Assembly: GCA_036245805.1 (NCBI GenBank)
Contig: BTRK01000004.1
Coordinates: 7,936,001 to 8,000,000 of the forward strand
Length of the DNA stretch: 64,000 bases
Direction of reading: 5' to 3'
Source of the DNA: Pristionchus mayeri
Lineage: Eukaryota; Nematoda; Chromadorea; Rhabditida; Neodiplogasteridae
Of the stretch, positions 1 to 64,000 are shown piece by piece (position 1 is the first letter of the stretch; every line of letters starts with the position of its first letter). Under the pieces are notes generated by a model that had not been told where the DNA came from, searched no databases, and saw only the letters and a list, made by a program, of their open reading frames with translations. Position numbers and translations under genes: made by a program.

Positions 1-223
1 CGGCCTTTTGGCTAAGATAACCTCTTTTCAAATCTTTTCGGCCTTTTGGCTAAGATAACCGCTTCTCAAATTTTCTCGGCCTTTTGGCTAAGATAACCGC
101 TTCTCAACCCTTCTCGGCCTTTTGGCTGAGATAACCGCTTCTCAAATTTTCTCGGCCTTTTGGCTAAGATAACCGCTACTCAATCCTTCTCGGCCTTTTG
201 GCTGAGATAACCGCTTCTCAAAT

Positions 224-246
224 CTTCTCGGCCTTTTGGCTAAGAT
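224..246 (+). other. U2 snRNA 5'-end-like core of the monomer (example copy)
   Basis: This 23-bp segment, CTTCTCGGCC followed by TTTTGGCTAAGAT, matches nt 5-27 of the animal U2 snRNA base for base as I recall the U2 sequence. It spans stem-loop I and the start of the strand that pairs with U6 in helix I. The same segment is present, exactly or with one or two changes, in nearly every monomer of the window. Identity ends after GAT: U2 continues CAAGTG, the satellite AACCGC. The flanking 15 bp include CGCTTCTC, equal to U2 nt 3-10, so the U2 5' end is represented twice per monomer. The branch-point pairing sequence (GTAGTA), Sm site and stem-loops II-IV are missing, so this is a U2-derived or U2-convergent repeat core, not a U2 gene. 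The match is from memory and not from a database search. Confidence 0.85.
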
Positions 247-822
247 AACCGCTTCTCAACCCTTCTCAGCCTTTTGGCTAAGATAACCGCTTCTTAACCC
301 TTCTCAGCCTTTTGGCTAAGATAACCGCTTCTCAAATCTTATCTGCCTTTTGGCTAAGATAACCTCTTTTCAAATCTTCTCGGCCTTTTGGCTAAGATAA
401 CCGCTTCTGAATCCTTCTCGACCTTTTGGCTAAGATAACCGCTTCTCAACCCTTCTCAGCCTTTTGGCTAAGATAACGGCTTCTCAACCCTTCTCGGCCT
501 TTTGGCTAAGATATCCTCTTTTCAAATCTTCTCGGCCTTTTGGCTAAGATAACCGCTTCTCAACCCTTCTCGGCCTTTTGGCTGAGATAACCGCTTCTCA
601 AATCTTCTCGGCCTTTTGGCTAAGATAACCGCTTCTCAAATCTTCTCGGCCTTTTGGCTAAGATAACCGCTTCTGAATCCTTCTCGACCTTTTGGCTGAG
701 ATAACCGCTTCTCAAATCTTCTCGGCCTTTTGGCTAAGATAACCGCTTCTCAATCCTTCTCGGCCTTTTGGCTAAGATAACCGCTTCTCAAATCTTCTCG
801 GCCTTTTGGCTAAGATAACCGC

Positions 823-3800
823 ATCTCAAATCTTCTCGTCCTTTTGGCTAAGATAACCGCTACTCAATCCTTCTCGGCCTTTTGGCTGAGATAACCGCTT
901 CTCAAATCTTCTCGGCCTTTTGGCTAAGATGACCGCTTCTCAACCCTTCTCAGCCTTTTGGCTAAGATAACCGCTTCTCAACCCTTCTCGGCCTTTTGGC
1001 TAAGATAACCGCTTCTCAAATCTTATCTGCCTTTTGGCTAAGATAACCGCTTCTCAAATCTTCTCGGCCTTTTGGCTGAGATAACCGCTTCTCAAATATT
1101 CCCGGCCTTATGGCTGAGATCACAGTTTCTCAACCCTTCTCGGCCTTTTGGCTAAGATAACCGCTTCTCAACCCTTCTCAGCCTTTTGGCTAAGATAACC
1201 GCTTCTCAACCCTTCTCGGCCTTTTGGCTAAGATAACCGCTTCTCAACCCTTCTCAGCCTTTTGGCTAACATAACCGCTTCTCAACCCTTCTCAGCCTTT
1301 TGGCTAAGATAACCGCTTCTCAAATCTTCTCGGCCTTTTGGCTAAGATAACCGCTTCTCAACCCTTCTCGGCCTTTTGGCTAAGATAACCGCTTCTCAAA
1401 TCTTCTCGGCCTTTTGGCTAAGATAACCGCATCTCAAATCTTCTCGGCCTTTTGGCTAAGATAACCGCTACTCAATCCTTCTCGGCCTTTTGGCTGAGAT
1501 AACCGCTTCTCAAATCTTCTCGGCCTTTTGGCTAAGATGACCGCTTCTCAACCCTTCTCAGCCTTTTGGCTAAGATAACCGCTTCTCAACCCTTCTCGGC
1601 CTTTTGGCTAAGATAACCGCTTCTCAAATCTTATCTGCCTTTTGGCTAAGATAACCGCTTCTCAAATCTTCTCGGCCTTTTGGCTGAGATAACCGCTTCT
1701 CAAATATTCCCGGCCTTATGGCTGAGATCACAGTTTCTCAACCCTTCTCGGCCTTTTGGCTAAGATAACCGCTTCTCAACCCTTCTCAGCCTTTTGGCTG
1801 AGATAACCGCTTCTCAAATCTTCTCGGCCTTTTGGCTAAGATAACCGCTTCTCAACCCTTCTCAGCCTTTTGGCTAACATAACCGCTTCTCAACCCTTCT
1901 CAGCCTTTTGGCTAAGATAACCGCTTCTCAAATCTTCTCGGCCTTTTGGCTAAGATAACCGCTTCTCAACCCTTCTCGGCCTTTTGGCTAAGATAACCGC
2001 TTCTCAAATCTTCTCGGCCTTTTGGCTAAGATAACCGCTTCTCAACACTTCTCGGCCTTTTGGCCGAGATAACCGCTTCTCAAATCTTCTCGGCCTTTTG
2101 GCTAAGATAACCGCTTCTCAACCCTTCTAAGCCTTTTGGCTAACATAACCGCTTCTCAACCCTTCTCGGCCTTTTGGCTAAGATAACCGCTTCTCAACCC
2201 TTCTCAGCCTTTTGGCTAAGATAACCGCTTCTCAACCCTTCTCAGCCTTTTGGCTAAGATAACCGCTTCTCAAATCTTCTCGGCCTTTTAGCTAAGATAA
2301 CCGCTTCTCAACCCTTCTCGGCCTTTTGGCTAAGATAACCGCTTCTCAAATCTTCTCGGCCTTTTGGCTAAGATAACCGCATCTCAAATCTTCTCGGCCT
2401 TTTGGCTAAGATAACCGCTACTCAATCCTTCTCGGCCTTTTGGCTGAGATAACCGCTTCTCAAATCTTCTCGGCCTTTTGGCTAAGATGACCGCTTCTCA
2501 ACCCTTCTCAGCCTTTTGGCTAAGATAACCGCTTCTCAACCCTTCTCGGCCTTTTGGCTAAGATAACCGCTTCTCAAATCTTATCTGCCTTTTGGCTAAG
2601 ATAACCGCTTCTCAAATCTTCTCGGCCTTTTGGCTAAGATAACCGCTTCTCAACACTTCTCGGCCTTTTGGCCGAGATAACCGCTTCTCAAATCTTCTCG
2701 GCCTTTTGGCTAAGATAACCGCTTCTCAACCCTTCTAAGCCTTTTGGCTAACATAACCGCTTCTCAACCCTTCTCGGCCTTTTGGCTAAGATAACCGCTT
2801 CTCAAATCTTCTCGGCCTTTTGGCTAAGATAACCGCTTCTCAACCCTTCTCGGCCTTTTGGCTAAGATAACCGCTTCTCAAATCTTCTCGGCCTTTTGGC
2901 TAAGATAACCGCTTCTCAACACTTCTCGGCCTTTTGGCCGAGATAACCGCTTCTCAAATCTTCTCGGCCTTTTGGCTAAGATAACCGCTTCTCAACCCTT
3001 CTAAGCCTTTTGGCTAACATAACCGCTTCTCAACCCTTCTCGGCCTTTTGGCTAAGATAACCGCTTCTCAACCCTTCTCAGCCTTTTGGCTAAGATAACC
3101 GCTTCTCAACCCTTCTCAGCCTTTTGGCTAAGATAACCGCTTCTCAAATCTTCTCGGCCTTTTGGCTAAGATAACCGCTTCTCAACCCTTCTCGGCCTTT
3201 TGGCTAAGATAACCGCTTCTCAAATCTTCTCGGCCTTTTGGCTAAGATAACCGCATCTCAAATCTTCTCGGCCTTTTGGCTAAGATAACCGCTACTCAAT
3301 CCTTCTCGGCCTTTTGGCTGAGATAACCGCTTCTCAAATCTTCTCGGCCTTTTGGCTAAGATGACCGCTTCTCAACCCTTCTCAGCCTTTTGGCTAAGAT
3401 AACCGCTTCTCAACCCTTCTCGGCCTTTTGGCTAAGATAACCGCTTCTCAAATCTTATCTGCCTTTTGGCTAAGATAACCGCTTCTCAAATCTTCTCGGC
3501 CTTTTGGCTGAGATAACCGCTTCTCAAATATTCCCGGCCTTATGGCTGAGATCACAGTTTCTCAACCCTTCTCGGCCTTTTGGCTAAGATAACCGCTTCT
3601 CAACCCTTCTCAGCCTTTTGGCTGAGATAACCGCTTCTCAAATCTTCTCGGCCTTTTGGCTAAGATAACCGCTTCTCAACCCTTCTCAGCCTTTTGGCTA
3701 ACATAACCGCTTCTCAACCCTTCTCAGCCTTTTGGCTAAGATAACCGCTTCTCAAATCTTCTCGGCCTTTTGGCTAAGATAACCGCTTCTCAACCCTTCT

Positions 3801-6800
3801 CGGCCTTTTGGCTAAGATAACCGCTTCTCAAATCTTCTCGGCCTTTTGGCTAAGATAACCGCTTCTCAACACTTCTCGGCCTTTTGGCCGAGATAACCGC
3901 TTCTCAAATCTTCTCGGCCTTTTGGCTAAGATAACCGCTTCTCAACCCTTCTAAGCCTTTTGGCTAACATAACCGCTTCTCAACCCTTCTCAGCCTTTTG
4001 GCTAAGATAACCGCTTCTCAACACTTCTCGGCCTTTTGGCTAAGATAACCGCTTCTCAACACTTCTCGGCCTTTTGGCTGAGATAACCGCTTCTCAAATC
4101 TTCTCGGCCTTTTGGCTGAGATAACCGCTTCTCAAATCTTCTCGGCCTTTTGGCTAAGATAACCTCTTCTCAACCCTTCTCGGCCTTTTGGCTAAGATAA
4201 CCGCTTCTCAAATCTTCTCGGCCTTTTGGCTAAGATAACCGCTTCTCAACACTTCTCGGCCTTTTGGCTGAGATAACCGCTTCTCAAATCTTCTCGGCCT
4301 TTTGGCTAAGATAACCGCTTCTCAACACTTCTCGGCCTTTTGGCTGAGATAACCGCTTCTCAAATCTTCTCGGCCTTTTGGCTAAGAAAACCGCTTCTCA
4401 ACCCTTCTCGGCCTTTTGGCTGAGATAACCGCTTCTCAAATCTTCTCGGCCTTTTGGCTAAGATAACCGCTTCTCAACCCTTCTCGGCCTTTTGGCTGAG
4501 ATAACCGCTTCGCAAATCTTCTCGGCCTTTTGGCTAAGATAACCGCTTCTCAAATCTTCTCGGCCTTTTGGCTAAGATAACCGCTTCTGAATCCTTCTCG
4601 ACCTTTTGGCTGAGATAACCGCTTCTCAAATCTTCTCGGCCTTTTGGCTAAGATAACTGCTTCTCAAATCTTCTCGGCCTTTTGGCTAAGATAACCGCTT
4701 CTCAAATCTTCTCGTCCTTTTGGCTGAGATAACCGCTTCTCAAATCTTCTCGGCCTTTTGGCTGAGATAACCGCTTCTCAAATCTTCTCGGCCTTTTGGC
4801 TAAGATAACCTCTTCTCAACCCTTCTCGGCCTTTTGGCTAAGATAACCGCTTCTCAACACTTCTCGGCCTTTTGGCTGAGATAACCGCTTCTCAAATCTT
4901 CTCGGCCTTTTGGCTAAGATAACCGCTTCTCAACACTTCTCGGCCTTTTGGCTGAGATAACCGCTTCTCAAATCTTCTCGGCCTTTTGGCTAAGATAACC
5001 GCTTCTCAACACTTCTCGGCCTTTTGGCTGAGATAACCGCTTCTCAAATCTTCTCGGCCTTTTGGCTAAGATAACCGCTTCTCAACCCTTCTCGGCCTTT
5101 TGGCTGAGATAACCGCTTCTCAAATCTTCTCGGCCTTTTGGCTAAGATAACCGCTTCTCAAATCTTCTCGGCCTTTTGGCTAAGATAACCGCTTCTGAAT
5201 CCTTCTCGACCTTTTGGCTGAGATAACCGCTTCTCAAATCCTCTCGGCCTTTTGGCTAAGATAACCGCTTCTCAACCCTTCTCGGCCTTTTGGCTAAGAT
5301 TACCGCTTCTCAAATCTTCTCGGCCTTTTGGCTAAGATAACCGCATCTCAAATCTTCTCGGCCTTTTGGCTAAGATAACCGCTACTCAATCCTTCTCGGC
5401 CTTTTGGCTGAGATAACCGCTTCTCAAATCTTCTCGGCCTTTTGGCTAAGATGACCGCTTCTCAACCCTTCTCAGCCTTTTGGCTAAGATAACCGCTTCT
5501 CAACCCTTCTCGGCCTTTTGGCTAAGATAACCGCTTCTCAAATCTTATCTGCCTTTTGGCTAAGATAACCGCTTCTCAAATCTTCTCGGCCTTTTGGCTG
5601 AGATAACCGTTCTCAAATCTTCTCAGCCTTTTGGCTGAGATAACCGTTCTCAAATCTTCTCAGCCTTTTGGCTAAGATAACCTCTTTTCAAATCTTCTCG
5701 GCCTTTTGGCTAAGATAACCGCTTCTCAAATCTTCTCGGCCTTTTGGCTAAGATAACCGCTTCTCAAATCTTCTCGGCCTTTTGGCTAAGATAACCGCTT
5801 CTCAACCCTTCTCGGCCTTTTGGCTAAGATAACCGCTTCTCAAATCTTCTCGGCCTTTTGGCTAAGATAACCGCTTCTCAACCCTTCTCGGCCTTTTGGC
5901 TAAGATAACCGCTTCTCAAATCTTCTCGGCCTTTTGGCTAAGATAACCGCTTCTCAACACTTCTCGGCCTTTTGGCTGAGATAACCGCTTCTCAAATATT
6001 CCCGGCCTTATGGCTGAGATCACAGTTTCTCAACCCTTCTCGGCCTTTTGGCTAAGATAACCGCTTCTCAACCCTTCTCAGCCTTTTGGCTGAGATAACC
6101 GCTTCTCAAATCTTCTCGGCCTTTTGGCTAAGATAACCGCTTCTCAACCCTTCTCAGCCTTTTGGCTAACATAACCGCTTCTCAACCCTTCTCAGCCTTT
6201 TGGCTAAGATAACCGCTTCTCAAATCTTCTCGGCCTTTTGGCTAAGATAACCGCTTCTCAACCCTTCTCGGCCTTTTGGCTAAGATAACCGCTTCTCAAA
6301 TCTTCTCGGCCTTTTGGCTAAGATAACCGCTTCTCAACACTTCTCGGCCTTTTGGCCGAGATAACCGCTTCTCAAATCTTCTCGGCCTTTTGGCTAAGAT
6401 AACCGCTTCTCAACCCTTCTAAGCCTTTTGGCTAACATAACCGCTTCTCAACCCTTCTCAGCCTTTTGGCTAAGATAACCGCTTCTCAACACTTCTCGGC
6501 CTTTTGGCTAAGATAACCGCTTCTCAACACTTCTCGGCCTTTTGGCTGAGATAACCGCTTCTCAAATCTTCTCGGCCTTTTGGCTGAGATAACCGCTTCT
6601 CAAATCTTCTCGGCCTTTTGGCTAAGATAACCTCTTCTCAACCCTTCTCGGCCTTTTGGCTAAGATAACCGCTTCTCAAATCTTCTCGGCCTTTTGGCTA
6701 AGATAACCGCTTCTCAACACTTCTCGGCCTTTTGGCTGAGATAACCGCTTCTCAAATCTTCTCGGCCTTTTGGCTAAGATAACCGCTTCTCAACACTTCT

Positions 6801-9800
6801 CGGCCTTTTGGCTGAGATAACCGCTTCTCAAATCTTCTCGGCCTTTTGGCTAAGATAACCGCTTCTCAACCCTTCTCGGCCTTTTGGCTGAGATAACCGC
6901 TTCTCAAATCTTCTCGGCCTTTTGGCTAAGATAACCGCTTCTCAACCCTTCTCGGCCTTTTGGCTGAGATAACCGCTTCGCAAATCTTCTCGGCCTTTTG
7001 GCTAAGATAACCGCTTCTCAAATCTTCTCGGCCTTTTGGCTAAGATAACCGCTTCTGAATCCTTCTCGACCTTTTGGCTGAGATAACCGCTTCTCAAATC
7101 TTCTCGGCCTTTTGGCTAAGATAACTGCTTCTCAAATCTTCTCGGCCTTTTGGCTAAGATAACCGCTTCTCAAATCTTCTCGTCCTTTTGGCTGAGATAA
7201 CCGCTTCTCAAATCTTCTCGGCCTTTTGGCTGAGATAACCGCTTCTCAAATCTTCTCGGCCTTTTGGCTAAGATAACCTCTTCTCAACCCTTCTCGGCCT
7301 TTTGGCTAAGATAACCGCTTCTCAACACTTCTCGGCCTTTTGGCTGAGATAACCGCTTCTCAAATCTTCTCGGCCTTTTGGCTAAGATAACCGCTTCTCA
7401 ACACTTCTCGGCCTTTTGGCTGAGATAACCGCTTCTCAAATCTTCTCGGCCTTTTGGCTAAGATAACCGCTTCTCAAATCTTCTCGGCCTTTTGGCTAAG
7501 ATAACCGCTTCTGAATCCTTCTCGACCTTTTGGCTGAGATAACCGCTTCTCAAATCCTCTCGGCCTTTTGGCTAAGATAACCGCTTCTCAACCCTTCTCG
7601 GCCTTTTGGCTAAGATAACCGCTTCTCAAATCTTCTCGGCCTTTTGGCTAAGATAACCGCATCTCAAATCTTCTCGGCCTTTTGGCTAAGATAACCGCTA
7701 CTCAATCCTTCTCGGCCTTTTGGCTGAGATAACCGCTTCTCAAATCTTCTCGGCCTTTTGGCTAAGATGACCGCTTCTCAACCCTTCTCAGCCTTTTGGC
7801 TAAGATAACCGCTTCTCAACCCTTCTCGGCCTTTTGGCTAAGATAACCGCTTCTCAAATCTTATCTGCCTTTTGGCTAAGATAACCGCTTCTCAAATCTT
7901 CTCGGCCTTTTGGCTGAGATAACCGTTCTCAAATCTTCTCAGCCTTTTGGCTGAGATAACCGTTCTCAAATCTTCTCAGCCTTTTGGCTAAGATAACCTC
8001 TTTTCAAATCTTCTCGGCCTTTTGGCTAAGATAACCGCTTCTCAAATCTTCTCGGCCTTTTGGCTAAGATAACCGCTTCTCAAATCTTCTCGGCCTTTTG
8101 GCTAAGATAACCGCTTCTCAACCCTTCTCGGCCTTTTGGCTAAGATAACCGCTTCTCAAATCTTCTCGGCCTTTTGGCTAAGATAACCGCTTCTCAACCC
8201 TTCTCGGCCTTTTGGCTAAGATAACCGCTTCTCAAATCTTCTCGGCCTTTTGGCTAAGATAACCGCTTCTCAACACTTCTCGGCCTTTTGGCTGAGATAA
8301 CCGCTTCTCAAATCTTCTCGGCCTTTTGGCTAAGATAACCGCTTCTCAACCCTTCTCGGCCTTTTGGCTAAGATAACCGCTTCTCAAATCTTCTCGGCCT
8401 TTTGGCTAAGATAACCGCATCTCAAATCTTCTCGGCCTTTTGGCTAAGATAACCGCTACTCAATCCTTCTCGGCCTTTTGGCTGAGATAACCGCTTCTCA
8501 AATCTTCTCGGCCTTTTGGCTAAGATGACCGCTTCTCAACCCTTCTCAGCCTTTTGGCTAAGATAACCGCTTCTCAACCCTTCTCGGCCTTTTGGCTAAG
8601 ATAACCGCTTCTCAAATCTTATCTGCCTTTTGGCTAAGATAACCGCTTCTCAAATCTTCTCGGCCTTTTGGCTGAGATAACCGTTCTCAAATCTTCTCAG
8701 CCTTTTGGCTGAGATAACCGTTCTCAAATCTTCTCAGCCTTTTGGCTAAGATAACCTCTTTTCAAATCTTCTCGGCCTTTTGGCTAAGATAACCGCTTCT
8801 CAAATCTTCTCGGCCTTTTGGCTAAGATAACCGCTTCTCAAATCTTCTCGGCCTTTTGGCTAAGATAACCGCTTCTCAACCCTTCTCGGCCTTTTGGCTA
8901 AGATAACCGCTTCTCAACACTTCTCGGCCTTTTGGCTGAGATAACCGCTTCTCAAATCTTCTCGGCCTTTTGGCTAAGATAACCGCTTCTCAACCCTTCT
9001 CAGCCTTTTGGCTAACATAACCGCTTCTCAACCCTTCTCAGCCTTTTGGCTAAGATAACCGCTTCTCAACACTTCTCGGCCTTTTGGCTAAGATAACCGC
9101 TTCTCAACACTTCTCGGCCTTTTGGCTGAGATAACCGCTTCTCAAATCTTCTCGGCCTTTTGGCTGAGATAACCGCTTCTCAAATCTTCTCGGCCTTTTG
9201 GCTAAGATAACCTCTTCTCAACCCTTCTCGGCCTTTTGGCTAAGATAACCGCTTCTCAAATCTTCTCGGCCTTTTGGCTAAGATAACCGCTTCTCAACAC
9301 TTCTCGGCCTTTTGGCTGAGATAACCGCTTCTCAAATCTTCTCGGCCTTTTGGCTAAGATAACCGCTTCTCAACACTTCTCGGCCTTTTGGCTAAGATAA
9401 CCGCTTCTCAACACTTCTCGGCCTTTTGGCTGAGATAACCGCTTCTCAAATCTTCTCGGCCTTTTGGCTAAGATAACCGCTTCTCAAATCTTCTCGGCCT
9501 TTTGGCTAAGATAACCGCTTCTCAACCCTTCTCGGCCTTTTGGCTAAGATAACCGCTTCTCAAATCTTCTCGGCCTTTTGGCTAAGATAACCGCTTCTCA
9601 ACCCTTCTCGGCCTTTTGGCTAAGATAACCGCTTCTCAAATCTTCTCGGCCTTTTGGCTAAGATAACCGCTTCTCAACACTTCTCGGCCTTTTGGCTGAG
9701 ATATCCGCTTCTCAAATCTTCTCGGCCTTTTGGCTAAGATAACCGCTTCTCAACACTTCTCGGCCTTTTGGCTGAGATAACCTCTTTTCAAATCTTCTCG

Positions 9801-12800
9801 GCCTTTTGGCTAAGATAACCTCTTCTCAACCCTTCTCGGCCTTTTGGCTAAGATAACCGCTTCTCAAATCTTCTCGGCCTTTTGGATAAGATAACCGCTT
9901 CTCAACACTTCTCGGCCTTTTGGCTGAGATAACCGCTTCTCAAATCTTCTCGGCCTTTTGGCTAAGATAACCGCTTCTCAACACTTCTCGGCCTTTTGGC
10001 TAAGATAACCGCTTCTCAACACTTCTCGGCCTTTTGGCTGAGATAACCGCTTCTCAAATCTTCTCGGCCTTTTGGCTAAGATAACCGCTTCTCAAATCTT
10101 CTCGGCCTTTTGGCTAAGATAACCGCTTCTCAACCCTTCTCGGCCTTTTGGCTAAGATAACCGCTTCTCAAATCTTCTCGGCCTTTTGGCTAAGATAACC
10201 GCTTCTCAACCCTTCTCGGCCTTTTGGCTAAGATAACCGCTTCTCAAATCTTCTCGGCCTTTTGGCTAAGATAACCGCTTCTCAACACTTCTCGGCCTTT
10301 TGGCTGAGATATCCGCTTCTCAAATCTTCTCGGCCTTTTGGCTAAGATAACCGCTTCTCAACACTTCTCGGCCTTTTGGCTGAGATAACCGCTTCTCAAA
10401 TCTTCTCGGCCTTTTGGCTAAGATAACCGCTTCTCAACACTTCTCGGCCTTTTGGCTGAGATAACCGCTTCTCAAATCTTCTCGGCCTTTTGGCTAAGAT
10501 AACCGCTTCTCAACCCTTCTCGGCCTTTTGGCTGAGATAACCGCTTCTCAAATCTTCTCGGCCTTTTGGCTAAGATAACCGCTTCTCAAATCTTCTCGGC
10601 CTTTTGGCTAAGATAACCGCTTCTGAATCCTTCTCGACCTTTTGGCTGAGATAACCGCTTCTCAAATCTTCTCGGCCTTTTGGCTAAGATAACCGCTTCT
10701 CAACCCTTCTCGGCCTTTTGGCTAAGATAACCGCTTCTCAAATCTTCTCGGCCTTTTGGCTAAGATAACCGCATCTCAAATCTTCTCGGCCTTTTGGCTA
10801 AGATAACCGCTACTCAATCCTTCTCGGCCTTTTGGCTGAGATAACCGCTTCTCAAATCTTCTCGGCCTTTTGGCTAAGATGACCGCTTCTCAACCCTTCT
10901 CAGCCTTTTGGCTAAGATAACCGCTTCTCAACCCTTCTCGGCCTTTTGGCTAAGATAACCGCTTCTCAAATCTTATCTGCCTTTTGGCTAAGATAACCGC
11001 TTCTCAAATCTTCTCGGCCTTTTGGCTGAGATAACCGTTCTCAAATCTTCTCAGCCTTTTGGCTGAGATAACCGTTCTCAAATCTTCTCAGCCTTTTGGC
11101 TAAGATAACCTCTTTTCAAATCTTCTCGGCCTTTTGGCTAAGATAACCGCTTCTCAAATCTTCTCGGCCTTTTGGCTAAGATAACCGCTTCTCAACCCTT
11201 CTCGGCCTTTTGGCTAAGATAACCGCTTCTCAAATCTTCTCGGCCTTTTGGCTAAGATAACCGCTTCTCAACCCTTCTCGGCCTTTTGGCTAAGATAACC
11301 GCTTCTCAAATCTTCTCGGCCTTTTGGCTAAGATAACCGCTTCTCAACACTTCTCGGCCTTTTGGCTGAGATATCCGTTTCTCAAATCTTCTCGGCCTTT
11401 TGGCTAAGATAACCGCTTCTCAACACTTCTCGGCCTTTTGGCTGAGATAACCGCTTCTCAAATCTTCTCGGCCTTTTGGCTAAGATAACCGCTTCTCAAC
11501 ACTTCTCGGCCTTTTGGCTGAGATAACCGCTTCTCAAATCTTCTCGGCCTTTTGGCTAAGATAACCGCTTCTCAACCCTTCTCGGCCTTTTGGCTGAGAT
11601 AACCGCTTCTCAAATCTTCTCGGCCTTTTGGCTAAGATAACCGCTTCTCAAATCTTCTCGGCCTTTTGGCTAAGATAACCGCTTCTCAACCCTTCTCGGC
11701 CTTTTGGCTGAGATAACCGCTTCTCAAATCTTCTCGGCCTTTTGGCTAAGATAACCGCTTCTCAAATCTTCTCGGCCTTTTGGCTAAGATAACCGCTTCT
11801 GAATCCTTCTCGACCTTTTGGCTGAGATAACCGCTTCTCAAATCTTCTCGGCCTTTTGGCTAAGATAACCGCTTCTCAACCCTTCTCGGCCTTTTGGCTA
11901 AGATAACCGCTTCTCAAATCTTCTCGGCCTTTTGGCTAAGATAACCGCATCTCAAATCTTCTCGGCCTTTTGGCTAAGATAACCGCTACTCAATCCTTCT
12001 CGGCCTTTTGGCTGAGATAACCGCTTCTCAAATCTTCTCGGCCTTTTGGCTAAGATGACCGCTTCTCAACCCTTCTCAGCCTTTTGGCTGAGATAACCGC
12101 TTCTCAAATCTTCTCGGCCTTTTGGCTAAGATAACCGCTTCTCAAATCTTCTCGGCCTTTTGGCTAAGATAACCGCTTCTGAATCCTTCTCGACCTTTTG
12201 GCTGAGATAACCGCTTCTCAAATCTTCTCGGCCTTTTGGCTAAGATAACCGCTTCTCAACCCTTCTCGGCCTTTTGGCTAAGATAACCGCTTCTCAAATC
12301 TTCTCGGCCTTTTGGCTAAGATAACCGCATCTCAAATCTTCTCGGCCTTTTGGCTAAGATAACCGCTACTCAATCCTTCTCGGCCTTTTGGCTGAGATAA
12401 CCGCTTCTCAAATCTTCTCGGCCTTTTGGCTAAGATGACCGCTTCTCAACCCTTCTCAGCCTTTTGGCTAAGATAACCGCTTCTCAACCCTTCTCGGCCT
12501 TTTGGCTAAGATAACCGCTTCTCAAATCTTATTTGCCTTTTGGCTAAGATAACCGCTTCTCAAATCTTCTCGGCCTTTTGGCTGAGATAACCGTTCTCAA
12601 ATCTTCTCAGCCTTTTGGCTGAGATAACCGTTCTCAAATCTTCTCAGCCTTTTGGCTAAGATAACCTCTTTTCAAATCTTCTCGGCCTTTTGGCTAAGAT
12701 AACCGCTTCTCAAATCTTCTCGGCCTTTTGGCTAAGATAACCGCTTCTCAACCCTTCTCGGCCTTTTGGCTAAGATAACCGCTTCTCAAATCTTCTCGGC

Positions 12801-14120
12801 CTTTTGGCTAAGATAACCGCTTCTCAACCCTTCTCGGCCTTTTGGCTAAGATAACCGCTTCTCAAATCTTCTCGGCCTTTTGGCTAAGATAACCGCTTCT
12901 CAACACTTCTCGGCCTTTTGGCTGAGATATCCGCTTCTCAAATCTTCTCGGCCTTTTGGCTAAGATAACCGCTTCTCAACACTTCTCGGCCTTTTGGCTG
13001 AGATAACCGCTTCTCAAATCTTCTCGGCCTTTTGGCTAAGATAACCGCTTCTCAACACTTCTCGGCCTTTTGGCTGAGATAACCGCTTCTCAAATCTTCT
13101 CGGCCTTTTGGCTAAGATAACCGCTTCTCAACCCTTCTCGGCCTTTTGGCTGAGATAACCGCTTCTCAAATCTTCTCGGCCTTTTGGCTAAGATAACCGC
13201 TTCTCAAATCTTCTCGGCCTTTTGGCTAAGATAACCGCTTCTGAATCCTTCTCGACCTTTTGGCTGAGATAACCGCTTCTCAAATCTTCTCGGCCTTTTG
13301 GCTAAGATAACCGCTTCTCAACCCTTCTCGGCCTTTTGGCTAAGATAACCGCTTCTCAAATCTTCTCGGCCTTTTGGCTAAGATAACCGCATCTCAAATC
13401 TTCTCGGCCTTTTGGCTAAGATAACCGCTTCTCAACCCTTCTCGGCCTTTTGGCTAAGATAACCGCTTCTCAAATCTTATCTGCCTTTTGGCTAAGATAA
13501 CCGCTTCTCAAATCTTCTCGGCCTTTTGGCTGAGATAACCGTTCTCAAATCTTCTCAGCCTTTTGGCTGAGATAACCGTTCTCAAATCTTCTCAGCCTTT
13601 TGGCTAAGATAACCTCTTTTCAAATCTTCTCGGCCTTTTGGCTAAGATAACCGCTTCTCAAATCTTCTCGGCCTTTTGGCTAAGATATCCGCTTCTCAAA
13701 TCTTCTCGGCCTTTTGGCTAAGATAACCGCTTCTCAACCCTTCTCGGCCTTTTGGCTAAGATAACCGCTTCTCAAATCTTCTCGGCCTTTTGGCTAAGAT
13801 AACCGCTACTCAATCCTTCTCGGCCTTTTGGCTGAGATAACCGCTTCTCAAATCTTCTCGGCCTTTTGGCTAAGATGACCGCTTCTCAACCCTTCTCGGC
13901 CTTTTGGCTAAGATAACCGCTTCTCAAATCTTCTCGGCCTTTTGGCTAAGATAACCGCTTCTCAACACTTCTCGGCCTTTTGGCTGAGATAACCGCTTCT
14001 CAAATCTTCTCGGCCTTTTGGCTAAGATAACCGCTTCTCAACCCTTCTCGGCCTTTTGGCTAAGATAACCGCTTCTCAAATCTTCTCGGCCTTTTGGCTA
14101 AGATAACCGCATCTCAAATC
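823..14120 (+). repeat. Twelve copies of the CGCATCTC marker monomer at 38-bp-quantised spacing
   Basis: The substitution turning CGCTTCTC into CGCATCTC begins (ATCTCA) at 823, 1431, 2381, 3255, 5345, 7661, 8419, 10773, 11949, 12329, 13391 and 14111. The intervals equal 16, 25, 23, 55, 61, 20, 62, 31, 10, 28 and 19 monomers, exact to the base after subtracting one base per 37-bp monomer where a pair intervenes. Most copies are followed by CGCTACTCAATCC in the next monomer and AAGATGACC two monomers later; the copy at 13391 lacks those two followers, which looks like an internal deletion of the module. Shared private variants at varied but in-register distances indicate repeated unequal exchange. 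Confidence 0.85.
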
Positions 14121-15091
14121 TTCTCGGCCTTTTGGCTAAGATAACCGCTACTCAATCCTTCTCGGCCTTTTGGCTGAGATAACCGCTTCTCAAATCTTCT
14201 CGGCCTTTTGGCTAAGATGACCGCTTCTCAACCCTTCTCAGCCTTTTGGCTAAGATAACCGCTTCTCAACCCTTCTCGGCCTTTTGGCTAAGATAACCGC
14301 TTCTCAAATCTTATCTGCCTTTTGGCTAAGATAACCGCTTCTCAAATCTTCTCGGCCTTTTGGCTGAGATAACCGTTCTCAAATCTTCTCAGCCTTTTGG
14401 CTGAGATAACCGTTCTCAAATCTTCTCAGCCTTTTGGCTAAGATAACCTCTTTTCAAATCTTCTCGGCCTTTTGGCTAAGATAACCGCTTCTCAAATCTT
14501 CTCGGCCTTTTGGCTAAGATAACCGCTTCTCAAATCTTCTCGGCCTTTTGGCTAAGATAACCGCTTCTCAACCCTTCTCGGCCTTTTGGCTAAGATAACC
14601 GCTTCTCAAATCTTCTCGGCCTTTTGGCTAAGATAACCGCTTCTCAACCCTTCTCGGCCTTTTGGCTAAGATAACCGCTTCTCAAATCTTCTCGGCCTTT
14701 TGGCTAAGATAACCGCTTCTCAACACTTCTCGGCCTTTTGGCTGAGATAACCGCTTCTCAAATCTTCTCGGCCTTTTGGCTAAGATAACCGCTACTCAAT
14801 CCTTCTCGGCCTTTTGGCTGAGATAACCGCTTCTCAAATCTTCTCGGCCTTTTGGCTAAGATGACCGCTTCTCAACCCTTCTCGGCCTTTTGGCTAAGAT
14901 AACCGCTTCTCAACACTTCTCGGCCTTTTGGCTAAGATAACCGCTTCTCAAATCTTATCTGCCTTTTGGCTAAGATAACCGCTTCTCAAATCTTCTCGGC
15001 CTTTTGGCTGAGATAACCGTTCTCAAATCTTCTCAGCCTTTTGGCTGAGATAACCGTTCTCAAATCTTCTCAGCCTTTTGGCTAAGATAAC
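5607..15091 (+). repeat. Paired 37-bp monomers (one-base deletion, CCGTTCTC)
   Basis: In these monomers CCGCTTCTC has lost one base to give CCGTTCTC, so the unit is 37 bp. They occur as adjacent pairs whose CCGT starts at 5607/5644, 7923/7960, 8681/8718, 11035/11072, 12591/12628, 13539/13576, 14373/14410 and 15017/15054. In each pair the connecting monomer is CAGCC with GGCTGAG, and the pair is followed by CAGCC...TAAGATAACCTCTTTTC. The shared context shows that all eight pairs descend from one event. The pairs shift the register by 2 bp each and so act as internal rulers for later duplications. Confidence 0.9.
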
Positions 15092-15199
15092 CTCTTTTCA
15101 AATCTTCTCGGCCTTTTGGCTAAGATAACCGCTTCTCAAATCTTCTCGGCCTTTTGGCTAAGATAACCGCTTCTCAAATCTTCTCGGCCTTTTGGCTAA

Positions 15200-17885
15200 G
15201 ATAACCGCTTCTCAACCCTTCTCGGCCTTTTGGCTAAGATAACCGCTTCTCAAATCTTCTCGGCCTTTTGGCTAAGATAACCGCTTCTCAACCCTTCTCG
15301 GCCTTTTGGCTAAGATAACCGCTTCTCAAATCTTCTCGGCCTTTTGGCTAAGATAACCGCTTCTCAACACTTCTCGGCCTTTTGGCTGAGATAACCGCTT
15401 CTCAAATCTTCTCGGCCTTTTGGCTAAGATAACCGCTTCTCAACCCTTCTCAGCCTTTTGGCTAACATAACCGCTTCTCAACCCTTCTCAGCCTTTTGGC
15501 TAAGATAACCGCTTCTCAACACTTCTCGGCCTTTTGGCTAAGATAACCGCTTCTCAACACTTCTCGGCCTTTTGGCTGAGATAACCGCTTCTCAAATCTT
15601 CTCGGCCTTTTGGCTGAGATAACCGCTTCTCAAATCTTCTCGGCCTTTTGGCTAAGATAACCTCTTCTCAACCCTTCTCGGCCTTTTGGCTAAGATAACC
15701 GCTTCTCAAATCTTCTCGGCCTTTTGGCTAAGATAACCGCTTCTCAACACTTCTCGGCCTTTTGGCTGAGATAACCGCTTCTCAAATCTTCTCGGCCTTT
15801 TGGCTAAGATAACCGCTTCTCAACACTTCTCGGCCTTTTGGCTGAGATAACCGCTTCTCAAATCTTCTCGGCCTTTTGGCTAAGATAACCGCTTCTCAAC
15901 CCTTCTCAGCCTTTTGGCTAAGATAACCGCTTCTCAACACTTCTCGGCCTTTTGGCTGAGATAACCGCTTCTCAAATCTTCTCGGCCTTTTGGCTGAGAT
16001 AACCGCTTCTCAAATCTTCTCGGCCTTTTGGCTAAGATAACCTCTTTTCAAATCTTCTCGGCCTTTTGGCTAAGATAACCGCTTCTCAAATCTTCTCGGC
16101 CTTTTGGCTAAGATAACCGCTTCTCAACACTTCTCGGCCTTTTGGCTGAGATAACCGCTTCTCAAATCTTCTCGGCCTTTTGGCTAAGATAACCGCTTCT
16201 CAACCCTTCTCAGCCTTTTGGCTAAGACAACCGCTTCTCAACCCTTCTCAGCCTTTTGGCTAAGATAACCGCTTCTCAAATCTTCTCGGCCTTTTGGCTA
16301 AGATAACCGCTTCTCAAATCTTCTCGGCCTTTTGGCTGAGATAACCGCTTCTCAAATATTCCCGGCCTTATGGCTGAGATCACAGTTTCTCAACCCTTCT
16401 CGGCCTTTTGGCTAAGATAACCGCTTCTCAAATCTTCTCGGCCTTTTGGCTGAGATAACCTCTCCTCAACCCTTCTCGGCCTTTTGGCTGAGATAACCGC
16501 TTCTCAAATATTCCCGGCCTTATGGCTGAGATCACAGTTTCTCAACCCTTCTCGGCCTTTTGGCTAAGATAACCGCTTCTCAACCCTTCTCAGCCTTTTG
16601 GCTAAGATAACCGCTTCTCAACCCTTCTCAGCCTTTTGGCTAAGATAACCGCTTCTCAAATCTTATCTGCCTTTTGGCTAAGATATCCGCTTCTCAAATC
16701 TTCTCGGCCTTTTGGCTGAGATAACCTCTCCTCAACCCTTCTCGGCCTTTTGGCTGAGATAACCGCTTCTCAAATCTTCTCGGCCTTTTGGCTGAGATAA
16801 CCGCTTCTCAACCCTTCTCAGCCTTTTGGCTAAGATAACCGCTTCTCAACCCTTCTCATCCTTTTGGCTAAGATAACCTCTTCTCAACCCATCTCGGCCT
16901 TTTGGCTGAGATAACCGCTTCTCAAATCTTCTCGGCCTTTTGGCTAAGATAACCGCTTCTCAAATCTTCTCGGCCTTTTGGCTGAGATAACCGCTTCTCA
17001 AATATTCCCGGCCTTATGGCTGAGATCACAGTTTCTCAACCCTTCTCGGCCTTTTGGCTAAGATAACCGCTTCTCAAATCTTCTCGGCCTTTTGGCTGAG
17101 ATAACCGCTTCTCAACCCTTCTCAGCCTTTTGGCTAAGATAACCGCTTCTCAACCCTTCTCGGCCTTTTGGCTAAGATAACCGCTTCTCAAATCTTCTCG
17201 GCCTTTTGGCTAAGATAACCGCTTCTCAACCCTTCTCATCCTTTTGGCTAAGATAACCTCTTCTCAACCCATCTCGGCCTTTTGGCTGAGATAACCGCTT
17301 CTCAAATCTTCTCGGCCTTTTGGCTGAGATAACCGCTTCTCAAATCTTCTCGGCCTTTTGGCTAAGATAACCGCTTCTCAACCCTTCTCAGCCTTTTGGC
17401 TAAGACAACCGCTTCTAAACCCTACTCAGCCTTTTGGCTAAGATAACCGCTTCTCAAATCTTCTCGGCCTTTTGGCTGAGATAACCGCTTCTCAACCCTT
17501 CTCAGCCTTTTGGCTAAGATAACCGCTTCTCAACCCTTCTCGGCCTTTTGGCTAAGATAACCGCTTCTCAAATCTTCTCGGCCTTTTGGCTAAGATAACC
17601 GCTTCTCAACCCTTCTCATCCTTTTGGCTAAGATAACCTCTTCTCAACCCATCTCGGCCTTTTGGCTGAGATAACCGCTTCTCAAATCTTCTCGGCCTTT
17701 TGGCTGAGATAACCGCTTCTCAAATCTTCTCGGCCTTTTGGCTAAGATAACCGCTTCTCAACCCTTCTCAGCCTTTTGGCTAAGACAACCGCTTCTAAAC
17801 CCTACTCAGCCTTTTGGCTAAGATAACCGCTTCTCAAATCTTATCTGCCTTTTGGCTAAGATAACCGCTTCTCAAATCTTCTCGG
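15200..17885 (+). repeat. Duplicated segment, copy 1 (partner about 20.33-22.6 kb)
   Basis: Private markers here recur about 5.1 kb downstream: CAGCC...TAACAT (15451 to 20581, offset 5,130), TAAGACA (16223 to 21315, offset 5,092), and CCCGG (16361 to 21415 and 16513 to 21567, offset 5,054 both times). The offsets are 135, 134 and 133 monomers, so the copies differ by gain or loss of single monomers. For example, two adjacent AACAC-CGG monomers at about 15.5-15.56 kb face a shorter run at 20.64 kb. A further partial copy of the same variant order occurs at about 18.36-18.96 kb. The ends of the duplication are approximate. Confidence 0.8.
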
Positions 17886-20329
17886 CCTTTTGGCTGAGAT
17901 AACCGCTTCTCAAATATTCCCGGCCTTATGGCTGAGATCACAGTTTCTCAACCCTTCTCGGCCTTTTGGCTAAGATAACCGCTTCTCAACCCTTCTCAGC
18001 CTTTTGGCTAAGATAACCGCTTCTCAACCCTTCTCAGCCTTTTGGCTAAGATAACCGCTTCTCAAATCTTATCTGCCTTTTGGCTAAGATAACCGCTTCT
18101 CAAATCTTCTCATCCTTTTGGCTAAGATAACCTCTTCTCAACCCATCTCGGCCTTTTGGCTGAGATAACCGCTTCTCAAATCTTCTCGGCCTTTTGGCTG
18201 AGATAACCGCTTCTCAACCCTTCTCAGCCTTTTGGCTAAGATAACCGCTTCTCAACCCTTCTCATCCTTTTGGCTAAGATAACCTCTTCTCAACCCATCT
18301 CGGCCTTTTGGCTGAGATAACCGCTTCTCAAATCTTCTCGGCCTTTTGGCTAAGATAACCGCTTCTCAAATCTTCTCGGCCTTTTGGCTAAGATAACCGC
18401 TTCTCAACCCTTCTCGGCCTTTTGGCTAAGATAACCGCTTCTCAAATCTTCTCGGCCTTTTGGCTAAGATAACCGCTTCTCAACACTTCTCGGCCTTTTG
18501 GCTGAGATAACCGCTTCTCAAATCTTCTCGGCCTTTTGGCTAAGATAACCGCTTCTCAACCCTTCTCAGCCTTTTGGCTAACATAACCGCTTCTCAACCC
18601 TTCTCAGCCTTTTGGCTAAGATAACCGCTTCTCAACACTTCTCGGCCTTTTGGCTGAGATAACCGCTTCTCAAATCTTCTCGGCCTTTTGGCTGAGATAA
18701 CCGCTTCTCAAATCTTCTCGGCCTTTTGGCTAAGATAACCTCTTCTCAACCCTTCTCGGCCTTTTGGCTAAGATAACCGCTTCTCAAATCTTCTCGGCCT
18801 TTTGGCTAAGATAACCGCTTCTCAACACTTCTCGGCCTTTTGGCTGAGATAACCGCTTCTCAAATCTTCTCGGCCTTTTGGCTAAGATAACCGCTTCTCA
18901 ACACTTCTCGGCCTTTTGGCTGAGATAACCGCTTCTCAAATCTTCTCGGCCTTTTGGCTAAGATAACCGCTTCTCAACCCTTCTCGGCCTTTTGGCTAAG
19001 ATAACCGCTTCTCAAATCTTCTCGGCCTTTTGGCTAAGATAACCGCTTCTCAACCCTTCTCGGCCTTTTGGCTAAGATAACCGCTTCTCAAATCTTCTCG
19101 GCCTTTTGGCTGAGATAACCGCTTCTCAACCCTTCTCAGCCTTTTGGCTAAGATAACCGCTTCTCAACCCTTCTCGGCCTTTTGGCTAAGATAACCGCTT
19201 CTCAAATCTTCTCGGCCTTTTGGCTAAGATAACCGCTTCTCAACCCTTCTCATCCTTTTGGCTAAGATAACCTCTTCTCAACCCATCTCGGCCTTTTGGC
19301 TGAGATAACCGCTTCTCAAATCTTCTCGGCCTTTTGGCTGAGATAACCGCTTCTCAAATCTTCTCGGCCTTTTGGCTAAGATAACCGCTTCTCAACCCTT
19401 CTCAGCCTTTTGGCTAAGACAACCGCTTCTAAACCCTACTCAGCCTTTTGGCTAAGATAACCGCTTCTCAAATCTTCTCGGCCTTTTGGCTGAGATAACC
19501 GCTTCTCAACCCTTCTCAGCCTTTTGGCTAAGATAACCGCTTCTCAACCCTTCTCGGCCTTTTGGCTAAGATAACCGCTTCTCAAATCTTCTCGGCCTTT
19601 TGGCTAAGATAACCGCTTCTCAACCCTTCTCATCCTTTTGGCTAAGATAACCTCTTCTCAACCCATCTCGGCCTTTTGGCTGAGATAACCGCTTCTCAAA
19701 TCTTCTCGGCCTTTTGGCTGAGATAACCGCTTCTCAAATCTTCTCGGCCTTTTGGCTAAGATAACCGCTTCTCAACCCTTCTCAGCCTTTTGGCTAAGAC
19801 AACCGCTTCTAAACCCTACTCAGCCTTTTGGCTAAGATAACCGCTTCTCAAATCTTATCTGCCTTTTGGCTAAGATAACCGCTTCTCAAATCTTCTCGGC
19901 CTTTTGGCTGAGATAACCGCTTCTCAAATATTCCCGGCCTTATGGCTGAGATCACAGTTTCTCAACCCTTCTCGGCCTTTTGGCTAAGATAACCGCTTCT
20001 CAACCCTTCTCAGCCTTTTGGCTAAGATAACCGCTTCTCAACCCTTCTCAGCCTTTTGGCTAAGATAACCGCTTCTCAAATCTTATCTGCCTTTTGGCTA
20101 AGATAACCGCTTCTCAAATCTTCTCATCCTTTTGGCTAAGATAACCTCTTCTCAACCCATCTCGGCCTTTTGGCTGAGATAACCGCTTCTCAAATCTTCT
20201 CGGCCTTTTGGCTGAGATAACCGCTTCTCAACCCTTCTCAGCCTTTTGGCTAAGATAACCGCTTCTCAACCCTTCTCATCCTTTTGGCTAAGATAACCTC
20301 TTCTCAACCCATCTCGGCCTTTTGGCTGA

Positions 20330-22600
20330 GATAACCGCTTCTCAAATCTTCTCGGCCTTTTGGCTAAGATAACCGCTTCTCAAATCTTCTCGGCCTTTTG
20401 GCTAAGATAACCGCTTCTCAACCCTTCTCGGCCTTTTGGCTAAGATAACCGCTTCTCAAATCTTCTCGGCCTTTTGGCTAAGATAACCGCTTCTCAACAC
20501 TTCTCGGCCTTTTGGCTGAGATAACCGCTTCTCAAATCTTCTCGGCCTTTTGGCTAAGATAACCGCTTCTCAACCCTTCTCAGCCTTTTGGCTAACATAA
20601 CCGCTTCTCAACCCTTCTCAGCCTTTTGGCTAAGATAACCGCTTCTCAACACTTCTCGGCCTTTTGGCTGAGATAACCGCTTCTCAAATCTTCTCGGCCT
20701 TTTGGCTGAGATAACCGCTTCTCAAATCTTCTCGGCCTTTTGGCTAAGATAACCTCTTCTCAACCCTTCTCGGCCTTTTGGCTAAGATAACCGCTTCTCA
20801 AATCTTCTCGGCCTTTTGGCTAAGATAACCGCTTCTCAACACTTCTCGGCCTTTTGGCTGAGATAACCGCTTCTCAAATCTTCTCGGCCTTTTGGCTAAG
20901 ATAACCGCTTCTCAACACTTCTCGGCCTTTTGGCTGAGATAACCGCTTCTCAAATCTTCTCGGCCTTTTGGCTAAGATAACCGCTTCTCAACCCTTCTCA
21001 GCCTTTTGGCTAAGATAACCGCTTCTCAACACTTCTCGGCCTTTTGGCTGAGATAACCGCTTCTCAAATCTTCTCGGCCTTTTGGCTGAGATAACCGCTT
21101 CTCAAATCTTCTCGGCCTTTTGGCTAAGATAACCTCTTTTCAAATCTTCTCGGCCTTTTGGCTAAGATAACCGCTTCTCAAATCTTCTCGGCCTTTTGGC
21201 TAAGATAACCGCTTCTCAACACTTCTCGGCCTTTTGGCTGAGATAACCGCTTCTCAAATCTTCTCGGCCTTTTGGCTAAGATAACCGCTTCTCAACCCTT
21301 CTCAGCCTTTTGGCTAAGACAACCGCTTCTCAACCCTTCTCAGCCTTTTGGCTAAGATAACCGCTTCTCAAATCTTCTCGGCCTTTTGGCTGAGATAACC
21401 GCTTCTCAAATATTCCCGGCCTTATGGCTGAGATCACAGTTTCTCAACCCTTCTCGGCCTTTTGGCTAAGATAACCGCTTCTCAAATCTTCTCGGCCTTT
21501 TGGCTGAGATAACCTCTCCTCAACCCTTCTCGGCCTTTTGGCTGAGATAACCGCTTCTCAAATATTCCCGGCCTTATGGCTGAGATCACAGTTTCTCAAC
21601 CCTTCTCGGCCTTTTGGCTAAGATAACCGCTTCTCAACCCTTCTCAGCCTTTTGGCTAAGATAACCGCTTCTCAACCCTTCTCAGCCTTTTGGCTAAGAT
21701 AACCGCTTCTCAACCCTTCTCAGCCTTTTGGCTAAGATAACCGCTTCTCAAATCTTATCTGCCTTTTGGCTAAGATATCCGCTTCTCAAATCTTCTCGGC
21801 CTTTTGGCTGAGATAACCTCTCCTCAACCCTTCTCGGCCTTTTGGCTGAGATAACCGCTTCTCAAATCTTCTCGGCCTTTTGGCTGAGATAACCGCTTCT
21901 CAACCCTTCTCAGCCTTTTGGCTAAGATAACCGCTTCTCAACCCTTCTCATCCTTTTGGCTAAGATAACCTCTTCTCAACCCATCTCGGCCTTTTGGCTG
22001 AGATAACCGCTTCTCAAATCTTCTCGGCCTTTTGGCTAAGATAACCGCTTCTCAAATCTTCTCGGCCTTTTGGCTGAGATAACCGCTTCTCAAATATTCC
22101 CGGCCTTATGGCTGAGATCACAGTTTCTCAACCCTTCTCGGCCTTTTGGCTAAGATAACCGCTTCTCAAATCTTCTCGGCCTTTTGGCTGAGATAACCGC
22201 TTCTCAACCCTTCTCAGCCTTTTGGCTAAGATAACCGCTTCTCAACCCTTCTCGGCCTTTTGGCTAAGATAACCGCTTCTCAAATCTTCTCGGCCTTTTG
22301 GCTAAGATAACCGCTTCTCAACCCTTCTCATCCTTTTGGCTAAGATAACCTCTTCTCAACCCATCTCGGCCTTTTGGCTGAGATAACCGCTTCTCAAATC
22401 TTCTCGGCCTTTTGGCTGAGATAACCGCTTCTCAAATCTTCTCGGCCTTTTGGCTAAGATAACCGCTTCTCAACCCTTCTCAGCCTTTTGGCTAAGACAA
22501 CCGCTTCTAAACCCTACTCAGCCTTTTGGCTAAGATAACCGCTTCTCAAATCTTATCTGCCTTTTGGCTAAGATAACCGCTTCTCAAATCTTCTCGGCCT
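20330..22600 (+). repeat. Duplicated segment, copy 2 (partner about 15.2-17.89 kb)
   Basis: This is the second copy of the 5.1 kb-spaced duplication. It retains the order of CAGCC-TAACAT, TAAGACAACC, paired GATC monomers 152 bp apart (21415 and 21567), TAAGATATCC and CTCATCC monomers. It has one additional AACCC-CAGCC monomer near 21.7 kb and one fewer AAATC-CGGCC monomer near 21.36 kb than copy 1. The copies diverge after the ATCTGCC monomer near 22.56 kb, where copy 2 goes into CCTCTCCTC and copy 1 into another GATC monomer. Confidence 0.8.
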
Positions 22601-22639
22601 TTTGGCTGAGATAACCTCTCCTCAACCCTTCTCGGCCTT

Positions 22640-23830
22640 TTGGCTGAGATAACCGCTTCTCAAATCTTCTCGGCCTTTTGGCTGAGATAACCGCTTCTCA
22701 ACCCTTCTCAGCCTTTTGGCTAAGATAACCGCTTCTCAACCCTTCTCGGCCTTTTGGCTAAGATAATCTCTTCTCAACCCATCTCGGCCTTTTGGCTGAG
22801 ATAACCGCTTCTCAAATCTTCTCGGCCTTTTGGCTAAGATAACCGCTTCTCAAATCTTCTCGGCCTTTTGGCTGAGATAACCGCTTCTCAAATATTCCCG
22901 GCCTTATGGCTGAGATCACAGTTTCTCAACCCTTCTCGGCCTTTTGGCTAAGATAACCGCTTCTCAACCCTTCTCAGCCTTTTGGCTAAGATAACCGCTT
23001 CTCAACCCTTCTCAGCCTTTTGGCTAAGATAACCGCTTCTCAAATCTTATCTGCCTTTTGGCTAAGATAACCGCTTCTCAAATCTTCTCGGCCTTTTGGC
23101 TGAGATAACCTCTCCTCAACCCTTCTCGGCCTTTTGGCTGAGATAACCGCTTCTCAAATCTTCTCGGCCTTTTGGCTGAGATAACCGCTTCTCAAATCTT
23201 CTCGGCCTTTTGGCTGAGATAACCGCTTCTCAACCCTTCTCAGCCTTTTGGCTAAGATAACCGCTTCTCAACCCTTCTCGGCCTTTTGGCTAAGATAATC
23301 TCTTCTCAACCCATCTCGGCCTTTTGGCTGAGATAACCGCTTCTCAAATCTTCTCGGCCTTTTGGCTAAGATAACCGCTTCTCAAATCTTCTCGGCCTTT
23401 TGGCTGAGATAACCGCTTCTCAAATATTCCCGGCCTTATGGCTGAGATCACAGTTTCTCAACCCTTCTCGGCCTTTTGGCTAAGATAACCGCTTCTCAAC
23501 CCTTCTCAGCCTTTTGGCTAAGATAACCGCTTCTCAACCCTTCTCAGCCTTTTGGCTAAGATAACCGCTTCTCAAATCTTATCTGCCTTTTGGCTAAGAT
23601 AACCGCTTCTCAAATCTTCTCGGCCTTTTGGCTGAGATAACCTCTCCTCAACCCTTCTCGGCCTTTTGGCTGAGATAACCGCTTCTCAAATCTTCTCGGC
23701 CTTTTGGCTGAGATAACCTCTCCTCAACCCTTCTCGGCCTTTTGGCTGAGATAACCGCTTCTCAAATCTTCTCGGCCTTTTGGCTGAGATAACCGCTTCT
23801 CAACCCTTCTCAGCCTTTTGGCTAAGATAA
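22640..23830 (+). repeat. Tandem 14-monomer (532 bp) duplication
   Basis: The private variant AGATAATCTCTTCTC occurs only at 22761 and 23293, exactly 532 bp (14 monomers) apart. The GATC monomers at 22897 and 23429 are also 532 bp apart. Around 23.2 kb the second copy carries one more AAATC-CGGCC-TGAG monomer than the first, so the upstream alignment shifts by 38 bp. This is a young local duplication. Confidence 0.85.
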
Positions 23831-23886
23831 CCGCTTCTCAAATCTTCTCGGCCTTTTGGCTAAGATAACCGCTTCTCAACCCTTCT

Positions 23887-25786
23887 CAGCCTTTTGGCTA
23901 AGATAACCGCTTCTCAACCCTTCTCAGCCTTTTGGCTAAGATAACCGCTTCTCAAATCTTATCTGCCTTTTGGCTAAGATAACCGCTTCTCAAATCTTCT
24001 CGGCCTTTTGGCTGAGATAACCTCTCCTCAACCCTTCTCGGCCTTTTGGCTGAGATAACCGCTTCTCAAATCTTCTCGGCCTTTTGGCTGAGATAACCGC
24101 TTCTCAACCCTTCTCAGCCTTTTGGCTAAGATAACCGCTTCTCAACCCTTCTCATCCTTTTGGCTAAGATAACCTCTTCTCAACCCATCTCGGCCTTTTG
24201 GCTGAGATAACCGCTTCTCAAATCTTCTCGGCCTTTTGGCTAAGATAACCGCTTCTCAAATCTTCTCGGCCTTTTGGCTGAGATAACCGCTTCTCAAATA
24301 TTCCCGGCCTTATGGCTGAGATCACAGTTTCTCAACCCTTCTCGGCCTTTTGGCTAAGATAACCGCTTCTCAAATCTTCTCGGCCTTTTGGCTGAGATAA
24401 CCGCTTCTCAACCCTTCTCAGCCTTTTGGCTAAGATAACCGCTTCTCAACCCTTCTCGGCCTTTTGGCTAAGATAACCGCTTCTCAAATCTTCTCGGCCT
24501 TTTGGCTAAGATAACCGCTTCTCAACCCTTCTCGGCCTTTTGGCTAAGATAACCTCTTTTCAAATCTTCTCGGCCTTTTGGCTAAGATAACCGCTTCTCA
24601 ACCCTTCTCGGCCTTTTGGCTAAGATAACCTCTTTTCAAATCTTCTCGGCCTTTTGGCTAAGATAACCGCTTCTCAAATCTTCTCGGCCTTTTGGCTAAG
24701 ATAACCGCTTCTCAACCCTTCTCAGCCTTTTGGCTAAGATAACCGCTTCTCAACCCTTCTCAGCCTTTTGGCTAAGATAACCGCTTCTGAAATCTTCTCG
24801 GCCTTTTGGCTAAGATAACCGCTTCTCAAATCTTCTCAGCCTTTTGGCTAAGATAACCGCTTCTCAACCCTTCTCAGCCTTTTGGCTAAGATAACCGCTT
24901 CTCAAATCTTATCTGCCTTTTGGCTAAGATAACCGCTTCTCAAATCTTCTCGGCCTTTTGGCTGAGATAACCTCTCCTCAACCCTTCTCGGCCTTTTGGC
25001 TGAGATAACCGCTTCTCAAATCTTCTCGGCCTTTTGGCTGAGATAACCGCTTCTCAACCCTTCTCAGCCTTTTGGCTAAGATAACCGCTTCTCAACCCTT
25101 CTCATCCTTTTGGCTAAGATAACCTCTTCTCAACCCATCTCGGCCTTTTGGCTGAGATAACCGCTTCTCAAATCTTCTCGGCCTTTTGGCTAAGATAACC
25201 GCTTCTCAAATCTTCTCGGCCTTTTGGCTGAGATAACCGCTTCTCAAATATTCCCGGCCTTATGGCTGAGATCACAGTTTCTCAACCCTTCTCGGCCTTT
25301 TGGCTAAGATAACCGCTTCTCAAATCTTCTCGGCCTTTTGGCTGAGATAACCGCTTCTCAACCCTTCTCAGCCTTTTGGCTAAGATAACCGCTTCTCAAC
25401 CCTTCTCGGCCTTTTGGCTAAGATAACCGCTTCTCAAATCTTCTCGGCCTTTTGGCTAAGATAACCGCTTCTCAACCCTTCTCGGCCTTTTGGCTAAGAT
25501 AACCTCTTTTCAAATCTTCTCGGCCTTTTGGCTAAGATAACCGCTTCTCAACCCTTCTCGGCCTTTTGGCTAAGATAACCTCTTTTCAAATCTTCTCGGC
25601 CTTTTGGCTAAGATAACCGCTTCTCAAATCTTCTCGGCCTTTTGGCTAAGATAACCGCTTCTCAACCCTTCTCAGCCTTTTGGCTAAGATAACCGCTTCT
25701 CAACCCTTCTCAGCCTTTTGGCTAAGATAACCGCTTCTGAAATCTTCTCGGCCTTTTGGCTAAGATAACCGCTTCTCAAATCTTCT
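23887..25786 (+). repeat. Exact tandem 950-bp (25-monomer) duplication
   Basis: Two copies, about 23,887-24,836 and 24,837-25,786, lie directly end to end. The private TTCTGAAATC variant is at 24,787 and 25,737, and the GATC monomers at 24,303 and 25,253; both pairs are 950 bp apart, and by eye the intervening monomers agree in order. The left join reads AAATCTTCTCAGCC at about 24,828, where the original has AACCCTTCTCAGCC at about 23,878. The right end of copy 2 has TTCTCTGCC where copy 1 has TTCTCAGCC. The crossover therefore lies inside a monomer at the CTTCTC motif. Confidence 0.85.
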
Positions 25787-28700
25787 CTGCCTTTTGGCTA
25801 AGATAACCGCTTCTCAAATCTTCTCGGCCTTTTGGCTGAGATAACCGCTTCTCAAATCTTCTCGGCCTTTTGGCTGAGATAACCGCTTCTCAACCCTTCT
25901 CAGCCTTTTGGCTAAGATAACCTCTTCTCAACCCTTCTGGGCCTTTTGGCTGAGATAACCGCTTCTCAAATCTTCTCGGCCTTTTGGCTGAGATAACCGT
26001 TCTCAAATCTTCTCAGCCTTTTGGCTAAGATAACCTCTTTTCAGCCCTTCTCGGCCTTTTGGCTGAGATAACCGCTTCTCAAATATTCACGGCCTTTTGG
26101 CTGAGATCACAGTTTCTCAACCTTTCTCGGCCTTTTGGCTAAGATAACCGCTTCTCAAATCTTCTCGGCCTTTTGGCTAAGATAACCGCTTCTCAAATCT
26201 TCTCGGCCTTTTGGCTAAGATAACCGCTTCTGAATCCTTCTCGACCTTTTGGCTAAGATAACCGCTTCTCAAATCTTCTCGGCCTTTTGGCTAAGATAAC
26301 GGCTTCTCAACCCTTCTCGGCCTTTTGGCTAAGATAACCTCTTGTCAAATCTTCTCGGCCTTTTGGCTAAGATAACCGCTTCTCAACCCTTCTCGGCCTT
26401 TTGGCTGAGATAACCGCTTCTCAAATCTTCTCGGCCTTTTGGCTAAGATAACCGCTTCTCAAATCTTCTCGGCCTTTTGGCTAAGATAACCGCTTTTGAA
26501 TCCTTCTCGACCTTTTGGCTGAGATAACCGCTTCTCAAATCTTCTCGGCCTTTTGGCTAAGATAACCGCTTCTCAACCCTTCTCGGCCTTTTGGCTAAGA
26601 TAACCGCTTCTCAAATCTTCTCGGCCTTTTGGCTAAGATAACCGCATCTCAAATCTTCTCGGCCTTTTGGCTAAGATAACCGCTACTCAATCCTTCTCGG
26701 CCTTTTGGCTGAGATAACCGCTTCTCAAATCTTCTCGGCCTTTTGGCTAAGATAACCGCTTCTCAACCCTTCTCAGCCTTTTGGCTAAGATAACCGCTTC
26801 CCAACCCTTCTCGGCCTTTTGGCTAAGATAACCGCTTCTCAAATCTTATCTGCCTTTTGGCTGAGATAACCGCTTCTCAACCCTTCTCAGCCTTTTGGCT
26901 AAGATAACCGCTTCTCAACCCTTCTCGGCCTTTTGGCTGAGATAACCTCTTTTCAAATCTTCTCGGCCTTTTGGCTAAGATAACCGCTTCTCAAATCTTC
27001 TCGGCCTTTTGGCTAAGATAACCGCTTCTGAATCCTTCTCGACCTTTTGGCTAAGATAACCGCTTCTCAAATCTTCTCGGCCTTTTGGCTAAGATAACCG
27101 CTTCTGAATCCTTCTCGACCTTTTGGCTGAGATAACCGCTTCTCAAATCTTCTCGGCCTTTTGGCTAAGATAACCGCTTCTCAACCCTTCTCGGCCTTTT
27201 GGCTAAGATAACCGCTTCTCAAATCTTCTCGGCCTTTTGGCTAAGATAACCGCATCTCAAATCTTCTCGGCCTTTGGCTAAGATAACCGCTACTCAATCC
27301 TTCTCGGCCTTTTGGCTGAGATAACCGCTTCTCAAATCTTCTCGGCCTTTTGGCTAAGATAACCGCTTCTCAACCCTTCTCAGCCTTTTGGCTAAGATAA
27401 CCGCTTCCCAACCCTTCTCGGCCTTTTGGCTAAGATAACCGCTTCTCAAATCTTCTCGGCCTTTTGGCTGAGATAACCGTTCTCAAATCTTCTCAGACTT
27501 TTGGCTAAGATAACCTCTTTTCAAATCTTATCGGCCTTTTGGCTAAGATAACCGCTTCTCAAATCTTCTCGGCCTTTTGGCTAAGATAACCGCTTCTCAA
27601 CACTTCTCGGCCTTTTGGCTGAGATAACCGCTTCTCAAATCTTCTCGGCCTTTTGGCTAAGATAACCGCTACTCAATCCTTCTCGGCCTTTTGGCTGAGA
27701 TAACCGCTTCTCAAATCTTCTCGGCCTTTTGGCTAAGATAACCGCTACTCAATCCTTCTCGGCCTTTTGGCTAAGATAACCGCTTCTCAACCCTTCTCAG
27801 CCTTTTGGCTAAGATAACCGCTTCTCAACCCTTCTCGGCCTTTTGGCTAAGAAAACCCCTTCTCAAATCTTATCTGCCTTTTGGCTAAGATAACCGCTTC
27901 TCAAATCTTCTCGGCCTTTTGGCTGAGATAACCGTTCTCAAATCTTCTCAGCCTTTTGGCTAAGATAACCTCTTTTCAAATCTTCTCGGCCTTTTGGCTA
28001 AGATAACCGCTTCTCAAATCTTCTCGGCCTTTTGGCTGAGATAACCGCTTCTCAACACTTCTCGGCCTTTTGGCTAAGATAACCGCTTCTCAACACTTCT
28101 CGGCCTTTTGGCTGAGATAACCGCTTCTCAAATCTTCTCGGCCTTTTGGCTGAGATAACCGCTTCTCAAATCTTCTCGGCCTTTTGGCTAAGATAACCTC
28201 TTCTCAACCCTTCTCGGCCTTTTGGCTAAGATAACCGCTTCTCAAATCTTCTCGGCCTTTTGGCTAAGATTACCGCTTCTCAACACTTCTCGGCCTTTTG
28301 GCTGAGATAACCGCTTCTCAAATCTTCTCGGCCTTTTGGCTAAGATAACCGCTTCTCAACACTTCTCGGCCTTTTGGCTGAGATAACCGCTTCTCAAATC
28401 TTCTCGGCCTTTTGGCTAAGATAACCGCTTCTCAACCCTTCTCGACCTTTTGGCTAAGATAACCGCTTCTCAAATCTTCTCGGCCTTTTGGCTAAGATAA
28501 CCGCTTCTCAACACTTCTCGGCCTTTTGGCTGAGATAACCGCTTCTCAAATCTTCTCGGCCTTTTGGCTAAGATAACCGCTTCTCAACCCTTCTCAGCCT
28601 TTTGGCTAACATAACCGCTTCTCAACCCTTCTCAGCCTTTTGGCTAAGATAACCGCTTCTCAACACTTCTCGGCCTTTTGGCTAAGATAACCGCTTCTCA

Positions 28701-31139
28701 ACACTTCTCAGCCTTTTGGCTAAGATTACCGCTTCTCAAATCTTCTCGGCCTTTTGGCTAAGATAACCGCTTCTCAAATCTTCTCGGCCTTTTGGCTGAG
28801 ATAACCGTTCTCAAATCTTCTCAGCCTTTTGGCTAAGATAACCTCTTTTCAAATCTTCTCGGCCTTTTGGCTAAGATAACCGCTTCTCAAATCTTCTCGG
28901 CCTTTTGGCTGAGATAACCGCTTCTCAACACTTCTCGGCCTTTTGGCTAAGATAACCGCTTCTCAACACTTCTCGGCCTTTTGGCTGAGATAACCGCTTC
29001 TCAAATCTTCTCGGCCTTTTGGCTAAGATAACCGCTTCTCAACACTTCTCGGCCTTTTGGCTGAGATAACCGCTTCTCAAATCTTCTCGGCCTTTTGGCT
29101 AAGATAACCGCTTCTCAACCCTTCTCGACCTTTTGGCTAAGATAACCGCTTCTCAAATCTTCTCGGCCTTTTGGCTAAGATAACCGCTTCTCAACACTTC
29201 TCGGCCTTTTGGCTGAGATAACCGCTTCTCAAATCTTCTCGGCCTTTTGGCTAAGATAACCGCTTCTCAACCCTTCTCAGCCTTTTGGCTAACATAACCG
29301 CTTCTCAACCCTTCTCAGCCTTTTGGCTAAGATAACCGCTTCTCAACACTTCTCGGCCTTTTGGCTAAGATAACCGCTTCTCAACACTTCTCAGCCTTTT
29401 GGCTAAGATTACCGCTTCTCAAATCTTCTCGGCCTTTTGGCTGAGATAACCGCTTCTCAAATCTTCTCGGCCTTTTGGCTAAGATAACCTCTTCTCAACC
29501 CTTCTCGGCCTTTTGGCTAAGATAACCGCTTCTCAAATCTTCTCGGCCTTTTGGCTAAGATTACCGCTTCTCAACACTTCTCGGCCTTTTGGCTGAGATA
29601 ACCGCTTCTCAAATCTTCTCGGCCTTTTGGCTAAGATAACCGCTTCTCAACACTTCTCGGCCTTTTGGCTGAGATAACCGCTTCTCAAATCTTCTCGGCC
29701 TTTTGGCTAAGATAACCGCTTCTCAACCCTTCTCAGCCTTTTGGCTAAGATAACTGCTTCTCAACACTTCTCGGCCTTTTGGCTGAGATAACCGCTTCTC
29801 AAATCTTCTCGGCCTTTTGGCTGAGATAACCGCTTCTCAAATCTTCTCGGCCTTTTGGCTAAGATAACCTCTTTTCAAATCTTCTCGGCCTTTTGGCTAA
29901 GATAACCGCTTCTCAACCCTTCTCGACCTTTTGGCTAAGATAACCGCTTCTCAAATCTTCTCGGCCTTTTGGCTAAGATAACCGCTTCTCAACCCTTCTC
30001 AGCCTTTTGGCTAAGATAACTGCTTCTCAACACTTCTCGGCCTTTTGGCTGAGATAACCGCTTCTCAAATCTTCTCGGCCTTTTGGCTGAGATAACCGCT
30101 TCTCAAATCTTCTCGGCCTTTTGGCTAAGATAACCTCTTTTCAAATCTTCTCGGCCTTTTGGCTAAGATAACCGCTTCTCAACCCTTCTCGACCTTTTGG
30201 CTAAGATAACCGCTTCTCAAATCTTCTCGGCCTTTTGGCTAAGATAACCGCTTCTCAACACTTCTCGGCCTTTTGGCTGAGATAACCGCTTCTCAAATCT
30301 TCTCGGCCTTTTGGCTAAGATAACCGCTTCTCAACCCTTCTCAGCCTTTTGGCTAACATAACCGCTTCTCAACACTTCTCGGCCTTTTGGCTGAGATAAC
30401 CGCTTCTCAAATCTTCTCGGCTTTTTGGCTAAGATAACCGCTTCTCAACCCTTCTCAGCCTTTTGGCTAAGATAACTGCTTCTCAACACTTCTCGGCCTT
30501 TTGGCTGAGATAACCGCTTCTCAAATCTTCTCGGCCTTTTGGCTGAGATAACCGCTTCTCAAATCTTCTCGCCCTTTTGGCTAAGATAACCTCTTTTCAA
30601 ATCTTCTCGGCCTTTTGGCTAAGATAACCGCTTCTCAACCCTTCTCGACCTTTTGGCTAAGATAACCGCTTCTCAAATCTTCTCGGCCTTTTGGCTAAGA
30701 TAACCGCTTCTCAACACTTCTCGGCCTTTTGGCTGAGATAACCGCTTCTCAAATCTTCTCGGCCTTTTGGCTAAGATAACCGCTTCTCAACCCTTCTCAG
30801 CCTTTTGGCTAACATAACCGCTTCTCAACCCTTCTCGACCTTTTGGCTAAGATAACCGCTTCTCAAATCTTCTCGGCCTTTTGGCTAAGATAACCGCATC
30901 TCAACCCTTCTCGACCTTTTGGCTAAGATAACCGCTTCTCAAATCTTCTCGGCCTTTTGGCTAAGATAACCGCTTCTCAACACTTCTCGGCCTTTTGGCT
31001 AAGATAACCGCTTCTCAACCCTTCTCAGCCTTTTGGCTAAGATAACTGCTTCTCAACACTTCTCGGCCTTTTGGCTGAGATAACCGCTTCTCAAATCTTC
31101 TCGGCCTTTTGGCTGAGATAACCGCTTCTCAAATCTTCT

Positions 31140-31230
31140 CGGCCTTTTGGCTAAGATAACCTCTTTTCAAATCTTGGCCTTTTGGCTAAGATAACCTCTT
31201 TTCAAATAACCGCTTCTCAACACTTCTCGG
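31140..31230 (+). repeat. Broken monomers: 3-bp deletion and 23-bp deletion of the U2-like core
   Basis: At about 31,171 the sequence reads AAATCTTGGCC in place of AAATCTTCTCGGCC, a 3-base loss. In the next unit, CTTTTCAAAT runs straight into AACCGCTTCTC at 31,207/31,208. The missing 23 bp are CTTCTCGGCC plus TTTTGGCTAAGAT, which is the U2-identical segment, leaving a 15-bp remnant. The deletion endpoints share AT, so the break could be placed up to 2 bp differently. The same junction occurs at 52,033/52,034 and 52,390/52,391 and nowhere else that I saw. The copy at 52,390 lacks the 3-base deletion beside it. Confidence 0.85.
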
Positions 31231-34140
31231 CCTTTTGGCTAAGATAATCGCTTCTCAACACTTCTCGGCCTTTTGGCTAAGATAACCGCTTCTCAACCCT
31301 TCTCAGCCTTTTGGCTAAGATAACCGCTTCTCAACCCTTCTCAGCCTTTTGCCTAAGATAACCGCTTCCCAAATCTTCTCGGCCTTTTGGCTAAGATAAC
31401 CGCTTCTCAAATCTTATCTGCCTTTTGGCTAAGATAACCGCTTCTCAAATCTTCTCGGCCTTTTGGCTGAGATAACCTCTCCTCAACCCTTCTCGGCCTT
31501 TTGGCTGAGATAACCGCTTCTCAAATCTTCTCGGCCTTTTGGCTGAGATAACCGCTTCTCAACCCTTCTCAGCCTTTTGGCTAAGATAACCGCTTCTCAA
31601 CCCTTCTCGGCCTTTTGGCTAAGATAACCTCTTTTCAAATCTTCTCGGCCTTTTGGCTAAGATAACCGCTTCTCAAATTTTCTCGGCCTTTTGGCTAAGA
31701 TAACCGCTTCTCAACCCTTCTCGGCCTTTTGGCTGAGATAACCGCTTCTCAAATCTTCTCGGCCTTTTGGCTAAGATAACCGCTACTCAATCCTTCTCGG
31801 CCTTTTGGCTGAGATAACCGCTTCTCAAATCTTCTCGGCCTTTTGGCTAAGATAACCGCTTCTCAACCCTTCTCAGCCTTTTGGCTAAGATAACCGCTTC
31901 TTAACCCTTCTCAGCCTTTTGGCTAAGATAACCGCTTCTCAAATCTTATCTGCCTTTTGGCTAAGATAACCTCTTTTCAAATCTTCTCGGCCTTTTGGCT
32001 AAGATAACCGCTTCTCAAATCTTCTCGGCCTTTTGGCTAAGATAACCGCTTCTGAATCCTTCTCGACCTTTTGGCTAAGATATCCGCTACTCAATCCTTC
32101 TCGGCCTTTTGGCTGAGATAACCGCTTCTCAAATCTTCTCGGCCTTTTGGCTAAGATAACCGCTTCTCAACCCTTCTCAGCCTTTTGGCTAAGATAACCG
32201 CTTCCCAACCCTTCTCGGCCCTTTGGCTAAGATAACCGCTTCTCAAATCTTCTCGGCCTTTTGGCTGAGATAACCGTTCTGAAATCTTCTCAGCCTTTTG
32301 GCTAAGATAACCTCTTTTCAAATCTTATCGGCCTTTTGGCTAAGATAACCGCTTCTCAAATCTTCTCGGCCTTTTGGCTAAGATAACCGCTTCTCAACAC
32401 TTCTCGGCCTTTTGGCTGAGATAACCGCTTCTCAAATCTTCTCGGCCTTTTGGCTAAGATAACCGCTACTCAATCCTTCTCGGCCTTTTGGCTGAGATAA
32501 CCGCTTCTCAAATCTTCTCGGCCTTTTGGCTAAGATAACCGCTACTCAATCCTTCTCGGCCTTTTGGCTAAGATAACCGCTTCTCAACCCTTCTCAGCCT
32601 TTTGGCTAAGATAACCGCTTCTCAACCCTTCTCGGCCTTTTGGCTAAGAAAACCGCTTCTCAAATCTTATCTGCCTTTTGGCTAAGATAACCGCTTCTCA
32701 AATCTTCTCGGCCTTTTGGCTGAGATAACCGTTCTCAAATCTTCTCAGCCTTTTGGCTAAGATAACCTCTTTTCAAATCTTCTCGGCCTTTTGGCTAAGA
32801 TAACCGCTTCTCAAATCTTCTCGACCTTTTGGCTAAGATAACCGCTTCTCAACACTTCTCGACCTTTTGGCTAAGATAACCGCTTCTCAACCCTTCTCAG
32901 CCTTTTGGCTAACATAACCGCTTCTCAACCCTTCTCAGCCTTTTGGCTAAGATAACCGCTTCTCAACACTTCTCGGCCTTTTGGCTAAGATAACCGCTTC
33001 TCAACACTTCTCGGCCTTTTGGCTGAGATAACCGCTTCTCAACCCTTCTCAGCCTTTTGGCTAACATAACCGCTTCTCAACCCTTCTCAGCCTTTTGGCT
33101 GAGATAACCGCTTCTCAACACTTCTCGGCCTTTTGGCTGAGATAACCGCTTCTCAACCCTTCTCAGCCTTTTGGCTAACATAACCGCTTCTCAACCCTTC
33201 TCAGCCTTTTGGCTGAGATAACCGCTTCTCAACACTTCTCGACCTTTTGGCTAAGATAACCGCTTCTCAACCCTTCTCAGCCTTTTGGCTAACATAACCG
33301 CTTCTCAACCCTTCTCAGCCTTTTGGCTGAGATAACCGCTTCTCAACACTTCTCGGCCTTTTGGCTGAGATAACCGCTTCTCAACCCTTCTCAGCCTTTT
33401 GGCTAACATAACCGCTTCTCAACCCTTCTCAGCCTTTTGGCTGAGATAACCGCTTCTCAACACTTCTCGACCTTTTGGCTAAGATATCCGCTTCTCAACC
33501 CTTCTCAGCCTTTTGGCTAACATAACCGCTTCTCAACCCTTCTCAGCCTTTTGGCTAAGATAACCGCTTCTCAACACTTCTCGGCCTTTTGGCTAAGATA
33601 ACCGCTTCTCAACACTTCTCGGCCTTTTGGCTGAGATAACCGCTTCTCAACCCTTCTCAGCCTTTTGGCTAACATAACCGCTTCTCAACCCTTCTCAGCC
33701 TTTTGGCTGAGATAACCGCTTCTCAACACTTCTCGGCCTTTTGGCTGAGATAACCGCTTCTCAACCCTTCTCAGCCTTTTGGCTAACATAACCGCTTCTC
33801 AACCCTTCTCAGCCTTTTGGCTGAGATAACCGCTTCTCAACACTTCTCGACCTTTTGGCTAAGATAACCGCTTCTCAACCCTTCTCAGCCTTTTGGCTAA
33901 CATAACCGCTTCTCAACCCTTCTCAGCCTTTTGGCTAAGATAACCGCTTCTCAACACTTCTCGGCCTTTTGGCTAAGATAACCGCTTCTCAACACTTCTC
34001 GGCCTTTTGGCTGAGATAACCGCTTCTCAAATCTTCTCGGCCTTTTGGCTGAGATAACCGCTTCTCAAATCTTCTCGGCCTTTTGGCTAAGATAACCTCT
34101 TCTCAACCCTTCTCAGCCTTTTGCCTAAGATAACCGCTTC
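31195..34140 (+). repeat. Long-range duplication, copy 1 (partner at +20,826 / +21,183)
   Basis: Rare markers map to the right half at constant offset. The 3-base deletion ATCTTGGCC at 31171 and the 23-bp deletion junction at 31207 map to 51997 and 52033 (offset 20,826). TTCTTAACCC (TTAAC 31901 to 53084), TAAGAAAACC (32645 to 53828), GATATCC (33483 to 54666), and the altered TTTTGCCTAAG / TTTTGTCTAAG (34123 to 55306) all map at 21,183. The 357-bp difference is a local tandem duplication at 52,021. By eye there are few differences over about 3 kb; one is GATATCC versus GATAACC just before CGCTACTC at about 32.08 kb. The block may extend further left with more divergence. Confidence 0.85.
33241..33852 (+). 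repeat. 608-bp trimer-based composite repeat, copy at 33.2 kb
   Basis: The basic pattern is a trimer (114 bp): an AACAC-CGACC or AACAC-CGGCC monomer, an AACCC-CAGCC-TAACAT monomer, and an AACCC-CAGCC-TGAG or TAAG monomer. CGACC marks (GACC start) at 33241, 33469 and 33849 give intervals of 228 bp (6 monomers) and 380 bp (10 monomers). The same 228 + 380 spacing is seen at 35975/36203/36583, 54424/54652/55032 and 56019/56247/56627. The last two sets are 1,595 bp apart (42 monomers minus one for a 37-bp unit). Reduced versions with only the 380-bp step are at 39775/40155 and 59513/59893. Confidence 0.85.
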
Positions 34141-35974
34141 CCAAATCTTCTCGGCCTTTTGGCTAAGATAACCGCTTCTCAAATCTTATCTGCCTTTTGG
34201 CTAAGATAACCGCTTCTCAAATCTTCTCGGCCTTTTGGCTGAGATAACCTCTCCTCAACCCTTCTCGGCCTTTTGGCTGAGATAACCGCTTCTCAAATCT
34301 TCTCGGCCTTTTGGCTGAGATAACCGCTTCTCAACCCTTCTCAGCCTTTTGGCTAAGATAACCGCTTCTCAACCCTTCTCGGCCTTTTGGCTAAGATAAC
34401 CTCTTTTCAAATCTTCTCGGCCTTTTGGCTAAGATAACCGCTTCTCAAATTTTCTCAGCCTTTTGGCTAACATAACCGCTTCTCAACCCTTCTCAGCCTT
34501 TTGGCTAAGATAACCGCTTCTCAACACTTCTCGGCCTTTTGGCTAAGATAACCGCTTCTCAAATCTTCTCGGCCTTTTGGCTAAGATAACCGCTACTCAA
34601 TCCTTCTCGGCCTTTTGGCTGAGATAACCGCTTCTCAAATCTTCTCGGCCTTTTGGCTAAGATAACCGCTTCTCAACCCTTCTCAGCCTTTTGGCTAAGA
34701 TAACCGCTTCTTAACCCTTCTCAGCCTTTTGGCTAAGATAACCGCTTCTCAAATCTTATCTGCCTTTTGGCTAAGATAACCTCTTTTCAAATCTTCTCGG
34801 CCTTTTGGCTAAGATAACCGCTTCTCAAATCTTCTCGGCCTTTTGGCTAAGATAACCGCTTCTGAATCCTTCTCGACCTTTTGGCTAAGATAACCGCTAC
34901 TCAATCCTTCTCGGCCTTTTGGCTGAGATAACCGCTTCTCAAATCTTCTCGGCCTTTTGGCTAAGATAACCGCTTCTCAACCCTTCTCAGCCTTTTGGCT
35001 AAGATAACCGCTTCCCAACCCTTCTCGGCCTTTTGGCTAAGATAACCGCTTCTCAAATCTTCTCGGCCTTTTGGCTGAGATAACCGTTCTCAAATCTTCT
35101 CAGCCTTTTGGCTAAGATAACCTCTTTTCAAATCTTATCGGCCTTTTGGCTAAGATAACCGCTTCTCAAATCTTCTCGGCCTTTTGGCTAAGATAACCGC
35201 TTCTCAACACTTCTCGGCCTTTTGGCTGAGATAACCGCTTCTCAAATCTTCTCGGCCTTTTGGCTAAGATAACCGCTACTCAATCCTTCTCGGCCTTTTG
35301 GCTAAGATAACCGCTTCTCAACCCTTCTCAGCCTTTTGGCTAAGATAACCGCTTCTCAACCCTTCTCGGCCTTTTGGCTAAGAAAACCGCTTCTCAAATC
35401 TTATCTGCCTTTTGGCTAAGATAACCGCTTCTCAAATCTTCTCGGCCTTTTGGCTGAGATAACCGTTCTCAAATCTTCTCAGCCTTTTGGCTAAGATAAC
35501 CTCTTTTCAAATCTTCTCGGCCTTTTGGCTAAGATAACCGCTTCTCAAATCTTCTCGACCTTTTGGCTAAGATAACCGCTTCTCAACACTTCTCGACCTT
35601 TTGGCTAAGATAACCGCTTCTCAACCCTTCTCAGCCTTTTGGCTAACATAACCGCTTCTCAACCCTTCTCAGCCTTTTGGCTAAGATAACCGCTTCTCAA
35701 CACTTCTCGGCCTTTTGGCTAAGATAACCGCTTCTCAACACTTCTCGGCCTTTTGGCTGAGATAACCGCTTCTCAACCCTTCTCAGCCTTTTGGCTAACA
35801 TAACCGCTTCTCAACCCTTCTCAGCCTTTTGGCTGAGATAACCGCTTCTCAACACTTCTCGGCCTTTTGGCTGAGATAACCGCTTCTCAACCCTTCTCAG
35901 CCTTTTGGCTAACATAACCGCTTCTCAACCCTTCTCAGCCTTTTGGCTGAGATAACCGCTTCTCAACACTTCTC

Positions 35975-36586
35975 GACCTTTTGGCTAAGATAACCGCTTC
36001 TCAACCCTTCTCAGCCTTTTGGCTAACATAACCGCTTCTCATCCCTTCTCAGCCTTTTGGCTGAGATAACCGCTTCTCAACACTTCTCGGCCTTTTGGCT
36101 GAGATAACCGCTTCTCAACCCTTCTCAGCCTTTTGGCTAACATAACCGCTTCTCAACCCTTCTCAGCCTTTTGGCTGAGATAACCGCTTCTCAACACTTC
36201 TCGACCTTTTGGCTAAGATAACCGCTTCTCAACCCTTCTCAGCCTTTTGGCTAACATAACCGCTTCTCAACCCTTCTCAGCCTTTTGGCTAAGATAACCG
36301 CTTCTCAACACTTCTCGGCCTTTTGGCTAAGATAACCGCTTCTCAACACTTCTCGGCCTTTTGGCTGAGATAACCGCTTCTCAACCCTTCTCAGCCTTTT
36401 GGCTAACATAACCGCTTCTCAACCCTTCTCAGCCTTTTGGCTGAGATAACCGCTTCTCAACACTTCTCGGCCTTTTGGCTGAGATAACCGCTTCTCAACC
36501 CTTCTCAGCCTTTTGGCTAACATAACCGCTTCTCAACCCTTCTCAGCCTTTTGGCTGAGATAACCGCTTCTCAACACTTCTCGACC
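35975..36586 (+). repeat. 608-bp composite repeat, copy at 36.0 kb
   Basis: CGACC marks at 35975, 36203 and 36583 repeat the 228 + 380 spacing. This copy carries the private CATCCC variant at 36041, which was then carried to 39613 by the 3,572-bp duplication. Confidence 0.85.
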
Positions 36587-38157
36587 TTTTGGCTAAGATA
36601 ACCGCTTCTCAACCCTTCTCAGCCTTTTGGCTAACATAACCGCTTCTCAACCCTTCTCAGCCTTTTGGCTAAGATAACCGCTTCTCAACACTTCTCGGCC
36701 TTTTGGCTAAGATAACCGCTTCTCAACACTTCTCGGCCTTTTGGCTGAGATAACCGCTTCTCAAATCTTCTCGGCCTTTTGGCTGAGATAACCGCTTCTC
36801 AAATCTTCTCGGCCTTTTGGCTGAGATAACCGCTTCTCAAATCTTCTCGGCCTTTTGGCTAAGATAACCTCTTCTCAACCCTTCTCGGCCTTTTGGCTAA
36901 GATAACCGCTTCTCAAATCTTCTCGGCCTTTTGGCTAAGATTACCGCTTCTCAACACTTCTCGGCCTTTTGGCTGAGATAACCGCTTCTCAAATATTCAC
37001 GGCCTTTTGGCTGAGATCACAGTTTCTCAACCCTTCTCGGCCTTTTGGCTAAGATAACCGCTTCTCAAATCTTCTCGGCCTTTTGGCTGAGATAACCGCT
37101 TCTCAACCCTTCTCAGCCTTTTGGCTAAGATAACCGCTTCTCAACCCTTCTCGGCCTTTTGGCTAAGATAACCTCTTTTCAAATCTTCTCGGCCTTTTGG
37201 CTAAGATAACCGCTTCTCAAATCTTCTCGGCCTTTTGGCTAAGATAACCGCTTCTGAATCCTTCTCGACCTTTTGGCTAAGATAACCGCTTCTCAAATCT
37301 TCTCGGCCTTTTGGCTAAGATAACGGCTTCTCAACCCTTCTCGGCCTTTTGGCTAAGATAACCTCTTTTCAAATCTTCTCGGCCTTTTGGCTAAGATAAC
37401 CGCTTCTCAACCCTTCTCGGCCTTTTGGCTGAGATAACCGCTTCTCAAATCTTCTCGGCCTTTTGGCTAAGATAACCGCTTCTCAAATCTTCTCGGCCTT
37501 TTGGCTAAGATAACCGCTTCTGAATCCTTCTCGACCTTTTGGCTGAGATAACCGCTTCTCAAATCTTCTCGGCCTTTTGGCTAAGATAACCGCTTCTCAA
37601 CCCTTCTCGGCCTTTTGGCTAAGATAACCGCTTCTCAAATCTTCTCGGCCTTTTGGCTAAGATAACCGCATCTCAAATCTTCTCGGCCTTTTGGCTAAGA
37701 TAACCGCTACTCAATCCTTCTCGGCCTTTTGGCTGAGATAACCGCTTCTCAAATCTTCTCGGCCTTTTGGCTAAGATAACCGCTTCTCAACCCTTCTCAG
37801 CCTTTTGGCTAAGATAACCGCTTCCCAACCCTTCTCGGCCTTTTGGCTAAGATAACCGCTTCTCAAATCTTATCTGCCTTTTGGCTGAGATAACCGCTTC
37901 TCAACCCTTCTCAGCCTTTTGGCTAAGATAACCGCTTCTCAACCCTTCTCGGCCTTTTGGCTGAGATAACCTCTTTTCAAATCTTCTCGGCCTTTTGGCT
38001 AAGATAACCGCTTCTCAAATCTTCTCGGCCTTTTGGCTAAGATAACCGCTTCTGAATCCTTCTCGACCTTTTGGCTAAGATAACCGCTTCTCAACCCTTC
38101 TCAGCCTTTTGGCTAAGATAACGGCTTCTCAACCCTTCTCGGCCTTTTGGCTAAGAT
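36041..38157 (+). repeat. 94-monomer duplication, copy 1 (partner at +3,572)
   Basis: Markers in this stretch recur exactly 3,572 bp (94 monomers) downstream: TTCTCATCCC (ATCCC at 36041 and 39613), ATATTCACGG (36991 and 40563), and AACGG (38121 and 41693). The stretch includes the 380-bp trimer block and the GATC monomer. The copies diverge near 38,157, where copy 1 runs into a CAGCC-TGAG monomer and copy 2 into CCTCTTTTC. Confidence 0.85.
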
Positions 38158-39612
38158 AACCGCTTCTCAACCCTTCTCAGCCTTTTGGCTGAGATAACCG
38201 CTTCTCAACACTTCTCGACCTTTTGGCTAAGATAACCGCTTCTCAACCCTTCTCAGCCTTTTGGCTAACATAACCGCTTCTCAACCCTTCTCAGCCTTTT
38301 GGCTAAGATAACCGCTTCTCAACACTTCTCGGCCTTTTGGCTAAGATAACCGCTTCTCAACACTTCTCGGCCTTTTGGCTGAGATAACCGCTTCTCAACC
38401 CTTCTCAGCCTTTTGGCTAACATAACCGCTTCTCAACCCTTCTCAGCCTTTTGGCTGAGATAACCGCTTCTCAACACTTCTCGGCCTTTTGGCTAAGATA
38501 ACCGCTTCTCAAATCTTCTCGGCCTTTTGGCTAAGATAACCGCTTCTGAATCCTTCTCGACCTTTTGGCTAAGATAACCGCTTCTCAAATCTTCTCGGCC
38601 TTTTGGCTAAGATAACGGCTTCTCAACCCTTCTCGGCCTTTTGGCTAAGATAACCTCTTTTCAAATCTTCTCGGCCTTTTGGCTAAGATAACCGCTTCTC
38701 AACCCTTCTCGGCCTTTTGGCTGAGATAACCGCTTCTCAAATCTTCTCGGCCTTTTGGCTAAGATAACCGCTTCTCAAATCTTCTCGGCCTTTTGGCTAA
38801 GATAACCGCTTCTGAATCCTTCTCGACCTTTTGGCTGAGATAACCGCTTCTCAAATCTTCTCGGCCTTTTGGCTAAGATAACCGCTTCTCAACCCTTCTC
38901 GGCCTTTTGGCTAAGATAACCGCTTCTCAAATCTTCTCGGCCTTTTGGCTAAGATAACCGCATCTCAAATCTTCTCGGCCTTTTGGCTAAGATAACCGCT
39001 ACTCAATCCTTCTCGGCCTTTTGGCTGAGATAACCGCTTCTCAAATCTTCTCGGCCTTTTGGCTAAGATAACCGCTTCTCAACCCTTCTCAGCCTTTTGG
39101 CTAAGATAACCGCTTCCCAACCCTTCTCGGCCTTTTGGCTAAGATAACCGCTTCTCAAATCTTATCTGCCTTTTGGCTGAGATAACCGCTTCTCAACCCT
39201 TCTCAGCCTTTTGGCTAAGATAACCGCTTCTCAACCCTTCTCGGCCTTTTGGCTGAGATAACCTCTTTTCAAATCTTCTCGGCCTTTTGGCTAAGATAAC
39301 CGCTTCTCAAATCTTCTCGGCCTTTTGGCTAAGATAACCGCTTCTGAATCCTTCTCGACCTTTTGGCTAAGATAACCGCTTCTCAACCCTTCTCAGCCTT
39401 TTGGCTAAGATAACGGCTTCTCAACCCTTCTCGGCCTTTTGGCTAAGATAACCTCTTTTCAAATCTTCTCGGCCTTTTGGCTAAGCTAACCGCTTCTCAA
39501 CCCTTCTCGGCCTTTTGGCTGAGATAACCGCTTCTCAAATCTTCTCGGCCTTTTGGCTAAGATAACCGCTTCTCAAATCTTCTCGGCCTTTTGGCTAAGA
39601 TAACCGCTTCTC

Positions 39613-41729
39613 ATCCCTTCTCAGCCTTTTGGCTGAGATAACCGCTTCTCAACACTTCTCGGCCTTTTGGCTGAGATAACCGCTTCTCAACCCTTCTCAG
39701 CCTTTTGGCTAACATAACCGCTTCTCAACCCTTCTCAGCCTTTTGGCTGAGATAACCGCTTCTCAACACTTCTCGACCTTTTGGCTAAGATAACCGCTTC
39801 TCAACCCTTCTCAGCCTTTTGGCTAACATAACCGCTTCTCAACCCTTCTCAGCCTTTTGGCTAAGATAACCGCTTCTCAACACTTCTCGGCCTTTTGGCT
39901 AAGATAACCGCTTCTCAACACTTCTCGGCCTTTTGGCTGAGATAACCGCTTCTCAACCCTTCTCAGCCTTTTGGCTAACATAACCGCTTCTCAACCCTTC
40001 TCAGCCTTTTGGCTGAGATAACCGCTTCTCAACACTTCTCGGCCTTTTGGCTGAGATAACCGCTTCTCAACCCTTCTCAGCCTTTTGGCTAACATAACCG
40101 CTTCTCAACCCTTCTCAGCCTTTTGGCTGAGATAACCGCTTCTCAACACTTCTCGACCTTTTGGCTAAGATAACCGCTTCTCAACCCTTCTCAGCCTTTT
40201 GGCTAACATAACCGCTTCTCAACCCTTCTCAGCCTTTTGGCTAAGATAACCGCTTCTCAACACTTCTCGGCCTTTTGGCTAAGATAACCGCTTCTCAACA
40301 CTTCTCGGCCTTTTGGCTGAGATAACCGCTTCTCAAATCTTCTCGGCCTTTTGGCTGAGATAACCGCTTCTCAAATCTTCTCGGCCTTTTGGCTGAGATA
40401 ACCGCTTCTCAAATCTTCTCGGCCTTTTGGCTAAGATAACCTCTTCTCAACCCTTCTCGGCCTTTTGGCTAAGATAACCGCTTCTCAAATCTTCTCGGCC
40501 TTTTGGCTAAGATTACCGCTTCTCAACACTTCTCGGCCTTTTGGCTGAGATAACCGCTTCTCAAATATTCACGGCCTTTTGGCTGAGATCACAGTTTCTC
40601 AACCCTTCTCGGCCTTTTGGCTAAGATAACCGCTTCTCAAATCTTCTCGGCCTTTTGGCTGAGATAACCGCTTCTCAACCCTTCTCAGCCTTTTGGCTAA
40701 GATAACCGCTTCTCAACCCTTCTCGGCCTTTTGGCTAAGATAACCTCTTTTCAAATCTTCTCGGCCTTTTGGCTAAGATAACCGCTTCTCAAATCTTCTC
40801 GGCCTTTTGGCTAAGATAACCGCTTCTGAATCCTTCTCGACCTTTTGGCTAAGATAACCGCTTCTCAAATCTTCTCGGCCTTTTGGCTAAGATAACGGCT
40901 TCTCAACCCTTCTCGGCCTTTTGGCTAAGATAACCTCTTTTCAAATCTTCTCGGCCTTTTGGCTAAGATAACCGCTTCTCAACCCTTCTCGGCCTTTTGG
41001 CTGAGATAACCGCTTCTCAAATCTTCTCGGCCTTTTGGCTAAGATAACCGCTTCTCAAATCTTCTCGGCCTTTTGGCTAAGATAACCGCTTCTGAATCCT
41101 TCTCGACCTTTTGGCTGAGATAACCGCTTCTCAAATCTTCTCGGCCTTTTGGCTAAGATAACCGCTTCTCAACCCTTCTCGGCCTTTTGGCTAAGATAAC
41201 CGCTTCTCAAATCTTCTCGGCCTTTTGGCTAAGATAACCGCATCTCAAATCTTCTCGGCCTTTTGGCTAAGATAACCGCTACTCAATCCTTCTCGGCCTT
41301 TTGGCTGAGATAACCGCTTCTCAAATCTTCTCGGCCTTTTGGCTAAGATAACCGCTTCTCAACCCTTCTCAGCCTTTTGGCTAAGATAACCGCTTCCCAA
41401 CCCTTCTCGGCCTTTTGGCTAAGATAACCGCTTCTCAAATCTTATCTGCCTTTTGGCTGAGATAACCGCTTCTCAACCCTTCTCAGCCTTTTGGCTAAGA
41501 TAACCGCTTCTCAACCCTTCTCGGCCTTTTGGCTGAGATAACCTCTTTTCAAATCTTCTCGGCCTTTTGGCTAAGATAACCGCTTCTCAAATCTTCTCGG
41601 CCTTTTGGCTAAGATAACCGCTTCTGAATCCTTCTCGACCTTTTGGCTAAGATAACCGCTTCTCAACCCTTCTCAGCCTTTTGGCTAAGATAACGGCTTC
41701 TCAACCCTTCTCGGCCTTTTGGCTAAGAT
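39613..41729 (+). repeat. 94-monomer duplication, copy 2 (partner at -3,572)
   Basis: This is the second copy of 36,041-38,157. Its left edge is a visible crossover point. In copy 1 the CATCCC variant follows a TAACAT monomer; here the same CATCCC follows an AAATC-CGGCC-TAAGAT monomer. The exchange therefore occurred within the ACCGCTTCTC motif just before CATCCC. The copy at 62,849 has the TAACAT context and thus matches the older arrangement. Confidence 0.85.
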
Positions 41730-42479
41730 AACCTCTTTTCAAATCTTCTCGGCCTTTTGGCTAAGCTAACCGCTTCTCAACCCTTCTCGGCCTTTTGGCT
41801 GAGATAACCGCTTCTCAAATCTTCTCGGCCTTTTGGCTAAGATAACCGCTTCTCAAATCTTCTCGGCCTTTTGGCTAAGATAACCGCTTCTGAATCCTTC
41901 TCGACCTTTTGGCTGAGATAACCGCTTCTCAAATCTTCTCGGCCTTTTGGCTAAGATAACCGCTTCTCAACCCTTCTCGGCCTTTTGGCTAAGATAACCG
42001 CTACTCAATCCTTCTCGGCCTTTTGGCTGAGATAACCGCTTCTCAAATCTTCTCGGCCTTTTGGCTAAGATAACCGCTTCTCAACCCTTCTCAGCCTTTT
42101 GGCTAAGATAACCGCTTCCCAACCCTTCTCGGCCTTTTGGCTAAGATAACCGCTTCTCAAATCTTATCTGCCTTTTGGCTGAGATAACCGCTTCTCAACC
42201 CTTCTCAGCCTTTTGGCTAAGATAACCGCTTCTCAACCCTTCTCGGCCTTTTGGCTGAGATAACCTCTTTTCAAATCTTCTCGGCCTTTTGGCTAAGATA
42301 ACCGCTTCTCAAATCTTCTCGGCCTTTTGGCTAAGATAACCGCTTCTGAATCCTTCTCGACCTTTTGGCTAAGATAACCGCTTCTCAACCCTTCTCAGCC
42401 TTTTGGCTAAGATAACGGCTTCTCAACCCTTCTCGGCCTTTTGGCTAAGATAACCTCTTTTCAAATCTTCTCGGCCTTT

Positions 42480-45050
42480 TGGCTAAGATAACCTCTTTTC
42501 AAATCTTATCGGCCTTTTGGCTAAGATAACCGCTTCTCAAATCTTCTCGGCCTTTTGGCTAAGATAACCGCTTCTCAACACTTCTCGGCCTTTTGGCTGA
42601 GATAACCGCTTCTCAAATCTTCTCGGCCTTTTGGCTAAGATAACCGCTACTCAATCCTTCTCGGCCTTTTGGCTGAGATAACCGCTTCTCAAATCTTCTC
42701 GGCCTTTTGGCTAAGATAACCGCTACTCAATCCTTCTCGGCCTTTTGGCTAAGATAACCGCTTCTCAACCCTTCTCAGCCTTTTGGCTAAGATAACCGCT
42801 TCTCAACCCTTCTCGGCCTTTTGGCTAAGAAAACCGCTTCTCAAATCTTATCTGCCTTTTGGCTAAGATAACCGCTTCTCAAATCTTCTCGGCCTTTTGG
42901 CTGAGATAACCGTTCTCAAATCTTCTCAGCCTTTTGGCTAAGATAACCTCTTTTCAAATCTTCTCGGCCTTTTGGCTAAGATAACCGCTTCTCAAATCTT
43001 CTCGGCCTTTTGGCTGAGATAACCGCTTCTCAACACTTCTCGGCCTTTTGGCTAAGATAACCGCTTCTCAACACTTCTCGGCCTTTTGGCTGAGATAACC
43101 GCTTCTCAAATCTTCTCGGCCTTTTGGCTGAGATAACCGCTTCTCAAATCTTCTCGGCCTTTTGGCTAAGATAACCTCTTCTCAACCCTTCTCGGCCTTT
43201 TGGCTAAGATAACCGCTTCTCAAATCTTATCTGCCTTTTGGCTAAGATAACCGCTTCTCAAATCTTCTCGGCCTTTTGGCTGAGATAACCGTTCTCAAAT
43301 CTTCTCAGCCTTTTGGCTAAGATAACCTCTTTTCAAATCTTCTCGGCCTTTTGGCTAAGATAACCGCTTCTCAAATCTTCTCGGCCTTTTGGCTGAGATA
43401 ACCGCTTCTCAACACTTCTCGGCCTTTTGGCTAAGATAACCGCTTCTCAACACTTCTCGGCCTTTTGGCTGAGATAACCGCTTCTCAAATCTTCTCGGCC
43501 TTTTGGCTAAGATAACCGCTTCTCAACCCTTCTCGACCTTTTGGCTAAGATAACCGCTTCTCAAATCTTCTCGGCCTTTTGGCTAAGATAACCGCTTCTC
43601 AACACTTCTCGGCCTTTTGGCTGAGATAACCGCTTCTCAAATCTTCTCGGCCTTTTGGCTAAGATAACCGCTTCTCAACCCTTCTCAGCCTTTTGGCTAA
43701 CATAACCGCTTCTCAACCCTTCTCAGCCTTTTGGCTAACATAACCGCTTCTCAACCCTTCTCAGCCTTTTGGCTAAGATAACCGCTTCTCAACACTTCTC
43801 GGCCTTTTGGCTAAGATAACCGCTTCTCAACACTTCTCAGCCTTTTGGCTAAGATTACCGCTTCTCAAATCTTCTCGGCCTTTTGGCTGAGATAACCGCT
43901 TCTCAAATCTTCTCGGCCTTTTGGCTAAGATAACCTCTTCTCAACCCTTCTCGGCCTTTTGGCTAAGATAACCGCTTCTCAAATCTTCTCGGCCTTTTGG
44001 CTAAGATTACCGCTTCTCAACACTTCTCGGCCTTTTGGCTGAGATAACCGCTTCTCAAATCTTCTCGGCCTTTTGGCTAAGATAACCGCTTCTCAACACT
44101 TCTCGGCCTTTTGGCTGAGATAACCGCTTCTCAAATCTTCTCGGCCTTTTGGCTAAGATAACCGCTTCTCAACCCTTCTCAGCCTTTTGGCTAAGATAAC
44201 TGCTTCTCAACACTTCTCGGCCTTTTGGCTGAGATAACCGCTTCTCAAATCTTCTCGGCCTTTTGGCTGAGATAACCGCTTCTCAAATCTTCTCGGCCTT
44301 TTGGCTAAGATAACCTCTTTTCAAATCTTCTCGGCCTTTTGGCTAAGATAACCGCTTCTCAACCCTTCTCGACCTTTTGGCTAAGATAACCGCTTCTCAA
44401 ATCTTCTCGGCCTTTTGGCTAAGATAACCGCTTCTCAACCCTTCTCAGCCTTTTGGCTAAGATAACTGCTTCTCAACACTTCTCGGCCTTTTGGCTGAGA
44501 TAACCGCTTCTCAAATCTTCTCGGCCTTTTGGCTGAGATAACCGCTTCTCAAATCTTCTCGGCCTTTTGGCTAAGATAACCTCTTTTCAAATCTTCTCGG
44601 CCTTTTGGCTAAGATAACCGCTTCTCAACCCTTCTCGACCTTTTGGCTAAGATAACCGCTTCTCAAATCTTCTCGGCCTTTTGGCTAAGATAACCGCTTC
44701 TCAACACTTCTCGGCCTTTTGGCTGAGATAACCGCTTCTCAAATCTTCTCGGCCTTTTGGCTAAGATAACCGCTTCTCAACCCTTCTCAGCCTTTTGGCT
44801 AACATAACCGCTTCTCAACACTTCTCGGCCTTTTGGCTGAGATAACCGCTTCTCAAATCTTCTCGGCCTTTTGGCTAAGATAACCGCTTCTCAACCCTTC
44901 TCAGCCTTTTGGCTAAGATAACTGCTTCTCAACACTTCTCGGCCTTTTGGCTGAGATAACCGCTTCTCAAATCTTCTCGGCCTTTTGGCTGAGATAACCG
45001 CTTCTCAAATCTTCTCGGCCTTTTGGCTAAGATAACCTCTTTTCAAATCT
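42480..45050 (+). repeat. 6.2-kb-spaced duplication, copy 1 (partner about 48.65-51.46 kb)
   Basis: The TAAGAAAACC marker (AAACCGC at 42,831 and 49,021) gives an offset of 6,190 bp, equal to 163 monomers minus four for 37-bp units. The order CTTATCGG, AACAC, CGCTACTC, AAGAAAACC, ATCTGCC, 37-bp unit and the AACAC-rich block is the same in both. The AACTGCT markers at 44,464 and 50,882 are 6,418 bp apart, so copy 2 has gained six monomers, in the stretch near 49.68-49.95 kb. The ends are approximate. Confidence 0.8.
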
Positions 45051-47479
45051 TCTCGGCCTTTTGGCTAAGATAACCTCTTCTCAACCCTTCTCGGCCTTTT
45101 GGCTAAGATAACCGCTTCTCAAATCTTCTCGGCCTTTTGGCTAAGATTACCGCTTCTCAACACTTCTCGGCCTTTTGGCTGAGATAACCGCTTCTCAAAT
45201 ATTCACGGCCTTTTGGCTGAGATCACAGTTTCTCAACCCTTCTCGGCCTTTTGGCTAAGATAACCGCTTCTCAAATCTTCTCGGCCTTTTGGCTGAGATA
45301 ACCGCTTCTCAACCCTTCTCAGCCTTTTGGCTAAGATAACCGCTTCTCAACCCTTCTCGGCCTTTTGGCTAAGATAACCTCTTTTCAAATCTTCTCGGCC
45401 TTTTGGCTAAGATAACCGCTTCTCAAATCTTCTCGGCCTTTTGGCTAAGATAACCGCTTCTGAATCCTTCTCGACCTTTTGGCTAAGATAACCGCTTCTC
45501 AAATCTTCTCGGCCTTTTGGCTAAGATAACGGCTTCTCAACCCTTCTCGGCCTTTTGGCTAAGATAACCTCTTTTCAAATCTTCTCGGCCTTTTGGCTAA
45601 GATAACCGCTTCTCAACCCTTCTCGGCCTTTTGGCTGAGATAACCGCTTCTCAAATCTTCTCGGCCTTTTGGCTAAGATAACCGCTTCTCAAATCTTCTC
45701 GGCCTTTTGGCTAAGATAACCGCTTCTGAATCCTTCTCGACCTTTTGGCTGAGATAACCGCTTCTCAAATCTTCTCGGCCTTTTGGCTAAGATAACCGCT
45801 TCTCAACCCTTCTCGGCCTTTTGGCTAAGATAACCGCTTCTCAAATCTTCTCGGCCTTTTGGCTAAGATAACCGCATCTCAAATCTTCTCGGCCTTTTGG
45901 CTAAGATAACCGCTACTCAATCCTTCTCGGCCTTTTGGCTGAGATAACCGCTTCTCAAATCTTCTCGGCCTTTTGGCTAAGATAACCGCTTCTCAACCCT
46001 TCTCAGCCTTTTGGCTAAGATAACCGCTTCCCAACCCTTCTCGGCCTTTTGGCTAAGATAACCGCTTCTCAAATCTTATCTGCCTTTTGGCTGAGATAAC
46101 CGCTTCTCAACCCTTCTCAGCCTTTTGGCTAAGATAACCGCTTCTCAACCCTTCTCGGCCTTTTGGCTGAGATAACCTCTTTTCAAATCTTCTCGGCCTT
46201 TTGGCTAAGATAACCGCTTCTCAAATCTTCTCGGCCTTTTGGCTAAGATAACCGCTTCTGAATCCTTCTCGACCTTTTGGCTAAGATAACCGCTTCTCAA
46301 CCCTTCTCAGCCTTTTGGCTAAGATAACGGCTTCTCAACCCTTCTCGGCCTTTTGGCTAAGATAACCTCTTTTCAAATCTTCTCGGCCTTTTGGCTAAGC
46401 TAACCGCTTCTCAACCCTTCTCGGCCTTTTGGCTGAGATAACCGCTTCTCAAATCTTCTCGGCCTTTTGGCTAAGATAACCGCTTCTCAAATCTTCTCGG
46501 CCTTTTGGCTAAGATAACCGCTTCTGAATCCTTCTCGACCTTTTGGCTGAGATAACCGCTTCTCAAATCTTCTCGGCCTTTTGGCTAAGATAACCGCTTC
46601 TCAACCCTTCTCGGCCTTTTGGCTAAGATAACCGCTTCTCAAATCTTCTCGGCCTTTTGGCTAAGATAACCGCATCTCAAATCTTCTCGGCCTTTTGGCT
46701 AAGATAACCGCTACTCAATCCTTCTCGGCCTTTTGGCTGAGATAACCGCTTCTCAAATCTTCTCGGCCTTTTGGCTAAGATAACCGCTTCTCAACCCTTC
46801 TCAGCCTTTTGGCTAAGATAACCGCTTCCCAACCCTTCTCGGCCTTTTGGCTAAGATAACCGCTTCTCAAATCTTATCTGCCTTTTGGCTGAGATAACCG
46901 CTTCTCAACCCTTCTCAGCCTTTTGGCTAAGATAACCGCTTCTCAACCCTTCTCGGCCTTTTGGCTGAGATAACCTCTTTTCAAATCTTCTCGGCCTTTT
47001 GGCTAAGATAACCGCTTCTCAAATCTTCTCGGCCTTTTGGCTAAGATAACCGCTTCTGAATCCTTCTCGACCTTTTGGCTAAGATAACCGCTTCTCAACC
47101 CTTCTCAGCCTTTTGGCTAAGATAACGGCTTCTCAACCCTTCTCGGCCTTTTGGCTAAGATAACCTCTTTTCAAATCTTCTCGGCCTTTTGGCTAAGCTA
47201 ACCGCTTCTCAACCCTTCTCGGCCTTTTGGCTGAGATAACCGCTTCTCAAATCTTCTCGGCCTTTTGGCTAAGATAACCGCTTCTCAAATCTTCTCGGCC
47301 TTTTGGCTAAGATAACCGCTTCTGAATCCTTCTCGACCTTTTGGCTGAGATAACCGCTTCTCAAATCTTCTCGGCCTTTTGGCTAAGATAACCGCTTCTC
47401 AACCCTTCTCGGCCTTTTGGCTAAGATAACCGCTTCTCAACCCTTCTCGGCCTTTTGGCTAAGATAACCGCTTCTCAAA

Positions 47480-47580
47480 TCTTCTCGGCCTTTTGGCTAA
47501 GATAACCGCTTCTGAATCCTTCTCGACCTTTTGGCTGAGATAACCGCTTCTGAATCCTTCTCGACCTTTTGGCTGAGATA
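47480..47580 (+). repeat. Tandem doubling of the TTCTGAATCC-CGACC monomer
   Basis: The TTCTGAATCCTTCTCGACC monomer, normally solitary in each 798-bp unit, appears twice in succession here (about 47,512 and 47,550), both followed by TGAG. Just upstream, AACCC-CGGCC monomers are also repeated (47,401-47,460). The 798-bp periodicity breaks at this point: no AACGG copy follows at 47,923. Confidence 0.8.
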
Positions 47581-48649
47581 ACCGCTTCTCAAATCTTCTC
47601 GGCCTTTTGGCTAAGATAACCGCTTCTCAACCCTTCTCGGCCTTTTGGCTAAGATAACCGCTTCTCAAATCTTCTCGGCCTTTTGGCTAAGATAACCGCA
47701 TCTCAAATCTTCTCGGCCTTTTGGCTAAGATAACCGCTACTCAATCCTTCTCGGCCTTTTGGCTGAGATAACCGCTTCTCAAATCTTCTCGGCCTTTTGG
47801 CTAAGATAACCGCTTCTCAACCCTTCTCAGCCTTTTGGCTAAGATAACCGCTTCCCAACCCTTCTCGGCCTTTTGGCTAAGATAACCGCTTCTCAAATCT
47901 TATCTGCCTTTTGGCTGAGATAACCGCTTCTCAACCCTTCTCAGCCTTTTGGCTAAGATAACCGCTTCTCAACCCTTCTCGGCCTTTTGGCTGAGATAAC
48001 CTCTTTTCAAATCTTCTCGGCCTTTTGGCTAAGATAACCGCTTCTCAAATCTTCTCGGCCTTTTGGCTAAGATAACCGCTTCTGAATCCTTCTCGACCTT
48101 TTGGCTAAGATAACCGCTTCTCAACCCTTCTCAGCCTTTTGGCTAAGATAACCGCTTCTCAACCCTTCTCGGCCTTTTGGCTGAGATAACCGCTTCTCAA
48201 ATCTTCTCGGCCTTTTGGCTAAGATAACCGCTTCTCAAATCTTCTCGGCCTTTTGGCTAAGATAACCGCTTCTGAATCCTTCTCGACCTTTTGGCTGAGA
48301 TAACCGCTTCTCAAATCTTCTCGGCCTTTTGGCTAAGATAACCGCTTCTCAACCCTTCTCGGCCTTTTGGCTAAGATAACCGCTTCTCAACCCTTCTCGG
48401 CCTTTTGGCTAAGATAACCGCATCTCAATTCTTCTCGGCCTTTGGCTAAGATAACCGCTACTCAATCCTTCTCGGCCTTTTGGCTGAGATAACCGCTTCT
48501 CAAATCTTCTCGGCCTTTTGGCTAAGATAACCGCTTCTCAACCCTTCTCAGCCTTTTGGCTAAGATAACCGCTTCCCAACCCTTCTCGGCCTTTTGGCTA
48601 AGATAACCGCTTCTCAAATCTTCTCGGCCTTTTGGCTGAGATAACCGTT

Positions 48650-51460
48650 CTCAAATCTTCTCAGCCTTTTGGCTAAGATAACCTCTTTTCAAATCTTATC
48701 GGCCTTTTGGCTAAGATAACCGCTTCTCAAATCTTCTCGGCCTTTTGGCTAAGATAACCGCTTCTCAACACTTCTCGGCCTTTTGGCTGAGATAACCGCT
48801 TCTCAAATCTTCTCGGCCTTTTGGCTAAGATAACCGCTACTCAATCCTTCTCGGCCTTTTGGCTGAGATAACCGCTTCTCAAATCTTCTCGGCCTTTTGG
48901 CTAAGATAACCGCTACTCAATCCTTCTCGGCCTTTTGGCTAAGATAACCGCTTCTCAACCCTTCTCAGCCTTTTGGCTAAGATAACCGCTTCTCAACCCT
49001 TCTCGGCCTTTTGGCTAAGAAAACCGCTTCTCAAATCTTATCTGCCTTTTGGCTAAGATAACCGCTTCTCAAATCTTCTCGGCCTTTTGGCTGAGATAAC
49101 CGTTCTCAAATCTTCTCAGCCTTTTGGCTAAGATAACCTCTTTTCAAATCTTCTCGGCCTTTTGGCTAAGATAACCGCTTCTCAAATCTTCTCGGCCTTT
49201 TGGCTGAGATAACCGCTTCTCAACACTTCTCGGCCTTTTGGCTAAGATAACCGCTTCTCAACACTTCTCGGCCTTTTGGCTGAGATAACCGCTTCTCAAA
49301 TCTTCTCGGCCTTTTGGCTGAGATAACCGCTTCTCAAATCTTCTCGGCCTTTTGGCTAAGATAACCTCTTCTCAACCCTTCTCGGCCTTTTGGCTAAGAT
49401 AACCGCTTCTCAAATCTTATCTGCCTTTTGGCTAAGATAACCGCTTCTCAAATCTTCTCGGCCTTTTGGCTGAGATAACCGTTCTCAAATCTTCTCAGCC
49501 TTTTGGCTAAGATAACCTCTTTTCAAATCTTCTCGGCCTTTTGGCTAAGATAACCGCTTCTCAAATCTTCTCGGCCTTTTGGCTGAGATAACCGCTTCTC
49601 AACACTTCTCGGCCTTTTGGCTAAGATAACCGCTTCTCAACACTTCTCGGCCTTTTGGCTGAGATAACCGCTTCTCAAATCTTCTCGGCCTTTTGGCTAA
49701 GATAACCTCTTCTCAACCCTTCTCGGCCTTTTGGCTAAGATAACCGCTTCTCAAATCTTCTCGGCCTTTTGGCTAAGATTACCGCTTCTCAACACTTCTC
49801 GGCCTTTTGGCTGAGATAACCGCTTCTCAAATCTTCTCGGCCTTTTGGCTAAGATAACCGCTTCTCAACACTTCTCGGCCTTTTGGCTGAGATAACCGCT
49901 TCTCAAATCTTCTCGGCCTTTTGGCTAAGATAACCGCTTCTCAACCCTTCTCGACCTTTTGGCTAAGATAACCGCTTCTCAAATCTTCTCGGCCTTTTGG
50001 CTAAGATAACCGCTTCTCAACACTTCTCGGCCTTTTGGCTGAGATAACCGCTTCTCAAATCTTCTCGGCCTTTTGGCTAAGATAACCGCTTCTCAACCCT
50101 TCTCAGCCTTTTGGCTAACATAACCGCTTCTCAACCCTTCTCAGCCTTTTGGCTAACATAACCGCTTCTCAACCCTTCTCAGCCTTTTGGCTAAGATAAC
50201 CGCTTCTCAACACTTCTCGGCCTTTTGGCTAAGATAACCGCTTCTCAACACTTCTCAGCCTTTTGGCTAAGATTACCGCTTCTCAAATCTTCTCGGCCTT
50301 TTGGCTGAGATAACCGCTTCTCAAATCTTCTCGGCCTTTTGGCTAAGATAACCTCTTCTCAACCCTTCTCGGCCTTTTGGCTAAGATAACCGCTTCTCAA
50401 ATCTTCTCGGCCTTTTGGCTAAGATTACCGCTTCTCAACACTTCTCGGCCTTTTGGCTGAGATAACCGCTTCTCAAATCTTCTCGGCCTTTTGGCTAAGA
50501 TAACCGCTTCTCAACACTTCTCGGCCTTTTGGCTGAGATAACCGCTTCTCAAATCTTCTCGGCCTTTTGGCTAAGATAACCGCTTCTCAACCCTTCTCAG
50601 CCTTTTGGCTAAGATAACTGCTTCTCAACACTTCTCGGCCTTTTGGCTGAGATAACCGCTTCTCAAATCTTCTCGGGCTTTTGGCTGAGATAACCGCTTC
50701 TCAAATCTTCTCGGCCTTTTGGCTAAGATAACCTCTTTTCAAATCTTCTCGGCCTTTTGGCTAAGATAACCGCTTCTCAACCCTTCTCGACCTTTTGGCT
50801 AAGATAACCGCTTCTCAAATCTTCTCGGCCTTTTGGCTAAGATAACCGCTTCTCAACCCTTCTCAGCCTTTTGGCTAAGATAACTGCTTCTCAACACTTC
50901 TCGGCCTTTTGGCTGAGATAACCGCTTCTCAAATCTTCTCGGCCTTTTGGCTGAGATAACCGCTTCTCAAATCTTCTCGGCCTTTTGGCTAAGATAACCT
51001 CTTTTCAAATCTTCTCGGCCTTTTGGCTAAGATAACCGCTTCTCAACCCTTCTCGACCTTTTGGCTAAGATAACCGCTTCTCAAATCTTCTCGGCCTTTT
51101 GGCTAAGATAACCGCTTCTCAACACTTCTCGGCCTTTTGGCTGAGATAACCGCTTCTCAAATCTTCTCGGCCTTTTGGCTAAGATAACCGCTTCTCAACC
51201 CTTCTCAGCCTTTTGGCTAACATAACCGCTTCTCAACACTTCTCGGCCTTTTGGCTGAGATAACCGCTTCTCAAATCTTCTCGGCCTTTTGGCTAAGATA
51301 ACCGCTTCTCAACCCTTCTCAGCCTTTTGGCTAAGATAACTGCTTCTCAACACTTCTCGGCCTTTTGGCTGAGATAACCGCTTCTCAAATCTTCTCGGCC
51401 TTTTGGCTGAGATAACCGCTTCTCAAATCTTCTCGGCCTTTTGGCTAAGATAACCTCTTT
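48650..51460 (+). repeat. 6.2-kb-spaced duplication, copy 2 (partner about 42.48-45.05 kb)
   Basis: This is the second copy of the AACAC-rich block, with the six-monomer (228 bp) gain relative to copy 1 and a private TCTCGGGCTTTTGG variant near 50,676. Related sequence also occurs at about 27.5-31.1 kb, so this is at least a three-copy family within the window. Confidence 0.8.
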
Positions 51461-52020
51461 TCAAATCTTCTCGGCCTTTTGGCTAAGATAACCGCTTCTC
51501 AACCCTTCTCGACCTTTTGGCTAAGATAACCGCTTCTCAAATCTTCTCGGCCTTTTGGCTAAGATAACCGCTTCTCAACACTTCTCGGCCTTTTGGCTGA
51601 GATAACCGCTTCTCAAATCTTCTCGGCCTTTTGGCTAAGATAACCGCTTCTCAACCCTTCTCAGCCTTTTGGCTAACATAACCGCTTCTCAACCCTTCTC
51701 GACCTTTTGGCTAAGATAACCGCTTCTCAAATCTTCTCTGCCTTTTGGCTAACATAACCGCTTCTCAACCCTTCTCGACCTTTTGGCTAAGATAACCGCT
51801 TCTCAAATCTTCTCGGCCTTTTGGCTAAGATAACCGCTTCTCAACCCTTCTCAGCCTTTTGGCTAAGATAACTGCTTCTCAACACTTCTCGGCCTTTTGG
51901 CTGAGATAACCGCTTCTCACATCTTCTCGGCCTTTTGGCTGAGATAACCGCTTCTCAAATCTTCTCGGCCTTTTGGCTAAGATAACCTCTTTTCAAATCT
52001 TGGCCTTTTGGCTAAGATAA

Positions 52021-52734
52021 CCTCTTTTCAAATAACCGCTTCTCAACACTTCTCGGCCTTTTGGCTAAGATAATCGCTTCTCAACACTTCTCGGCCTTTT
52101 GGCTAAGATAACCGCTTCTCAACCCTTCTCAGCCTTTTGGCTAAGATAACCGCTTCTCAACCCTTCTCAGCCTTTTGCCTAAGATAACCGCTTCCCAAAT
52201 CTTCTCGGCCTTTTGGCTAAGATAACCGCTTCTCAAATCTTATCTGCCTTTTGGCTAAGATAACCGCTTCTCAAATCTTCTCGGCCTTTTGGCTGAGATA
52301 ACCTCTCCTCAACCCTTCTCGGCCTTTTGGCTGAGATAACCGCTTCTCAAATCTTCTCGGCCTTTTGGCTAAGATAACCTCTTTTCAAATAACCGCTTCT
52401 CAACACTTCTCGGCCTTTTGGCTAAGATAATCGCTTCTCAACACTTCTCGGCCTTTTGGCTAAGATAACCGCTTCTCAACCCTTCTCAGCCTTTTGGCTA
52501 AGATAACCGCTTCTCAACCCTTCTCAGCCTTTTGCCTAAGATAACCGCTTCCCAAATCTTCTCGGCCTTTTGGCTAAGATAACCGCTTCTCAAATCTTAT
52601 CTGCCTTTTGGCTAAGATAACCGCTTCTCAAATCTTCTCGGCCTTTTGGCTGAGATAACCTCTCCTCAACCCTTCTCGGCCTTTTGGCTGAGATAACCGC
52701 TTCTCAAATCTTCTCGGCCTTTTGGCTGAGATAA
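52021..52734 (+). repeat. 357-bp tandem duplication including a truncated monomer
   Basis: Two copies, 52,021-52,377 and 52,378-52,734, each begin CCTCTTTTCAAATAACCGC and include AAGATAATCGC, TTTTGCCTAAG, CTTCCCAAATC, ATCTGCC and CCTCTCCTC in the same order. The length is nine 38-bp monomers plus a 15-bp remnant, so the truncated unit was duplicated with its neighbours. The paralogous site at 31,195 has only one copy, so this duplication is younger than the 21-kb-spaced copying. Confidence 0.85.
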
Positions 52735-55320
52735 CCGCTTCTCAACCCTTCTCAGCCTTTTGGCTAAGATAACCGCTTCTCAACCCTTCTCGGCCTTTTG
52801 GCTAAGATAACCTCTTTTCAAATCTTCTCGGCCTTTTGGCTAAGATAACCGCTTCTCAAATTTTCTCGGCCTTTTGGCTAAGATAACCGCTTCTCAACCC
52901 TTCTCGGCCTTTTGGCTGAGATAACCGCTTCTCAAATCTTCTCGGCCTTTTGGCTAAGATAACCGCTACTCAATCCTTCTCGGCCTTTTGGCTGAGATAA
53001 CCGCTTCTCAAATCTTCTCGGCCTTTTGGCTAAGATAACCGCTTCTCAACCCTTCTCAGCCTTTTGGCTAAGATAACCGCTTCTTAACCCTTCTCAGCCT
53101 TTTGGCTAAGATAACCGCTTCTCAAATCTTATCTGCCTTTTGGCTAAGATAACCTCTTTTCAAATCTTCTCGGCCTTTTGGCTAAGATAACCGCTTCTCA
53201 AATCTTCTCGGCCTTTTGGCTAAGATAACCGCTTCTGAATCCTTCTCGACCTTTTGGCTAAGATAACCGCTACTCAATCCTTCTCGGCCTTTTGGCTGAG
53301 ATAACCGCTTCTCAAATCTTCTCGGCCTTTTGGCTAAGATAACCGCTTCTCAACCCTTCTCAGCCTTTTGGCTAAGATAACCGCTTCCCAACCCTTCTCG
53401 GCCTTTTGGCTAAGATAACCGCTTCTCAAATCTTCTCGGCCTTTTGGCTGAGATAACCGTTCTCAAATCTTCTCAGCCTTTTGGCTAAGATAACCTCTTT
53501 TCAAATCTTATCGGCCTTTTGGCTAAGATAACCGCTTCTCAAATCTTCTCGGCCTTTTGGCTAAGATAACCGCTTCTCAACACTTCTCGGCCTTTTGGCT
53601 GAGATAACCGCTTCTCAAATCTTCTCGGCCTTTTGGCTAAGATAACCGCTACTCAATCCTTCTCGGCCTTTTGGCTGAGATAACCGCTTCTCAAATCTTC
53701 TCGGCCTTTTGGCTAAGATAACCGCTACTCAATCCTTCTCGGCCTTTTGGCTAAGATAACCGCTTCTCAACCCTTCTCAGCCTTTTGGCTAAGATAACCG
53801 CTTCTCAACCCTTCTCGGCCTTTTGGCTAAGAAAACCGCTTCTCAAATCTTATCTGCCTTTTGGCTAAGATAACCGCTTCTCAAATCTTCTCGGCCTTTT
53901 GGCTGAGATAACCGTTCTCAAATCTTCTCAGCCTTTTGGCTAAGATAACCTCTTTTCAAATCTTCTCGGCCTTTTGGCTAAGATAACCGCTTCTCAAATC
54001 TTCTCGACCTTTTGGCTAAGATAACCGCTTCTCAACACTTCTCGACCTTTTGGCTAAGATAACCGCTTCTCAACCCTTCTCAGCCTTTTGGCTAACATAA
54101 CCGCTTCTCAACCCTTCTCAGCCTTTTGGCTAAGATAACCGCTTCTCAACACTTCTCGGCCTTTTGGCTAAGATAACCGCTTCTCAACACTTCTCGGCCT
54201 TTTGGCTGAGATAACCGCTTCTCAACCCTTCTCAGCCTTTTGGCTAACATAACCGCTTCTCAACCCTTCTCAGCCTTTTGGCTGAGATAACCGCTTCTCA
54301 ACACTTCTCGGCCTTTTGGCTGAGATAACCGCTTCTCAACCCTTCTCAGCCTTTTGGCTAACATAACCGCTTCTCAACCCTTCTCAGCCTTTTGGCTGAG
54401 ATAACCGCTTCTCAACACTTCTCGACCTTTTGGCTAAGATAACCGCTTCTCAACCCTTCTCAGCCTTTTGGCTAACATAACCGCTTCTCAACCCTTCTCA
54501 GCCTTTTGGCTGAGATAACCGCTTCTCAACACTTCTCGGCCTTTTGGCTGAGATAACCGCTTCTCAACCCTTCTCAGCCTTTTGGCTAACATAACCGCTT
54601 CTCAACCCTTCTCAGCCTTTTGGCTGAGATAACCGCTTCTCAACACTTCTCGACCTTTTGGCTAAGATATCCGCTTCTCAACCCTTCTCAGCCTTTTGGC
54701 TAACATAACCGCTTCTCAACCCTTCTCAGCCTTTTGGCTAAGATAACCGCTTCTCAACACTTCTCGGCCTTTTGGCTAAGATAACCGCTTCTCAACACTT
54801 CTCGGCCTTTTGGCTGAGATAACCGCTTCTCAACCCTTCTCAGCCTTTTGGCTAACATAACCGCTTCTCAACCCTTCTCAGCCTTTTGGCTGAGATAACC
54901 GCTTCTCAACACTTCTCGGCCTTTTGGCTGAGATAACCGCTTCTCAACCCTTCTCAGCCTTTTGGCTAACATAACCGCTTCTCAACCCTTCTCAGCCTTT
55001 TGGCTGAGATAACCGCTTCTCAACACTTCTCGACCTTTTGGCTAAGATAACCGCTTCTCAACCCTTCTCAGCCTTTTGGCTAACATAACCGCTTCTCAAC
55101 CCTTCTCAGCCTTTTGGCTAAGATAACCGCTTCTCAACACTTCTCGGCCTTTTGGCTAAGATAACCGCTTCTCAACACTTCTCGGCCTTTTGGCTGAGAT
55201 AACCGCTTCTCAAATCTTCTCGGCCTTTTGGCTGAGATAACCGCTTCTCAAATCTTCTCGGCCTTTTGGCTAAGATAACCTCTTCTCAACCCTTCTCAGC
55301 CTTTTGTCTAAGATAACCGC
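52021..55320 (+). repeat. Long-range duplication, copy 2 (partner at -20,826 / -21,183)
   Basis: This copy carries the same sequence of rare markers as 31.2-34.1 kb, plus an extra 357-bp tandem unit at its left end. It ends near 55.31 kb, where TTTTGTCTAAG replaces TTTTGCCTAAG; downstream of this the two copies take different paths (34.1 kb continues to ATCTGCC, 55.3 kb to AACCC-CAGCC). The high similarity over 3 kb at a distance of 21 kb implies a recent large-scale copy and not slow local drift. Confidence 0.85.
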
Positions 55321-56630
55321 TTCCCAAATCTTCTCGGCCTTTTGGCTAAGATAACCGCTTCTCAACCCTTCTCAGCCTTTTGGCTAAGATAACCGCTTCT
55401 CAACCCTTCTCGGCCTTTTGGCTAAGAAAACCGCTTCTCAAATCTTATCTGCCTTTTGGCTAAGATAACCGCTTCTCAAATCTTCTCGGCCTTTTGGCTG
55501 AGATAACCGTTCTCAAATCTTCTCAGCCTTTTGGCTAAGATAACCTCTTTTCAAATCTTCTCGGCCTTTTGGCTAAGATAACCGCTTCTCAAATCTTCTC
55601 GACCTTTTGGCTAAGATAACCGCTTCTCAACACTTCTCGACCTTTTGGCTAAGATAACCGCTTCTCAACCCTTCTCAGCCTTTTGGCTAACATAACCGCT
55701 TCTCAACCCTTCTCAGCCTTTTGGCTAAGATAACCGCTTCTCAACACTTCTCGGCCTTTTGGCTAAGATAACCGCTTCTCAACACTTCTCGGCCTTTTGG
55801 CTGAGATAACCGCTTCTCAACCCTTCTCAGCCTTTTGGCTAACATAACCGCTTCTCAACCCTTCTCAGCCTTTTGGCTGAGATAACCGCTTCTCAACACT
55901 TCTCGGCCTTTTGGCTGAGATAACCGCTTCTCAACCCTTCTCAGCCTTTTGGCTAACATAACCGCTTCTCAACCCTTCTCAGCCTTTTGGCTGAGATAAC
56001 CGCTTCTCAACACTTCTCGACCTTTTGGCTAAGATAACCGCTTCTCAACCCTTCTCAGCCTTTTGGCTAACATAACCGCTTCTCAACCCTTCTCAGCCTT
56101 TTGGCTGAGATAACCGCTTCTCAACACTTCTCGGCCTTTTGGCTGAGATAACCGCTTCTCAACCCTTCTCAGCCTTTTGGCTAACATAACCGCTTCTCAA
56201 CCCTTCTCAGCCTTTTGGCTGAGATAACCGCTTCTCAACACTTCTCGACCTTTTGGCTAAGATATCCGCTTCTCAACCCTTCTCAGCCTTTTGGCTAACA
56301 TAACCGCTTCTCAACCCTTCTCAGCCTTTTGGCTAAGATAACCGCTTCTCAACACTTCTCGGCCTTTTGGCTAAGATAACCGCTTCTCAACACTTCTCGG
56401 CCTTTTGGCTGAGATAACCGCTTCTCAACCCTTCTCAGCCTTTTGGCTAACATAACCGCTTCTCAACCCTTCTCAGCCTTTTGGCTGAGATAACCGCTTC
56501 TCAACACTTCTCGGCCTTTTGGCTGAGATAACCGCTTCTCAACCCTTCTCAGCCTTTTGGCTAACATAACCGCTTCTCAACCCTTCTCAGCCTTTTGGCT
56601 GAGATAACCGCTTCTCAACACTTCTCGACC
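54424..56630 (+). repeat. Two 608-bp composite repeats 1,595 bp apart
   Basis: CGACC marks at 54424/54652/55032 and 56019/56247/56627 match one for one at +1,595 bp. The private TTTTGTCTAAG variants at 55306 and 56901 share the same offset, so the two blocks arose by duplication of a 42-monomer unit containing one 37-bp monomer. GATATCC is at 54,666 and recurs at about 56,261, also consistent. Confidence 0.85.
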
Positions 56631-57239
56631 TTTTGGCTAAGATAACCGCTTCTCAACCCTTCTCAGCCTTTTGGCTAACATAACCGCTTCTCAACCCTTC
56701 TCAGCCTTTTGGCTAAGATAACCGCTTCTCAACACTTCTCGGCCTTTTGGCTAAGATAACCGCTTCTCAACACTTCTCGGCCTTTTGGCTGAGATAACCG
56801 CTTCTCAAATCTTCTCGGCCTTTTGGCTGAGATAACCGCTTCTCAAATCTTCTCGGCCTTTTGGCTAAGATAACCTCTTCTCAACCCTTCTCAGCCTTTT
56901 GTCTAAGATAACCGCTTCCCAAATCTTCTCGGCCTTTTGGCTAAGATAACCGCTTCTCAAATCTTATCTGCCTTTTGGCTAAGATAACCGCTTCTCAAAT
57001 CTTCTCGGCCTTTTGGCTGAGATAACCTCTCCTCAACCCTTCTCGGCCTTTTGGCTGAGATAACCGCTTCTCAAATCTTCTCGGCCTTTTGGCTGAGATA
57101 ACCGCTTCTCAACCCTTCTCAGCCTTTTGGCTAAGATAACCGCTTCTCAACCCTTCTCGGCCTTTTGGCTAAGATAACCTCTTTTCAAATCTTCTCGGCC
57201 TTTTGGCTAAGATAACCGCTTCTCAAATTTTCTCAGCCT

Positions 57240-60239
57240 TTTGGCTAACATAACCGCTTCTCAAATCTTCTCGACCTTTTGGCTGAGATAACCTCTCCTC
57301 AACCCTTCTCGGCCTTTTGGCTGAGATAACCGCTTCTCAAATCTTCTCGGCCTTTTGGCTGAGATAACCGCTTCTCAACCCTTCTCAGCCTTTTGGCTAA
57401 GATAACCGCTTCTCAACCCTTCTCGGCCTTTTGGCTGAGATAACCTCTCCTCAACCCTTCTCGGCCTTTTGGCTGAGATAACCGCTTCTCAAATCTTCTC
57501 GGCCTTTTGGCTGAGATAACCGCTTCTCAAATCTTCTCGGCCTTTTGGCTAAGATAACCTCTTCTCAACCCTTCTCAGCCTTTTGCCTAAGATAACCGCT
57601 TCCCAAATCTTCTCGGCCTTTTGGCTAAGATAACCGCTTCTCAAATCTTATCTGCCTTTTGGCTAAGATAACCGCTTCTCAAATCTTCTCGGCCTTTTGG
57701 CTGAGATAACCTCTCCTCAACCCTTCTCGGCCTTTTGGCTGAGATAACCGCTTCTCAAATCTTCTCGGCCTTTTGGCTGAGATAACCGCTTCTCAACCCT
57801 TCTCAGCCTTTTGGCTAAGATAACCGCTTCTCAACCCTTCTCGGCCTTTTGGCTAAGATAACCTCTTTTCAAATCTTCTCGGCCTTTTGGCTAAGATAAC
57901 CGCTTCTCAAATTTTCTCAGCCTTTTGGCTAACATAACCGCTTCTCAACCCTTCTCAGCCTTTTGGCTAAGATAACCGCTTCTCAACACTTCTCGGCCTT
58001 TTGGCTAAGATAACCGCTTCTCAAATCTTCTCGGCCTTTTGGCTAAGATAACCGCTACTCAATCCTTCTCGGCCTTTTGGCTGAGATAACCGCTTCTCAA
58101 ATCTTCTCGGCCTTTTGGCTAAGATAACCGCTTCTCAACCCTTCTCAGCCTTTTGGCTAAGATAACCGCTTCTTAACCCTTCTCAGCCTTTTGGCTAAGA
58201 TAACCGCTTCTCAAATCTTATCTGCCTTTTGGCTAAGATAACCTCTTTTCAAATCTTCTCGGCCTTTTGGCTAAGATAACCGCTTCTCAAATCTTCTCGG
58301 CCTTTTGGCTAAGATAACCGCTTCTGAATCCTTCGCGACCTTTTGGCTAAGATAACCGCTACTCAATCCTTCTCGGCCTTTTGGCTGAGATAACCGCTTC
58401 TCAAATCTTCTCGGCCTTTTGGCTAAGATAACCGCTTCTCAACCCTTCTCAGCCTTTTGGCTAAGATAACCGCTTCCCAACCCTTCTCGGCCTTTTGGCT
58501 AAGATAACCGCTTCTCAAATCTTCTCGGCCTTTTGGCTGAGATAACCGTTCTCAAATCTTCTCAGCCTTTTGGCTAAGATAACCTCTTTTCAAATCTTAT
58601 CGGCCTTTTGGCTAAGATAACCGCTTCTCAAATCTTCTCGGCCTTTTGGCTAAGATAACCGCTTCTCAACACTTCTCGGCCTTTTGGCTGAGATAACCGC
58701 TTCTCAAATCTTCTCGGCCTTTTGGCTAAGATAACCGCTACTCAATCCTTCTCGGCCTTTTGGCTGAGATAACCGCTTCTCAAATCTTCTCGGCCTTTTG
58801 GCTAAGATAACCGCTACTCAATCCTTCTCGGCCTTTTGGCTAAGATAACCGCTTCTCAACCCTTCTCAGCCTTTTGACTAAGATAACCGCTTCTCAACCC
58901 TTCTCGGCCTTTTGGCTAAGAAAACCGCTTCTCAAATCTTATCTGCCTTTTGGCTAAGATAACCGCTTCTCAAATCTTCTCGGCCTTTTGGCTGAGATAA
59001 CCGTTCTCAAATCTTCTCAGCCTTTTGGCTAAGATAACCTCTTTTCAAATCTTCTCGGCCTTTTGGCTAAGATAACCGCTTCTCAAATCTTCTCGACCTT
59101 TTGGCTAAGATAACCGCTTCTCAACACTTCTCGACCTTTTGGCTAAGATAACCGCTTCTCAACCCTTCTCAGCCTTTTGGCTAACATAACCGCTTCTCAA
59201 CCCTTCTCAGCCTTTTGGCTAAGATAACCGCTTCTCAACACTTCTCGGCCTTTTGGCTAAGATAACCGCTTCTCAACATTTCTCGGCCTTTTGGCTGAGA
59301 TAACCGCTTCTCAACCCTTCTCAGCCTTTTGGCTAACATAACCGCTTCTCAACCCTTCTCAGCCTTTTGGCTGAGATAACCGCTTCTCAACACTTCTCGG
59401 CCTTTTGGCTGAGATAACCGCTTCTCAACCCTTCTCAGCCTTTTGGCTAACATAACCGCTTCTCAACCCTTCTCAGCCTTTTGGCTGAGATAACCGCTTC
59501 TCAACACTTCTCGACCTTTTGGCTAAGATATCCGCTTCTCAACCCTTCTCAGCCTTTTGGCTAACATAACCGCTTCTCAACCCTTCTCAGCCTTTTGGCT
59601 AAGATAACCGCTTCTCAACACTTCTCGGCCTTTTGGCTAAGATAACCGCTTCTCAACACTTCTCGGCCTTTTGGCTGTGATAACCGCTTCTCAACCCTTC
59701 TCAGCCTTTTGGCTAACATAACCGCTTCTCAACCCTTCTCAGCCTTTTGGCTGAGATAACCGCTTCTCAACACTTCTCGGCCTTTTGGCTGAGATAACCG
59801 CTTCTCAACCCTTCTCAGCCTTTTGGCTAACATAACCGCTTCTCAACCCTTCTCAGCCTTTTGGCTGAGATAACCGCTTCTCAACACTTCTCGACCTTTT
59901 GGCTAAGATAACCGCTTCTCAACCCTTCTCAGCCTTTTGGCTAACATAACCGCTTCTCAACCCTTCTCAGCCTTTTGGCTAAGATAACCGCTTCTCAACA
60001 CTTCTCGGCCTTTTGGCTAAGATAACCGCTTCTCAACACTTCTCGGCCTTTTGGCTGAGATAACCGCTTCTCAAATCTTCTCGGCCTTTTGGCTGAGATA
60101 ACCGCTTCTCAAATCTTCTCGGCCTTTTGGCTAAGATAACCTCTTCTCAACCCTTCTCAGCCTTTTGCCTAAGATAACCGCTTCCCAAATCTTCTCGGCC
60201 TTTTGGCTAAGATAACCGCTTCTCAAATCTTATCTGCCT
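57240..60239 (+). repeat. 3,000-bp tandem duplication, copy 1
   Basis: From 57,241 to about 58,940 this copy aligns with 60,241-61,940 without gaps at an offset of exactly 3,000 bp, which is 79 monomers minus two for 37-bp units. By eye I count seven base differences over these 1.7 kb, about 0.4%, making this one of the youngest large duplications here. Differences include GACC/GGCC near 57,273, TTCGCGACC at about 58,333 in this copy only, and TTTTGACTAAG near 58,876 in this copy only. Unique to this copy's right half is GGCTGTGATAACC near 59,674. Confidence 0.88.
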
Positions 60240-60985
60240 TTTGGCTAACATAACCGCTTCTCAAATCTTCTCGGCCTTTTGGCTGAGATAACCTCTCCTC
60301 AACCCTTCTCGGCCTTTTGGCTGAGATAACCGCTTCTCAAATCTTCTCGGCCTTTTGGCTGAGATAACCGCTTCTCAACCCTTCTCAGCCTTTTGGCTAA
60401 GATAACCGCTTCTCAACCCTTCTCGGCCTTTTGGCTGAGATAACCTCTCCTCAACCCTTCTCGGCCTTTTGGCTGAGATAACCGCTTCTCAAATCTTCTC
60501 GGCCTTTTGGCTGAGATAACCGCTTCTCAAATCTTCTCGGCCTTTTGGCTAAGATAACCTCTTCTCAACCCTTCTCAGCCTTTTGCCTAAGATAACCGCT
60601 TCCCAAATCTTCTCGGCCTTTTGGCTAAGATAACCGCTTCTCAAATCTTATCTGCCTTTTGGCTAAGATAACCGCTTCTCAAATCTTCTCGGCCTTTTGG
60701 CTGAGATAACCTCTCCTCAACCCTTCTCGGCCTTTTGGCTGAGATAACCGCTTCTCAAATCTTCTCGGCCTTTTGGCTGAGATAACCGCTTCTCAACCCT
60801 TCTCAGCCTTTTGGCTAAGATAACCGCTTCTCAACCCTTCTCGGCCTTTTGGCTAAGATAACCTCTTTTCAAATCTTCTCGGCCTTTTGGCTAAGATAAC
60901 CGCTTCTCAAATTTTCTCAGCCTTTTGGCTAACATAACCGCTTCTCAACCCTTCTCAGCCTTTTGGCTAAGATAGCCGCTTCTCA
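60150..60985 (+). repeat. 11-monomer (418 bp) repeat
   Basis: TTTTGCCTAAG followed by CTTCCCAAATC occurs at 60,167 and 60,585 (GCC starts), exactly 418 bp or 11 monomers apart, with ATCTGCC, CCTCTCCTC and CAGCC monomers in the same order after each. The upstream counterparts at 56,901 (a GTC form) and 57,585 are 684 bp (18 monomers) apart, so this interval differs from the preceding block. Confidence 0.8.
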
Positions 60986-62580
60986 ACACTTCTCGGCCTT
61001 TTGGCTAAGATAGCCGCTTCTCAACACTTCTCGGCCTTTTGGCTAAGATAACCGCTACTCAATCCTTCTCGGCCTTTTGGCTGAGATAACCGCTTCTCAA
61101 ATCTTCTCGGCCTTTTGGCTAAGATAACCGCTTCTCAACCCTTCTCAGCCTTTTGGCTAAGATAACCGCTTCTTAACCCTTCTCAGCCTTTTGGCTAAGA
61201 TAACCGCTTCTCAAATCTTATCTGCCTTTTGGCTAAGATAACCTCTTTTCAAATCTTCTCGGCCTTTTGGCTAAGATAACCGCTTCTCAAATCTTCTCGG
61301 CCTTTTGGCTAAGATAACCGCTTCTGAATCCTTCTCGACCTTTTGGCTAAGATAACCGCTACTCAATCCTTCTCGGCCTTTTGGCTGAGATAACCGCTTC
61401 TCAAATCTTCTCGGCCTTTTGGCTAAGATAACCGCTTCTCAACCCTTCTCAGCCTTTTGGCTAAGATAACCGCTTCCCAACCCTTCTCGGCCTTTTGGCT
61501 AAGATAACCGCTTCTCAAATCTTCTCGGCCTTTTGGCTGAGATAACCGTTCTCAAATCTTCTCAGCCTTTTGGCTAAGATAACCTCTTTTCAAATCTTAT
61601 CGGCCTTTTGGCTAAGATAACCGCTTCTCAAATCTTCTCGGCCTTTTGGCTAAGATAACCGCTTCTCAACACTTCTCGGCCTTTTGGCTGAGATAACCGC
61701 TTCTCAAATCTTCTCGGCCTTTTGGCTAAGATAACCGCTACTCAATCCTTCTCGGCCTTTTGGCTGAGATAACCGCTTCTCAAATCTTCTCGGCCTTTTG
61801 GCTAAGATAACCGCTACTCAATCCTTCTCGGCCTTTTGGCTAAGATAACCGCTTCTCAACCCTTCTCAGCCTTTTGGCTAAGATAACCGCTTCTCAACCC
61901 TTCTCGGCCTTTTGGCTAAGAAAACCGCTTCTCAAATCTTCTCAGCCTTTTGGCTAAGATAACCTCTTTTCAAATCTTCTCGGCCTTTTGGCTAAGATAA
62001 CCGCTTCTCAAATCTTCTCAGCCTTTTGGCTAAGATAACCGCTTCTCAAATCTTCTCGGCCTTTTGGCTGAGATAACCGTTCTCAAATCTTCTCAGCCTT
62101 TTGGCTAAGATAACCTCTTTTCAAATCTTCTCGGCCTTTTGGCTAAGATAACCGCTTCTCAAATCTTCTCGACCTTTTGGCTAAGATAACCGCTTCTCAA
62201 CACTTCTCGACCTTTTGGCTAAGATAACCGCTTCTCAACCCTTCTCAGCCTTTTGGCTAACATAACCGCTTCTCAACCCTTCTCAGCCTTTTGGCTAAGA
62301 TAACCGCTTCTCAACACTTCTCGGCCTTTTGGCTAAGATAACCGCTTCTCAACACTTCTCGGCCTTTTGGCTGAGATAACCGCTTCTCAACCCTTCTCAG
62401 CCTTTTGGCTAACATAACCGCTTCTCAACCCTTCTCAGCCTTTTGGCTGAGATAACCGCTTCTCAACACTTCTCGGCCTTTTGGCTGAGATAACCGCTTC
62501 TCAACCCTTCTCAGCCTTTTGGCTAACATAACCGCTTCTCAACCCTTCTCAGCCTTTTGGCTGAGATAACCGCTTCTCAA
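60240..62580 (+). repeat. 3,000-bp tandem duplication, copy 2
   Basis: The left join is visible at about 60,235-60,250: an ATCTGCC monomer runs into TAACAT, whereas ATCTGCC monomers elsewhere carry TAAG or TGAG. After 61,940 the copy gains two monomers (the marker 37-bp unit is at 59,001 and 62,077, offset 3,076) and then resumes until about 62,580. The right end lies shortly before the inverted scrap at 62,742. Confidence 0.85.
60961..61046 (+). repeat. Adjacent monomers sharing the private GATAGCC change
   Basis: GATAGCCGCTTCTCAACAC occurs in two neighbouring monomers, GATAGCC at 60,971 and 61,009, 38 bp apart, and nowhere else that I saw. The duplicate block 3,000 bp upstream has GATAACC at both sites, and AAATC where the second GATAGCC monomer has AACAC. 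A single conversion of the second monomer by the first would explain both the shared G and the AACAC change without altering length. Confidence 0.8.
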
Positions 62581-62741
62581 CCCTTCTCAGCCTTTTGGCT
62601 AAGATAACCGCTTCTCAAATCTTCTCGGCCTTTTGGCTGAGATAACCGTTCTCAAATCTTCTCAGCCTTTTGGCTAAGATAACCTCTTTTCAAATCTTAT
62701 CGGCCTTTTGGCTAAGATAACCGCTTCTCAACCCTTATCTT

Positions 62742-62798
62742 AGAAGCGGTTATCTTAGCCAAAAGGCTGAGAAGGGTTGAGAAGCGGTTATGTTAGCC
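62742..62798 (-). repeat. Inverted 57-bp satellite segment forming a fold-back palindrome
   Basis: This is the only stretch in minus orientation: 1.5 monomers read on the reverse strand as TAACAT, AACCC-CAGCC and TAAGAT. Positions 62,742-62,789 pair with 62,800-62,847 as a 48-bp inverted repeat with one mismatch and a 10-base spacer (62,790-62,799). To the left, CAACCC joins TTATCTTAG at 62,735, which also reads as reverse monomer, so the left break is compound. To the right the join is GCCAA to ACCGC with AA shared. The form is that of a template-switch or fold-back event during replication or repair; a library or assembly artefact is possible. Confidence 0.92.
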
Positions 62799-64000
62799 AA
62801 ACCGCTTCTCAACCCTTCTCAGCCTTTTGGCTAACATAACCGCTTCTCATCCCTTCTCAGCCTTTTGGCTGAGATAACCGCTTCTCAACACTTCTCGGCC
62901 TTTTGGCTGAGATAACCGCTTCTCAACCCTTCTCAGCCTTTTGGCTAACATAACCGCTTCTCAACCCTTCTCAGCCTTTTGGCTGAGATAACCGCTTCTC
63001 AACACTTCTCGACCTTTTGGCTAAGATAACCGCTTCTCAACACTTCTCGGCCTTTTGGCTGAGATAACCGCTTCTCAACCCTTCTCAGCCTTTTGGCTAA
63101 CATAACCGCTTCTCAACCCTTCTCAGCCTTTTGGCTAACATAACCGCTTCTCAACCCTTCTCAGCCTTTTGGCTAAGATAACCGCTTCTCAACACTTCTC
63201 GGCCTTTTGGCTAAGATAACCGCTTCTCAACACTTCTCGGCCTTTTGGCTGAGATAACCGCTTCTCAACCCTTCTCAGCCTTTTGGCTAACATAACCGCT
63301 TCTCAACCCTTCTCAGCCTTTTGGCTGAGATAACCGCTTCTCAACACTTCTCGGCCTTTTGGCTGAGATAACCGCTTCTCAACCCTTCTCAGCCTTTTGG
63401 CTAACATAACCGCTTCTCAACCCTTCTCAGCCTTTTGGCTGAGATAACCGCTTCTCAACACTTCTCGACCTTTTGGCTAAGATAACCGCTTCTCAACCCT
63501 TCTCAGCCTTTTGGCTAACATAACCGCTTCTCAACCCTTCTCAGCCTTTTGGCTAAGATAACCGCTTCTCAACACTTCTCGGCCTTTTGGCTAAGATAAC
63601 CGCTTCTCAACACTTCTCGGCCTTTTGGCTGAGATAACCGCTTCTCAAATCTTCTCGGCCTTTTGGCTGAGATAACCGCTTCTCAAATCTTCTCGGCCTT
63701 TTGGCTAAGATAACCTCTTCTCAACCCTTCTCGGCCTTTTGGCTAAGATAACCGCTTCTCAAATCTTCTCGGCCTTTTGGCTAAGATTACCGCTTCTCAA
63801 CACTTCTCGGCCTTTTGGCTGAGATAACCGCTTCTCAAATCTTCTCGGCCTTTTGGCTAAGATAACCGCTTCTCAACACTTCTCGGCCTTTTGGCTGAGA
63901 TTACCGCTTCTCAAATCTTCTCGGCCTTTTGGCTAAGATAACCGCTTCTCAACCCTTCTCAGCCTTTTGGCTAAGATAACTGCTTCTCAACACTTCTCGG

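Follow-up and report, generated by a model that had tools for sequence, protein, structure and literature searches.

A single-locus 38-bp satellite in Pristionchus mayeri, very likely born from the 5′ end of U2 snRNA at the edge of a U1-U2-U5 gene cluster

Why does a nematode genome hold hundreds of kilobases of tandem DNA that repeat the beginning of U2 snRNA, and where did this DNA come from? Here, we describe such a locus in the rhabditid Pristionchus mayeri, whose COX1 scores 92% against Litoditis. We argue that it is very likely a single-locus satellite that was born from the 5′ end of U2 at the edge of a tandem cluster of U1, U2, and U5 snRNA genes. The window, i.e., the whole 64,000-nt stretch of DNA that was analyzed, is C4:7,936,001–8,000,000 (C4 is contig BTRK01000004.1) and is a slice of a longer array. 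Tandem Repeats Finder (TRF) reports a single array across window positions 1–64000, with a period of 38, 1684.1 copies and 91% matches, in agreement with a preliminary description of a 38-bp unit filling the window; the U2 sense lies on the + strand.

The whole array spans ~430 kb, from C4:7,788,482 to about 8,218,152, and appears to comprise roughly eleven thousand head-to-tail copies. It consists of a main + arm (C4:7,788,482–8,207,059) followed by an 11-kb inverted arm (C4:8,207,060 to about 8,218,152), which aligns at 96.25% over 10,676 columns. The cutting into monomers and the search for retroelement target words took in 211 kb of array; a further 196 kb (C4:8,000,001–8,196,000) was covered by sampling 19 pieces of 600 bases, all of which are array. 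The window scan found a sole inverted stretch, about 58 bp on the − strand at positions 62744–62801, and positions 52298–52479 (+ strand) are irregular with 53-bp spacing, the monomer at 52353 being longer by 15 bases. Cutting 211 kb of array into monomers revealed no insertion. The long head-to-tail run of near-identical, non-coding units (38 bp × 1684 by TRF in the window) is what is expected of satellite DNA. Indeed, a coding array was rejected: in six frames of the window the longest stop-free run is 57 codons, and no ORF was found. A bacterial-setting tRNA search of L009–L013 found none, and double TTAGGC telomere units, sought as a sign of programmed DNA elimination, are absent from the left flank, the window and C4:8,196,001–8,256,000. 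An exact 22-mer of the satellite occurs in 0 stretches of the viral_contigs and 0 of the genome_contigs collections, which are viral and prokaryotic and therefore little informative here.

The link to U2 lies in the monomer. A representative copy (window 224–261, + strand) reads CTTCTCGGCCTTTTGGCTAAGAT, then A, then ACCGCTTCTC, then AACC. The 23-mer CTTCTCGGCCTTTTGGCTAAGAT (window 224–246), exact in 692 of the 1682 whole monomers of the window, was said in the preliminary description to equal nt 5–27 of animal U2. The match goes further than animal U2 in general: it is exact in the host's own U2 genes, so the possibility raised there that the host's U2 5′ end might differ from the core falls away, and the unit qualifies as derived from the host's U2 gene. 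The core holds stem-loop I (U2 nt 7–26). No Rfam family matches the window at its gathering score, as expected because the core is a 23-nt piece. At a relaxed threshold, the best row for window 1–600 is indeed U2 (27.5 bits, E 0.0014), which bears out the proposed Rfam comparison in the identity of the family but not in score, the gathering value being 46. The window thus lacks the full-length fold, at or above the RF00004 gathering score, that marks a U2 snRNA gene.

The remaining 15 bp had been described as a linker containing an 8-bp repeat of U2 nt 3–10. That word, CGCTTCTC, is present, and it extends to ACCGCTTCTC (window 248–257, + strand), which matches U2 nt 1–10 at 9/10 positions. Judged from these letters, the “linker” is itself probably U2, a truncated 5′ end shorter than the first; the division into a U2 core and a linker therefore holds for the core and probably not for the linker. 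An arrangement of U2(1–27)+A+U2(1–10) accounts for 35 of the 38 bases in one common type of monomer. This nested reading was made post hoc, after the data had been seen, and the second U2 half has p 0.013–0.022 against dinucleotide shuffles and about 0.0003 without dinucleotide shuffling. Other sources for the linker were sought in whole 2-kb cluster units (C4 and C5), where no score exceeded those of shuffled queries; an origin in U1, U5 or spacer was rejected, since the C4 unit has no match above shuffled queries. The AACC form of the linker has its best match in both units at the U2 5′ end (11/15), a value that shuffled queries also reach. A search of the left flank found no better match for the monomer than U2. 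The concern that an unrelated repeat might better explain all 38 bp thus found no candidate in the two units or the left flank. As a separate observation, an edge variant, GATCACAG, occurs in 53 copies and matches U2 nt 28–33 at 5/6 positions, which is suggestive only of a longer U2 match.

The position of the array points to the same parent. The cluster of tandem U1-U2-U5 genes lies on C4 at 8,223,393–8,293,050, and the array abuts it: the right array end joins cluster DNA directly, as an inverted piece of the unit (710–1266) followed by a U2 gene cut after nt 117. Genome-wide, the U2 3′-end word (≤1 mismatch) is found in 40 places, 38 of them in two clusters (26 exact and 1 mismatched on C4; 11 on C5). 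The other two are a mismatched copy on C1 and an exact copy at C4:7,783,664, which lies 4.8 kb to the left of where the array starts. A diverged piece of cluster spacer sits nearby (C4:7,784,212–7,784,453; 73.5% over 253 columns), and all 40 scored matches to this spacer sequence fall within the two clusters. On the left, then, U2 remnants lie 4–5 kb from the array in rearranged order, and the left array boundary itself is not joined to cluster DNA. Conversely, the cluster edge contains 13 four-monomer satellite blocks, whose edge word (0–1 mismatch) occurs elsewhere only at the left edge of the array. The one C5 unit examined (L001, 3,191 bases) is without such a block, and so the blocks are no fixed part of cluster units. 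Together with the exact host-U2 core, the contact with the cluster supports the earlier proposal that a truncated U2 copy was amplified into a satellite.

The ~430-kb size and near-uniform orientation of the array could also suit a centromeric or chromosome-structural satellite whose likeness to U2 is incidental. We regard this as exceedingly improbable: it leaves unexplained both the 23 exact host-U2 bases and the adjacency to the U2 cluster, and the exact-word counts fit a single locus on one contig. Rhabditid chromosomes, moreover, are generally holocentric.

How the array has grown can be read from its variants. The 5,569 monomer rows comprise 232 distinct sequences. Runs of 20 identical monomers that recur elsewhere cover a fraction of 0.567 of the 5,567 cut monomers, versus 0.000 when the order is shuffled, and the longest repeated run is 83 monomers at a lag of 236. 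The array is therefore composed of copied multi-monomer blocks. No regular higher-order repeat was found; the best lag up to 3,000 monomers is 10, with 0.117 identical. Neighboring monomers are identical less often than by chance (0.034 versus 0.064), which a simple story of block growth does not predict. The ordered blocks and the number of variants also bear on whether the array is an assembly artefact, i.e., a minisatellite at the U2 cluster that is in truth short and was lengthened during assembly. Such arrays are hard to assemble, and the exact length is uncertain. However, inflation accounts poorly for 232 distinct sequences in ordered blocks, the inverted arm is only 96% alike rather than a fold-back copy, and neither the 200 kb read at the left end nor any of the 20 samples contains an N; an artefact is thus very improbable.

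We favor the following course of events for a satellite born from U2 at the cluster edge. A rearrangement at that edge would have left an orphan U2 5′ end, from nt 1 to about 27, beside a second, shorter one (nt 1–10), giving a 38-bp founder that was then duplicated in tandem. Growth may have proceeded by out-of-register exchange or break-induced re-copying of blocks, each tens to hundreds of monomers long, a turnover like that by which tandem gene clusters stay uniform. Later, a piece of the left edge of the array may have been captured beside a truncated U5 gene, where it then multiplied. The first stump could stem from a chance break or from a U2-linked retroelement.

The second of these sources deserves attention, since rare elements in the genome start exactly at U2 nt 1, which makes a U2-headed retroelement a possible founder. 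One, at C3:39,753,568 on the minus strand, keeps U2 nt 1–26 within a TAA-rich stretch. Another, at C4:46,919,600, keeps nt 1–34 (33/34) and continues into related sequence (78% over 117 columns, heads included; the part after the heads scores 46, and 500 shuffles reach at most 22). Two places in the cluster edge carry a relative of the C3 element (98–99% in two stretches of its initial 1,025 bases), which is joined there to the U2 promoter plus nt 1–11 and has a further piece of U2 nt 1–31 behind it. These fragments end at nt 11, 26, 31 and 34, and those of the monomer at 10 and 27. The founder might thus have been the head of such an element, or a U2 stump from one that landed in the cluster, the fragments having been made by the element's cutting or template switching. 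Elements that target U2, Utopia and Keno, are described in the excerpted text of PMC4640811. We consider this origin possible though doubtful. The search for U2-derived repeats proposed earlier did turn up the two U2-headed elements. No body sequence from behind their heads was recognized in the monomer. Nor does the array resemble an snRNA-headed SINE: its counts fit one locus, and monomer directly follows monomer with no body. The 3′ junction given for Utopia and Keno starts at U2 nt 39 (PMC4640811, excerpted text), and in 3,451 bases compared the 3.1-kb insert at the cluster edge shows no U2 nt 39 onward at its 3′ junction. As for reverse transcriptase and RLE domains, the insert's 446-aa ORF has no homologue at E ≤ 0.001 and a single, sub-threshold zinc-finger match; a reverse transcriptase did not come to light. 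None of the three published target words tried, TGTAGTATCTG and two shorter pieces, occurs in the 211 kb of array that was searched, and no insertion appeared when 211 kb was cut into monomers. A retroelement decoy array was rejected on the absence of these words. More generally, a retroelement that starts with the U2 5′ end, or is transcribed from it, might seed satellites: by landing in the U2 cluster or copying from it, it would leave orphan 5′ ends that break recurrently near nt 10–11 and 26–34, one stump becoming a 430-kb array of two nested U2 5′ ends beside the parent genes. We consider this proposal rather unlikely. The cluster-edge birth and the retroelement origin overlap on where the stump came from, such that their probabilities are not exclusive.

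Could the array have a function? If transcribed into tandem stem-loop I hairpins, it might titrate U6 or factors that bind U2, or act in some other way on splicing or on the supply of snRNAs. The fold predicted for a single monomer is that of U2 stem-loop I (−8.2 kcal/mol, z −1.81). A string of three monomers is predicted to fold better than its shuffles, whichever strand is taken (z −4.18 and −4.42), and all seven stem pairs are kept in 1375 of the 1682 monomers of the window. In the predicted fold of the string, however, the stem-loop arises in the first core alone, and the other two cores pair together. Nor does the variation point to selection for the hairpin. Core sites are as variable as linker sites 24–36 (0.035 versus 0.027 in the window; 0.061 versus 0.061 among 114 distinct monomers), and the A7/G19 double variant, which would perfect the stem, is depleted (61 copies, with about 293 under independence). 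Among the 114 distinct monomers, there are five cases of change on both sides of a pair, of which two yield G-T and three leave the bases unpaired. A functional array is therefore improbable, and we expect the array to be passive, without a function of its own.

The origins of satellites are usually obscured by the divergence of product from parent. At this locus, about half a megabase takes in the parent cluster, its rearranged edge with the short blocks of satellite, and the array in full, and the order of events is therefore testable in close relatives. The locus offers an unusually clear view of the birth of a satellite from an essential gene, and indicates that bulk tandem DNA can arise from the 5′ end of a spliceosomal RNA that is itself near-invariant.

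Several known systems share features with this one. Units of the human RNU2 macrosatellite carry whole U2 genes, and in this they resemble the C4 and C5 clusters, unlike the 38-bp array. The likeness to RNU2 is that of a tandem U2 locus (excerpted text of PMC4132748). MelSat01 of Meloidogyne is likewise a nematode satellite that represents the gene of a splicing-related small RNA, an SL1 variant; according to the excerpted account, it holds the SL gene, whereas the array here has only the first ~27 nt of U2 and is incapable of making U2 RNA (PMC9673304). As51 of characiform fishes, as excerpted, is likewise proposed to have arisen among tandemly clustered genes for an essential RNA, in the 45S rDNA spacer; it comes from spacer rather than from the RNA-coding 5′ end, and has dispersed to other heterochromatic regions, whereas the counts here fit one locus (PMC13170303). 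U2_sat of the tunicate Ciona is a satellite described as derived from U2 snRNA genes (Kojima & Jurka 2015, PMC4640811), and its mention in print corrects the earlier remark, which knew of no described satellite of this size made of a U2 fragment. In the excerpted text, by whose description alone the two are compared, U2_sat is an occasional insertion site of YURE retrotransposons (PMC4640811), whereas the 211 kb of nematode array cut into monomers shows no insertion. U2-derived satellites are thus already known; what is new here is the nested monomer, the size, and an array that lies beside its parent genes.

The satellite has a 38-bp unit, made up of a 23-bp core and a 15-bp linker. The preliminary description equated the core with nt 5–27 of U2 snRNA, and the host's genes bear this out: P. 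mayeri U2 genes are identical to the core over nt 5–27, after which the monomer diverges. The exact 23-mer opens 692 of the 1682 whole monomers in the window, and 2442 of 5567 overall. The linker can be read as a second U2 5′ end. The AACC form of the monomer (CTTCTCGGCCTTTTGGCTAAGAT / A / ACCGCTTCTC) agrees with U2(1–27)+A+U2(1–10) at 35 of 38 positions, where the model leaves the intervening A free; for the AAAT form the figure is 34 of 38, and all 5,567 monomers have a mean agreement of 33.3 of 38 and a maximum of 36. For the second U2 copy alone, the chance of such a match is 0.013–0.022 in dinucleotide shuffles of the 15-mer and about 0.0003 in plain shuffles. Compared with whole snRNA cluster units, the linker gave no score above shuffles; its AACC form matches best at the U2 5′ end in both units, again not above shuffles. 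Judged by sequence, the monomer probably derives from U2 end to end, a reading that is good but post hoc.

Within the genome (290.8 Mb, 73 contigs), the Rfam U2 model scores above its cut-off at at least 46 places (46 candidates scored). A cluster on the minus strand of the same contig (C4:8,223,393–8,293,050) holds 27 of these and a cluster at C5:37,015,202–37,034,972 holds 11; the other eight lie outside both clusters, with five on C6, two on C1, and one on C3. The C5 U2 genes start with ATCGCTTCTCGGCCTTTTGGCTAAGATCAAAG, and the C4 genes are identical there. Rfam searches of four loci (L001, L008, L051, and L053) place U1 and U5 within the cluster repeat unit as well, so that U1, U2, and U5 share one common tandem unit at the two loci, of 2015 bp on C4 and 1958 bp on C5. 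A twelfth U2 5′ end on C5, at C5:37,036,743, lacks a matching U2 3′-end word (of which C5 has 11), and may mark a cluster edge that is truncated like the one on C4.

Elsewhere in the assembly, several mitochondrial COX1 copies occupy C2:44,550,843–44,582,507, in the last 40 kb of a chromosome-size contig that ends at 44,588,995; these may be mitochondrial reads joined on during assembly, or a nuclear copy of large size. Among the best 120 of 7,997 matches, the genome's COX1, read in the invertebrate mitochondrial code, aligns with a Litoditis protein at 92% identity, and the named top matches are nematodes, which places the host among the rhabditid nematodes.

The whole window (C4:7,936,001–8,000,000; 64,000 bases) is a single 38-bp array (1684.1 copies with 91% matches; TRF), and its longest stop-free stretch is 57 codons. 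Monomers lie on the plus strand from C4:7,788,482 through 8,000,000, as they do in 19 of 19 sampled 600-base pieces from C4:8,010,001–8,195,600, the sample that represents the 196 kb at C4:8,000,001–8,196,000. The plus arm ends at about C4:8,207,059, and an inverted arm continues to about 8,218,152. By arithmetic, the array totals about 430 kb, or ~11,300 units, with 196 kb of that total only sampled. Since the two arms align best at 96.25% over 10,676 columns, with 14 other listed registers at 91–95%, their sequences indicate that the inversion arose from a duplication that has since diverged, rather than as a fold-back copy. Within the plus array of the window, a short inverted satellite stretch occurs in a single case, at window positions 62744–62801.

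The exact word GGCCTTTTGGCTAAGATAACCGCTTCTCAA occurs genome-wide 2806 times on the plus strand and 31 times on the minus strand. All 31 minus occurrences fall in C4:8,196,001–8,256,000, the region of the inverted arm. Plus occurrences on C4 number 1751 in 7.7885–8.0 Mb, 21 in 8.196–8.207 Mb, and 13 between 8.207 and 8.256 Mb, leaving 1021. The 19 sampled 600-base pieces hold 57, a density that predicts about 980 for the 196 kb, with a counting error alone of about 13%. For a word taken from the left edge of the array, all 87 matches with ≤2 mismatches are on C4, in the array/cluster-edge region. These counts fit one locus, with small patches elsewhere being possible.

C4:7,788,500–8,000,000 was cut into 5,569 rows; setting aside an incomplete one at either end gives 5,567 whole monomers. 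The rows comprise 232 distinct sequences, and 5,451 of them are 38 bases long. There is no single higher-order period across this interval. Recurrent runs of 5 monomers cover 0.937 of the 5,567 (0.022 in a single shuffled order); runs of 12, 20, and 40 cover 0.772, 0.567, and 0.313, respectively (each 0.000 when shuffled). The longest recurrent run is 83 monomers at a lag of 236, i.e., about 9 kb. Because runs recur far above shuffled order, the array grew largely by copying of multi-monomer blocks, likely via unequal exchange or break-induced replication. Both processes are established for arrays of this kind. Identical monomers are neighbors less often than by chance (0.034 versus 0.064), a scarcity that is unexplained.

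The RNA of one monomer is predicted to fold as U2 stem-loop I (nt 7–26). In a three-monomer string, the predicted stem-loop forms only in the first core, and the other two cores pair with each other. An initial contrast in site variation between core (0.035) and linker (0.095) was due to two polymorphic sites; in the window, linker sites 24–36 vary at 0.027, and among 114 distinct monomers both they and the core sites vary at 0.061. The variants A7 and G19 would each strengthen the stem alone, and the double variant occurs in 61 copies versus about 293 under independence. Neither core/linker variation nor A7/G19 co-occurrence gives a sign of fold upkeep.

The inverted arm is joined directly to inverted snRNA-unit sequence (positions 710–1266, with a U1 gene), beyond which lies a U2 gene truncated after nt 117. 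Next, at C4:8,219,637–8,250,785, come thirteen blocks, each of four monomers on the plus strand; they lie between copies of a U2-upstream segment and are spread, at one to four per interval, over seven successive inter-U2 intervals (C4:8,218,707–8,252,555); genome-wide, the edge word (≤2 mismatches) is absent beyond these intervals. In L051 and L053, the two block-bearing loci searched with Rfam, a truncated U5 copy adjoins six of six blocks; these copies lack the first few nucleotides and score 74.3 bits, versus 84.5–89.3 for whole U5. A control locus on C5 (L001; 3,191 bases) has no satellite block. Private changes in the blocks' first monomer are found elsewhere only at the array's extreme left edge, and therefore blocks and array edge share an ancestor. 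Since a degenerate half-monomer lies further left in the array, we infer array-to-block as the simpler direction.

Cluster sequence also lies on the other side, 4.8 kb left of the array, as an exact 29-base copy of the C4 U2 3′ end (32 bases with the C5 copy). With ≤1 mismatch, the U2 3′-end word occurs at 40 places genome-wide; the C4 and C5 clusters account for 38 of these and C1 for one. About 0.5 kb nearer the array is a copy (73.5%) of a cluster spacer whose 40 scored genome matches (of 41 candidates, the left-flank copy itself not being among those scored) are all inside clusters.

Two places at the C4 cluster edge carry identical inserts of about 3.1 kb (one at L053:3900–7100). Read in the U2 direction, the insert has a U2 promoter, U2 nt 1–11, and then a 446-aa ORF, with an internal piece of U2 nt 1–31 within the ORF's frame. 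The ORF has a weak, sub-threshold zinc finger and no homologue at E ≤ 0.001. The L053 insert includes a perfect 147-bp inverted repeat (arms 4117–4263 and 4436–4582). Its first kilobase is also found on C3, at 98–99% in two stretches. This C3 element (locus L056, C3:39,753,300–39,753,720) starts exactly at U2 nt 1 and keeps nt 1–26, in a TAA-rich stretch; searching the genome with its 5′ part gave no further match. At a second locus (L057, C4:46,919,540–46,919,740), U2 nt 1–34 (33/34) begin at C4:46,919,600, and the sequence behind this head is related to the C3 element. Both lie outside the U2 clusters and belong to a U2-headed family, probably one that spread by retrotransposition. A retroelement is a possible founder of the satellite. 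Utopia and Keno, U2-targeting retrotransposons described in PMC4640811, have varied 5′ junctions, whereas their 3′ junction carries U2 from nt 39 on; a 3′ junction of this kind is absent from the cluster-edge insert.

Within literature coverage that left most subscription journals and Repbase out of scope, no title or abstract opening described this satellite or a 38-bp U2-derived unit, and no paper matched "U1-, U2- or snRNA-derived satellite" phrases. U2-derived satellites as a kind are not new, because PMC4640811 names U2_sat of Ciona, a satellite derived from the U2 gene. As51 (PMC13170303) and MelSat01 (PMC9673304) are likewise satellites linked to RNA genes.
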